From assembly GCA_949474265.1 (NCBI GenBank), contig CASXBC010000006.1, positions 1 to 53,931 of the forward strand: a stretch of 53,931 bases of DNA, written 5' to 3'. This DNA is from an uncultured bacterium. Its GTDB lineage: Bacteria > Bacillota > Clostridia > Christensenellales > UBA1242. The notes beneath the pieces are model-generated. The model saw only the letters and a list, made by a program, of their open reading frames with translations, was not told the DNA's origin and did not search any database. Positions 1 through 53,931 of the stretch are shown here, piece by piece. Position 1 is the first letter of the stretch. Each line of letters starts with the position of its first letter. The position numbers and the translations under genes were made by a program.

Positions 1-1
1 A

Positions 2-211
2 CACATTGCTGATACAGAAGATACGGTCAGAAAAACCGCTGAGATTTATCATCTTTCAAAGAGTACTGTGCATAATGATGTTTCAACTAGACTTCAAAAA
101 ATTGACAGTTCTATGTTTAAAGAAGTGCAAAAAGTGCTTCAGAAAAATTTTGCAGAGAAGCATATTCGTGGTGGTGAATCTACCAAACAAAAATATGGAA
201 GAGAAAAATAA
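2..211 (+). CDS. spoIIID: SpoIIID sporulation transcription factor, 3' part
   Basis: This is the C-terminal 69 residues of a gene running off the left edge, read in the frame beginning at base 2 and ending with TAA at 209-211. The translation holds a helix-turn-helix with the motif SKSTVHNDV, and ends with HIRGGESTKQKYG. Both match the SpoIIID family, whose usual C-terminus contains KSTVHKDL and H-x-RGGEAT-K-KY. SpoIIID is a small DNA-binding protein that adjusts sigma-E and sigma-K regulons in the mother cell during sporulation. It is followed by a long AT-rich hairpin terminator. A longer open frame beginning at base 6 is a shadow of this gene. The family call is firm; whether the organism really sporulates cannot be judged from this window. 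Confidence 0.93.
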   Translation, partial: HIADTEDTVRKTAEIYHLSKSTVHNDVSTRLQKIDSSMFKEVQKVLQKNFAEKHIRGGESTKQKYGREK

Positions 212-262
212 AATAAAAATATAATGAAAATAAATTAAAATTAAATAAATTATTAATTAATT

Positions 263-303
263 AAAAATACATAAAAATGCGTGTTTTTGTGTATTTTTTT
301 ATT
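263..303 (+). terminator. Rho-independent terminator after spoIIID
   Basis: A 15-bp stem pairs bases 263-277 with 284-298, with one T·G wobble, a 6-base loop TGCGTG and a T-rich tail. It sits 51 nt after the spoIIID stop. The stem is almost all A/T, so the T tract on its 3' side doubles as the terminator tail. Confidence 0.75.
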
Positions 304-458
304 ATTTTAAAATAATTTAATTATTTTTTTATTAAATAATTTTTAATAGCGAAAATAGGGCTTTCTGAATTTTTTTAATAATTTATTTTTATTTAAAATT
401 AATTTATTTTTTATTTACAAAATCAAAAAAATAAATTTTTGTAAATTTTCGACAAAAT

Positions 459-488
459 TTGACTTTGGATATATAATTTATTTATAAT
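459..488 (+). promoter_or_regulatory. Sigma-A promoter of the giant lipoprotein gene
   Basis: TTGACT at 459-464 and TATAAT at 483-488 are separated by 18 nt. The predicted start is near base 495, giving a leader of about 44 nt. It is the only strong promoter in the gap, so it probably drives the 20.6-kb giant lipoprotein-radC transcript. Confidence 0.7.
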
Positions 489-501
489 ATATTATATAAA
501 A

Positions 502-519
502 ATCTGCCAGTTTGCAGAT
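502..519 (+). promoter_or_regulatory. 5' leader hairpin of the giant transcript
   Basis: ATCTGC (502-507) and GCAGAT (514-519) form a perfect 6-bp stem with loop CAGTTT, beginning only a few bases after the predicted transcript start and ending before the GGAGG ribosome site at 529-533. A stem at the 5' end can slow mRNA decay in Firmicutes. That role here is inference. Confidence 0.5.
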
Positions 520-538
520 ATTAAAATTGGAGGACACA

Positions 539-3500
539 ATGAAGAAATTTGCTTTGGGTATTCTTAGTGTTTTTATGATTTTGGGAGGAGTGCTTTTGTC
601 CGCTTGTGACAAAAAGGTTTCTCTTTCTTTATCCGAGACGGAGGTCGTGCTTTACACGAACTATGAGAATGGTGAAAACAATCAATCAAAGGAGATTGAA
701 GTTGATGTCAAGAATTCCAAGTCAGGCATAAATGTTGAAATTATGCACGGACAGGGCTGTGTAGACTTGGACCGTTCCAACACCTCAAAAACTAAAGCAA
801 ATGGAAAATATGCTTTTAAGATTTTGACAAAGCAAGACAAGAGCAGTGGTGTCGCTCAACTTAAAGTTTCTTCTGTTGAAGACTCAAAGCAATTTCAATA
901 CATAAATGTCACAGTAAATACTATCGTTGAAGAGATAAAGATTTCTGGTGAACATTCTCAAGACGGAAAGACAAATTTGTTTGTGGTTAAGGGCAATGAT
1001 AAAAAACTTGTAACCTCTGACTACTTTGACTTGCTTCCAATTTATGCAAACATAACAGATGTTGATTGGACATTTGAAAATGGTGAGAAACAACTTTTGA
1101 TTGATGGCAAGGTTTGTGCTGAGATTGATGGTTCAACTCTTAAGGTTTCAGAAGATTATAGTTTGAGAAAGATTGATGTTGTTGCAAGCTATGTTTTGAA
1201 CAAAGACATAAACAGAAAAGTGACTTTGGAAGTGCTTGAAAACTCAACAATACAAAATTACTCAGTAGATGACAAGATTTTCTATCGCAATGGTGTGCTT
1301 CAAACAACTCAAGCGACAGTGGCACTTAAGAGAAACAACTCAAACCTTTCTGTGGCTCAAGGTGTGCTTGTTTTTGATGTGGACTCTTCAAATGACCTTA
1401 AGCTTAAGCCGGTTGTCTATAAGAGAGATTCTGGAAAACTTGTTTTGATGGATAATGATGAATTTGAAAATTATTTCATCTTTGATTATTCAGAAAGAGA
1501 TGATGTGACTGCTGGGACAAAAACTTACAATTTCACTATTGATGCAATTGACAGCAGTGCAAAAAATATGTTTGGTCAATTTGAGGTTTATTTTGAAATT
1601 GAATATGCTGGTTATAATTACAGCGTGTCAACGAAAGATGCAAAACTTATTTTGGATATTACATATTCAGCTACACAAGTTGAGCTGACTGACAGTGAAG
1701 GCTACAGCATCAACAACACAAACCAAGATGTTTTCTCAAGTTATGAAAATGTTTTCGGTTATGAAGTGAACACTGTTATTGGACCAACAGATGTTGCAAT
1801 TGATGATAGATACTTCAGAATTACTTTTGATGTAACACAAGAAGCAGTGAGAAATCACAACATTTCTCTTGTTGACCCTGTTGGAGACCTTGCAACATTT
1901 TATACTTCAGATGGAAATGCTATTGAGTTTACTCGAAGTGCGACAGGCTCAAGCATATTTGTTTCTAGAGCACTTGAAACAGGCACAAAGATTTATGTCA
2001 AAGGGCAAGAAATCTTTGATGAGATTGAAAATATAGAATTTAAGTTTGAAGCGAGAAGCAATTCTTCTGTCAGCACGTCACTCTTCTTTACTTTCTACAA
2101 GATTGCTGAAGATAAGACTATGACTGTTTCTGGCACAGAAGAAAATCCACTTGAAAAAATCACATATCTTTCATCAAGTGTATATTCTGACAGAAAGATT
2201 GAATATGTTGTGAGAATTGATGGCATTTCAACTACTTCAGGGCTTTCATTAAACAGTGACAACACAAATCACTTTGAATATTCAAAACTTACTCTTTTGT
2301 CAAAGAGTGAAGAAACTGAAGAGGATAGTTTTGTTGTTGTTAGTTTTTCAGTTAATTTAACCTCATATAATTTTGCTGATGTTTCAAACTTCTGGTTTGA
2401 ACATATAACAGGAAAAAAATCAGAAGAGTTTGCAATTGAGACTTTTGTTCCTATAGAGTCTCTTACAATTCAAAACTCTGACAAATCCTCTGCAAATGTT
2501 TATGTAGATATGTCAGAAACTCAAGATTATATGCTTTTGAATGGTATGATTGATAGTGACGCATCAAAACATAGTTATTCGCTTTCAAACATCATGCTTG
2601 AGGCTGGCACAGCTCTTCCAATTTACACATCTGTGCAGAATGCTAGTTTGACTGCAAGTGGTATATCTTATAAATTTATGTCTTTTGACAACCTCAAACA
2701 ATATATTCGTGTTTGGACTGAAATTACAGATGATGCTGAGATAGAACGTAAAGCAAACGAAGTTGTTGCCAATGGCGATTTGAGTTTTATTGGAAATACA
2801 AATGCATTTATGTATTTCTTGGATATAAACCAAGTTCAAGATAATTATTTCTCAATCACGAAAGACAAACTTATTGTTTCAAACAGACCATTCAAAGGTT
2901 TTGTTGCTGTGCTTGCTGAGGGGTATAACGAAAACCATGAAGCTATCACACTTGTAAGATTTTTCGCTCTTGAGAGTTTTTATCCTGTAAGATACCTTTC
3001 ATCAAATGTAAGGACAACTCTTCTTTACACAGCTGATACTTTGAGTTTGAGTGACATTGCTAGGTCTTATGTTGATGTGTCAATCTCTATGAGACAAGAT
3101 GACAACATTCCTACTTATTCAAATTCACTCAGTTATTTCACATTCAGCTCTGCACTTCAAGAGTTTCATAATGTTACAGAAACAAACACTTTCTGGGGAA
3201 ACGATTTTTATTCAGTTTCAAACGTTTCACTTGTAAACAATGGCAAAAATTTGACTTTTAGGATTTCTGCAAAATCTACAAATTTGCAAACTTCAGTCAA
3301 AGATATGCTGAGAATAGTTTATAAAGATGAGCACGGCTTTGAAAAATCTGCTGAAATTCAAATTGAAATAAAAAATGTTAAGAGACTTGAGTCAGTTCAA
3401 TGGGTGAACCGTACTGCCGACAATGAGATTTATTTGAATCTTACAACGACCAACGAGAACGAGAAAAACTTTACTATTTCAACTTCAGTTGAGCCTAGTG

Positions 3501-6500
3501 ATGCAAATGATATTGGGCTTACATCAGTTTATGTTGCTACAAGTGGTTCTGCAAGTGATATTAAAATTTCAACTTCATCTGTTGGACAAATTTTCAATGT
3601 CAATATAAATACTACAAAGGGTGGAAGAGGAAATCTTTACCTTTTGCCAAACGACATGATAAAGAGTGTCAATGGTTATAATCATATTTTGGTTTATAAA
3701 TATATTGAAAACGAAGATGGAACAATCACTGAAGTGCCAATAAATATTCCTTTGTCAGATTTGGCGAGCAGATATGATGAGATAATTTCTGGCAGTGAAG
3801 AAATTTCAAATTATTTCTATAATAATGATGGCGAAAAAGTTTATTATGAAAATATTATATTGAAAATTGCAATTACCATTGCTGATGGAAGCAGTGAAGG
3901 TACTGCTATCAGAGTTTACAACCAAGGTGACCTTGAAGAGATTGACTATGCAAAATATTATAGAGTGATGAACGATATTACTCTTTCTGGCTGGAAAGCT
4001 TATGAAAGATTTAGCGGAATGATTTATGGAAACAATGGGGGAGTTACTCTTAAATTTACAAACAACAGTGAAAGCTTTGTTAATTCGTTGAGCGGAACCT
4101 TGAAGGATTTGACTTTTGTTGGTGATGTTGAAGTGACAACTTCTGCAAATGCTGGGTTTATTGCAAACACGGTTGAATTGACCGGCTCTATTGAAAATTG
4201 TGATGTTGATGTCTATTATATCAACACAACAAACAGTTATTATGGCAGTAAGCTTAAAACCAATGCTCCACAAAATGCAGGAATGATTGCTGGCCTCAAT
4301 TCAGGAACGATAAAAAATGTTAGAGTTTATGGTGGGTCAATAGAGGCATCAAGCGTGTTTGTCGGAGGACTTGTTGGTGAAAACAATGGTCTTATTGAAA
4401 ATGCTGGTTTTGAATTTTATAAATTTGAAAATGAAAGACAAAATGTAAACACTATTAACGCAGTTGGAACCTTTGGTGGACTTGTTGGTGTTGCTGGCGG
4501 AACTAGTGTTGTTAAGAAGGCTTATATCTATGCTTACGCATTACCAAACATTGTTGCTGGGGAAGGAGATGAACAAGTCAGTGATTATTCAACATCAAAT
4601 ATCATTACTGCAGATATTGTAAGAGTGTTTGCGGGAAGTGCATCAAACGGTGCAAGATTCAGCGAAAGTTTTGGCTTTATTGGTGATGTGTTTGAAGCGT
4701 TTTCAACAAGCGGAACAGACCAAAGAGTTACACTTGAAAATTGTTACATATCTTATGGTCTTGCGGATGGCTCAGTATATTCTGATATTTTCAAAAATGT
4801 GACTTATAGTTTTGTTAATGGTCAAGGAAAACCAGATGCTGGTTCTGCTAATGGTTGGATAACCATGACGGCTCCAGACAATGAAGAAGACAACTCAAAT
4901 TTGACATATCTTTCTCTTGATGAAAATATCTGGAATTTGGAAAAAACTAACACCGAAATCAATTTTGGTTATGTTTATTTGAAAAATATAGCACAAAGCA
5001 CAGCAATTGAACTCAATGATGTGCATGTTGAAGAATTGAAGGAAGAACACAATTCAACTTATAGAGTTTTAAATTCTGGAAAGAGAATTGTTGATGGGCT
5101 TGAATATGAAACCGGTGTTTTGTTTATGTACAATCCGGTTGTGCAAATTACAGATGTTCAAGAAAAAGCAACTTTGGATAGACTTAACTCAATCTCTATT
5201 GCAAGCTTGTTTGGCATTTCAAATGAGCAAGCAAAGAGTTTGCTTTTGACAAGTGAAAGCAAAAACATCATGCTTTCAACTGATTCTATAAGACTTACAA
5301 ATACAACTGTTAAAGACTTTGAAGTTAGTGTTCACTCAAAGATGGATTTCACTCAAGTGAAAACATTTAGATTTATGATTTTGAACACCCTTCCAACTCT
5401 TTCTACAATGATTGATGGAATTTCAATCAAAAACAATCAGACTGTGCTTTTGCAGACAAGTTCTAGCAGAACTCTTGTTTACAGCACTTTGAGTTCTCTC
5501 TATTTGAGCGGAACAACTCAATATGCACTTAATAAAGATGAATTTACTATCAATCACGCATTTGCTGATTCAAGTGATGGTGCTGATTTTGTCAATGTAA
5601 TTAGAAGTAGCAATTCTCTTGTGCTTTCTGGTTTGAAGAAGCATGAGAATGACAACAGAACAACAATCTCTACCACTCTTTCTCACAATGCTCTCTCTGC
5701 AGATGCAGACTATGCAAATTATGCAGAAGTTATCAATGATAAGATTGGAAGAGCTTTTGATGTTAGAGTTTATAATGGTGCAAAGAAGCTTGAAATTACC
5801 AATGCAAACAATTTGATTGTTCGTCCTTCTGAATATGCAACTTTTGATGTTGTGTTGGAGTCAGACGAACAGTCAGATGGACTTGTGTTTGCATTAAATT
5901 ATGATAATGTTGAGCTTGAAGCAAAAGAAATGGATGGTTATGTCCGTTTTGATGTTGACAGTAATCTGGCATTAGATGTTTCTTGGGGGCTTTTGTCAAC
6001 AACTCCTGTTGGCAATGCTGTTCAAAACAGATACAAAGTTTTGGTTAAGGTGAGCGAGGATAAAAAGCATTTGGTTGACAATGATTATTCTTCTTTGGTG
6101 CTTTCTGTCAATGCACTTAGCCAAGTTTCAAACAATACATATTTAAGAAATATAAGCATAAAAGTTGAGACCCAAAAAATTGAAGATTTCTCTATTTCGA
6201 CCTATTCTATTGAAAGAAGACAAATAAGAAACTCAATTCTTTATCTCACGCCATCAAGTCAAATGCTCAATGCTATGTCACCAGCAACAGATGCAATTGT
6301 CTCTGTTGCAGTGACTCCAGAGTATGCTCAAATGACTCATTTCACTTTGACTTATGAAGTCTCTGGAAATGCAGTTGGCACTGTTGGAATTTCTAAATTG
6401 GCTTACAATTCTTTGTTTGGCTATTATGCAAATTCAAATTCTTCAATTATTATTACAAATGGGATAAGAGTCAATTTGACTGAAGCGGACAAGACAGGCA

Positions 6501-9500
6501 CAGGAGTGTTCTACTTTAGACTTTATATTTCAAGTTCGTTTGCTTCAACAAGTGGTCTTAGACTTGTTGTGACTTTCTACAATGGCAATGAAGTTGTGAA
6601 AGAAGGAAGTCAAAATCTTACTGTTGACTATATGCAAGATGCTGTTATTCGTGTAAATGATGCTTCAACTTATTTGCTTTCAAAAGGTGAGACAGCAGAA
6701 GTTTCTGTAAGAATTGGACTTGACCAAGAACTCTATGATTTGTATTTGCAAAACAACGAATCAGGAATAAGCCTTTCAACTCCAACAGTTGAGATAGTTG
6801 GAAATTACAAAATATATAAAGCTCAAATCACAGCTGGAGTAAATGCAACTCTTGTTGGTGGGCAAGATAGCGGAATTTTCTATGTTTGTGCTTCAGTTGA
6901 AAGAGTGCTTAACAATGTTCAAGAAGTTAAGACAGTGCGAGCAACACTTTGCCTTGTTGATTTCTCTGTTGATGCAGATGGAATAAGTGTTGTGGGCAGT
7001 GGAAACAAGAGAGTTTATAACGGCAAGTCTTATGATGTGTTTAATGCGTATATCAATGACAGCTCTGAATTGCATTTCAATTATCCACTTTTGCCAGAAG
7101 ATTATAATTATGACAAAAATGATATAAATGCAGTTAATGCCATTGAAAGACTTATGGAAAAGAGAAATCAGTTCTTGACCAACAATTATTATAAAGATGA
7201 TGCTGTTAAATATTATATAAACTATAAACATGACTATGAAACAGGAAAGGACAATCCTATCACTCTTAAACAGCAACTTTGGTATGCAACTGATGAAACT
7301 CATTCTACTGCAATATATAATGAAAATAGAAACTCTATTGTGCAAAATGATTATTTCTCAGTAAGTGAACAATTGTTGATGGGGGATGCTTCAAGAATTA
7401 TGATTTCTGGCAAGCGTGCAGGAACTCAACTTATGAAGCTTCGTACAACAATAAATTATCAAGGGATTGAGCTTGTTTCAGACTATTACTTCTTGATTGT
7501 TGTTGAGGTTTGGACTGATGAAGAATCTCCAACTCAAATTACAACTGCAGAAGAGTTTATTGATTATGCTACAAACTCAGAAGAAGCAGGCGATTATATC
7601 TTGATGAATGATATTGTTCTTGCAGATTATACACCTGTTAGCACTTCTCTTATAAACAGCTTGGATGGAAATGGATTTACAATTCATATAAACAGCTTTA
7701 AGTATCCTGAGGGAAGCACTTTGAAGCTTGCTCTCTTTGATTCGGTTGAAAGCAACACGACTTTGAGAAATGTTAGGGTAAATCTTTATAATGGCGGACA
7801 AATTTCTGTAAACATTAAGCAATATACAAATGTTGAAATTGCAGGTTTTGCTCTTTCAAATGATGGTGTGATTTACAACTGTGAAGTGGTTTCTTATTAT
7901 GATGAAAAATATCAAGTTTCTAGAAATAACGGCAACAGTGGTTTGATTGTGAAATACACAAATGGTGCAAATTCTGACCCAATACCTCTTACTTATTCAA
8001 TGGGTGTTGAGAGTAAAGTTTCAGGCTTTGTAATTGAAAATGGTGCCTCTATCATGAACAGCCGTGTTGGCGGACAACAGTTTAAACACATTGTGCAAAT
8101 TGACAACACAAATTATCTTAAGTCACAAAATCTTGACGTTTTCTACTTGGAAGGACAAGGACAGGTCTCTGGATTTGTAAATACAAATGCTGGTTATGTA
8201 AGTGCTTGTTTTGTCAAGAATATTCAAATTGACAACATTATGGAATATGACGGCTCAATCACTTCTGGTTTTGTTATTACAAACAACAATAGTGTCCAAA
8301 ACAGTTATGTTGAAGGGCTTGGCGGTGCAACAGAAACAGTGGGTGATGAGACAAAAGAAATCGTTTGGAACAATCTTACAAACATTTCTTCTTTGGGTGT
8401 GATTTCAGGTTTTGTTTATGAAAACACTTCATTAGTAAAAAATTCTTATGCAAATATTGCAATTGAAAACTCAAAGACAAAAGGTGCAATGGTTGCTGGT
8501 TTTGTTTATAAAAACAACGAAGGTGCAGAAGTTACTCTTTGCTATGCTGCTTGTGAGATTGCAAAGAAAGATATTACACAAATGCAGTTCTCTGGAGTTG
8601 ATGACTTTACAAACTCACTGAACAAAGGGACAATTTCATTGAGCTATTTCTATAATGATAGTCGTACAGATGACACAATTCAATCAAGAGTTTCAACAAG
8701 TGCTCTTTCTGTGCATGATGTTGATAAGAAAAATTCATTCTATGGATTTAGCTTCTCATCAGGTGAAGGTGCTTATGATGGAATTTGGCAAATGAGCGAC
8801 AGTGGCAGAATTTCTCTTGTTAGTGCAAATCAAATTGCTTTGTCAAATCGTTATGCAACTACAAATGGAAAAGTTGTAAGTATTTTCTACAGCAGAAGCA
8901 TAAGAGATGTTGATACTCTTAGTTATGTTGACCTTTCTTATGGAAGTGCTGCAAATCCTATTATTTTGAGAAATGCAATTGATTTTGCTAAAGCGACAGG
9001 GAAAGCGACTTCAACTGAAGTTTCTTCTTATAAAGAATATTACACAGATACAGAAGTTTCTGGAAGATATAGAATTGTAAACAACATAGAGATGACAGAT
9101 ATTGCTCAAGATGCTGAGGATGAAGGCTCTGTAAAACTTACTACAGCAAAGAAAACCTTTAGGGGACTTTTGGATGGTAATGGATTTACCATTTCAAACA
9201 TCAGTCTTGGAAGCAGTGAGTTGGTTGAAAACTTTGGACTTTTTGCAAGGCTTGACAATGCTGTGATTATGAACCTTGACCTTACAGTTGAGTCTGTTCA
9301 TAATACTCAAGCAAACATAGTTGGTGTGCTTGCAGGCACGGCAGTTGATTCAAGAATTCTTGCAATTAAACTCTCTCCTGCAGGGACTTCAAATGAAGGA
9401 CAAAGTACTGCGGTGCAAGGACACAATGTTGTTGGTGGTGTCGTTGGTATGATGTTTGGTGAAAGCTATTTGAGTGACATCAATGTTTCAAATGTTGACG

Positions 9501-12500
9501 TTTCTTCAGAAGGCTTTACCGAAGGAAAGAAGATTGATGCAAACAAACTTTATATTGAGGGCAATGAAGATGAAACAATCAAGAGTTTGAGAAATCTTGT
9601 TGAACTTCTTGATAATGGAATTGGACTTAAATCCAATGTTGAAAAATTGTCTTACGCTGGAGCTATTGCTGGTTTTGTTGATACTTATTCAAACAAAGAT
9701 GAGGGCTTTGTATCATTTTCAAACACTCTTGAAGTTGGAGATTATGATATTGTTACAGTCAAAGTTTCAAACTCAGTAAATATTTATGCCGAAGTGTCAG
9801 GTGGTATCTTTGGTTATGTTGGAAAGTCAACTCTTATTTATGATGCTAGTATTTCTATCAATCAAAACACTGCTCTTTCAACACAAGGAGCGTCTCCATC
9901 TTATATCATCTCTAAAAACCTCTTTGCAGGTGGTTTGATTGGAGAAAACTATGGTGGATTGTTTGCTGTTTCTGCAACTTATGAAGATAAATTGCAAAAG
10001 CAAATTGAAGAGGGAGAAAACTCATATTATTCAAATCCTGGGGACAGTGAACGTGGTCAGATGTCTATCTTCTCTTATACTCCAAATGATGAAGGATATT
10101 TGACAAGAACAAACAAACCTCGTTTTGTTGGTGGACTTGTTGGTTATATGGGTGGTGGTTATATCTATGTTGGTATCAGCAAACTCAACACTATCTCAAA
10201 CACAGATGCTGTTGTTGGTGGTGTGGTTGGACTTGCTGGTGGCATAGGCAACAAATATGACTTGACCTTTACTACTCAAAGAAAACCTATCAACACGCTT
10301 TATTATGAAGTTTATGCTTCTGGGGATGCTTATTCAAAAGATAGCGTTGCTGGTGGTATTATTGGTGCAGTTGAGTCAACTGTCAATGCTTCTTCAATCA
10401 TTGCTATGAAGAATGTTATGGCTATGAATTATTATTCATACTCAGGAATGTCTCTTACTGCAGACAATGCGTCACCTAAGGACAATTCAAACACTTATTT
10501 GAGTGATAAGCATTTTATGTTGGCTGGAGGTATCTTCTCAAAAGAAGAAGATAAACTTAAGCCAAATGATGACAAAACAAGACTTCTTTCAGATTTCTAT
10601 TTGATAAATTCTGTTAATGACTTTGCATTGAATTTGAAAGATGGCACTACTGCAGCGGCAGAAATCGGTTCTTATACCGTTGGTGGTTATAAGACTATTC
10701 TTATGGGAAGTGTTGAAGCAAAATTGGAGCCAATTGGCTTCTTCAGTCCAGCAGAAACCATAATGAAAGATTCAAAATATGTCATTGATTCAACTATTGT
10801 TTCAGCTCAGCATATTGGAGATGAGGACCTCAAAGCAATGACTAGTGCTTATGCTAGAATGAAAAACTACTTTATCTCTAATGGCTGGGATGAGAAATAT
10901 TGGACTCACGAACAGAACAGACTCTTCCCAAGTATTGTGCTTTTGCCTAAAGTTACAATAGATTTTTGGGATGTTGACAACACTAAAGATATTTTGGAAA
11001 AAATGAAAAATGATGCTTCTGGAACTATTGTTGTCAGAGGAAGGTTGTTGCATGATGATGAAAATTGTTTAGACAGACAGGACATCAACCTGACTCCATC
11101 AAATCCAGATTATGAAAGTTTTAAGTCGCTTTTGACAGTTGATAGTTTTAGAGGAAGATTGGTTTCTTATGAGTCTTATATGAACACTCAAGAAGGTGGA
11201 AAGATAACCCAAACTGTTCAAGGAGGCGGTGACAGAGATGAAAAAGTCGGCATAATTTTAAGCCAATCTCTGTTTGAAAGTCTCAAAGGAAATGCTTCAA
11301 TTGAAGGTCTGAATTTCTATATGACTCCACAAGCGAAACAAGGCAACAAATATGGCTTTAGTCTTATATCAAAAGAGGCAGAGACGGCTTTCTTAAGAAA
11401 TGTAAATATCATTATTAATGAAGATTTTGTGATTAAGTCTGAAGGAGAAACTTACATTCATTATGATGATGGAAAATATGAGTCAATTGGACTTATTGCA
11501 GGTCTTGCAACTTCAACCTCATTCTACAATGTCAACATAAAGTTGAGAGGGGATGCTGATATTAAATTTGTTGGAGATTTGGTTGATAACAAGTCTTATA
11601 TGGGACTTTTGGCTGGAAACATTAGACAAAAATCAGCCCAATCTCAAATGTCAATCAGAGAAATTAACATTGAAAGAGTGAGACTTCAAAATCAAAGTGA
11701 AGCAACTCAAATAAGCGAAAAGCCAATAAACATTACATTTAGTCCAAAAGGCAATGTTTCGTCAACTGAAAGTGAGTTGTTTGCAGGTATTTATTCTGGA
11801 GCTATTTCAAAGAGTACCGGTTCAGCTGCAGTTTCTGTTGGAGTGAGACAAGTAAATGATATTAATTTAAATATTGAAAAATTTGAAGACAATAATGATG
11901 GCAGACTTAAAAAAGTTTCTATTGGTGGATATTTTGGTGCATTAAATGGTGCTGATAAAGTGGAACTTGTTGAAGGCGAAGATGATGATGCAGATGGCAC
12001 AGGCATTACTATAAATCAAAAATGCAATATCCAAGAAATTTCTGCAGGGCTTGCTTTCGGACAAACAAATTCTGCTTTCCAATTTGCTTTTGATAAAGCG
12101 ATAAATGCTTGGATGATTGGTAGAGTGATTCAATATGATGCTTTTGATGTTGAAAGAGCAAGAATAGGAAGTGTTGTTGGTGAATCTAATGAGAGTATTA
12201 CTATCACAGGACTTCGTGTCAAGTTTGATGTTTCTAAGAAAGCAATGTATCCTACTGATGAAAGAACTCCATTAGAAGATGCTATTAAAGCATTTAAAGA
12301 AAAAGCAGAAACCATTTCTCAAAATAGCTACTCTTATGACAACATAGTAAAACCATTTGCTGTGACAGACAACTCAAGTTCTAATAAAGATAATGCAATA
12401 GGTGGAGTTGTTGGTTTTGCTCGTGGCGGAAGCTCAATTAGTATTAGTGGCTCTACAAGTTTGTCTGGAAACTTGTTTGTTTCTGGGTCAAAGGACAGCA

Positions 12501-15500
12501 ATGCTTCAAGTGGTTACCTTTCTGTCGGAGGAATGGTAGGAAAATACTTTGGTTCAAATAATATTTCTGTTGGTGGAAATGTTTTAAATAATATAAGCAT
12601 TTTTGCAAATGTTGCAAATGTCAATGTTGGTGGAGTTATAGGTGATTTCGGTGGAGAAACTGCTGGTGGAGTTTCAAGTAAACTTGAAATTGGAGAAGTT
12701 AGTTCATCTACTTATTCAGTGCAATACAATGGACAAATAGTTGTTTCAAATGCGTCATCAATCAATTTTGGTGGTGCTGTTGGAAGACTTAATTTGACAC
12801 AAGACACAAATGTAAATGCTAGAGGTATAATAAAAAATTATGCTTTTGGTGGTGCAATCAAAGTTTTGGTGAAAGACCAAGCAAGTGCAAATGTTGGTGG
12901 TCTTGTTGGTACAATGGGTGTTGCAGAAAAGCAAACAAATGTTTCTATTGAAAATTCAATTGCCTATGGCGATGCCTTTATGATTTATACAAATGAAAAA
13001 ACATTTTATACTGAAGCAATAAAATATAATTCTTATAATTTTGGTGGAATTGTAGCAAATGCTCAAAATGGTCTAAAGGTTGAAAATTGCAAATCATTAT
13101 TTACAAACTTTAACAGTGGAAATTTGAATTCAAATAGTTCTGGAAATATTGGTGCTATTGTTGGCGGAAATGCTGAACTTGCTGATTGCAGGGGCAATAA
13201 ATATTCTTCTGGTGTAGTTATGACAATTCAAGAAGAAGAAGGAAATGTGGATATGGGCTATGGAGTAGGCAATTTTGCTGGTTATACAACGGTAACAGGA
13301 GCAGAAGCGGATGCTACTGTACAATTACAAGGCGATATTCTTGATAACTTAGGTAATTTGGGAAATGAAATTAGAGAGGGACATAAACTTAAACCATTTA
13401 AGATTTCTTCAAAATATTCTCAAAGACTTGATGATAATAACACCAAAATTGAAGGAAGTTCAAATAATATAAAATGGGTAGCAATCACTGCAGATAGTCT
13501 TACAGAAGATAATAAGCTTACAGATGTGCTTGCGGACAATTTGACAAATATGGCAATTGTAGGCAATGGTAGGGTTGTTGAAAGGGAAATAATAAATCAA
13601 GAAGATGTTAAGGAGGATACTAACGCAGTTTACTTAGGTGGGCTTGTAAATAAAATGGGTTTGAAATATAGTGATGATGAAGGTATAATTACACCAAATT
13701 TCAATCTTATTTCAGGTATGATTGTAGACCTTAACATATCACACAATATCACACATGATGGTGGGAATGGTACTAAAACAAATGCTTTTGGTGGCCTTGT
13801 AGGTTTATCAAATGGAAATTCTTTCATCTATGGTGTTGGAGTTAAGGGAGACTTGTCTGTAGGTGGAAATACTCAGATTTGGCTTGGTGGACTAGTTGGT
13901 CAAGCACAACAAATCAGAATAGAACAATGCTATATTGATGCAGACATCTCTTATAGAGGATTGGAAAGTGGGGGATGTGTTTCTGGAATTGCAAATTTAA
14001 GAAATTTTAATTCAACTATTAAAACATCCTATTCCTCTGGAAAAATTGTTTCTTATGTTAATGCTCCTATTTATACTTTTGCAAGTGCAAATAAAAGTCA
14101 AGACAGCCAGAATGTTCATATGATGATTTCAGATTGCTATTCAATTATGCAAGTAGAAAGAAACAATGTCTTAGATGCTACTGCAACTTCAAGCATAATA
14201 TCAAACATATATTTTATGGGTGCTAGTGCTACAAAAGGGGCTGGACAAGTTATTAATGGAACTGCAGATGTTATTCAATTTCAGCAAGGCACAGTAGATA
14301 CTGATGAAACAAAATATGTTGAAAGTTCTAGCTTGGCTTTATCATACAGTAATGAAAATAAGTTTAAAGGTGCTGGAATAAAAGCAAATGATGACTATGA
14401 AGAAAAAAACGACTCAACAACTGAAGGGGGAGTTGTAACAAAATCAATAGAGTCCAAGATTTTAGGTGAGAATACTTGGTATTTCTCGAGACTTACAAAC
14501 TATGGGTATGCATCACATGGGTTTGGCTATTTAAAAAATTCAACAACTTACATTTGTGAATTAGTTGCTGATACTGAATATGAATATACTCCGGTTCCTT
14601 ATAGTATATTGATTGGTGAATCAACTGCTGGTGTAAAAAATGAAGAGAATTTCGCTCATGGTATTGGTGAAAATAAAAAAGAATGGTATCTTGGCGTTCC
14701 AAGCGTTGGAAAATTTGACCAAATGCTTGATACTGTTAATCCAGATAATGCTTTATCTGATAATCCTTTGTATAATAGAAACTTCAAATTTGTATTGAGG
14801 TATGGTTTCTCTATTGAAAAATCTAACAAAGTTGACGAAGGTGTATATAGAGTTTCAAGTGTGGGTGTAGATGGAAAAGGCTTTGTTTTTGATGGTGGAG
14901 ACAATACAATTGATTTTTCTGGTATAACGATGACCACAGGTGTATTTAATGAAGTTTACGGAACAATCAGAAATTTGAGAATCAATAATACAAATATTAC
15001 AACCTCTGAAGAAAGTGTTGGAACTTTAGCAGCAAAGGTGATTATAGGAAATATTGAAAATATTACAGCAATAGGTAAAATAGATATTAATACAAATTCT
15101 GAAACTAAATATGCTGGTGGAGTTGTTGGTGAATTGTTAAACGGCAGTGCAAAAAGTGTTGAAAGTCTTGTAAATATTAATAATATTACTGATAAAGCTC
15201 CTAATATGATAATTGGCGGTGTAATTGGAAAACTCGGCGATGAAGGTGGAATAATAGGAACAATTAATACGGCATCTAATATAGGTATATTGCAAAATTC
15301 TCCTTCAAGTACATATGGAAACTTAACGGTAAAGACTCTTAAACTTGGCGACGGTACAAGCATAAGAGAAGGGGATACTCAGATTCTTTCAGCGGTGACA
15401 GGTGGAATTGTTGGTTATGTTGAAAATGGTGATATTTTCAATTCATATAACGCAAATTCAGTTTTAAGTAATTTTGCAAAAAATAAAACGACAGGTAATG

Positions 15501-18500
15501 CTCTTAATGCTGTTTCAGGTGGAATTGTTGGCTATGCAAAGGAGGCGACAATTAATAATTCTCATAATGTTTCACTCGTGGGTGCAGGAAATTATGGAAA
15601 CGCAGATAAAGTTTCTTATGCAGGTGGAATTATTGGATATGGCGTTGATGTTGGTATTAATGGATGTATAAATGATGGACCTGTTCAGGCTCTTGGTAAA
15701 CAGGATAGAGATTATAAAGTTACAACAAAGTTTCTTTTAGATGGTGAAAAACAGCGTTCAACTGAAGATTATCAAAAGGATCCAGCTGACATTTTATTAA
15801 AAATTACAATGACATATAACCCTGGAGATTACAGGCTTGTCAATGCGTATGGCTTGGGATATTTGGCAACAGGAAGTGTAGACAACTCACAAGTCATAAA
15901 AGAAGAAAGCAAATCTACAACAAATAATATTAAAAATGACGGAAATATTGGAGAAATTATTACCACAAGTTATTTGCGTTTCAATAGGAAACAGATGCTT
16001 GATGGAGATGGAGATGGTGGAACAGGAGGTAATTATGAGGCGTTATTCTCCACAGAGATAAATGCTGTCGTTGATTCAAGTTTTGATAATGCAAAACTAA
16101 AAATTAGCGGAGTTGATTCGTATGGTTTTCCAACAAGAGTTTATGGAGAGGATGAGATAACAAGAAAACTTGTTGATGACAATGAATATGTTAAGTTTCT
16201 TAAATCTAGAACTGGTGCAGATAATCAAGGTAGTCATAAGATAAGCAGATATGGTGGTTTTTGGAATTCTTATCAGCATACTTATGGTGCTATTGTAGAT
16301 ACAAAATTTGAGAATGGAACAATAAGTTTGAATGTGGAAGAAGGAAATGAAGAGACTCAAAGAAATCATTTAAATGTTGCTTGGGCAAGTATTAAAAAAC
16401 AGGTTATTAGCAAATTGGTTAATTTTAATCTTGCAGCACATACTACATACTATTCATCTTCCATCCTTTCTGTTTTTTGGGGAAATAAGTATTTAAACTT
16501 TGATGGTTACGATTCTATACTTGCTCATTTTAATACATTTACTTACTTTAAAGGAACCTCTCCTTCTTCTGAACTTTTGGTTGATAAGACAAACAGTGTT
16601 GTCACATCAAATTCTTCATATAGTGCAGATAAAACATTGAAGCAATGTATTGATGAAAAAATTGCTGAAATTGATAAGCTAATTGAAAACAATGGAGAAG
16701 GTTCATTGGATGTGATTGATGTTGCTGGTGAAAAAGTGGCTGTTGCAAGCAGTTTTACCAACTTCAAAACTGCTCTTACTCCAAACTCAGTTTCTGCTGG
16801 AAAAATTGAGTTTACACTTCCTAATGATATTAATGCAAAGACTATAACTAGAGAGAATATAGTATTTAAAGATTGTGAGTATGTTGAATATGATATTTTG
16901 GCAAAAGACGAGCGAACATTGGAAATTACTGGAAAAAATAAGCAAGGATATGCAATGATTTATTTTGCTACTCCAGGAGAACATAATATTAAGATTTCGC
17001 TTAGCGTTCAAAGCAATATAAATTCATTCAATATTACTAAGAATAATTCACAATACGTAAGTGAAAGACAAGAATTGACAGTATATTTATCTGCATTTGA
17101 TGATGAGGCTCAAAAGAAATTACTTAATGAATTTGATGAAGGTAAATATGAAATAGATTCTGCCACAGTAGGGGAACAAACAAATTTACATGCATACCTT
17201 AGCAATTCAAAAAATGAAATTGTTATTGAAGGTGTTTCTGAAGAGCCAAATGGGGAAAATTTGACTATTAATCTTATTTGTAATAGAGAACTTACACAAG
17301 AAGGTGTATTTATTGCTAACAATAATAGGACCATTTATCGTCATAGGCAAATTGCTGGAAGTTCAAACAATGATTTTAAATTTACATACAAAAACTATAG
17401 AGAAGTTTCAATGAGTAGAGCAATGCCAACTCTTGCCAACTTTACGGAAAATAGTGGCACATATACAATAAGTTACGAAAACTTTATTTCTGCATTAGGA
17501 ATGGACAAAGCAAAAGTGTTTGCTTTTGAAGTAGATGGCATTTCATTCTATTGGGATGGACAGTCAGCTATGCAAGTTGGTGGTAATAAAGCCAATGTAT
17601 TAGTTAGTGCTGATGGTGCGAATATAAGAATAAGCGGTAGTGGGGCAAGTTCGTTTATTCAAAACGCTTCTTCAATTGCTACAACTGCTTATGTAATAAT
17701 TGCAAATAATGAGGCATTGATTATTGGTACAAAAGCTGGACACACAAATCCAAGTGGATTTGGTACAATTAATGAAGCTTTTGAAGATGTTAATTCCGGA
17801 ATAAAATTTGACTATATTAGATTTGTTGGTAACACACAAAGAGAAATAGACAACTTTATTTTGTCAGACAACTACTATGGCGGATATAATGGAACTAATA
17901 TCAATTTCGCTGACGAGACATCTAGAGATGGAGTTGAGGTATCGTCTCCTATAAGTTCAATTTCTGGAATTAAGCTTAAATCAATTGATGTAACTTTTAC
18001 TTATTCATTCAAAGCAACATTGGATAGTAGTAGGATTGATGTTGAACATGCTTTAGAATTGAATATAATTAGGGGTGGAAATCTTATTGAGACTAGATAC
18101 TTTGGAGGAACATTAACAGATAAAGCCGATGAACCTTATGATTTAAATGTAAAATTGGGAGATGTTGTAGAACTTAAAGTATCTATAACAAAATTAAATG
18201 GTAATGGTGAAATTTTAGAAATTGCTAATTTAGAAAGTGACAGTTTGGATTTGCAGATTTCAGGATTTAATTCAGATGATGAATTTTATGAATATGCTGT
18301 TGAACAGGGTAATGAAACTATTTTTTCAAAATCAATGAATTTTGTTTCTACTAAAAAATTATATTATGATAACTCAAAAGATGCTGATTTTTATGAATAT
18401 AAAATTTGGGAAGATGGTACGGTAGAGATATTTATTGGAACATTAAAATCAGATTCAAAAAAACCTAATATAAAAAATAGATATATCTATTTGCCATCAG

Positions 18501-20311
18501 ATATTTTAGGAAAAAGCTCTGGTTATTATAGATATGATTCAAATGCCAATGATAACTATAGATTTGAGGAAATTAATATAGGCGTTTGGAATAACGCTAA
18601 ATCCAATTTTGAAAAAATTTCTTTAGGGTTCAAAGGAAATAACCTGTGGCTTATTGATTGTAATTCAAATCAAAACGGTTTAGATTTCGGTGTTTTGGCA
18701 GAATATAAATACATAGAAAGTAATAATGACAGTGCAGAGCTTAAGTTACTCGAAGGAAATGAAGAACATTTTGAAATTGAATGTAATGATATTGGCGTAA
18801 AGATAGGTGAAAGCACAGAGAAAGAGAACTTGGAAATTGGTAATTCTAAAATATATTATAATGGACCACAAGGTCAAATGGTAGAAAGTGGACCTTCTTA
18901 TACATTTGAAGAAGTTGGTAATTATACGGAAGTATATTGGAAAGGAGAAGTTGTATTAGACTTAAAGAAAGAGGCTTCTGAAGGTGATTCAAAAAATCTA
19001 AATGATGTGACAACAATTTTACTTAATGCTGATATAGATATGGGAACTGATAATATTGTGACCATGTCAAAAAATATCATTGGATGTAATTATATAATAA
19101 GATTTGTTGGAAATTTTTCAGCTCCATTTAGTCAAATTGGAGAAGAACAGGGGCATGGAAACATTCGTAATATCATATTTGCAGGTATGAATTCAAATGC
19201 TTCAAATTTGTTAGCGAATAAAATAGTTAAAGATACCAAAAATGTTCAAATTTATGGGACAATGAGAAATATTAGTTATAGTAAAGGAGAAATTATACCG
19301 ATTTATAATTCAATTTTAAACAATGTAACAGTTGTCGGATTGAATGCGGATAGTGGTTATAATGTGACTACAAAGATTACTGCAACAAAAAAAGAAACTG
19401 ATACATTGATTCTGCTTGGCGGTAATGCAGTGAAAGGTGCAAATGCAAAAAGTACTTATAATAGAATTGATTATTCAAAAATAAATGATGGAAGCTCAAT
19501 AGATACTAATGTTATATCAAGTCCTATGTTGAGTGCAGAAAAAAGTTGGACGGTTTCAACTTATAATGAATATAAATATAAGCTTAATGGTGTTGCAGGA
19601 GGAACGGGAGGAATTGTTAATTGTGATAATAATTCAACGAGTATTTGTCTTTCTGGTTTTTCATCAATTGGTGGCTATGGTGGTGATGGTGCACATGGAA
19701 CATTTAATGGCAATCGTACTTTAGGTGGAGGAAAAGCTGGAGAAGCAGGCAAAGAAGCTGAAAGTGGCGAGTTCCGTAATGGAAAAATAAATCAGTATAA
19801 TGGTAATTCTGGAATAGGTGGCTTTGGAAGAATTGTTAAAAATGATTATAATGAAAGATTTTCAATGATAAGTTCTGCAAATGGTGGTAATAAATATTAT
19901 TTTGGTTCTTGTGGAACTTCGTCAATTAGTTGGAAAGGCGGTAAGTCTGATATGGGTTGGGACTGTTTCTTTGGGGCAAAACTAAGCAAATTTTGTTTTA
20001 ATAAGGGAGTTAACTACGATAACAAGGATTATTCAGATATTGAAAACACAAAAAGTGCCATTAAAGGTGGTTTGACAACTGTAATTAATGAAAGTTCTAA
20101 ATATTCTTTTGGCTTTATGAGTGGAAGCTCGGATATTGGTAATAAAGTTTGGATTTCACAAATTTACACTTATGTTGATATGAGTATTTATTATGGACCT
20201 TGCGGACCTTATGCAATTAAGGAAGCAGATAAAAACACCTATAAGATTTCTTGGACTAGTGGTGAGACGGTGAATGGTGCTGGTGGGTTTACTGCTTGCA
20301 GTAATGCCTAA
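539..20311 (+). CDS. Giant Ig-like/GLUG beta-helix surface lipoprotein (6590 aa)
   Basis: The start is ATG 539, with GGAGG at 529-533 five bases before it. An in-frame TTG at 512 lies upstream of the ribosome site and is rejected. The signal peptide ends in lipobox L-S-A-C with the lipidated Cys at residue 23, so the protein should be anchored outside the membrane. The mature protein alternates beta-rich Ig-like regions (about 24-1100 and 1500-2320) with beta-helix blocks. Those blocks begin with a recurring motif: NPI-x-(I/L)-x2-A, then Y-x-(I/V)-(N/D)-DI, then LDGNGFTI, near residues 2330 and 2800. More than 20 GLUG-type motifs such as GGLVGENNG follow. Further blocks start near 3470, 4730 and 6140. 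Residues about 6350-6440 are glycine-rich (GGYGGDGAHG, GGKAGEAGKEAE). There is no LPXTG, SLH or C-terminal membrane segment. No enzymatic domain was recognised; adhesion or a matrix role is inference. A RadC-like gene follows after 15 nt. Confidence 0.93.
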   Translation: MKKFALGILSVFMILGGVLLSACDKKVSLSLSETEVVLYTNYENGENNQSKEIEVDVKNSKSGINVEIMHGQGCVDLDRSNTSKTKANGKYAFKILTKQDKSSGVAQLKVSSVEDSKQFQYINVTVNTIVEEIKISGEHSQDGKTNLFVVKGNDKKLVTSDYFDLLPIYANITDVDWTFENGEKQLLIDGKVCAEIDGSTLKVSEDYSLRKIDVVASYVLNKDINRKVTLEVLENSTIQNYSVDDKIFYRNGVLQTTQATVALKRNNSNLSVAQGVLVFDVDSSNDLKLKPVVYKRDSGKLVLMDNDEFENYFIFDYSERDDVTAGTKTYNFTIDAIDSSAKNMFGQFEVYFEIEYAGYNYSVSTKDAKLILDITYSATQVELTDSEGYSINNTNQDVFSSYENVFGYEVNTVIGPTDVAIDDRYFRITFDVTQEAVRNHNISLVDPVGDLATFYTSDGNAIEFTRSATGSSIFVSRALETGTKIYVKGQEIFDEIENIEFKFEARSNSSVSTSLFFTFYKIAEDKTMTVSGTEENPLEKITYLSSSVYSDRKIEYVVRIDGISTTSGLSLNSDNTNHFEYSKLTLLSKSEETEEDSFVVVSFSVNLTSYNFADVSNFWFEHITGKKSEEFAIETFVPIESLTIQNSDKSSANVYVDMSETQDYMLLNGMIDSDASKHSYSLSNIMLEAGTALPIYTSVQNASLTASGISYKFMSFDNLKQYIRVWTEITDDAEIERKANEVVANGDLSFIGNTNAFMYFLDINQVQDNYFSITKDKLIVSNRPFKGFVAVLAEGYNENHEAITLVRFFALESFYPVRYLSSNVRTTLLYTADTLSLSDIARSYVDVSISMRQDDNIPTYSNSLSYFTFSSALQEFHNVTETNTFWGNDFYSVSNVSLVNNGKNLTFRISAKSTNLQTSVKDMLRIVYKDEHGFEKSAEIQIEIKNVKRLESVQWVNRTADNEIYLNLTTTNENEKNFTISTSVEPSDANDIGLTSVYVATSGSASDIKISTSSVGQIFNVNINTTKGGRGNLYLLPNDMIKSVNGYNHILVYKYIENEDGTITEVPINIPLSDLASRYDEIISGSEEISNYFYNNDGEKVYYENIILKIAITIADGSSEGTAIRVYNQGDLEEIDYAKYYRVMNDITLSGWKAYERFSGMIYGNNGGVTLKFTNNSESFVNSLSGTLKDLTFVGDVEVTTSANAGFIANTVELTGSIENCDVDVYYINTTNSYYGSKLKTNAPQNAGMIAGLNSGTIKNVRVYGGSIEASSVFVGGLVGENNGLIENAGFEFYKFENERQNVNTINAVGTFGGLVGVAGGTSVVKKAYIYAYALPNIVAGEGDEQVSDYSTSNIITADIVRVFAGSASNGARFSESFGFIGDVFEAFSTSGTDQRVTLENCYISYGLADGSVYSDIFKNVTYSFVNGQGKPDAGSANGWITMTAPDNEEDNSNLTYLSLDENIWNLEKTNTEINFGYVYLKNIAQSTAIELNDVHVEELKEEHNSTYRVLNSGKRIVDGLEYETGVLFMYNPVVQITDVQEKATLDRLNSISIASLFGISNEQAKSLLLTSESKNIMLSTDSIRLTNTTVKDFEVSVHSKMDFTQVKTFRFMILNTLPTLSTMIDGISIKNNQTVLLQTSSSRTLVYSTLSSLYLSGTTQYALNKDEFTINHAFADSSDGADFVNVIRSSNSLVLSGLKKHENDNRTTISTTLSHNALSADADYANYAEVINDKIGRAFDVRVYNGAKKLEITNANNLIVRPSEYATFDVVLESDEQSDGLVFALNYDNVELEAKEMDGYVRFDVDSNLALDVSWGLLSTTPVGNAVQNRYKVLVKVSEDKKHLVDNDYSSLVLSVNALSQVSNNTYLRNISIKVETQKIEDFSISTYSIERRQIRNSILYLTPSSQMLNAMSPATDAIVSVAVTPEYAQMTHFTLTYEVSGNAVGTVGISKLAYNSLFGYYANSNSSIIITNGIRVNLTEADKTGTGVFYFRLYISSSFASTSGLRLVVTFYNGNEVVKEGSQNLTVDYMQDAVIRVNDASTYLLSKGETAEVSVRIGLDQELYDLYLQNNESGISLSTPTVEIVGNYKIYKAQITAGVNATLVGGQDSGIFYVCASVERVLNNVQEVKTVRATLCLVDFSVDADGISVVGSGNKRVYNGKSYDVFNAYINDSSELHFNYPLLPEDYNYDKNDINAVNAIERLMEKRNQFLTNNYYKDDAVKYYINYKHDYETGKDNPITLKQQLWYATDETHSTAIYNENRNSIVQNDYFSVSEQLLMGDASRIMISGKRAGTQLMKLRTTINYQGIELVSDYYFLIVVEVWTDEESPTQITTAEEFIDYATNSEEAGDYILMNDIVLADYTPVSTSLINSLDGNGFTIHINSFKYPEGSTLKLALFDSVESNTTLRNVRVNLYNGGQISVNIKQYTNVEIAGFALSNDGVIYNCEVVSYYDEKYQVSRNNGNSGLIVKYTNGANSDPIPLTYSMGVESKVSGFVIENGASIMNSRVGGQQFKHIVQIDNTNYLKSQNLDVFYLEGQGQVSGFVNTNAGYVSACFVKNIQIDNIMEYDGSITSGFVITNNNSVQNSYVEGLGGATETVGDETKEIVWNNLTNISSLGVISGFVYENTSLVKNSYANIAIENSKTKGAMVAGFVYKNNEGAEVTLCYAACEIAKKDITQMQFSGVDDFTNSLNKGTISLSYFYNDSRTDDTIQSRVSTSALSVHDVDKKNSFYGFSFSSGEGAYDGIWQMSDSGRISLVSANQIALSNRYATTNGKVVSIFYSRSIRDVDTLSYVDLSYGSAANPIILRNAIDFAKATGKATSTEVSSYKEYYTDTEVSGRYRIVNNIEMTDIAQDAEDEGSVKLTTAKKTFRGLLDGNGFTISNISLGSSELVENFGLFARLDNAVIMNLDLTVESVHNTQANIVGVLAGTAVDSRILAIKLSPAGTSNEGQSTAVQGHNVVGGVVGMMFGESYLSDINVSNVDVSSEGFTEGKKIDANKLYIEGNEDETIKSLRNLVELLDNGIGLKSNVEKLSYAGAIAGFVDTYSNKDEGFVSFSNTLEVGDYDIVTVKVSNSVNIYAEVSGGIFGYVGKSTLIYDASISINQNTALSTQGASPSYIISKNLFAGGLIGENYGGLFAVSATYEDKLQKQIEEGENSYYSNPGDSERGQMSIFSYTPNDEGYLTRTNKPRFVGGLVGYMGGGYIYVGISKLNTISNTDAVVGGVVGLAGGIGNKYDLTFTTQRKPINTLYYEVYASGDAYSKDSVAGGIIGAVESTVNASSIIAMKNVMAMNYYSYSGMSLTADNASPKDNSNTYLSDKHFMLAGGIFSKEEDKLKPNDDKTRLLSDFYLINSVNDFALNLKDGTTAAAEIGSYTVGGYKTILMGSVEAKLEPIGFFSPAETIMKDSKYVIDSTIVSAQHIGDEDLKAMTSAYARMKNYFISNGWDEKYWTHEQNRLFPSIVLLPKVTIDFWDVDNTKDILEKMKNDASGTIVVRGRLLHDDENCLDRQDINLTPSNPDYESFKSLLTVDSFRGRLVSYESYMNTQEGGKITQTVQGGGDRDEKVGIILSQSLFESLKGNASIEGLNFYMTPQAKQGNKYGFSLISKEAETAFLRNVNIIINEDFVIKSEGETYIHYDDGKYESIGLIAGLATSTSFYNVNIKLRGDADIKFVGDLVDNKSYMGLLAGNIRQKSAQSQMSIREINIERVRLQNQSEATQISEKPINITFSPKGNVSSTESELFAGIYSGAISKSTGSAAVSVGVRQVNDINLNIEKFEDNNDGRLKKVSIGGYFGALNGADKVELVEGEDDDADGTGITINQKCNIQEISAGLAFGQTNSAFQFAFDKAINAWMIGRVIQYDAFDVERARIGSVVGESNESITITGLRVKFDVSKKAMYPTDERTPLEDAIKAFKEKAETISQNSYSYDNIVKPFAVTDNSSSNKDNAIGGVVGFARGGSSISISGSTSLSGNLFVSGSKDSNASSGYLSVGGMVGKYFGSNNISVGGNVLNNISIFANVANVNVGGVIGDFGGETAGGVSSKLEIGEVSSSTYSVQYNGQIVVSNASSINFGGAVGRLNLTQDTNVNARGIIKNYAFGGAIKVLVKDQASANVGGLVGTMGVAEKQTNVSIENSIAYGDAFMIYTNEKTFYTEAIKYNSYNFGGIVANAQNGLKVENCKSLFTNFNSGNLNSNSSGNIGAIVGGNAELADCRGNKYSSGVVMTIQEEEGNVDMGYGVGNFAGYTTVTGAEADATVQLQGDILDNLGNLGNEIREGHKLKPFKISSKYSQRLDDNNTKIEGSSNNIKWVAITADSLTEDNKLTDVLADNLTNMAIVGNGRVVEREIINQEDVKEDTNAVYLGGLVNKMGLKYSDDEGIITPNFNLISGMIVDLNISHNITHDGGNGTKTNAFGGLVGLSNGNSFIYGVGVKGDLSVGGNTQIWLGGLVGQAQQIRIEQCYIDADISYRGLESGGCVSGIANLRNFNSTIKTSYSSGKIVSYVNAPIYTFASANKSQDSQNVHMMISDCYSIMQVERNNVLDATATSSIISNIYFMGASATKGAGQVINGTADVIQFQQGTVDTDETKYVESSSLALSYSNENKFKGAGIKANDDYEEKNDSTTEGGVVTKSIESKILGENTWYFSRLTNYGYASHGFGYLKNSTTYICELVADTEYEYTPVPYSILIGESTAGVKNEENFAHGIGENKKEWYLGVPSVGKFDQMLDTVNPDNALSDNPLYNRNFKFVLRYGFSIEKSNKVDEGVYRVSSVGVDGKGFVFDGGDNTIDFSGITMTTGVFNEVYGTIRNLRINNTNITTSEESVGTLAAKVIIGNIENITAIGKIDINTNSETKYAGGVVGELLNGSAKSVESLVNINNITDKAPNMIIGGVIGKLGDEGGIIGTINTASNIGILQNSPSSTYGNLTVKTLKLGDGTSIREGDTQILSAVTGGIVGYVENGDIFNSYNANSVLSNFAKNKTTGNALNAVSGGIVGYAKEATINNSHNVSLVGAGNYGNADKVSYAGGIIGYGVDVGINGCINDGPVQALGKQDRDYKVTTKFLLDGEKQRSTEDYQKDPADILLKITMTYNPGDYRLVNAYGLGYLATGSVDNSQVIKEESKSTTNNIKNDGNIGEIITTSYLRFNRKQMLDGDGDGGTGGNYEALFSTEINAVVDSSFDNAKLKISGVDSYGFPTRVYGEDEITRKLVDDNEYVKFLKSRTGADNQGSHKISRYGGFWNSYQHTYGAIVDTKFENGTISLNVEEGNEETQRNHLNVAWASIKKQVISKLVNFNLAAHTTYYSSSILSVFWGNKYLNFDGYDSILAHFNTFTYFKGTSPSSELLVDKTNSVVTSNSSYSADKTLKQCIDEKIAEIDKLIENNGEGSLDVIDVAGEKVAVASSFTNFKTALTPNSVSAGKIEFTLPNDINAKTITRENIVFKDCEYVEYDILAKDERTLEITGKNKQGYAMIYFATPGEHNIKISLSVQSNINSFNITKNNSQYVSERQELTVYLSAFDDEAQKKLLNEFDEGKYEIDSATVGEQTNLHAYLSNSKNEIVIEGVSEEPNGENLTINLICNRELTQEGVFIANNNRTIYRHRQIAGSSNNDFKFTYKNYREVSMSRAMPTLANFTENSGTYTISYENFISALGMDKAKVFAFEVDGISFYWDGQSAMQVGGNKANVLVSADGANIRISGSGASSFIQNASSIATTAYVIIANNEALIIGTKAGHTNPSGFGTINEAFEDVNSGIKFDYIRFVGNTQREIDNFILSDNYYGGYNGTNINFADETSRDGVEVSSPISSISGIKLKSIDVTFTYSFKATLDSSRIDVEHALELNIIRGGNLIETRYFGGTLTDKADEPYDLNVKLGDVVELKVSITKLNGNGEILEIANLESDSLDLQISGFNSDDEFYEYAVEQGNETIFSKSMNFVSTKKLYYDNSKDADFYEYKIWEDGTVEIFIGTLKSDSKKPNIKNRYIYLPSDILGKSSGYYRYDSNANDNYRFEEINIGVWNNAKSNFEKISLGFKGNNLWLIDCNSNQNGLDFGVLAEYKYIESNNDSAELKLLEGNEEHFEIECNDIGVKIGESTEKENLEIGNSKIYYNGPQGQMVESGPSYTFEEVGNYTEVYWKGEVVLDLKKEASEGDSKNLNDVTTILLNADIDMGTDNIVTMSKNIIGCNYIIRFVGNFSAPFSQIGEEQGHGNIRNIIFAGMNSNASNLLANKIVKDTKNVQIYGTMRNISYSKGEIIPIYNSILNNVTVVGLNADSGYNVTTKITATKKETDTLILLGGNAVKGANAKSTYNRIDYSKINDGSSIDTNVISSPMLSAEKSWTVSTYNEYKYKLNGVAGGTGGIVNCDNNSTSICLSGFSSIGGYGGDGAHGTFNGNRTLGGGKAGEAGKEAESGEFRNGKINQYNGNSGIGGFGRIVKNDYNERFSMISSANGGNKYYFGSCGTSSISWKGGKSDMGWDCFFGAKLSKFCFNKGVNYDNKDYSDIENTKSAIKGGLTTVINESSKYSFGFMSGSSDIGNKVWISQIYTYVDMSIYYGPCGPYAIKEADKNTYKISWTSGETVNGAGGFTACSNA

Positions 20312-20326
20312 TAAACGGAGGATGAG

Positions 20327-21073
20327 ATGAAGAAAGAAGTTGAGAAAAATATACATGAAGGACACAGAGAAAGGTTGGTCAGTTTGGCTGTTAATGCTGG
20401 GGTTGATGCAATGAGTGATGTGCAACTTGTGGAATTTTTCTTGACTTACATTTTCCCTCGTGGTGATGTCAATCCACTTGCTCACAGGCTTCTCAATAAG
20501 TTTGAAACCTTTACCCAAATCATCGAGGCAAATAAAAATGATTTAATCTCTGTTGAAGGAATTAATGAAAGGTCTGCAAACAAAATATCTTTGTTTAAAG
20601 AATTGTTTTATGCTTTTACAACAGCCAAGATGGGCAGAAAGTTTGTGGTAAAATGCAGAGCTGATATTATTGCGGTCGTTGAAGATTGTCTTAGATTTAG
20701 GACCACCGAAAACATGGTGCTTCTAGCACTTAGTGCCAGCAACATCATAACTCATAGAAGGCAATTTTGTGAAAACAACTCAGGCAGGGTTTCCATTTCA
20801 ATTATGGAGCTTACTACCTTTCTTGCTTCTTCCAAGCCAGCTTCAATTGTTGTTGCTCATTGTCATCCCTTTGGAAAGGCAATGCCATCAGAAAGTGATG
20901 ATGAGGGCTTTAAGTTGGCGTCTGATGTTTGTCATACTTGTGGAGTGAATCTTATTGATTCTTACATAGTTGGCGAAGAAGGTGTTTACAGTCAAAAAGA
21001 AGAAAAGCTGGTAAGAAGATATTATGATGTTGAAGAGCTTAAAGATGCTTTTAAGGACATTAGTTTTCAATAA
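20327..21073 (+). CDS. RadC-like JAB/MPN-domain protein, copy 1
   Basis: This 248-aa protein has an N-terminal helix-hairpin-helix-like segment (VEGINERSANKI, near 70-82) and a C-terminal JAB/MPN+ domain. The metal-binding pattern H-x-H-x7-S-x2-D is complete at H178, H180, S188 and D191, although the usual HxHPSG reads HCHPFG. RadC-family proteins are widespread and often lie next to mobile or accessory genes, and their biochemical role is unsettled. ATG 20327 has GGAGG at 20317-20321 and lies 15 nt after the giant lipoprotein stop with no terminator between, so the two are probably co-transcribed. A paralogue at 30398-31123 has the same motif at the same residue numbers. DNA binding or metallo-hydrolase activity is inferred from the family. 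Confidence 0.85.
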   Translation: MKKEVEKNIHEGHRERLVSLAVNAGVDAMSDVQLVEFFLTYIFPRGDVNPLAHRLLNKFETFTQIIEANKNDLISVEGINERSANKISLFKELFYAFTTAKMGRKFVVKCRADIIAVVEDCLRFRTTENMVLLALSASNIITHRRQFCENNSGRVSISIMELTTFLASSKPASIVVAHCHPFGKAMPSESDDEGFKLASDVCHTCGVNLIDSYIVGEEGVYSQKEEKLVRRYYDVEELKDAFKDISFQ

Positions 21074-21100
21074 AAAAGGTCAAAAACTTGACCTTTTTTT
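21072..21100 (+). terminator. Terminator of the giant lipoprotein-radC operon
   Basis: A perfect 12-bp stem pairs 21072-21083 with 21088-21099, with loop AAAC and a long T run. It overlaps the last base of the stop codon of the RadC-like gene. The A tract on the 5' side could also let it work on the minus strand. Confidence 0.9.
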
Positions 21101-21136
21101 TATTATCAAAGCTTTATAATTTAATTTTAATTTTGC

Positions 21137-21169
21137 AAAAAAGTTGATACATAAGAGATTTTTTATGTA
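21137..21169 (-). terminator. Possible terminator of the minus-strand winged-helix gene
   Basis: TACATAA at 21148-21154 and TTATGTA at 21163-21169 form a 7-bp stem with an 8-base loop. On the minus strand it is followed after 5 nt by a T run (bases 21142-21137). It lies just beyond the stop of the minus-strand gene. The gap between stem and T run makes it a weak call. Confidence 0.4.
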
Positions 21170-21183
21170 AATTTGCTGAATTT

Positions 21184-21567
21184 TTAAAGAATTTTAATAA
21201 AACAAAAACAGATTAAAGAGCCTAAAAATGAGCCTAGAAATGCCATTAAAAAGCACACAAGAATGAAAATGGCTTTGCTTTTGTTTTTTTCACTTGGTGT
21301 TTTTAGATGTTTTGGCTTTTCTGTTTCTAAAAGCTCAAAACCATACGGAAGAACGGCAATACAGTATGTGTCATCATCATCATATTTTATTGAGATGATG
21401 TCTTGTCTTTCAAGGTGTGTTAATATATGTTTAACAGCCTCGCTATCCATGCGAAAATGACGTGGCAGTGACATAATTATATCTGACACTTCCACTATGT
21501 GATAGTTTCCATTTCCACATTCTTTTGAAAGAATATTGAGGACAAGTTTTGATTTTGTATCCAACAT
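21184..21567 (-). CDS. Small winged-helix-like protein with C-terminal membrane segment (A)
   Basis: This 127-aa protein starts MLDTKSKLVLNIL if the ATG at 21567 is used; an in-frame ATG at 21597 would add 10 residues. Neither start has a good ribosome site. The first start is preferred because it aligns with the neighbouring paralogue. Residues 1-80 look like a small alpha/beta winged-helix module, followed by a charged linker (KPKHLKTPSEKNKSK) and a hydrophobic C-terminal helix rich in L, F and G. The divergent gene at 21650 has the same layout and a similar sequence, which supports both as real genes. No named family was recognised. A membrane-tethered regulator is possible but unproven. 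Confidence 0.7.
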   Translation of the reverse strand: MLDTKSKLVLNILSKECGNGNYHIVEVSDIIMSLPRHFRMDSEAVKHILTHLERQDIISIKYDDDDTYCIAVLPYGFELLETEKPKHLKTPSEKNKSKAIFILVCFLMAFLGSFLGSLICFCFIKIL

Positions 21568-21649
21568 AATTTTATTTTGTCTGTTTTCAAAAAACATTAT
21601 ACATGCTCTATTGTATGTTTTAGCAAGTTTTGGAGAAACTTATTTTGAT

Positions 21650-22009
21650 ATGACAAGGAAAGAAAAAATGGTTATGTCGTATCTGTGCAACAAGTGCCAA
21701 CGAAACAAAACCTATCTAATCTCTCCGCAAGAAATCGCTGAGGTGCTTGCAAAAAAATATATTGTTTCAGTGGAAGAGATTGATGAAATTATGGTTTCAC
21801 TTTCAAATGATAATCTCATAGAGTTTGTGGTGTCGGATGGGAAAAATGGTTACTATTATTGTGTGACGCTAAAAAAGAACGGACAGACTTTTGTTGCAGA
21901 TACCAAAAAGAGCAGAAAGACTTTTGGGCTGTTGGTGCTTAGAAGTTGTTTTTTGGCGACTGTATCATTTATCTTTGGTATAATCCTGCGAGCTATTTTT
22001 AAAAGTTGA
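21650..22009 (+). CDS. Small winged-helix-like protein with C-terminal membrane segment (B)
   Basis: This 119-aa protein starts MTRKEKMVMSYL if ATG 21650 is used. A second ATG at 21668 has the better ribosome site (AAGGA at 21655-21659, 8-nt spacing), so the true start may be six codons later. The longer open frame upstream of 21650 runs into the divergent gene and is not supported. The N-terminal 85 residues resemble a winged helix (PQEIAEVLAKKY then EEIDEIMVSL). A basic linker and one hydrophobic C-terminal helix (about residues 95-115) follow. It matches the divergent neighbour in order of parts and in sequence. It ends in TGA, which shows that TGA is a stop codon here. Its function is unknown. 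Confidence 0.72.
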   Translation: MTRKEKMVMSYLCNKCQRNKTYLISPQEIAEVLAKKYIVSVEEIDEIMVSLSNDNLIEFVVSDGKNGYYYCVTLKKNGQTFVADTKKSRKTFGLLVLRSCFLATVSFIFGIILRAIFKS

Positions 22010-22028
22010 TTTGAGAGAAAAATTGTGC

Positions 22029-22057
22029 TTGAAAAATTGTTATACTTCTGGTATAAT
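22029..22057 (+). promoter_or_regulatory. Sigma-A promoter of the transglutaminase-like gene
   Basis: TTGAAA at 22029-22034 and a perfect TATAAT at 22052-22057 are 17 nt apart. The predicted leader is about 20 nt and contains GGAGG at 22072-22076. Confidence 0.8.
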
Positions 22058-22083
22058 AATTTTTGTTTTATGGAGGACAAACT

Positions 22084-22626
22084 ATGCCATTTGAGGTGAA
22101 AGCTTTTGCTGTAAATGAAGAAGAGAAACATTTTAGAGCAGAACTTGAAAAAGAATATCAAGAGAAAATTAGACTTATTGCAATGAGGGCAAAAGGTAAC
22201 AGCAATTTTATGTTTAAGGCTTCCATTTGCAAAAGGTTGTTTGAGTGGTTTTGTTCAAACACTAGATACGATTTTGATATTTTAAAAAACAAGAGAGAGA
22301 ATGGGAGTTTTCGTGCAATTGAATACCCCTACAAAAACTCAGTGATTACTAGCAATGAAAAATATGCGGTTGTCCTTCTTGGCAAAGGTGGATGTACTGC
22401 TTTTGCTGAAGCATTTAAGGATGTTTGTGATTTACTTCAAATAGATTGCAAAGTTGTTAGTGGCAAAGATAAAAATGTTATTTTGCAAAGCTTTAGAATT
22501 GCACATTCTTGGAATGAGGTCACTATTGACGGAAAGAGAAGGACAATTGACTTAGACCCACATTATAGAGCATACATGACTGCACCAATGACAAGTCAGA
22601 CATTTACAATTAAAAACAAAACCTAA
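22084..22626 (+). CDS. Cytoplasmic transglutaminase-like (papain-fold) protein
   Basis: ATG 22084 has GGAGG eight bases upstream, giving 180 residues; in-frame codons further upstream lie before the ribosome site. A Cys-His-Asp triad typical of the transglutaminase-like superfamily is visible: GGCTAFAEAF with C104, then AHSWNEV with H141, then TIDLDPHY with D156 (or D158). No signal peptide or membrane segment is present, so it should act in the cytoplasm. Bacterial members are mostly proteases or peptide-processing enzymes rather than true cross-linking enzymes. The substrate is unknown. It has its own promoter and terminator and so looks monocistronic. Confidence 0.78.
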   Translation: MPFEVKAFAVNEEEKHFRAELEKEYQEKIRLIAMRAKGNSNFMFKASICKRLFEWFCSNTRYDFDILKNKRENGSFRAIEYPYKNSVITSNEKYAVVLLGKGGCTAFAEAFKDVCDLLQIDCKVVSGKDKNVILQSFRIAHSWNEVTIDGKRRTIDLDPHYRAYMTAPMTSQTFTIKNKT

Positions 22627-22641
22627 TCATTTCAAAAATCA

Positions 22642-22683
22642 TATACCATGCTACTTGAGTTGAGTGTGGTATAAATTTTTTGG
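22642..22683 (+). terminator. Terminator after the transglutaminase-like gene
   Basis: TATACCATGCT (22642-22652) pairs with 22663-22673 over 11 bp including two G·U pairs, with a 10-base loop and then AAATTTTTT. It is the only hairpin before uvrB. Confidence 0.6.
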
Positions 22684-22699
22684 AAAAACCAAAAATTGT

Positions 22700-22728
22700 T
22701 TAGAATAACGTAAAAGGTTTGTTATAAT
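22700..22728 (+). promoter_or_regulatory. uvrB promoter, leaderless arrangement
   Basis: TATAAT at 22723-22728 ends six bases before the uvrB ATG at 22735, so the predicted +1 is at or next to the A of the start codon. A weak -35 (TTAGAA, 22700-22705) lies 17 nt upstream. The nearest purine-rich stretch, AAAGG at about 22713-22717, is too far from the ATG to be a ribosome site. Confidence 0.62.
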
Positions 22729-22734
22729 AAAATT

Positions 22735-24702
22735 ATGGAAGAAAAATTTGTTTTACATTCTAAATATAAGCCAGCTGGTGACCAAATAACTGCAATTGAA
22801 AAGCTTGCAGAGGGTATTGAAGATGGTTTGAAAGACCAAGTGCTTTTGGGAGTTACAGGTTCTGGAAAGACTTTTACCATGGCAAACATAATTGAGAAGG
22901 TTCAAAAACCTACACTTGTAATTGCTCACAACAAGACTTTGGCTGCTCAGCTTTGCAATGAATTTCGTGAGTTTTTCCCAAACAATAGAGTGGAATATTT
23001 TGTAAGCTATTATGATTATTATCAGCCAGAAGCATATATCATCTCTACAGATACTTACATTGAGAAGGACATGAGTGTCAATGAAGATATTGACAAGTTG
23101 CGTTCTTCTGCCACCTCTTCAGTGCTTGAAAGAAGGGATACAATTATTGTGGCTTCAGTATCTTGCATTTATGGACTTGGAAGCCCAGATGAATATCACA
23201 ATTTGCATATTTCACTTCGTGCAGGAGAAGAAGTTGACAGAGATGATTTAATAAACCATCTTATATCTATTCAATACAGTAGAAATGATATTGATTTTAA
23301 GAGAACCACCTTTAGGGTTAAGGGTGATGTACTTGATATTTTTCCTGCAAACCAATCAGAAATGGCTGTGCGTGTCAGATTTTTTGGTGATGAGATAGAG
23401 AAGATTTACGAGTTTGACCCTATCACAGGGAATATGATAAATGAGCTTTCTTATGTTGCGATTTACCCAGCTACGCATTATGCTGTTGGTGCAGACACTC
23501 TCAAAAATGCTTTATCACAAATTGAAAAAGACAGGCAAGAGGCAATTGTCAAATTTGAAGCGGCAGGAAAGCCTATTGAAGCTGAGCGAATTGGTCAAAG
23601 AGTAGCATACGATATTGAAATGATGAGAGAAGTGGGCTATTGCAGTGGTATTGAAAATTATTCTAGATATTTTGATGGGAGGCGACCAGGAGAAGCTCCA
23701 TACACTCTTATTGATTACTTTCCAAAAGACTTTTTAACAATCATTGATGAAAGTCACATGACTTTGCCACAAGTGCGTGCAATGTACAATGGCGACAAGG
23801 CAAGAAAAACATCTCTTGTTGAGTTTGGCTTTAGACTTGAGGCCGCAAAAGACAACAGACCACTGAAGTTTGAAGAGTTTGAGAAAAAACTTAAACAGAC
23901 TATCTATGTTTCGGCGACCCCTGCAAAATACGAATTGGATAAGGCTGGGCAAGTTGTTGAACAAGTTATCAGGCCTACAGGCTTGCTTGACCCAAAAATT
24001 GAGCTTAGACCAATTAAAAATCAGGTTGAAGAGCTTATGGTTGAGTGTAAAAAGACAATTGAAAAAGGTGCAAGGGTGCTTGTCACTACATTGACCAAGA
24101 AGATGGCTGAGAGCTTGACAACATATCTTGCTGACAGAGAATTTAAGGTGAAATATCTTCATTCTGAGATTGACACAATGGAGAGAGTTGAAATCATCAA
24201 TGGTCTTCGTCAGGGAGAATTTGACATTCTGGTCGGCATCAATCTTCTTAGAGAGGGACTTGATATGCCAGAGGTTGAACTTGTTTGCATTTTGGATGCT
24301 GACAAAGAGGGATTTTTGAGAAGTGAGGGGGCTCTTATTCAGACCATTGGTCGTGCAGCTAGAAATGCAAATGGAAGAGTAATTATGTTTGCCGACACGA
24401 TAACAAAGTCTATGCAAAATGCTATTGATGAAACAAATAGAAGAAGAAATATTCAAGAGCAGTTTAATCTTGAAAACAACATTGTGCCAAAGACAATTAT
24501 TAAAGAAATTAAAAACACTTTGGATATAAGTAAGAAAGTTGAAAAAGAGACCATTGCTAGAAAAGATATACCAAAAGAAATTGACAGATTGACTTCAATG
24601 ATGAAGATAGCATCTTCTCAACTTGATTTTGAGAGAGCGATAGAACTTAGAAATAAAATTGCAAATTTGAAAAAACGATTAAACAAAAAAGAAACAATTT
24701 AG
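22735..24702 (+). CDS. uvrB: Excinuclease ABC subunit B
   Basis: The 655-aa length is normal for UvrB, the damage-verifying helicase-like subunit of nucleotide excision repair. Walker A is GVTGSGKT at residues 39-46. The beta-hairpin region contains [16 protein letters not shown] box, a helicase C-terminal half ending in QTIGRAARN, and a C-terminal UVR motif ([14 protein letters not shown]), which contacts UvrC in other bacteria, are all present. It appears to be translated from a leaderless mRNA. uvrA lies downstream after three unrelated genes; no uvrC is in the window. The stop codon is built into the terminator hairpin. Confidence 0.98.
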
Positions 24703-24726
24703 GTATTGACAATCAATACCTTTTTT
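24702..24726 (+). terminator. uvrB terminator overlapping the stop codon
   Basis: GGTATTGA (24702-24709) and TCAATACC (24713-24720) form a perfect 8-bp stem with loop CAA and six T. The first base of the stem is the last base of the uvrB stop codon. The stem and loop also contain the -35 box of the next promoter. Confidence 0.85.
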
Positions 24727-24734
24727 ATTATTAT
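24706..24734 (+). promoter_or_regulatory. Promoter superimposed on the uvrB terminator
   Basis: A perfect TTGACA at 24706-24711 lies inside the terminator stem-loop. TATTAT at 24729-24734 follows after exactly 17 nt. The predicted start is about 24741, immediately before the GAGGA ribosome site (24742-24746) of the next gene. Confidence 0.7.
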
Positions 24735-24751
24735 TTATAGTGAGGAAAAAC

Positions 24752-25327
24752 ATGGAAAATAATGATGTTGAAGAAAGAAAAAGACTGAAGAATGAAATTA
24801 GTGTGCTTGCAATGGCAAAGGACATAAAATTTGTTTTAAAGAAAAAAGGTTTCAGAGATGGTAAAACAAGAATGGGGGCTAGATATTTTTTCGTAGAGCC
24901 TTTTGACATTTCTAAACCTGTTGAGAGCGAAAAACTAAAGAGAATTAGAGAAGCAAAAATCAAAAAACAAGAAAGATTTTTGAAAGTTGGCATGGTTGAA
25001 TTTGAGCATCCATTGAGTTTAGGTGAAGATAAATTTGTTGGACCAATAATCAAATATTGTCTTGAGAAAATTCTTCAAAATTTAGGGGAGGAAAAAGTTG
25101 AAGGGCTTACAAAGACAGGTGCTGTTTTTTCTGTAAGAAAAAAGATTGTGCCAGAGAATTTGGAAACCAGAACAGCAACTGTTCAGGCAATAATTTTTCA
25201 ACCTGTCAAAAAAGATGAGTTGAAAGAGATAAAAAATCAACATGTGATTGTTGGGAAAGAAATTTTGTCTCCAACAAGCATAGAAGAAAAAATTGTGGCT
25301 TACCAAAAAGATGGCAAGCAAAAATAG
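24752..25327 (+). CDS. Uncharacterised protein, tandem paralogue A
   Basis: This 191-aa soluble protein starts at ATG 24752, five bases after GAGGA; an earlier in-frame GTG overlaps the ribosome site and is rejected. It is rich in Lys and Glu. I recognise no named family. It is clearly related to the next gene: both share (F/Y)-x-VEP-x-(D/E)-IS in the first third, K-(F/Y)-VGP followed by C-x3-IL-x-NL in the middle, and AFSV or VFSV shortly after. It has no signal peptide, membrane helix or obvious catalytic motif. It begins a three-gene run between uvrB and uvrA. A link with excision repair is suggested only by position. Confidence 0.75.
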   Translation: MENNDVEERKRLKNEISVLAMAKDIKFVLKKKGFRDGKTRMGARYFFVEPFDISKPVESEKLKRIREAKIKKQERFLKVGMVEFEHPLSLGEDKFVGPIIKYCLEKILQNLGEEKVEGLTKTGAVFSVRKKIVPENLETRTATVQAIIFQPVKKDELKEIKNQHVIVGKEILSPTSIEEKIVAYQKDGKQK

Positions 25328-25336
25328 AGGTAAAAT

Positions 25337-25882
25337 ATGGAAGTGGTTTTTCCTGTTGAAAGGATTTTGAAATTGGCGACGTGTATCAAGCTTGTCAAAA
25401 ATGAAAAGCTTGACCATAGACGATTTTCTAGAGGTTGTATTTGTTATGTTGAACCTGTGGAAATAAGCTCTATGTGCTGTTTGAAAGATGTTAAACCAAT
25501 AAAAAAAGCAACACTTAAATTAATTAAGTCTTTCAAATATCATCACTCAACTGTTGGCTATAAGGGGAAGTATGTTGGACCAAAGGTTGAAGAGTGTATG
25601 TTTGCAATTTTGGAGAATCTTAGCACACAGCAAGTAAAAGAAATGTACAATGAAGGCATTGCTTTCTCTGTCAAAGAGATTTCAGGTCTATCTTTTGAAG
25701 ATATGCAAAACCTGACAACTACAGTTGAGATAAAAGTTTACAAAGACAAGAGTGGTAAAATTCCTGACGAGATTTTGGCACAGCCTGTTAAGTATAGTGG
25801 AAGGGAATTTGCTCCAGAAGAAATAAAAGAAGGAGTTTGCTCTTCTGCCAAATGTTTTGATTTGAGAGCTAGAGTAAGATAA
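25337..25882 (+). CDS. Uncharacterised protein, tandem paralogue B
   Basis: This 181-aa protein starts at ATG 25337. Its ribosome site AGAGGT overlaps the stop codon of paralogue A, so the two are probably translationally coupled. Shared features with A are YVEPVEIS, KYVGPKVEECMFAILENL and AFSV. It has more cysteines than A (CIC, MCC and CSSAKC among them), but their spacing does not form a recognisable zinc finger. Function unknown. The tandem duplication is seen directly in the translation. Confidence 0.75.
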   Translation: MEVVFPVERILKLATCIKLVKNEKLDHRRFSRGCICYVEPVEISSMCCLKDVKPIKKATLKLIKSFKYHHSTVGYKGKYVGPKVEECMFAILENLSTQQVKEMYNEGIAFSVKEISGLSFEDMQNLTTTVEIKVYKDKSGKIPDEILAQPVKYSGREFAPEEIKEGVCSSAKCFDLRARVR

Positions 25883-25915
25883 TGTAAATAAAGCATTATT
25901 TTATTGGAGGAATAT

Positions 25916-26278
25916 ATGTTAAAAGTAGTAATTGAAGTTTTGTTTTTGGCAGTTATGCAGGCAAATAATTCTTTGTGTCATGAAGAATTGGTGCCTGTAA
26001 AACAAGAAAACTTAATGAGCTCTAATATAAAGATTACTAGAGAAATTGATGAAACTGTGGATAATTCAAGTGAGAATGTGTCAGAGAAAGAAGAAGAGTC
26101 AAAAAATGGAGATAGTTTGTTTGCACACAGAATGATTCTTTCAACTTCATTGGGAACAAGTGCTGGAGTCGCAGGTTTTGCTATTTATATGTCAAGAAAA
26201 AAAGCGGGTTCTAAAGAAGAAAAAGATGAAGAAGTGTTTGATAGCAAAAAAAATAGAAATGAAGACAAAAGTAAGTAA
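25916..26278 (+). CDS. Small acidic membrane or surface protein
   Basis: This 120-aa protein starts at ATG 25916, five bases after GGAGG (25906-25910). Its N-terminus (MLKVVIEVLFLAVMQA) looks like a short signal sequence or membrane helix. A Ser/Glu-rich stretch follows (SSENVSEKEEES), then a second hydrophobic segment near 80-97 (LGTSAGVAGFAIYM) and a charged, basic and acidic tail. The layout recalls a surface protein anchored by a C-terminal helix, but there is no LPXTG. It ends the run that starts at 24752. No family recognised. Confidence 0.6.
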   Translation: MLKVVIEVLFLAVMQANNSLCHEELVPVKQENLMSSNIKITREIDETVDNSSENVSEKEEESKNGDSLFAHRMILSTSLGTSAGVAGFAIYMSRKKAGSKEEKDEEVFDSKKNRNEDKSK

Positions 26279-26300
26279 AATTTATTTAAAAATTTAAAAA

Positions 26301-26324
26301 GCCACATATTAAATGTGGTTTTTT
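26301..26324 (+). terminator. Terminator before uvrA
   Basis: CCACAT (26302-26307) and ATGTGG (26313-26318) form a stem with loop ATTAA, extended by flanking A/T pairs, followed by TTTTTT. It ends the three-gene unit begun at 24752. Confidence 0.82.
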
Positions 26325-26325
26325 G

Positions 26326-26356
26326 TTGTTATTTTTGTGCTAAAATGTGTTAAAAT
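26326..26356 (+). promoter_or_regulatory. Probable uvrA promoter with extended -10
   Basis: TGTTAAAAT at 26348-26356 is an extended -10. A poor -35 (TTGTTA, 26326-26331) is 19 nt away. The extended -10 may compensate. Confidence 0.45.
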
Positions 26357-26385
26357 CATTATGAAAAATACTTAGGAGTTTGTTT

Positions 26386-29202
26386 GTGAAAAATTCGATA
26401 ATTATTAGAGGGGCAAAAGAAAATAACCTTAAAAATGTAAACCTTGAAATCCCAAGAGATAAACTTGTGGTGTTTACAGGAGTTAGTGGTTCTGGAAAAT
26501 CATCTCTTGCTTTTGGGACCATTTTTGCTGAAGGGCAGAGGAGATATATTGAAAGCTTGTCGTCTTATGCTAGACAATTCTTGGGACAAACTCAAAAGCC
26601 AGATGTTGAAGTGATTGAGGGGCTTTCTCCTGCAATTTCTATTGACCAAAAAACGACAAACAGAAATCCTCGTTCGACAGTGGGGACTGTTACAGAAATT
26701 TATGATTATCTTAGACTTTTGTTTGCAAGGGTTGGCACTCCTTATTGTCCACATTGTCACAAGGCGGTCAAGCAACAGACTATTGACCAAATAGTCGATT
26801 CGATAAAAGAGCTTGGAGAAGGAACGAAGCTCACTGTTTTTGCTCCTGTGGTCAGAGGACAAAAAGGCAGACATGAAAAGCTGTTTGACTCTCTCAAGAA
26901 AAGTGGTTTTGTCAGAGTTGAAGTAGATGGAAACATATTTACGCTTGATGAAACAATTGCTCTTGACAAAAATATAAAACATGACATCAATGTTGTGGTA
27001 GACAGAATTGTTTTGAAAGACGGCAAAGACTCAAGACTCACAGAGAGTTTGGAAACTGCTCTTAAGTTGGCAGATGGTCTTGTGCTTGTTGGTTCAGAAG
27101 AAAACAGAGAACTTTATTCAACCAACTATGCATGTCCAGAATGTGGGTGGACTTTGGAAGAAATTTCTCCAAGGTTGTTCTCTTTTAATGCACCTTATGG
27201 AGCATGCCCTCATTGTACAGGGCTTGGCTATAATTTGGATATAGATGAATCAGCAGTGCTTAAAAACAGTGAGCTTTCAATCAGTGAAGGAGCCTTCAAT
27301 CTGACAGGTTGGAGAATGGAAGAAGGCTCTATGGCAAGGGCTTATTTTGTTTCTCTTTCAAAACAATATGATATAGATTTGAATACGCCTGTTAAAAAGC
27401 TTTCTAAGGATAAAATAAAAATCCTTCTTTATGGCTCTGGAACAGATAAAATTGATGTTGAAGTACAAAATTCTTTTGGAAAAAGAACTATGTCGGTTGT
27501 TTTTGAAGGAATAATCAACAATTTGCGAAGAAGATACAAAGAAACATCAAGTGAATATGTAAAGTTTGAAATTGGCAGATTTATGAGAGAGCAAAAGTGT
27601 CGTGTGTGTGGCGGAAAGAGACTTAATGAATCTGCTCTGTCTATCAAGATTGACAGAAAGGATATTGATGATTATTGTTCATTATCAGTGAGGACACTCA
27701 TTCCTATTTTTGAAACATTGCCATTAAATAAAGCACAGATGCAAATTGCAGAGCCAATTTTGAAAGAGGTTTTGGCAAGACTAAATTTTCTTCAGGACGT
27801 TGGATTGAGTTATCTTACCTTAAACCGCTCTGCAGAGACTTTGTCAGGTGGCGAAGCTCAGAGAATCCGTCTTGCGACACAAATTGGAAGCGGACTTGTT
27901 GGAGTGCTTTATATTTTGGATGAGCCTTCTATTGGTTTGCATCAAAGAGATAATGAAAAGCTTTTGGGAACACTCCAAAAACTTAAAAGTCTTGGCAACA
28001 CGCTTATTGTTGTCGAACACGATGAAGATACCATTCGCTCTGCGGATTTCTTGGTTGATGTTGGACCTTATGCTGGTGTGCATGGTGGAGAAATTGTTGC
28101 TGCTGGCACAGTTGATGAGGTTATGAAATCTAAAAATTCCATAACAGCTAAATTTTTGCGAGGAGAGGACAAGATAGAGATTCCGCAGGAAAGAAGAGTG
28201 CCAAAAGATTATCTCACTGTGCTTGGAGCAAAAGAAAACAATCTTAAAAACATTGATGTCAAAATTCCTACAGGGGTGTTCACTGTGGTGACAGGAGTTT
28301 CAGGTAGTGGAAAGTCAAGTCTTGTAAATGGCATCCTTTTCCCATATCTTTCAAATCTTTTAAACAACAGCAAACTTGAGCAGGGAGAATTTAAAGAGAT
28401 TAAAAACGCAGAAGTTTTGGACAAAGTCATAAACATTGACCAAGCACCAATTGGAAGGACACCAAGAAGCAACCCTGCAACTTACACAGGTGTGTTTACT
28501 GCAATAAGAGAACTTTTTTCTGCCACTCCAGATGCAAAAGCTAGGGGCTTTGGTCCAGGCAGGTTTAGTTTCAATATAAAGGGTGGAAGATGTGAAGCTT
28601 GCGAGGGTGCTGGCGTAAAAGAGATTGAGATGTATTTCTTGCCAGACATAACAGTGCCTTGTGAAGTTTGTCATGGAAAGAGATATAATCGTGAGACACT
28701 TGAAATCAAATACAAAGGAAAGAGTATAAGTGATGTGCTTGATATGACAGTTGAGCAGGCACTGACATTCTTTGAAAATATACCTTCAATCAAAACAAAA
28801 ATTCAGGCACTTTATGATGTGGGACTTTCTTATATCAAGTTGGGACAGCCAGCAACAACGCTTTCTGGTGGTGAAGCTCAAAGAGTTAAACTTGCGACGG
28901 AGCTTTCAAGAAGAGGTACCGGAAAGACAATGTATATCTTGGATGAGCCAACGACAGGACTTCACATGTATGATGTGAAAAAACTTATTGCCATTCTTCA
29001 AAGATTGATTGGTAGTGGAAACTCTGTTGTGGTTATTGAGCATAATCTTGATGTTATTAAATGTGCTGATTATATCATTGACATTGGTCCAGAAGGCGGT
29101 GATGAAGGGGGTACCATTGTTGCCGCAGGCACACCAGAAGAAATTGTTAAATGCAAAAATAGTCACACAGGTAGATTTTTGAAAAAGATTTTGGAAAACT
29201 AA
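26386..29202 (+). CDS. uvrA: Excinuclease ABC subunit A
   Basis: The start is GTG 26386, seven bases after AGGAG (26374-26378). An in-frame TTG at 26380 is one base from the ribosome site and is rejected. The 938-aa length is normal for UvrA, the DNA-damage sensor that loads UvrB. Two ABC-type ATPase modules are present with Walker [10 protein letters not shown] at 32-40 and 637-645, each paired with a LSGGEAQR signature. Zinc-finger cysteines are visible as CPECG with CPHC, and CEAC with [13 protein letters not shown]1653 gene follows after 54 nt with no clear terminator. Confidence 0.98.
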
Positions 29203-29256
29203 ATCTTTGCTTAAAAAATGAGTTAGCTTATTTTTGTTGGCTGCAAAGGAGAAAAA

Positions 29257-29520
29257 ATGGAAGAATTTAAGACAGGTTTATATAGGCACTTCAAGGGAGG
29301 AACTGTTTTTGTTTACACACTTGAAAAAGCTTCTGAAGATGGTGCTTCAGCAAGAGTTGGATACATTGGACTTCAGGATGGAAAATGTTGCTCTAGACCA
29401 ATAGATGATTTTCAAAAGTTGGTTAAAAATGATGAAGGAGAAGAGGTTTCTAGATTTTTACTTCTTAAAGAGGTGAAAGTGGATATGACCGCAATTGTTC
29501 CTAAAGAATTTAAGAATTAA
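29257..29520 (+). CDS. DUF1653-like small protein
   Basis: This 87-aa protein has AAGGAG ideally spaced before ATG 29257. The opening GLYRHFKGG and the later CSRPIDDFQ with a closing RFLLL match the pattern of DUF1653 proteins (YRHYKG at the start, W-x-RP-x-x-F in the middle). The family has no established function. Here it probably shares the uvrA transcript and is closed by a terminator. Confidence 0.72.
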   Translation: MEEFKTGLYRHFKGGTVFVYTLEKASEDGASARVGYIGLQDGKCCSRPIDDFQKLVKNDEGEEVSRFLLLKEVKVDMTAIVPKEFKN

Positions 29521-29524
29521 AAAT

Positions 29525-29550
29525 AAAAAAGGACATCAGTCCTTTTTTTT
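29525..29550 (+). terminator. Terminator of the uvrA-DUF1653 unit
   Basis: AAAAAAGGAC and GTCCTTTTTT pair around loop ATCA, followed by more T. The A tract on the 5' side would let it stop transcription from both directions. Confidence 0.85.
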
Positions 29551-29566
29551 GTTGCTAGGCTTTGGA

Positions 29567-29596
29567 TTGACTTTTGTGTCCTTTATGTTGTAAAAT
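29567..29596 (+). promoter_or_regulatory. walJ promoter, almost leaderless
   Basis: TTGACT at 29567-29572 and TAAAAT at 29591-29596 are 18 nt apart. The walJ GTG at 29606 begins 10 nt after the -10, so the leader would be 0-3 nt. No ribosome site precedes the GTG. Confidence 0.65.
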
Positions 29597-29605
29597 AATA
29601 GCATC

Positions 29606-30388
29606 GTGAGAGTTATCAATTTGTCATCAGGAAGTGATGGAAATCTTACATATATTGAAGCTGGAGGTGCAAGAATTTTGGTGGACCTTGGTCTTTCATG
29701 TAAAGAAGCTACCGAAAGACTTAAGCTCATTGGGGTGGATGGAGAGTCGATTGATGGGGTTGTTGTTTCGCACGAACATTCTGACCACATAAAAGGGGTA
29801 AATGTTTTTTGTAAAAAATATCATGTGCCTGTTTATGCACACAATGAAGTGTGGCAATGTGGTTTGTGTGATAAGATAACTTTGGAAAACAGAGATAGAA
29901 AAATTTTTGCTGGAGATTTTTCTATTCATGACCTAATAATATCTCCAATTGAAGTGCCTCATGATGTCAAATGCTTTGCATTTTCGTTTGTTGAGGGCGA
30001 GAGAAAAATCAGTATCATAACTGACATAGGTCGCACTAATGATGCTATTTTTAATGCAGTAAAAGGCAGTACGCTAGTTTATTTGGAAGCAAATCATGAC
30101 ATAAACATGCTTAAAAATTGCCCTACATATCCACTTTCCTTAAAAATGAGAATAGGCGGCGGAAAAGGTCATTTGTCAAATGAAGCTTGTGCAAATTTTG
30201 CAGAAAGATTGATACGCTCTGGAACAAAGCAAATTGTCTTATCTCACTTAAGCAAAGAGACAAATTCTCCAGAAATTGCTTACAATTATATCTGCTCAAA
30301 ACTTGCAGAAAATGGCTTGATTGAAGGTGAACATTTTAAGATAGACGTCGCTTTGACAAGACCTACAACTTTTTTTAAATTAAAATAA
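29606..30388 (+). CDS. walJ: WalJ/YycJ-type metallo-beta-lactamase-fold hydrolase
   Basis: The 260-aa length is close to Bacillus YycJ/WalJ. The N-terminus carries the family motif SSGSDGN. HEHSDH at residues 56-61 is the metal-binding motif of the metallo-beta-lactamase fold. YPLSLKMRI followed by GHLSN (188-192) is characteristic of YycJ. In Bacillus the gene belongs to the walRK operon and has been linked to cell-wall control and DNA double-strand exonuclease activity. Here it stands alone, not beside walRK. The start is GTG 29606, chosen because the promoter leaves no room for an earlier codon; no ribosome site is present. Confidence 0.9.
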   Translation: MRVINLSSGSDGNLTYIEAGGARILVDLGLSCKEATERLKLIGVDGESIDGVVVSHEHSDHIKGVNVFCKKYHVPVYAHNEVWQCGLCDKITLENRDRKIFAGDFSIHDLIISPIEVPHDVKCFAFSFVEGERKISIITDIGRTNDAIFNAVKGSTLVYLEANHDINMLKNCPTYPLSLKMRIGGGKGHLSNEACANFAERLIRSGTKQIVLSHLSKETNSPEIAYNYICSKLAENGLIEGEHFKIDVALTRPTTFFKLK

Positions 30389-30412
30389 GCCCAAAGATTA
30401 TTGGACTTTTTT
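30388..30412 (+). terminator. Weak terminator between walJ and the convergent radC gene
   Basis: AGCCCAA (30388-30394) and TTGGACT (30401-30407) pair with one mismatch around a 6-base loop, followed by TTTTTT. It overlaps the last codon of the convergent minus-strand gene. Confidence 0.5.
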
Positions 30413-31123
30413 AGTCTGTGTGGTTGAGTAGGTGCGGACAAAGGATTCTTGATACTCGCTGTAAATTCCGTCCTTGCCAACAATAAAACTGTCAAGCAAA
30501 TCACATTCAATGTGTTTGAGTAGTTGTTCAATATAAATGACTGCATTTTTGTCGTCTGTAGATGGCAGTGCAGAACCATTTGGGTGATTGTGACAAACAA
30601 CCAGATAGGCTGGGTTGGTGCTTGAGATAAAGTTGTAAAGCTCCATTGGATTTATGCCTACCGCTCTGACTTTTTTCATGTCCAATTTTCTTTTTTGTAT
30701 TATACAAAAATTGTTGTCTATGGCAAACAAGAAAAGGTTTTCTGTTGATTGCACTTTTAAAAGTGATTCTATTAAATCCAAAAATTCGCCTGTGTTTTTT
30801 AAGTTTACTTTTCGATTTATTTTTGAAAGGCTGTAAAATTCAATCATCTGTCCAAACAGTTTTATCTTTTTTGCAGAACGAGTGTTTATTCCCTCAACTT
30901 CACTTAGGTCAAAGATTTCAGCATCAATAATGTTTGCAAAGCTTCCATATTTCTTAAGAAGCCTGTGAGCCAGAGGATTTACATCTCCTCTAGGGAAGAT
31001 GTAGGTTAAGAAAAATTCTACAGACTGTACATCACTTACAGAGTCAATGCCAGATGACAAAACCAAATCCGTCAACCTTTCTCTATGTCCTTGATGTATA
31101 TTTTCTTTTGTTTTTTCTGTCAT
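30398..31123 (-). CDS. RadC-like JAB/MPN-domain protein, copy 2
   Basis: This 241-aa paralogue of the protein at 20327 is alignable from its first residues (NIHQGHRERL against NIHEGHRERL, then EFFLTYIFPRGDVNPLAHRLL identical in all but flanking bases). The helix-hairpin-helix-like segment (VEGINTRSAKKI) and the complete JAB pattern H178, H180, S188, D191 occupy the same positions as in copy 1. Here the pocket reads HNHPNG, closer to canonical RadC. The start is ATG 31123, supported by the paralogue. The only ribosome-like site (AAGG) is 13 nt away. It is convergent with walJ and divergent from the lipoprotein gene. Confidence 0.85.
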   Translation of the reverse strand: MTEKTKENIHQGHRERLTDLVLSSGIDSVSDVQSVEFFLTYIFPRGDVNPLAHRLLKKYGSFANIIDAEIFDLSEVEGINTRSAKKIKLFGQMIEFYSLSKINRKVNLKNTGEFLDLIESLLKVQSTENLFLFAIDNNFCIIQKRKLDMKKVRAVGINPMELYNFISSTNPAYLVVCHNHPNGSALPSTDDKNAVIYIEQLLKHIECDLLDSFIVGKDGIYSEYQESFVRTYSTTQTKKVQ

Positions 31124-31159
31124 AAATTATATTCGACCTTTTTCGTGTTATTTTTCTAT

Positions 31160-31187
31160 ATTCTATCATATTTTTCTTAAAATCCAA
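31160..31187 (-). promoter_or_regulatory. Possible promoter of radC copy 2
   Basis: On the minus strand TTGGAT (31187-31182) and TAGAAT (31165-31160) are 16 nt apart, giving a leader of about 30 nt. A TATAAT also lies just before the ATG but would start transcription inside the gene. Confidence 0.4.
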
Positions 31188-31225
31188 ACTGTATTTTGAT
31201 TTAGAATTTAAGCAACGGAGGTTAT

Positions 31226-31894
31226 ATGAAAAAGATTTTAGGTTTGTTTGGGATTTTGCTTTGTGTGAGCATGTTTGCCTATGGATGTGGAAAGCAAACA
31301 AAAGATTATGTAAGAGAAAATATGTCTGAAAAAACAGAAGTTTATTTTTATGGCGAAAATGAGAAGTTTTATGTGACCCTTTCTTCAGGTCAAAGAGAAG
31401 ATGTTTATCTTATGAATGGAAAAAGTGAAGACAAGGTTGATTTTTCACTTTTGACAATTAATTTCTTTAATGAGACTTTTAATAATTTGATAGATGCAAA
31501 ACTTTATGTGAATGATGAAGAAAAAGTTGTAAATTTGGAATTGAACAATTTAAACAGCACTTATATGGTGGATTTGGAAACTGCTTTTTCTGGTGACGAG
31601 GAAATTTCTATTGATTATAAGGGGCAAAAGCTTTCACTTCAAAACAAATCAAAAGATTTTGGAGTCAATGCTGACAAGGCAATTGAAATAGCATCTAAAG
31701 AGCTTTCAAAGTTTATCATGAAAGAGAAAAAACTTTCTTCGCTTAATGCAGAGTGTTATTTGAGAGTCCTTGACAGTCGTGCAAATGATTTTGAAGATTT
31801 GTTTTGGGTGTTTACTGTTGTGAATATTAAAAATGAAAATTATTCTGTTGTAATTTCCACTGTTGATGGCTCAGTACTTTCAAAAAGTGAATAG
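31226..31894 (+). CDS. Small lipoprotein of unknown function
   Basis: This 222-aa protein has GGAGG just before ATG 31226. The signal peptide ends with lipobox F-A-Y-G-C, with the lipidated Cys at residue 21, so it should sit on the outer face of the membrane. The middle is beta-rich. The last third (NADKAIEIASKEL near 150-162, ending VISTVDGSVLSKSE) resembles a PepSY/YpmB-type fold, in which a helix is followed by strands ending in a D-x-x-G turn. That similarity is by eye only. hflX starts 41 nt downstream from its own promoter. Confidence 0.75.
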   Translation: MKKILGLFGILLCVSMFAYGCGKQTKDYVRENMSEKTEVYFYGENEKFYVTLSSGQREDVYLMNGKSEDKVDFSLLTINFFNETFNNLIDAKLYVNDEEKVVNLELNNLNSTYMVDLETAFSGDEEISIDYKGQKLSLQNKSKDFGVNADKAIEIASKELSKFIMKEKKLSSLNAECYLRVLDSRANDFEDLFWVFTVVNIKNENYSVVISTVDGSVLSKSE

Positions 31895-31900
31895 TTTTGT

Positions 31901-31929
31901 TTGTGTTTTAGAGAGTTGTTTGTTATAAT
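31901..31929 (+). promoter_or_regulatory. hflX promoter, leaderless arrangement
   Basis: TTGTGT at 31901-31906 and TATAAT at 31924-31929 are exactly 17 nt apart. The hflX ATG at 31936 is the seventh base after the -10, the same geometry as uvrB. No ribosome site lies within 20 nt upstream. Confidence 0.7.
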
Positions 31930-31935
31930 CAAAAC

Positions 31936-33021
31936 ATGAAAAAATTACATGAAAATTTTGTAGAAGAGAAAGAAAAAACCATTGTCTTTTGTCCAATAGA
32001 AGATGATAGGGAGAAGGAGTATCAGTTTGTTGAAATAAGCAGGCTTTGTTTTTCTGCTGGACTTGAGGTTGTTAAAGTGTTTTCACAAAAGATAGATGCT
32101 TTCAACCGTAGGACAATCATGGGAAGCGGAAAGCTTGATGAAGTTAAAGAATTTTTGAGAAATAATGAATGTGATTGTCTTGTGGTGGATTATCAACTCA
32201 CAGGCTCTCAACTTCGCAATCTGTCTGATGAGCTTGGCATAAAAGTTTTGGATAGAGTCTTGCTTATTATTGACATTTTTGCACTTAATGCGAAATCTAG
32301 CGAAGGAAAAATTGAAGTTAGGCTCGCTCAGGATAGATACCTTTTGACAAGACTTTCTTCAATAAAAGGCAGTCAAGGTCGCTTTGGAGGAAAAGGGGCT
32401 GGCATGCGTGGACCTGGTGAGACCAAACTTGAACTTGACAGAAGAAAGCTTGAAAAAGAGATTTTGACTCTTCAAAATGATATTGACAAAATTAAAAATA
32501 GCAGAAAACAAAATAGAGTGCTTAGGCAAAAAAATGGAATAAAAAGTGTGGTTTTGGGTGGTTATACCAATGCAGGAAAAAGCTCTATTTTCAATCTTTT
32601 GACAAAAGAGAGTATTTATGCTGATGACAAACTTTTTGCAACTTTAGACACCACCAGCAGAAGATTGTTTTTGGCTGACGGAAAGTTTTGTCTGCTTACA
32701 GATACTGTTGGTTTTATTAGCAAACTTCCCCATGAGCTTGTTGAAAGCTTTTCGGCCACTTTGGAAGAAGTGAAGGAAGCAGACCTTGTGCTTCATGTAG
32801 TGGATGTTTCTGATGAATTTTATAAAAAGAACATTGAAATTACCGATAAGATTTTGGATGATATTGGTGCGACAGACAACAGAATTGTCATCTTAAACAA
32901 AAGTGATTTGCTTAAAAATCCAATTCAAATTGAAAAGAATCAAATCCTTTTCACAACCAAAAACAAGGATGGAGTTGACAGACTTAAAAACTTTATTCTT
33001 CAGGTGTTGGAGGATAAATAA
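31936..33021 (+). CDS. hflX: GTPase HflX, ribosome-associated
   Basis: The 361-aa length fits short Firmicute HflX. The N-terminal ribosome-binding domain ends with the family signature GRFGGKGAGMRGPGETKLE. The GTPase domain carries the P-loop GYTNAGKS (209-216), DTVGFI and NKSDLL. HflX binds the 50S subunit and helps split or rescue stalled ribosomes, notably after heat shock or macrolide exposure. The mRNA seems leaderless. The last base of the stop codon is the first base of the next gene's start codon. Confidence 0.96.
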   Translation: MKKLHENFVEEKEKTIVFCPIEDDREKEYQFVEISRLCFSAGLEVVKVFSQKIDAFNRRTIMGSGKLDEVKEFLRNNECDCLVVDYQLTGSQLRNLSDELGIKVLDRVLLIIDIFALNAKSSEGKIEVRLAQDRYLLTRLSSIKGSQGRFGGKGAGMRGPGETKLELDRRKLEKEILTLQNDIDKIKNSRKQNRVLRQKNGIKSVVLGGYTNAGKSSIFNLLTKESIYADDKLFATLDTTSRRLFLADGKFCLLTDTVGFISKLPHELVESFSATLEEVKEADLVLHVVDVSDEFYKKNIEITDKILDDIGATDNRIVILNKSDLLKNPIQIEKNQILFTTKNKDGVDRLKNFILQVLEDK

Positions 33022-34247
33022 TGAAAAGAAGAAGTAATTGGCTTTATGTTTTTTCTGAGGGAATAACTAATGATTTGTTGTTTTGGCTTGTTATTTCAAG
33101 TTTGTTTTTGACGACAGTTAAGGGAATGTCCTCTTTTCAAGTGATTTTGATAGCTCTTATTGGTGCTGGTTTTAGTTTGCTTGTCTATCCTCTGATAAGT
33201 CTTTTCATTCGCAAGGCGGGAAATTATTGGTCTTGTGTAGTGGGAGCAACAATGCTTTTGTTGGCAATTTTGCTTTACACCTTTTGCAGAACAATATATG
33301 GCTTTTGTGTGGCATCAGTTTTGCATGAAACCTCATTTATTTTTATGGCTATACGAAGTGTGATGCTTAAAAACAACTTAAAAGAACAGGGGAGGGCTGA
33401 AGAATTTGTCAAATGGAGGTCTTACTCAAAGCTTGTGTATGCCGTGGTGACTTGTGTGATTTCTGTTGTGACAGGTTACCTTTTCAATTTCTATACATAT
33501 CTGCCACAAATCTTATCAATATCATGTGCAACAATAGGTCTGATTTTGACGATAATTTACAAAGACTCAAAAGAAGTGATTGCAGAGAAGCAGGTTAAAT
33601 TTGATTTTTCATTGATGAGAAATGGTGTTTTGCAATTTTTCATTATTTTGATGGGTGTTGCTTTTGGTGTTTTATCTTTTTGCCAAACCAAAACAAATCT
33701 GCTTATGCAATTGATTATGGAAAACTCAGGTATCTCTGTTGCAAAAATTAGTATTGCGATAAGCTGGGTTGTGGTGGTTTCGAGAATTATTAGGATTTTG
33801 TCTATTGTTGTGCTTAATGTAATCTATGCAAAAAAGAAAAACGGCAAAGCTTACATGAACACTTTTGTAATATTGATATTGCTTGCAATTGGACTTTATT
33901 GTGTAGGGGCAAATGTGAAAATGAATGTCGTGCTGGCTGTTATCTTGCTCTCAATTGCACTTTTCATTGTTTGTGCTGTGCGTGACCCATTTACAATAAT
34001 CAAAGAGAAAGTTGCTTTATCTTTGACTGAAGATGATAAGCAGGCATCAATGTTTAGTTTGTTGAAAGTCTATAACATTGCAGGTAAGATTTTGATAACT
34101 CTGCTTGCAATGCTTATGACCTTGTATGTTTCTCTCAATTATGTTTTCCTTGCAATTCTTCCAATTAGTGTTGTGATTGTTGCATTAAACTTTGTGTTTT
34201 GGAAGTATGTGGATAAGAAAAATAAAAACAAAAAAACACCTGAATAA
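33021..34247 (+). CDS. MFS-like membrane transporter
   Basis: This 408-aa protein has about 11-12 hydrophobic segments throughout, a layout typical of the major facilitator superfamily, though no family signature strong enough to name a substrate was seen. ATG 33021 overlaps the hflX stop by one base, and its ribosome site GGAGG (33009-33013) lies inside hflX, so the two are translationally coupled. The C-terminus is short and basic (KKNKNKK). A drug or metabolite exporter linked with HflX-mediated antibiotic tolerance is an attractive guess but rests only on the coupling. Confidence 0.8.
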   Translation: MKRRSNWLYVFSEGITNDLLFWLVISSLFLTTVKGMSSFQVILIALIGAGFSLLVYPLISLFIRKAGNYWSCVVGATMLLLAILLYTFCRTIYGFCVASVLHETSFIFMAIRSVMLKNNLKEQGRAEEFVKWRSYSKLVYAVVTCVISVVTGYLFNFYTYLPQILSISCATIGLILTIIYKDSKEVIAEKQVKFDFSLMRNGVLQFFIILMGVAFGVLSFCQTKTNLLMQLIMENSGISVAKISIAISWVVVVSRIIRILSIVVLNVIYAKKKNGKAYMNTFVILILLAIGLYCVGANVKMNVVLAVILLSIALFIVCAVRDPFTIIKEKVALSLTEDDKQASMFSLLKVYNIAGKILITLLAMLMTLYVSLNYVFLAILPISVVIVALNFVFWKYVDKKNKNKKTPE

Positions 34248-34259
34248 CAGGTGTTTTTT
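34231..34259 (+). terminator. Bidirectional terminator shared by convergent genes
   Basis: A perfect 12-bp stem pairs 34231-34242 with 34248-34259 around loop AATAA, with A and T tracts on its two flanks. The stop codon of the MFS-like gene lies in the loop and the stop of the minus-strand gene overlaps the right edge, so it can end both transcripts. Confidence 0.9.
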
Positions 34260-34461
34260 ATATATTTTCGTTCAGTTTTTTCAGAAGAAAATTTATATCT
34301 ATCCCATGCACCATGCTTGCTTCTTCAACAGTTTCCATTTGGCTGACAGGACAAGAAATGCAGTGCATGCCAAAGCCCATAAAGACTTCTGCAAGTTCAG
34401 GGCAGGTGCTTAAAACTTCACCTATAGTCATATCTTTAGTGATTTTTTTCTTTTTTGCCAT
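34258..34461 (-). CDS. DUF1858 small Cys-motif protein
   Basis: This 67-aa protein has AAAAGGAGA eight bases before its ATG (34461). It opens with a helix-rich pattern (ITKDMTIGEVLSTCPELAEVF) and then GMHCISCP, with Cys at 34 and 37 and another at 20. This matches DUF1858, a short domain related to the N-terminus of the iron-sulfur repair protein ScdA/RIC and found with hybrid-cluster-type proteins. A role in metal or redox chemistry is inferred from the family. It has its own promoter. Confidence 0.88.
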   Translation of the reverse strand: MAKKKKITKDMTIGEVLSTCPELAEVFMGFGMHCISCPVSQMETVEEASMVHGIDINFLLKKLNENI

Positions 34462-34480
34462 TGTCGTATCTCCTTTTAAA

Positions 34481-34510
34481 AGAATAGCACAAAAGAAAAT
34501 TATTTGTCAA
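34481..34510 (-). promoter_or_regulatory. Promoter of the DUF1858 gene
   Basis: On the minus strand a perfect TTGACA (34510-34505) is followed after 18 nt by TATTCT (34486-34481), preceded by TGC as an extended -10. Confidence 0.7.
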
Positions 34511-34627
34511 ATTGGTTTGATAATTTTGCCAAAATTTGACTTGGCGAAAAGAGGCGGATTTGGTCTAATTTTTGTTTTTACAACTTTTTTTAAAGTTTTT
34601 TGCATACAAAAATTTTAGAGGTGAATT

Positions 34628-35290
34628 GTGGAAGATTTGGCAAAAAGAGTTGTTGATGAAATAAGCGGTAAAGTCTTGGGCTATGTTGTGGATTTGGCTA
34701 TTGATTATGATACTATGCTTCAATATGGTTTTTATGTTGTGGATGAAGAGACAGAGGGAGAGTATTTGCTACGTTTTGAAGATGTGCAAAAGAATGGGGA
34801 TGTAATATTAATCTCTGATTTTTCAAAACTTGAATTTGTCTCTGAAAGAGAAAAGAGTTTGATTGGAAAAGAACTTTTGACAGCAGAAGGCATATCTCTA
34901 GGAAAAATTGACAGTCTTGTTTTTGATAAAATGAAGTTGGTTTGGCTTTGTACAGACTTTTGTCAGATGCCTTCAAAACTAGTTTATCTTGTGGGTGAGG
35001 ATTGTGTTTTTCTCAGGAGAAAAGCAAAAAAAGGAAGAAAAACAAATCCATTTAAAAAAGTTATAAATGACTTTAAAGTGGTAGCTTTGACACCACAAGA
35101 AGAAAGACCTGTGCCAGAAAGAATTAATCTTTCTTTTAGTTATTTTTCAGGAAAACTCTCTGCGTGTGATATTTTTGGATATAATAATGAAAGAATAATT
35201 GCAAAAAATGAAAAAATAACAAAATTAATATTTGAAAATGCAAAAAAACATAATAAATTAAATGAATTGTTTTTTGCATTAAAAAAATAA
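34628..35290 (+). CDS. PRC-barrel-like protein
   Basis: This 220-aa protein starts at GTG 34628, with AGAGGTGA just upstream. Two related beta-barrel halves are visible: residues 1-70 (RVVDEISGKVLGYVVDLAIDY) and 78-130 (LIGKELLTAEGISLGKIDSLVFD). Each has the G-x-x-(L/I/V)-G-x-(V/I)-x-x-(L/I)-x-(I/F)-D pattern of PRC-barrel domains. The Lys-rich C-terminal 80 residues are not recognisable. In other bacteria this fold occurs in RimM and in YlmC/YmxH sporulation-associated proteins; which applies here is unclear. Confidence 0.7.
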   Translation: MEDLAKRVVDEISGKVLGYVVDLAIDYDTMLQYGFYVVDEETEGEYLLRFEDVQKNGDVILISDFSKLEFVSEREKSLIGKELLTAEGISLGKIDSLVFDKMKLVWLCTDFCQMPSKLVYLVGEDCVFLRRKAKKGRKTNPFKKVINDFKVVALTPQEERPVPERINLSFSYFSGKLSACDIFGYNNERIIAKNEKITKLIFENAKKHNKLNELFFALKK

Positions 35291-35487
35291 TTAAAAATAT
35301 TAAAAATTAATTATAAAGAATATTTTAAAAATATTTAATCCATTTTATTTAGGCTTATTTAGCAAATAGCATAAGAAATTAATTCAAATTTATAAAAAAT
35401 AATATTTATATTATTATTGTTTTTTTGTTGTCAATTTATTTGTATTTTTAGGGATAATTGTAGTATCATATTTAAGAGAGGGAAAAT

Positions 35488-38184
35488 ATGGTTAGAGTTA
35501 TTCCTAGAAAAACAAAAGTTAAATCTGAATTTATTAAAGGTGTGACAGGTCTCGACCTTTTGTTGGGGCTTATTTTTATTGCTGTTGCAATTGTGCTTTT
35601 CTTAGCAAATTTTGATTTTCACATTTGGATTGCTATTGCATGGGTTATTGTTGCAATTTCAATGTTTTTGAAACTTGCTGATGAAGAGCGTTTTTATGTG
35701 ACGATAGTCTTTTTGCTTAGATACTCCGTTCAGAAAAAGAAATTTTCAAAAGGTGATGGCGAGAAGAAAAAGTCAAACATCCATGAGATGATTGCTTATG
35801 AGGGAATATATCAAGACAGATACATAAACTTTGGGCTTTATTATGCACAGGTTATTGAAATCCAACCAATGTTTTTCACTTTGCTTACTGAATATTATCA
35901 AGACAATGTTATTGAGTCTTTTGCAAATGCACTTCGTCGTCTTACTCCAGACCAAACTTGTGAAATTGTCAAAATCAGCAAGCCTATGATTTTGGATAGA
36001 TACATCTACAATGAAAACCACAAATATGATGTGCTTTATGACATGCAATATGATGGTCAGATATCTCAAAAAGAAATTGACTCTCGTGCGCCTATCTTTG
36101 AAGAGAGAGTTACGCTCTATGAAATGATGAACCGCCAATCAAAAGTCTTTAAAGACCATTTTTATGTGGTTGTTTATGACAAAGACAGAGAGGTGCTTGA
36201 CAACACAATTACAGGTATGATTGGGGCAATGGCTTCTTCGCTCAACCCTATCACTTCAAAAAGAGTTGAAGGAAATGACTTGCTTGTCTTTTTGAAGGCA
36301 AATCTTGGAAAAGATTTTGACGAGAGAGATTTGGAAGTGACTCCCATCACAGAGCAAATCAATTGGGCATCTCCAAACAAGATTAAGTTTAACATTGCAA
36401 GATATTTTATTGATGACCAATGCTATAGATGTTTTGCTCTTTCAGATTATCCAATTCAAGTTGGAAATGCTTGGGCGACAGGTTTCTTCCTGATGGACAG
36501 AACAAGAACGGTTATGAAATTTAATCCAATCCCAAGACTTGATTCTGAAAAGCAAATTGACCGTGCGATTATGGAAATGGAGACAAAGCTTTCCAAAGCA
36601 GGAAAAAGCTCTGCTCAAATTGAAATGCAAACTCACCTTGAGACGCTTCGTGGACTTTTGATGAGCTTGAAAACAAACAACCAAACACTTTTCAATGTCA
36701 ACACTTTTGTTGTGGCAGAGGACTCTGCGAAAAAAGATGTTCGTGCAATGCTCAAACAACAAGGTTACAAATATACTGAACTTTTTGCAAAACAAATTGA
36801 TGGGTTTATTTCTTCCAATGTTTCAAGAAAAGACTCTGTCAAAGGCACTCTGAGAGGTATTCCAACCTCAACGCTTGCGGCAGGCTTCCCATTTATCTCA
36901 AATGCTTTGCAAGACCCAAATGGTTTCTACATTGGAGACAACGAGTATCCTGTGTTTGTAGATTTCTTTAAAAGAGATAGAGAAAGAGTAAACTCAAACA
37001 TGATGGTTATTGGAAAGTCGGGTTCTGGTAAGAGTTATGCGACAAAAACTCTTTTGACAAATCTTGCTGCTGACAACTGTAAAATTTTCATTCTTGACCC
37101 AGAAAACGAATATAAGGATTTGACTGCCAGCCTTGGAGGAAAGTTTATTGACGTTGGTTCTTCAACTTATGGTATCTTAAATCCATTTCACGTAATTTCA
37201 TCTTTGGAAGCATCTGAAGATGATGAGGAAGATGAAGAAGAACAACTTGATGAATATGGCAGACCTATTGAAAAAAAGAAAAAGTTGGAAAAGAAAGACG
37301 ACTCATTCTCACAACACTTGCAGTTTTTGGAGCAATTCTTCAGAGTTATTTTGGAGGGTATCAATCCAGATGCGTTTGAAGTTTTGAACTCTCTTATTAT
37401 TGATGTTTACAAAGAGAAAAAGATAGACGAATATTCAAACCTTGCGAGACTTAAAGCAGAGGACTATCCAATCTTTGATGACCTTTATGCGTTGATTTTG
37501 AAAAGAATCAAAGAGGCTAAGGATGAATTTTCACTTAGAAACCTCATGACTGTTGAAACTTACATCAAGAAATTTGCAACAGGTGGAAGAAATAGTGCAC
37601 TTTGGAATGGTCCAACTTCTATTGAAACAAACGAAAACTTTGTTACTTTCAACTTCCAAGCTCTTGTTGCTGGAAACAACCCTCAAATTACAAATGCACA
37701 GATGCTTTTGGTGTTTAGATATTTGAACAACGAAATCATCAACAACAAAGACTTCAATAAAAAATACCGTAAAAACAGAAAAGTTATTATTGCAGTTGAT
37801 GAGGCACACATCTTCATCAATCCAAAATATCCAATCGCTTTGGACTTTATGGCTCAGATGGCTAAGCGTATCAGAAAGTACGGCGGTATGCAAATTGTCA
37901 TCACTCAGAACATTGCGGACTTTGTTGGTACCGAAGAAATCAGAAGACAGTCAACAGCCGTTATTAATGCTTGTCAGTATTCACTCATCTTTGCTCTTGC
38001 TCCAGCAGATATTTCTGACCTTGTTCAACTTTATGAAAAGTCAGGTGGTATCAATGCAGAAGAGCAAAACACTATTGTTACTGCTGGTGTTGGTCAAGCT
38101 TTCTTAATCACAGGTGCTTCTTCAAGAACAACAGTTCAGATTATTGCTTCAGACTATGTAAGACAACTCTTTGAAGGAAGATAA
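35488..38184 (+). CDS. VirB4-type ATPase with N-terminal PrgI-like membrane segment
   Basis: This 898-aa protein starts at ATG 35488 after a GAGGG site. Residues about 24-68 form two hydrophobic helices, like the PrgI protein that sits next to VirB4 in Gram-positive conjugation systems. A VirB4/TrsE-type body follows with Walker A GKSGSGKS (509-516) and Walker B VIIAVDEAH (D771, E772), then VITQN and RRQST near the C-terminus as in VirB4. A highly charged insert (DDEEDEEEQLDE, then KKKKLEKKDD) lies after Walker A near 574-605. VirB4 powers type IV secretion and conjugation. No relaxase, coupling ATPase, lytic transglycosylase or VirB6-like gene is nearby. The giant lipoprotein gene starts 73 nt downstream with no clear terminator, so the two are probably co-transcribed. 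Confidence 0.88.
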   Translation: MVRVIPRKTKVKSEFIKGVTGLDLLLGLIFIAVAIVLFLANFDFHIWIAIAWVIVAISMFLKLADEERFYVTIVFLLRYSVQKKKFSKGDGEKKKSNIHEMIAYEGIYQDRYINFGLYYAQVIEIQPMFFTLLTEYYQDNVIESFANALRRLTPDQTCEIVKISKPMILDRYIYNENHKYDVLYDMQYDGQISQKEIDSRAPIFEERVTLYEMMNRQSKVFKDHFYVVVYDKDREVLDNTITGMIGAMASSLNPITSKRVEGNDLLVFLKANLGKDFDERDLEVTPITEQINWASPNKIKFNIARYFIDDQCYRCFALSDYPIQVGNAWATGFFLMDRTRTVMKFNPIPRLDSEKQIDRAIMEMETKLSKAGKSSAQIEMQTHLETLRGLLMSLKTNNQTLFNVNTFVVAEDSAKKDVRAMLKQQGYKYTELFAKQIDGFISSNVSRKDSVKGTLRGIPTSTLAAGFPFISNALQDPNGFYIGDNEYPVFVDFFKRDRERVNSNMMVIGKSGSGKSYATKTLLTNLAADNCKIFILDPENEYKDLTASLGGKFIDVGSSTYGILNPFHVISSLEASEDDEEDEEEQLDEYGRPIEKKKKLEKKDDSFSQHLQFLEQFFRVILEGINPDAFEVLNSLIIDVYKEKKIDEYSNLARLKAEDYPIFDDLYALILKRIKEAKDEFSLRNLMTVETYIKKFATGGRNSALWNGPTSIETNENFVTFNFQALVAGNNPQITNAQMLLVFRYLNNEIINNKDFNKKYRKNRKVIIAVDEAHIFINPKYPIALDFMAQMAKRIRKYGGMQIVITQNIADFVGTEEIRRQSTAVINACQYSLIFALAPADISDLVQLYEKSGGINAEEQNTIVTAGVGQAFLITGASSRTTVQIIASDYVRQLFEGR

Positions 38185-38198
38185 ATATTTTAAATTTA

Positions 38199-38231
38199 AA
38201 TTGTTGTGCTTGTTTTGGCTTGCCAACAATT
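38199..38231 (+). repeat. 8-bp inverted repeat between the VirB4-like and giant genes
   Basis: AATTGTTG (38199-38206) and CAACAATT (38224-38231) are perfect complements, with TGGC-TT-GCCA nested near the right arm. No T run follows, so it is not a normal terminator. It could be an mRNA processing or stability element. Confidence 0.45.
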
Positions 38232-38257
38232 TGAAAATCTAGAGTAAAAGGAACCTT

Positions 38258-41200
38258 ATGACAAAAATTTTTAGAAATATTTTAATCAGTTTGTGTGGTG
38301 CATTTGCATTTTTGTTTGCAGGTATCTTTTTCTCTGGCTGTAAAGTTGATTACAGCAAAATTTCACTCACATCAGATGTTTCATCTGTTCAACTTGAGGT
38401 TGGACAGACCGCTGATGTGATTTTTACTATAGAAAATTATAAGAAAGGGTTTAGCAACAAAATTCAAGTAAATCCTAGAAGTGACGAGACTGAGGCTGTT
38501 TTTGAAGCTCCAGCCTCTTCAATAAAGTATTTAAACAGCAGGCAAATTCGTGTGACAATCAAAGCGATTGCTGGTGGCAATGGGCGACTTAATGTAAAGA
38601 CTCTTGAGGCAGGGAAAGAATGCACAGTGGATGTAAGTGTTACACAGTATTCGACCTCTATGGCAACGAGAGATGAACTTTTGTATGTCACTAATAATTC
38701 TGATTTTGTGCCTGCACCAAATATGTTTATATTTGACAATCACACAACTTACACAAAGCTTAGTCACTATTATTTCAATTCACGCTTTGATTTTGATGAA
38801 AGGACTTTTAAAATAAGTGAAATTGATGAAGAAAACGGAAAGCTTAGTGGATTTGACAGCACTAGTGGAGACCTTGAAGCAGATATTGTAAAATTTGACA
38901 CTGCTCGTCTTTATAAAAAAGATGGAAAAGATACATTGTCACTCTTTTTAAACGGCGAAAATGTCTTTGATTTTGATGCTTTGCCAAATGATTTTAAAAT
39001 GATTTCAATCTATGACCGTTCGGTTAACAATGTTGATTATGAAGAAATAGTTTACAGTTTTTCAGATGTTTATGTTTTGCCAAGTCTTAATGTTAAAGTT
39101 TTTGGTGGTTATTTGAATGAAAAAACAAATCAAGTTGATTTTCAGCCTTTGACAAGTGACAGAATTGTTATTGTTCCAAACAGCCCTGCTGAAAATGACA
39201 TGAAAAACTTTATTTTGAAACTTGAAATGATAGATGCTGTCGTTGATAGTGAAATTTCTTTTGTTAAAGCTACATCAAACAATTTCGTTGATGTTGATTT
39301 ATATGATGAATACATGGATACACAGGAAGAAAATGGCAATGTTGTCCATTATTGGAAGATAAGTCAAAATTCTCAATCTCAAAACACAACGAAACTTGAT
39401 TTTAGTATTTTCTACAAACTTGCAGCAGAGGTTTTTGATGAGAGCGTAAATGTCTCTCTCAGTTATAAAATTGACATTGAAATTGCTCCTACAGCAATCA
39501 CAGTGAATGGCACTCCTGAGCCAGAGACTTTCTATTTGTACAATGAATATGAAAATGATAGATTTGGATGGCAAGAGGTTTTTGTTGATGTTGTTTCTGG
39601 ATTTAACTCTTCTCCAAATTATGAAGGTGTCTATCTTACTTTTGACCAAACAAATATTGATGTGAGATATGGTGACAACGACATTGTTGTAAGTGGAAAT
39701 TCAAGAATTTACAGTGACCTTAGCAAATCTTTCTATATAAGAGGAAAGGGTGACCTTAACGGAGGTGTTTCACTCAACACAACTGTTACTGTTCATTTGG
39801 TCAGTGAGGTTTTGCAGGGGGCAAATCAACTTAGCTTGAATTTGAACTGTGTTATTGTAAAAGGTGCAACTGCAATTCAACGTTCTGAAGATTATTCTCT
39901 TGCAGATGTTTCTAAATTTATTTTGGATGCTGATGCTGGAGCAATGTCTTTTGAAAAACAACTCTATGCTGACCAGATGTTTCAAGATGTAACTTACAGA
40001 TGTCAGTCATCTTCAAGTGTTGTGGAAATTGAGCTTAACAAGCAAAATCCATACATTGAAATGGGTGGCAGATATTATCTTAATTTGAAAGTAACTCCAA
40101 TTTCAGTTGGTGATGCTGTCTATACAATTTATCTGGACAATGGAACAAGTACAACAATAAATTTCTCTGTTATTAAAACTCTTAAGCCAGAAAGCACAAG
40201 AGTGTATTTGTTGGATTCTGGCAATGAGGCTGTTTCTGAGTTTTCTTATTCAAGAAGCGAAGGGGCGGAGTTTGATAATGTTTTGAATCTTGAAATTTTA
40301 AATTCATCAACAAAAGATACAATTTCTTTTGGTAGTGTTGCTTATGTGGGTTTTGATGCAAATATCAAAAATGGTGGACTTACTTTTGTTTCAAACAACA
40401 GCCAATATATTTCTGTCATTCAAACAAACAAAAACTATCGCTTGACTACACTTGCAAATGGAAATGCAATCATCACTTTCACTCTTAGAGGGGATGTGGT
40501 TGATGATTTTAGAACTAAAGAAAAAGAGCTTGAAGTTTTTGTTTATGCTTCTTCTTATTCTTTGGTTGAAGAATTTTACTTGCAAAATGGCAGTCAAAAG
40601 GCAATGGAAAACATTGTTTATTATGGAAATAACACAAAATTAAGTGACAAGATGGTTTCTCTCACTGCAGTTGCAAACAATAGCAATTCTACAAACTTTA
40701 ATCAATTTTTCTTTGCAGAAGAATTTGCAGAAATTTTTGATTATGATGAAAGTCAGGGCTTGTTTGAGGCTGAAGGCGGTTATACATACAACCTTAGGGG
40801 GGATGAGTATTATACTCAATTGCAAACCGAAAAGTTTGATAAAAAATTTGTTTATTTTTATGCTCTTAGAAGAAATGGCAATGTAGTGCCGGGTGGAGTT
40901 TCAACTAAGGTAAAAATCACAAAATATTGGCTGAACGAGGGCAGACTTGATTCGCTTGAGAAAACAATTGATGTGGTTTCCCCAAATGGACTTATGTTTC
41001 TTGCAAGAAACTTTACTTATGAAAAGAAAGATGGGCAAGATACCATTGCAACCTATGATGTAGAGTTTTCAAATATATATAATGTTGGACTTTATGGAAC
41101 TTTTGATATTGAGACCTTTACTTACACAAATGATTTCTCAAGCAACTCAATAAGCTTTGTTTTGGAAGCTAACATAAGTCAAAGAAAACTTACAAGAAGA

Positions 41201-44200
41201 TACAACGCAAGAATTATCTCTGAAGAATATGTTTCTGTTGAAAATATCTCACTTGCTTCAAATTTGACAGAGATAAATTTGTCAAGTAAAAAACAAACTC
41301 ATTCATTTGGTGTTTATATTTATCCTAGCAATGCAACAAACAAAACTATTATTGCACAATTTATTCCTTCAACAAATTATTTGCATGAGACCCCTCTTAT
41401 TAATTGTACAATTGAGGCTGGGGAGAGTGGTGTTTATACCGTAACTGTTTCTTGTGAAAGATTTTATAATGAGTATGGTGACAGAATAGTTGGTTTTGAG
41501 GATGACCTTTCAGGGACTTTGTATATTTTTCCTGCTGATTGGGGCAATTCATATACCACAATTGGCGGTAAAGGTGCGATTGTTATTGATGTTCAATACT
41601 GCAATGGCTCAGAGGCAAATCCTTATGTGCTTGAAACTGCAGAGGATGTTTTGGAAATCAACTCAAATGAAATAATGCTCAGAAGCCATTACAGACTTGT
41701 GACAAACATTGATATGTCATCTGTAAATAACGCACTTCCAATTGGTGTTTTGGAAGAAAATGGCGAACTTAGATTTGTTGGCTTTAGCGGCTCAATCATT
41801 GGCACAACTTCGCAAGCGGCAATCACTAATATTGCCGTTTCAAACAAAAATTTCTATGCCGAGTTAAATGGCGAAATTTATGCAGGTCTTTTTGCTCAAA
41901 TTGGAAGCGATAATGTTGATGATTATGGGCAAACTGCAAAGATTGTAAATGTATCATTCTCTGGAAAGGTAAATATTACAACAGATAAGAAAGCTTATGT
42001 TTCTGTTTTGACATCAAGAAACAGAGCTAAGCTCGAAAACATTGGTGTGACTGTTTTGGTATCAGACATAAAAGCTGGAGAAAGTCTTGTTTTTGGAGCT
42101 GTTGCGGCTGAAAATCTTGGCTTGATTTTGCAAGATTTTAGTGTTTATGATGGCTCTAACAAGAGCAGTAAATATAACGGCTTAACTAGCAAAAATCTGG
42201 CGTACTACAACGATTTTGTTGAAATTGTGACAAACGGAAAGGATGTTGTCGCTGGTGGTATTGTTGGTGCAAACAACGGAACAATCCAAAGAGTGCTTTC
42301 AACTTTGCCTGATTACAAACTCTATGGTTATTCAGGATATTCTGCTGTATCAAAAATCAGAGTCTCTGGAAATGCAAGTGTGACAAATCAGATTTATGTT
42401 GGTGGTGGAGTTGGTAAGGTGTCAAATGAAAAGACTCCTTCAAAAATTTCTGGTGACCTTCAGGCAATAAGAAACTACATAAACAATCTTCTCGTTGGAG
42501 GAGAAATCTCTACCATAGATATTGTGGGAGATGTTCGAGATGCCATTGGTGGTGTTGTTGGCTATGTGACAACTGATGGACTTTCTGCTGGAAATGTAAG
42601 AGATATAATGATTCACAACAACATCTCAAGATGTTTTATAAGAGGTGTTTACAATGTTGGTGGAATTGCAGGTTGCGATTCTTACAAAGGGACAGAGAGA
42701 AGTGAAATAAACTTTGGTATGGACAACAGGCTTGAAGCGGTTGACTTGGGTGCTGCAGTTTATGATGCTTCAATGATTATTAAACGTTCTGACAGTTTCT
42801 GTTACAACAAAAATTCAAGTTCAAACAGAAACTCAATTGAGGCTTTTTACGCTATTGGAAATGCAATGAGCAATTCTCCTGTTTATACCTCATATAGATT
42901 TACAGCAATCAGCTATGTAAAAAGGTCATTACTTGGTGGGGTTGTGTCTTCTACAAACACTTCTACAAATGATTATTATGGCGACTACATTGCTTTGAAG
43001 TCTGAGGGCGACTGCTATTCTTACGAATTTACAAAACAAGATGTGTCTTTGGGCACGCTTGAAAGTGATTTTAAGATGAACCCAGAAAATGCTGATGAGG
43101 GTGGTTTGAATGTTTATATGATGTATTATTTTGCAGTTTCTAGCAGACTTTCTGGCTCTAGCGAAAATTTGCTTAAGGATGAGATTGCAAGGCTTAATTA
43201 TATAACTCCAAATTCAAAATTCTATCCTTTCAGTTTGACAAGTCAAGAAGTTTCAATTTCTTCTGCTTCAAATGAACTTGCAGTGGATGTAAATGGAAAT
43301 ATTACAGTTAAAGATGTTGGTTTGGCATACATAACTCTCAGCAGTATTTTAAATGTCAAAGTAGAACAAAAAATCTATTTATACATTGTAAACTATTTTG
43401 ATAAAGACTTTGATTTTTCAGTGTTTTATTCAAGACCTTCTAGTGATGGCGTAAATGTTGTCAATGGAAGTGGAGTAAACATTTATGGAAACACAAACAC
43501 AAGCATTTATCTTGTGCCTCCATATTCTCTTGGCAAGACAGAGGGAGTTGGTGATGAGGTTGTTACAGCTGATGGAGAGCCTTTCTCAATCACAAAGAAT
43601 GGAATTTTAAATTATCGAAATGTAAGCTATGTTATGGCAAACAACACTCAACTTATGGTGGATGCAACTGCTGATGGCGAAAGTAAATATTCCACTGTTC
43701 AAACAGGAAAGCAAACGGTTGTGTTTGTAAAGAGTGATAAGGCAGATGACTACAATGGAGAGTATGTTGGGGATTATTACACGCTTAAGCCAATGCTGAA
43801 GGTTGAAATTCCTGTAGGTGACAAGGTTTATGTTTATTATTTCCCAATTGATTCAAAGGCGACAATAAATATTGAAGTTAAGTATAATGATTCTGCAGAA
43901 AGCATAAAACCAAGTTCTTCAATGATAAGAATTAAGACAAACGAACCTTATCAAGATAATATTCAAGTTAAATCAACAAACAAAGATGAAGTTTTGTTCT
44001 ATCAGATTTTCCAAGTTGTTGATGGCGAGCAAGAACTAATCCAAAACAGATTGCCATCTTTTGCTGGACAATATGAGATTGACAGTGATGTTGGAAAAGA
44101 TACTTGGACAGACTATATCAACACAATTACTAGTGAAGATTTGTTTGGCATTAACTTCATCAAAAATGGCAATGATTTCAATTATGCTTGCAGGGTTAAT

Positions 44201-47200
44201 GACACAAGCAAGAGATTTTTAAATCGTGCAAATGAAAACATTTATGGACAATATAAAGTTTATCTTTATGCAAGTGAACTTGAATTGGGAGTGAGTGCTT
44301 GGTTTACTATTGAGCTTTTGGAAGCAGAAGTAAACTATATTGACATGACAAACTATTCAAACCAAAATGATTTGTCTGTTCCTGATGAAATTGTAGTTCC
44401 TTCACAGACAGGGTTGTTGGAAGTTGCAATTGACCCTGTGGAAGCAAATTTCAACCGAATTGAAATTTCAAATTCTGCTGAAAATTATTTAGATGGTGCA
44501 ACTGAAGCTTCTTTGATTTTTGTTTATGAATTGAGCAGTGAAAATGGTGTTAGATTTGTTTCTGCTCAAAACTTTGGTACTTATCAAAATGGAAAACTTG
44601 TCTTTACTTATAAAGAGATGCAAAATTTTTTTAATGTTGTGAATGATACACTTAACCGAGAAAATGGTATAACCAATCAAAATGACCCAAGATACAGAAA
44701 ATATGTTGAATATAAAGGCAAGGTTTATGTTTCATATTATATGCCTTCAAATAATGTTGATGACGCAGTAAGAGTGGGGTTTGAGGCTTCTGTTTACTTT
44801 GGAAAAAATGATGAAAGAAGAGACTATAAGCTTGGACTTGTTACAAAGCTTGGAAGCTATGCAAGACTTAAGTTTGACAACAAGAAAGAAAATGATGGTG
44901 TTTATTATGTTGCACGTGGGCTCTCATATTCACTCACTATGGAAAGCTATGGTTTCTCAAATGACCAAATCACAGTAACAGCTTCTGACAATTCAATTGT
45001 GTCAATTTATGGAGAAAACGGAAAATATACTTTGGATGTTACTTCAAGCATAATCAACTATGGAGGTGAAAACAATCCAGGTAAGAAGGTTGAAATCACA
45101 ACCTATGCAGAAAAAGTTGTTGACAATGTTGTCATACCTTTCCAAGAGACAATCACTCTTTATGTCATGGAATATGTTTTGGATTATGTCTATGTTCCTG
45201 GCGTGAATGAAGATATTGTTTCTGGTATGGAAGATGGCACAATATACACTGCTGTTGGAAACCCTTATGAATTGCAATTTGCTATAAGACCATTCCTTGA
45301 ATATGACATCACAAACAGTTCTGTAAATGAAGAGGTAGAACTTTTTATTGCTGAAATGACAAAAAACTTGGAGTGGGCAGTATATTACAATGATGTTAAG
45401 ACTGTTTTGGCAAATGACAAGACAATCAGAACGGATTATTATAATATTTCGTCTTACACAGTGACTCCGCTTCGTATTTACAATCCACAAACCAACATTT
45501 ATAGATTTTCTGCAAGAGCAAATTATCGTGCAATAAATGGTTCATATTACTATACAGATTTAAACACAGGCGTAAGCCAAATGTACACTGAATTTGTCTT
45601 TGATGTGCATGAACAAAGCACTCAGGATAGTCCAATCCCTGTTGAAAGTTATGAAGATTTTATGAAGATGAAAGACAATGAATGGTATATTCTTCTCAGC
45701 GACATAACTTTGCCAAGTATGGAATTGGCTGCAGAAAAAGGTGTTGAGCAATTTAAGCCATTGTCAGTAAGCTTGGCTGGTCTTGATGGAAACAACTTTA
45801 AAATTTATATGTCAGGAACTTATGATTTTGCAGATGCGTCTCAAATTGGTATTTTTGCTGATATATCAGATGGAATGATTGTTCAAAATGTTGATATTTG
45901 TTTGACAGGAGAAACGGTCTTTAAAACCAATCAAAGTGGTTTTAATGTTGGACTTTTGGCTTCATCAAACAGTGGTGTGATAACCAATGCGGATGTGTAT
46001 TCCCTTAATGGTGCAAGTCTTTCAGTAGTTTGCTCTACTGCTACAGCTGGTGCTTATGTTGCTGGACTTGTTGGAAACAATACAGGGCATATTACCAATT
46101 CTCGTTCAAGACTCAACTTAAGGGCTAATGTCAATGTTGGTGGTTTTGTTGGAGTCAACTCTGGTGTGATTGCTAGTTCATATTTCAAGGGGGCAAGCCT
46201 CACAAATCAAACAAACACAACTACAGAGTTTACTGCAGGCTTTGCCGTTGAAAATAGCGGAAAGATTTACACTTCTTATGTCAGTGGAGACCCAACAGAA
46301 GTAAGAGAGGAAGAAGTGTATTATCAAGGCACTCAAAATTCTATTATCTCAAGTAACAATATTACAGGCTTTGTTTATACAAACTCAGGCAGTGTAGAAG
46401 ATTGTTATTCAAACATTTTGCTTAGACAAAGTGGTGCGTTCTCATCTGGATTTATCTTTGAAAATTCAGGAAGTGTAAAAAGATGTTTCTCAACAAGCAC
46501 TCTTGAAAGCAATCAAACATCAAACTATGGCTTCTTAAGGACAAATGATACGTCATCTGATGAAGCTATTGTTGAAGACTGCTTCTATTTATCTGACGAA
46601 GAAAAGAAGATTAATGTCAGCATTGGTACAATTGTTCAGGATGAAAAGATTGACATAAAAATCCTTGATGTAGAAGGTTTTGGAAATGTTGACAACTTCA
46701 AGAATTTTGTGCTTGCTCAAGGAAGAGATATTAGCTCGGTTTGGTTTATAACAAGAAACTCTGGTGATAATGCAAACTTCAATAATTCTATCTTTGATTT
46801 AAATAGACCAGAGCTTGTTTCTGCAAATATTGAAGCAACTTCAAAGAGACAACTTGACAGAACGGAATCTGTGGTTGACCCAGAAACAGGGATGACTTCA
46901 GTAAGATACATTTATACTTATGTTACAGGTTTCCCAGCCCTTGGAAGTGTTTATAATCCAATTTTGATTTCTGATGCTCAAACAATGGAAGAATACATCA
47001 TTCGTGAGAACAATGGTGCTGGTTACAACTATTCATACTATAGAATCATTGACAATATTGACTATGCTGAATATCAGTACAATAGCAGGCTTTATGAAAC
47101 TAAATTTATGGGCTATATTGAAGGTAACTTTGCTGAAATTAATGGACTTTCATTGATTTCTAGCAAAAACTTAAATTATGCAGGTATGTTTGCTGAAGTT

Positions 47201-48619
47201 GGAAGGACTGCTCTTCAAGGTGCAGTTGGCACTCTTATGAACTTTACCATTAGACCAATCTCTGTTTCATTTGCAAATGCAAATGTTGTTGGCGGAATTG
47301 TTGGCAGACTTGATGGCGGAAAATTGATAAATGTTAGAGTTGAAAACCCTTCTACAAACAATATAGTTGTCTCAGGAACAAATATTGTTGGTGGTGCTGT
47401 TGGTTTAGCTATTGGCTCATACAAAATTCAAAACATTTATTCTCAAGCAAGTGCTAAGGCAAGAAATTTGAGTGAGAAAGAAGTGAATGAGTTTGATGAA
47501 AATTCAATAAACTTTGAAGATTGTTCAATGTCAGGCTCTGTTGCAGGGGTGCTGAGTGGTTCGGGCACGACTTATAATGTTGTTACTGACAGCTCAGTTT
47601 CAGTTTTGGCAAACAAGGCTGGACTTATGTTTGGATTGATTGATGGCAATGCCACGGTTGATAAAGTTAGGATTTCTGTCTATTCGGATATGATTGTCAA
47701 TGCTCACACCCATGGGGCGTTGGTTGTGGGGCAACTTGTTGGAAGGCTTAATGATGTTGATGTTGTTTCTCAGTCTGGTGACTCATTTAAAAACTTTATG
47801 AACATTCCTTATTATGCTACTGCTGTCGGTGGAGTTGTAGGGCTTATGAACGGCGGTTCGCTTTCAAAAGTCTCAATGAAGCAAAGCATTCAAATTAGTA
47901 CACTAAGTGACAATCTTGGTGTTGAATATCTGGGCGGTGTAATAGGTGTTGTTTCAAATGTTGCAAGCATTTCAGATATAAATGTTGAAGCTAGTTTCAC
48001 AGGTTTCAGCTTTGTAGGTGGTGTAATTGGTGGTATAGTTGAGTCTAAAGGTCAAATAAACATCAGTGGTGTTTCCTTTAATGGTATGCTTGTTGCACAA
48101 GGTCACAGTATCAAATATGTTGGTATTGGTGGGCTTGTTGGAAAGGTTGGAGATGCAGAACTCAATGACAACTCAGCCTTTATACTTTCAAAATACTATG
48201 ATGAAACCGCTCAAACTTACAAAGAAAACTCTTTCAACACAACAATAAACTCAACAATTTACACTTATGGTGAGAGTGTAAGCTTGGATATTGGTGCAGT
48301 AGTTGGTCAAAATAGAGCAAATGGAAGCAGCTCTGCCGCAGATGTTGTTTCAAGGCTTGTCTCAAACATTGAAACAAATGAAATGTCAGAACAATTTGAA
48401 TTAACTCCTTCATCAATGGTTGTGGTTGCAGGTAGCGGAGAATCTAAAGACTCTGTGGATACAAAGGGTACAATTAAGTCATCTTCTATCACAGCGACAA
48501 ATTGCAGTTTCTATTGTAATGTCTCATTTAAGAGCCCTAATGCTGAAGGAACAGACATTGCTCACTTGCTTACTGTGTTGAATATTGGCTTGGCGGATTA
48601 TTCTTTAAATAACAAATAG
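38258..48619 (+). CDS. Giant Ig-like/GLUG beta-helix surface lipoprotein (3453 aa)
   Basis: ATG 38258 follows AAAGGAA (38247-38253). The signal peptide ends with F-S-G-C, with the lipidated Cys at residue 28. Residues about 29-1100 are beta-rich and Ig-like, opening with a bacterial Ig-type pattern (VQLEVGQTADVIFTI). Beta-helix blocks begin near 1116, 2458 and 2897, each opened by the same entry motif as in the larger paralogue: P-x-(I/V)-(L/E)-x-(A/Y)-x2-(V/F/M), then Y-(R/I)-(L/I)-(V/I/L)-x-(N/D)-I, then a G-x-(F/L)-x-(I/L) strand. GLUG-type motifs follow (GGIVGANNG, AGLVGNNTG, GGFVGVNSG, GGVVGLMNGG). A Big_2-like stretch lies near 1650-1710. There is no sortase motif, SLH domain or C-terminal helix. 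Adhesion or a cell-surface scaffold is the likely role, by inference. It follows the VirB4-like gene and ends at a strong terminator. Confidence 0.93.
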   Translation: MTKIFRNILISLCGAFAFLFAGIFFSGCKVDYSKISLTSDVSSVQLEVGQTADVIFTIENYKKGFSNKIQVNPRSDETEAVFEAPASSIKYLNSRQIRVTIKAIAGGNGRLNVKTLEAGKECTVDVSVTQYSTSMATRDELLYVTNNSDFVPAPNMFIFDNHTTYTKLSHYYFNSRFDFDERTFKISEIDEENGKLSGFDSTSGDLEADIVKFDTARLYKKDGKDTLSLFLNGENVFDFDALPNDFKMISIYDRSVNNVDYEEIVYSFSDVYVLPSLNVKVFGGYLNEKTNQVDFQPLTSDRIVIVPNSPAENDMKNFILKLEMIDAVVDSEISFVKATSNNFVDVDLYDEYMDTQEENGNVVHYWKISQNSQSQNTTKLDFSIFYKLAAEVFDESVNVSLSYKIDIEIAPTAITVNGTPEPETFYLYNEYENDRFGWQEVFVDVVSGFNSSPNYEGVYLTFDQTNIDVRYGDNDIVVSGNSRIYSDLSKSFYIRGKGDLNGGVSLNTTVTVHLVSEVLQGANQLSLNLNCVIVKGATAIQRSEDYSLADVSKFILDADAGAMSFEKQLYADQMFQDVTYRCQSSSSVVEIELNKQNPYIEMGGRYYLNLKVTPISVGDAVYTIYLDNGTSTTINFSVIKTLKPESTRVYLLDSGNEAVSEFSYSRSEGAEFDNVLNLEILNSSTKDTISFGSVAYVGFDANIKNGGLTFVSNNSQYISVIQTNKNYRLTTLANGNAIITFTLRGDVVDDFRTKEKELEVFVYASSYSLVEEFYLQNGSQKAMENIVYYGNNTKLSDKMVSLTAVANNSNSTNFNQFFFAEEFAEIFDYDESQGLFEAEGGYTYNLRGDEYYTQLQTEKFDKKFVYFYALRRNGNVVPGGVSTKVKITKYWLNEGRLDSLEKTIDVVSPNGLMFLARNFTYEKKDGQDTIATYDVEFSNIYNVGLYGTFDIETFTYTNDFSSNSISFVLEANISQRKLTRRYNARIISEEYVSVENISLASNLTEINLSSKKQTHSFGVYIYPSNATNKTIIAQFIPSTNYLHETPLINCTIEAGESGVYTVTVSCERFYNEYGDRIVGFEDDLSGTLYIFPADWGNSYTTIGGKGAIVIDVQYCNGSEANPYVLETAEDVLEINSNEIMLRSHYRLVTNIDMSSVNNALPIGVLEENGELRFVGFSGSIIGTTSQAAITNIAVSNKNFYAELNGEIYAGLFAQIGSDNVDDYGQTAKIVNVSFSGKVNITTDKKAYVSVLTSRNRAKLENIGVTVLVSDIKAGESLVFGAVAAENLGLILQDFSVYDGSNKSSKYNGLTSKNLAYYNDFVEIVTNGKDVVAGGIVGANNGTIQRVLSTLPDYKLYGYSGYSAVSKIRVSGNASVTNQIYVGGGVGKVSNEKTPSKISGDLQAIRNYINNLLVGGEISTIDIVGDVRDAIGGVVGYVTTDGLSAGNVRDIMIHNNISRCFIRGVYNVGGIAGCDSYKGTERSEINFGMDNRLEAVDLGAAVYDASMIIKRSDSFCYNKNSSSNRNSIEAFYAIGNAMSNSPVYTSYRFTAISYVKRSLLGGVVSSTNTSTNDYYGDYIALKSEGDCYSYEFTKQDVSLGTLESDFKMNPENADEGGLNVYMMYYFAVSSRLSGSSENLLKDEIARLNYITPNSKFYPFSLTSQEVSISSASNELAVDVNGNITVKDVGLAYITLSSILNVKVEQKIYLYIVNYFDKDFDFSVFYSRPSSDGVNVVNGSGVNIYGNTNTSIYLVPPYSLGKTEGVGDEVVTADGEPFSITKNGILNYRNVSYVMANNTQLMVDATADGESKYSTVQTGKQTVVFVKSDKADDYNGEYVGDYYTLKPMLKVEIPVGDKVYVYYFPIDSKATINIEVKYNDSAESIKPSSSMIRIKTNEPYQDNIQVKSTNKDEVLFYQIFQVVDGEQELIQNRLPSFAGQYEIDSDVGKDTWTDYINTITSEDLFGINFIKNGNDFNYACRVNDTSKRFLNRANENIYGQYKVYLYASELELGVSAWFTIELLEAEVNYIDMTNYSNQNDLSVPDEIVVPSQTGLLEVAIDPVEANFNRIEISNSAENYLDGATEASLIFVYELSSENGVRFVSAQNFGTYQNGKLVFTYKEMQNFFNVVNDTLNRENGITNQNDPRYRKYVEYKGKVYVSYYMPSNNVDDAVRVGFEASVYFGKNDERRDYKLGLVTKLGSYARLKFDNKKENDGVYYVARGLSYSLTMESYGFSNDQITVTASDNSIVSIYGENGKYTLDVTSSIINYGGENNPGKKVEITTYAEKVVDNVVIPFQETITLYVMEYVLDYVYVPGVNEDIVSGMEDGTIYTAVGNPYELQFAIRPFLEYDITNSSVNEEVELFIAEMTKNLEWAVYYNDVKTVLANDKTIRTDYYNISSYTVTPLRIYNPQTNIYRFSARANYRAINGSYYYTDLNTGVSQMYTEFVFDVHEQSTQDSPIPVESYEDFMKMKDNEWYILLSDITLPSMELAAEKGVEQFKPLSVSLAGLDGNNFKIYMSGTYDFADASQIGIFADISDGMIVQNVDICLTGETVFKTNQSGFNVGLLASSNSGVITNADVYSLNGASLSVVCSTATAGAYVAGLVGNNTGHITNSRSRLNLRANVNVGGFVGVNSGVIASSYFKGASLTNQTNTTTEFTAGFAVENSGKIYTSYVSGDPTEVREEEVYYQGTQNSIISSNNITGFVYTNSGSVEDCYSNILLRQSGAFSSGFIFENSGSVKRCFSTSTLESNQTSNYGFLRTNDTSSDEAIVEDCFYLSDEEKKINVSIGTIVQDEKIDIKILDVEGFGNVDNFKNFVLAQGRDISSVWFITRNSGDNANFNNSIFDLNRPELVSANIEATSKRQLDRTESVVDPETGMTSVRYIYTYVTGFPALGSVYNPILISDAQTMEEYIIRENNGAGYNYSYYRIIDNIDYAEYQYNSRLYETKFMGYIEGNFAEINGLSLISSKNLNYAGMFAEVGRTALQGAVGTLMNFTIRPISVSFANANVVGGIVGRLDGGKLINVRVENPSTNNIVVSGTNIVGGAVGLAIGSYKIQNIYSQASAKARNLSEKEVNEFDENSINFEDCSMSGSVAGVLSGSGTTYNVVTDSSVSVLANKAGLMFGLIDGNATVDKVRISVYSDMIVNAHTHGALVVGQLVGRLNDVDVVSQSGDSFKNFMNIPYYATAVGGVVGLMNGGSLSKVSMKQSIQISTLSDNLGVEYLGGVIGVVSNVASISDINVEASFTGFSFVGGVIGGIVESKGQINISGVSFNGMLVAQGHSIKYVGIGGLVGKVGDAELNDNSAFILSKYYDETAQTYKENSFNTTINSTIYTYGESVSLDIGAVVGQNRANGSSSAADVVSRLVSNIETNEMSEQFELTPSSMVVVAGSGESKDSVDTKGTIKSSSITATNCSFYCNVSFKSPNAEGTDIAHLLTVLNIGLADYSLNNK

Positions 48620-48646
48620 GTGGAAGGTTTTTCCATCTATTTTTTT
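48614..48646 (+). terminator. Terminator of the VirB4-giant lipoprotein unit
   Basis: Bases 48614-48625 pair with 48631-48642 over 12 bp including one G·U, with loop GGTTT and a T run. It overlaps the stop codon of the giant gene, separating it from rpoB. Confidence 0.85.
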
Positions 48647-48756
48647 GTTTAATTTTTAAAATTTAGTTAAAAATGTTTGCATGTAGCTGTAAAAATGTGC
48701 TAATATTTATTTGAATAAAATAATTTTGAAAATTTTAGATTTCTTTTGAAAATCTA

Positions 48757-48785
48757 TTGACTTTTTGTATGTCTTATGGTAGAAT
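48757..48785 (+). promoter_or_regulatory. rpoB promoter
   Basis: TTGACT at 48757-48762 and TAGAAT at 48780-48785 are 17 nt apart, and TGG just before the -10 makes it an extended -10. The predicted start is near 48792, giving a leader of about 110 nt. In the 283-nt gap it is the only good promoter. Confidence 0.82.
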
Positions 48786-48834
48786 AATTAAGTTAATTGG
48801 CGCTATGTTGAAAAATATTTACCATTTTTAACTT

Positions 48835-48882
48835 AAAAAGAGGGATAAGGGGGCTTTTTGGCTCCCTAGTTCCTCTTTTTTA
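48835..48882 (+). terminator. Attenuator-like hairpin in the rpoB leader
   Basis: An outer stem pairs AAAAAGAGG (48835-48843) with CCTCTTTTT (48872-48880). An inner stem pairs AGGGGGC (48848-48854) with GCTCCCT (48861-48867) around loop TTTTTG, with one G·U pair. The outer right arm ends in a T run. It lies inside the transcribed leader, upstream of the AGGAG site at 48891-48895. In many bacteria a partial terminator lies between rplL and rpoB to lower beta synthesis. Here the hairpin follows a dedicated promoter instead. Confidence 0.7.
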
Positions 48883-48902
48883 AATTTTACAGGAGAGTGA
48901 TT

Positions 48903-51900
48903 ATGTCAAATTTTTTGAAAGTACAAAAATTCGGTAAAGCTAAAAGATATACCTTTGCAGAACTCAAAGATTATCTTGATGTTCCACCACTTCTTGAAAT
49001 TCAAAGAAAGAGCTTCAAGGATTTTATTGAAAACGGAATCAAGGAAGTCCTTGATGAATTTTCTCCAATTGTAGACTATTCAGGAAAGGCAAAACTCTAT
49101 TTCCTTGAGCCTATTATTGATGCAAAACCTAAGTATGACAAAAAGGAGTGCAAGAGAAGAAGTGTGACTTATTCTGTCCCACTTAATGTCAAGGCACGCT
49201 TTGTTGTTGAAGAGACAGGACAAGCTGTTGAAGATGTTGTTTTCCTTGGCGATATTCCTTATATGACTGAGGATTGTTCTTTTATCTTCAATGGTGTTGA
49301 AAGAGTTGTGGTAAATCAAATTATCAAGTCTCCAAACTACTATCTTTTGAAAGATAAGGCAAACGACAATTCTACTCTTCACGGTCAAATTATTCCAAAG
49401 CGTGGAATGTATATTGAATTTGAGCAAGGGGCAAACGAAGTTTTGAAAGTTGTTCTTGACAGAAGAAACAAAATCACTCTTGGTCTTTTCCTCAAATGCT
49501 TTGGTTATAGTGCAGAAGAAATTTCAAAAATCTTTGGTGGTCACAGACTTATCAAAAATGTTTTGGAGAAAGAAACTCAAAACACTCAAGAAGAAGCACT
49601 TATTGAATTTGCAAAGAAAACAAGACCTGCTGATGTTCCATCTGCAGAAACAACAAGAAGCTATCTCAATCTTTGGTTCTTCTCAGAGCAGTGGTACAAT
49701 CTTTCAAGAGTTGGAAGATACAACCTCAACAAGAAACTTTCAATTGAAAAGAGAGTGCTTGGACATGTTTTGGCAGAGGATGTCATCTCTCCAGATGGCG
49801 AGCTTATTGCTAAGGCTGGCACTGAAGCTACAGAAGAGATTGCTCACAAAATCAAAGCAAGTGGAGTAAATGAAGTTTGGATTCAACTCCCAGACAAAAA
49901 ATACCTCATGAGAGGAAACAACAGAGTTAGACTTTCAGATGTTTTCCCTTGTGATGAGAAAGAACTTGGAATTTTGGAAGAAGTTTATTATCCTGTGCTT
50001 GCAGAAATCTTGAAAGAAAATAAGACAAAAGACAAGAGAATGCAAGCAATTAAAGAACATGCAAAAGATTTGATGATTACAACTCTTACTATGGATGATA
50101 TTTTGGCTTCAATCAGTATGTATCTTGATTGTCTTGAAGATTTGTGCAAGACAGACAAAATTGAACATTTGTCAAACAAAAGAATTGCCACAGTTGGCGA
50201 GCTTTTCTATGACCACTTCCGTTCAGGTGTAACTAGACTTGTTGCAAATGTCAGAGAGACACTTCAAGGAAAAGAACTTTCAGAAGTTACTCCAAGACAA
50301 ATTGTAAATCCAAAGGCAATCAATAGAGCTCTTCGTGATTTCGTGGCTTCTTCTCAGCTTTCACAGCTTATGGACCAAGTGAATCCTCTTTCAGGCATTA
50401 CACAAAAGCGCCGTGTATCTGCCGTTGGTCCTGGAGGTATTAAGAAAGAAAGAGCTGATGCTGAAGTTCGTGATATTCACTACACAAACTATGGACGTAT
50501 CTGCCCTATTGAAACTCCTGAAGGACAAGCTATTGGTCTTGTTAACACTCTTACAAGTTATGCAAAAGTAAATGAATATGGTTTCCTTGAAACTCCTTAT
50601 AGAAGAGTTAACAAAGAAACAGGTGTCGTTTCAAACAAATGCGAATATTTTATGGCTGATATTGAAGATAAAGCCTATATTGCACAAGCGACAGAGCCAC
50701 TTGATGAAGAGGGAAGATTTGTAAACAAAAGAGTTATTTGTCGTCACAAAGATTATGCTATTGAAGTGCCAGCTAGTCAAGTTGATTTGGTTGATGCTTC
50801 TCCAAGACAATTTATCTCAGTTGCTACTTCACTTATTCCTTTTGTAAACAGCAACGAAGCAAACCGTGCTCTTATGGGAGCGAACATGCAGAGACAGGCT
50901 GTGCCACTTCTTAAACCAGAATCTCCAATTGTTGGAACAGGAATGGAAGCAACTGTTGCTCATGATTGCGGATATACTCAACTTGCAAGAAATGATGGTG
51001 AAGTTTCTTATGTAAGTGCTGATGAAGTCAGAATCCAGACTGCAGAAGGTGCTGAAGATATTTATCCACTTATCAAATTTGATAAAACAAATGATGAGAC
51101 TTGTTTCAACCAGAAGCCTTGTGTTGTTAAAGGTGAAAAGGTTAAGAAGGGAGATGTCATCATTGATGGCTATTCTACAGAAAACGGAGAATTGGCTCTT
51201 GGAAAGAATGTCCTTGTTGGTTATATGAATTGGGAAGGATACAACTATGAAGATGCTATTCTCATCAATGAAAGACTTGTTAAAGAGGATGTGTTTACAT
51301 CTATTTGCCTTAAAGTTGAAGAACTTAAGTGCAGAACAACTAAACTTGGTGATGAAGTAATCACTAGAGATATTCCAAACCTTGGTGAAGAAGCTCTCAA
51401 AAACTTGGACGAAAATGGAATTGTTAGAGTTGGTGCTGAAGTACGCTCAGGCGACATCTTGGTTGGAAAAGTTACTCCAAAGGGCGAAACGGAACTTTCT
51501 CCTGAAGAGAGACTTCTTCGTGCCATTTTTGGTGAAAAGGCTAGAGAAGTTAGAGACACATCTCTTCGTGTTCAACACGGTAAAGGTGGTGTTGTTGTTG
51601 ATGTTCAAGTGTTTAGCAGAAAGAACAAAGACGAACTCGAACCTGGAGTAAACGAACTTGTAAAAGTTACTATCGCTCAAAAGAGAAAACTCTCTGTTGG
51701 TGATAAAATGGCTGGACGTTACGGAAATAAGGGATGTATCTCAATTGTAATGCCTGAGTCTGATATGCCATTTATGGCAAATGGCAGACCACTTGACCTT
51801 GTGCTTAATCCACTTGGCGTTCCTTCTCGTATGAATTTGGGACAAATTTTGGAAGTTCACCTTGGACTTGTGGCTGGTTCACTTGGCTGGAAAGTTGCAA

Positions 51901-52604
51901 CTCCTTCCTTTGATGGAGCTGATGCAGAAAAAATCCAAACTCTTCTTAAAGAAAACAATTTCCCAGAAAACGGAAAAGTTCAACTTTATGATGGAAGAAC
52001 CGGTGAGCCATTTGAAAACAAAACTACTGTTGGTATGAAATATATGCTCAAGCTCAACCACATGGTTGACAGCAAAATTCATGCTCGTTCAATTGGACCT
52101 TACTCTGTTATCACTCAACAACCACTTGGAGGAAAAGCTCTCTTTGGTGGTCAAAGATTTGGTGAAATGGAAGTTTGGGCTTTGGAAGCTTATGGTGCTT
52201 CTCATGTGCTTCAAGAAATGCTTACAGTAAAATCCGACGACGTTGTTGGAAGAGTTAAGACTTTTGAAGCAATTGTAAAAGGACAACCTATTGCAGAACC
52301 TGGAATCCCTGAGTCATTTAAAGTTTTGGTTAAGGAATTGCAAGCTCTTGCACTTGATGTGAAGATTTTGACAGAGAATGATGAAGAAATTGATTTGCCA
52401 GAGCTTTCTCAAGACGAACAAGATAAAGTTGGACTTGACAATGATGTTGAAAAAGATTTGAAGAATGTCACAATTGATATTGATGATATGCTTGCAAATG
52501 ACGACGGAAAGAGCGAAGTTGAAAGTGTTATTGAAGAGGAGACTACAGCTCCAACACTTGAGGACATGGATTTGTTTGATGACTTCGGAGATTTCGACGA
52601 GTAA
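48903..52604 (+). CDS. rpoB: RNA polymerase beta subunit
   Basis: ATG 48903 follows AGGAG (48891-48895) by seven bases; a GTG two codons earlier is too close to that site. The 1233-aa length and order are normal for Firmicute RpoB, including RVSAVGPGG, GRICPIETPEGQ, GGQRFGEMEVWALEAYGA and an acidic C-terminus. The rifampicin region (DNA 50350-50440) reads SQLSQLMDQVNPLSGITQKRR. Compared with E. coli, Phe514 is Leu, Asn518 is Val, Glu523 is Gly and the drug-contacting His526 is Gln (residue 501 here). The gene has its own promoter and leader hairpin rather than following rplJL. Confidence 0.99.
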   Translation: MSNFLKVQKFGKAKRYTFAELKDYLDVPPLLEIQRKSFKDFIENGIKEVLDEFSPIVDYSGKAKLYFLEPIIDAKPKYDKKECKRRSVTYSVPLNVKARFVVEETGQAVEDVVFLGDIPYMTEDCSFIFNGVERVVVNQIIKSPNYYLLKDKANDNSTLHGQIIPKRGMYIEFEQGANEVLKVVLDRRNKITLGLFLKCFGYSAEEISKIFGGHRLIKNVLEKETQNTQEEALIEFAKKTRPADVPSAETTRSYLNLWFFSEQWYNLSRVGRYNLNKKLSIEKRVLGHVLAEDVISPDGELIAKAGTEATEEIAHKIKASGVNEVWIQLPDKKYLMRGNNRVRLSDVFPCDEKELGILEEVYYPVLAEILKENKTKDKRMQAIKEHAKDLMITTLTMDDILASISMYLDCLEDLCKTDKIEHLSNKRIATVGELFYDHFRSGVTRLVANVRETLQGKELSEVTPRQIVNPKAINRALRDFVASSQLSQLMDQVNPLSGITQKRRVSAVGPGGIKKERADAEVRDIHYTNYGRICPIETPEGQAIGLVNTLTSYAKVNEYGFLETPYRRVNKETGVVSNKCEYFMADIEDKAYIAQATEPLDEEGRFVNKRVICRHKDYAIEVPASQVDLVDASPRQFISVATSLIPFVNSNEANRALMGANMQRQAVPLLKPESPIVGTGMEATVAHDCGYTQLARNDGEVSYVSADEVRIQTAEGAEDIYPLIKFDKTNDETCFNQKPCVVKGEKVKKGDVIIDGYSTENGELALGKNVLVGYMNWEGYNYEDAILINERLVKEDVFTSICLKVEELKCRTTKLGDEVITRDIPNLGEEALKNLDENGIVRVGAEVRSGDILVGKVTPKGETELSPEERLLRAIFGEKAREVRDTSLRVQHGKGGVVVDVQVFSRKNKDELEPGVNELVKVTIAQKRKLSVGDKMAGRYGNKGCISIVMPESDMPFMANGRPLDLVLNPLGVPSRMNLGQILEVHLGLVAGSLGWKVATPSFDGADAEKIQTLLKENNFPENGKVQLYDGRTGEPFENKTTVGMKYMLKLNHMVDSKIHARSIGPYSVITQQPLGGKALFGGQRFGEMEVWALEAYGASHVLQEMLTVKSDDVVGRVKTFEAIVKGQPIAEPGIPESFKVLVKELQALALDVKILTENDEEIDLPELSQDEQDKVGLDNDVEKDLKNVTIDIDDMLANDDGKSEVESVIEEETTAPTLEDMDLFDDFGDFDE

Positions 52605-52744
52605 CAAAATCGTCGCTTAAACTCGGCTTGCCTGTTGGCAAGCACTTGGCGAACGCTTGATTTTGTTACTTCGCCGCCAAACGAAACCCGCATTATATTG
52701 GCGTGTTTGCGGCGACTTGCTTGTCCGTGTAGGAGTCAAGCAAG
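52602..52744 (+). other. Structured, GC-richer element between rpoB and rpoC
   Basis: This stretch is visibly GC-richer than its surroundings and holds nested inverted repeats. A 10-bp perfect outer stem pairs TAACAAAATC (52602-52611, starting in the rpoB stop codon) with GATTTTGTTA (52659-52668). Inside it GCTTGCC and GGCAAGC (52626-52632 and 52637-52643) form a tetraloop hairpin. TCGCCG plus CAAAC (52671-52682, one-base bulge) pairs with GTTTG plus CGGCGA (52705-52715). CTTGCTTG (52716-52723) pairs with CAAGCAAG (52737-52744) around a 13-base loop containing AGGAG. No ORF is convincing. It may be an intergenic repeat element, an RNA processing site or an rpoBC-linked regulatory RNA. Confidence 0.65.
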
Positions 52745-52760
52745 AAAATTAGTTAAAATT

Positions 52761-52789
52761 TTGACAAGATGATTATACAAAAATATAAA
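52761..52789 (+). promoter_or_regulatory. Internal rpoC promoter
   Basis: A perfect TTGACA (52761-52766) and TATAAA (52784-52789) are exactly 17 nt apart. The predicted start is near 52796, and GGACA-CGTG-TGTCC at about 52792-52805 could form a small hairpin at the very 5' end of that RNA, just before the AGGGGA ribosome site. Confidence 0.8.
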
Positions 52790-52809
52790 ACGGACACGTG
52801 TGTCCTTAG

Positions 52810-53931
<1,122 letters not shown>

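Follow-up and report, generated by a model that had tools for sequence, protein, structure and literature searches.

The 53,931-nucleotide stretch of DNA analysed here (the window) encodes an uninterrupted 6,590-residue lipoprotein, giant A, which is a core gene of its genus (37 of 37 genomes, its own included) and is also present in nine sampled genomes of six sister genera. We favour, with somewhat better than even confidence, the interpretation that giant A is an attachment fibre anchored by a lipid, in which the base stays constant and the tip changes, and it would then be expressed, exposed at the cell surface, fibre-shaped and able to bind a target. The features on which this interpretation draws are as follows (all on the + strand).

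449..488 (+), two overlapping sigma-A-type promoter-like sites of giant A, from sequence scoring
502..523 (+), 5' UTR element TTTGCAGATATTA (511-523) with an inverted repeat, from motif comparison with orthologs
529..533 (+), ribosome site GGAGG ahead of the ATG at 539, from sequence
539..20311 (+), giant A, 6,590-aa lipoprotein gene, uninterrupted frame with homologs in relatives
539..607 (+), lipoprotein signal peptide and lipobox, residues 1-23, from sequence
608..10888 (+), conserved "base" half, residues 24-3450, largely colinear with giant B, with low dN/dS and higher identity
3689..5038 (+), putative first beta-helix-like block, residues ~1051-1500, from profile relation and motifs at 1276 and 1313
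7136..10438 (+), modelled part, residues 2200-3300, mainly beta, from AlphaFold2 and Foldseek
11339..18958 (+), faster-evolving distal half, residues 3601-6140, from dN/dS
18989..19438 (+), better-aligned island ahead of the tip, residues 6151-6300, identity 0.19-0.23, gaps 0.03-0.07
19589..19858 (+), glycine-motif end, residues 6351-6440, from motifs and glycine lag-3 periodicity
20327..21073 (+), RadC-like gene adjoining giant A and not part of the fibre, PF04002, 5e-16
35488..38184 (+), VirB4/TraG-type ATPase gene upstream of giant B, PF19044, 2.7e-18
38258..48619 (+), giant B, 3,453-aa lipoprotein with its own lipobox, paralog of the first half of giant A, from hhalign

Giant A is an unbroken reading frame conserved throughout its genus

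Read from the ATG at 539, giant A has a predicted mass of 720.6 kDa and a pI of 4.7; the mechanical start of the frame is an upstream in-frame TTG at 512, and the stop is at 20311. The original prediction of one uninterrupted giant gene was confirmed by this frame and by unbroken homologous frames in relatives, which span about 5,000-7,800 aa in the genus and sister genera. A search of 61 genomes with the first 1,153 residues found giant A in 34, namely its own genome and 33 of 36 others of the same genus; all 24 genomes representing other families of the same order gave no match. The remaining three genus members were recovered with a profile of residues 2200-3300 (A1). Twenty-four of the 34 matches are open from stop to stop over 6,059-7,702 aa, and nine are shorter (1,243-5,704 aa), six of these running off the contig start. 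A 30,488-aa frame in G028 was discarded as an artefact made of N bases. Because independent assemblies carry the giant A frame, it is very unlikely that an assembly artefact is its source.

In a 297-genome sample of the order, 22 genomes of the same family matched at E <= 2.2e-72 (13 of the own genus, counting the own genome, and nine from six sister genera), and 106 genomes outside the family matched, none better than 2e-17. Since the genomes listed as lacking a match, in order of kinship, start outside the family, we infer that 22 of 22 family genomes in the sample carry a homolog. The sister-genus copies are homologs and candidate orthologs (the G126 copy that was read stands elsewhere). 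A scan of public genomes yielded 173 stretches encoding a relative; the best 80 of the 173 come from MAG or bin contigs whose titles name Clostridia, Clostridiales, Eubacteriales, Christensenella or Firmicutes, and several of these 80 bear deer-gut sample names. The order may contain such giant proteins more widely, and we noted 7,393- and 8,009-aa frames with weak local A1-profile matches in two genomes of other families (G110, contig C4; G206, contig C9). The presence of giant A in every genus member searched contrasts with giant genes reported as strain-specific in the available part of PMC11573180.

Expression signals and membrane anchoring of giant A

As to the ribosome site and promoter of the original prediction, GGAGG precedes the start codon, and the two promoter-like sites, TCGACA-N17-TATAAT at 449-477 and TTGACT-N18-TATAAT at 459-488, are both near consensus. 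All 24 giant A upstream regions scored have a best-scoring promoter-like site with its -10 box 37-98 nt 5' of the start (G034 was left out as too short at a contig end, and the start of G023 was placed 18 nt early). No more than 6 of 200 Markov shuffles reached the same score in 23 of these regions; the exception was G036, where 39 of 200 scored equally well. The 5' UTR also contains an inverted repeat, ATCTGC (502-507) and GCAGAT (514-519). A 13-base element, TTTGCARATATTA, recurs there with <=2 mismatches and at near-fixed spacing in 12 of 24 giant A orthologs, compared with a maximum of 2 of 24 in 300 mononucleotide shuffles; with GGAGG behind it, the element occurs at a single place in the own genome, 5' of giant A. 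Sigma-A-type sites in 24 of 24 regions favour activity during growth over a role confined to spores, and giant A is probably expressed from a promoter of its own in growing cells.

The signal peptide ends in LSAC, with Cys23 as the lipobox cysteine, and this cysteine recurs in each of the 17 relatives whose complete protein was read (18 of 18 with the window protein), in agreement with the clean lipobox described originally. The lipoprotein signal peptidase LspA (signal peptidase II) is encoded in 13 of 13 genus genomes, and sortase in 1 of 13, the own genome having none. LPxTG is absent from 18 giant A orthologs, in line with the earlier claim that there is no wall anchor beyond the lipid. 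Lipid attachment of giant A is predicted on Cys23.

The base of giant A is shared with a shorter paralog and evolves more slowly than the distal half

Five in-order hhalign matches relate giant A to giant B: A 1-300 with B 1-300 (97.1%), A 1051-1350 with B 1051-1350 (98.6%), A 1651-1950 with B 1801-2100 (96.8%), A 2251-2550 with B 2401-2700 (99.5%) and A 2701-3000 with B 2851-3150 (99.8%), where the giant B alignment held six sequences, two of them cut. Because some repeats also pair outside this order (A 1051-1350 with B 2401-2700, 98.2%), the case for colinearity is carried by the set as a whole and by the first 300 residues, which lie outside the repeats. Giant B thus corresponds to the base of giant A with the distal half missing. 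The two genes share a contig in the window, G015, G025, G010, G171 and G064, and occupy separate contigs in G001, G029, G195, G250 and G013.

In G015, G025, G010, G064 and G171, the immediate upstream neighbour of giant B is a gene that looks VirB4-like by eye. The distance from the VirB4-type gene to giant B ranges from an overlap (first start in G010) to 111 nt (G171) and is 73 nt in the window. Of five giant B upstream regions examined, none has a promoter-like site that beats chance, and giant B is probably co-transcribed with the VirB4-type ATPase gene. An rpoB-like gene (by eye) follows giant B in the window, G010 and G064. VirD4 (PF02534) was found in 15 of 16 genus genomes searched; together, VirB4-type and VirD4 genes are unusual baggage for a 1-Mb genome.

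Selection along giant A changes close to where homology with giant B ends. Between G034 and G035, which are 80% identical, dN/dS was 0.067-0.110 in six 600-codon pieces up to residue 3600 and 0.246-0.405 in six pieces beyond it (Nei-Gojobori, own script; one pair, with synonymous sites partly saturated). Identity to the window protein is likewise higher over residues 1-3450 than over residues 3601-6140 in 17 of 17 relatives. The higher distal dN/dS could reflect relaxed constraint.

Giant A is predicted to be rich in beta-helix-like repeats

The original prediction described alternating Ig-like and GLUG beta-helix blocks and proposed Pfam searches and structure predictions slice by slice. Ten overlapping slices of giant A gave no Pfam or NCBIfam family over cut-off, with weak scattered matches in NCBIfam. 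The best GLUG (PF07581) score was 11.7 bits against a cut-off of 20.5, and the GLUG-family label was rejected on this score; the best sub-threshold Pfam match was to DUF7679 (20.6 versus 27). Within residues 2200-3300, GLUG reached E <= 0.1 in 2 of 18 orthologs (best 0.0024). No Ig-like Pfam family exceeded its cut-off in the window protein either; the Ig-like matches were weak and confined to single members (Ig_NUP210_15th 0.00051, Cadherin 0.098, Big_3_2 0.073). Both terms are best read as resemblances in giant A. Searches by sequence against solved structures found no match for the stretches tried, A2 giving two non-significant ones, and PHROG gave weak single-member matches at E 0.015 or worse.

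For residues 2200-3300, AlphaFold2 with 18 sequences returned a confident model (pLDDT 82.6, pTM 0.80) that is mainly beta with some helices. The top Foldseek match of this model was the IgA1 protease 7uvk (E 2.7e-3, probability 1.00, TM 0.16), followed by PL6 alginate lyase and then phage tailspikes. None reached E <= 0.001; the first five, with weak E values and low TM (<= 0.16 by query length), are all beta-helix-containing proteins. For this part of the protein, we favour a small beta-sandwich followed by a right-handed beta-helix, which would agree with the beta-helix of the original layout; these residues are the part of the chain over which the alternating layout was tested.

Repeats of this kind seem to extend beyond the modelled part. 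The motif GG[ILVAF][VIAF]G occurs 20 times in giant A (mean 0.33, maximum 3 in 500 shuffles), in blocks at 1276-1313, 2966-3272, 3955-4120, 4418-4450 and 4860-5029. By hhalign, the block at residues 1051-1500 is related to A 2251-2550 and B 1051-1350, and A 3001-3300 is related to A 3751-4200 and A 4801-5100. The distal half may contain further beta-helix-like repeats up to about residue 5250.

On the minus strand of contig C4, the own genome encodes a third giant protein (6,192 aa), which starts like a signal peptide and has a membrane segment and a basic tail at its C-end. Flg_new (List_Bact_rpt) is over cut-off in this protein, and GLUG and MBG_2 slices fall just below; GLUG scores 26.9 bits in the C4 giant and 20.4 as a slice (cut-off 20.5).

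Giant A ends in a glycine-periodic domain

Residues 6351-6440 of the window protein hold GGTGG, GGYGGDG, GGGKAGEAG and GIGGFG, with variable segments between them. Across giant A proteins, end motifs such as GGNGGNGGNG, GGGAGG and GNGGIGGFG alternate with segments that vary in length and sequence; the motifs are weak in G009 and G001. The end domain contains 316 glycine pairs at lag 3 versus 150 +/- 9 after shuffling (z 17.9, a value overstated by the use of 20 related sequences), and lag 6 gives z 6.7. The set comprised the window protein and 19 relatives, its segments were picked for glycine content, and the shuffle allows for that content and not for relatedness. Among the control regions, glycine pairing was strongest at lag 4 in residues 2200-3300 (z 12.4, compared with z 3.1 at lag 3), and no lag exceeded z 3 in residues 25-1000. 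The richest 60-residue glycine window starts in the last 8% of 17 of 18 full-length proteins, G009 being the exception. Glycine is often well kept in proteins generally; over the last 700-800 residues of three pairs, the fractions kept were 0.73 for glycine versus 0.62 for other residues, 0.70 versus 0.41, and 0.59 versus 0.24. The low proline content of whole giant A proteins (1.3-2.0%) speaks against a collagen reading. By analogy, the end domain may adopt a polyglycine-II-like fold.

The glycine tip is absent from five of five complete C-ends of other genera (G126, G240, G320, G302 and G218; the C-end of G271 is cut by a contig end) and also from giants B and C4. G218 has 18 glycines in 60 residues, within a GLUG-like stretch 710 residues from its end. 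The lack of a tip in these other genera implies that the family-wide role of the base does not need it. A phage or mobile origin was rejected: the end domain of one ortholog found no match by tblastn against phage records, and none of 66 pattern matches to residues 2200-3300 in viral contigs was confirmed as a relative.

Missing from the original prediction were the promoter-like sites of relatives, the genus-wide presence of giant A, the paralog giant B at 38258-48619, the split between a conserved base and a variable distal half, the glycine-periodic end, and the contrast in the genus between rare sortase and universal signal peptidase II (1 versus 13 of 13 genomes).

The host probably belongs to a lineage with reduced genomes

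The own genome is 1.11 Mb, within a genus range of 0.7-1.5 Mb. The ATP synthase a-subunit (ATP-synt_A) was found in 0 of 16 genus genomes and is also missing in 5 of 9 other families, and glucose-6-phosphate isomerase was found in 1 of 16 genus genomes, with a stop inside, versus 9 of 9 other families. UBA1242 of the Christensenellales has been described as having small genomes, with 1 Mb stressed, and as lacking ATP synthase and glucose-6-phosphate isomerase (PMC12306168). That study also found sporulation genes, which it calls unexpected, and proposes that these bacteria live as symbionts or parasites; it describes dependence on a partner, which is not named, and the absence of biosynthesis pathways and of standard sugar, amino acid and peptide transporters (PMC12306168). 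The gene content found here, Spo0A_C included, and the small genome probably fit this description of UBA1242, with the own 1.11 Mb exceeding the 1 Mb stressed there. The host bacterium is probably gut-living.

Giant A as a candidate attachment fibre

In the attachment-fibre interpretation, the lipid on Cys23 would hold giant A in the cytoplasmic membrane, and a constant base of ~3,450 residues, built of a beta-sandwich and beta-helix blocks, would span the wall and beyond. The faster-evolving beta-rich shaft would come after the base, and the chain would end in a polyglycine-II-like tip whose variable loops may bind a partner surface, either a gut microbe or host mucus. From domain sizes, we estimate that such a fibre would measure roughly 0.1-0.2 micrometre. 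Giant B, with the same base and lacking the extra half, would be a shorter companion. An adhesin was among the options of the original prediction and matches this favoured interpretation; no sequence family supports adhesion in giant A. If the interpretation is true, giant A would be the arm that holds these cells to a partner. If the lineage is UBA1242, the separable fibre end would offer a handle, with the end domain alone serving as bait for the partner. A more specific proposal, which we regard as possible but unlikely, is that a reduced, partner-dependent family keeps a giant lipid-anchored fibre as a core organelle with a constant base, that in this genus the tip has converged on the phage polyglycine-II receptor-binding design and its variants choose the partner cell that is held, and that giant B with the VirB4-type ATPase couples contact to a transfer machine.

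Giants A and B may instead form a passive coat or a wall-spanning scaffold that protects or shapes the cell with no specific binding. This alternative accounts for the base being the best conserved part, found through the sampled family and common to two lipoprotein paralogs; for the presence of the base without the tip in sister genera; and for lipid anchoring as a main route in a genus where 12 of 13 genomes have no sortase. It gives no reason to expect a distinct glycine-motif end containing variable segments, or a selection split near residue 3600, and we consider it possible but unlikely. Still less probable is that giant A is a spore or sporulation protein. By eye, window positions 1-211 resemble the end of SpoIIID, and an M23/SpoIIQ-like gene lies upstream of giant A in 10 of 17 relatives; moreover, Spo0A_C was detected in 13 of 13 genus genomes, though G005 and G011 yielded nothing longer than short frames. 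Yet giant A has its own sigma-A-type promoter-like sites in every region scored, and the gene stays in relatives that do not have the upstream M23-like gene, such as G003 and G021.

We find it slightly harder still to credit that giant A is a secreted or tethered enzyme resembling an IgA1 protease or a polysaccharide lyase, which is what its top fold matches are. M26 IgA1 proteases have an HExxH zinc site, and HExxH is absent in 18 of 18 giant A orthologs; nor did any catalytic Pfam or NCBIfam family exceed its cut-off in the ten slices, so that the original statement that no catalytic domain is recognisable stands. Bacterial enzymes commonly use a beta-helix scaffold, and the top match 7uvk, the metallo-IgA1 protease of G. 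haemolysans, has a beta-helix domain, according to the available part of PMC9637739; giant A differs from it in having neither HExxH nor a protease family.

The attachment-fibre interpretation has parallels in known systems. As described in the available text of PMC12863079, Giant1-5 of Apilactobacillus kunkeei are extracellular proteins of 3,000-8,000 aa in a small genome, with beta-solenoid domains and paralogs, and are proposed adhesins; giant A shares the size range, the small genome and the paralogy and is a candidate for the other traits. They differ in that the solenoid is N-terminal, alpha-helical repeats make up most of the rod of Giant1-3, and DUF5776 or SH3b-like domains occupy the C-end (PMC12863079, same text), whereas giant A has a lipobox, is mainly beta where modelled and has a glycine-motif end. 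The words "lipoprotein" and "glycine" do not occur in the available text of PMC12863079. The gp38 tail-fibre adhesins of phages S16 and PP01 combine a beta-helix with a polyglycine-II sandwich and hypervariable receptor loops (PMC6851490 and PMC12892980, available parts), and the likeness to giant A lies in glycine motifs between variable segments at the far end, attached in giant A to a putative fibre with a predicted beta-helix. It is a likeness of design only, as there is no detectable sequence relation and gp38 is a separate phage protein. Giant frames of Omnitrophota, Patescibacteria and further symbionts with reduced genomes resemble giant A in being very large, in a proposed role in attachment and, probably, in belonging to reduced, partner-dependent bacteria, and the giants of Velamenicoccia are called poorly conserved (PMC10066038, available part), in contrast to giant A with its 37 of 37 genus genomes. 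The open-access titles and abstract beginnings listed under the terms used describe no giant lipoprotein in this lineage. Giant adhesin-like proteins are already on record; the apparent novelty here is one that is a lipoprotein, occurs across a genus, has a short paralog and ends in phage-like glycine motifs.

Other genes of the window

The RadC-like, VirB4/TraG-type, PRC-barrel and transglutaminase-like genes of the window pass Pfam cut-offs, and MFS_1 falls just below; UvrB, UvrA, RpoB, SpoIIID, SpoIIQ, M23 and the RadC and VirB4 genes of relatives were named by eye. In a survey of 17 relatives (G028 was left out for its N bases), a RadC-like gene adjoins giant A in 13, the others being G034, G009, G001 and, at a contig end, G021, and a UvrB-like gene lies within the stretch examined in 11. 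The adjacent small proteins encoded at 24740-25327 and 25337-25882 have no Pfam match and appear by eye to be mutual paralogs. The gene at 30398-31123 (-) is RadC-like by eye; its product and that of 20327-21073 (+) have similar starts (GHRERL..., VEFFLTYIFPRGDVNPLAHRLL), and the two genes flank the UvrB- and UvrA-like genes.
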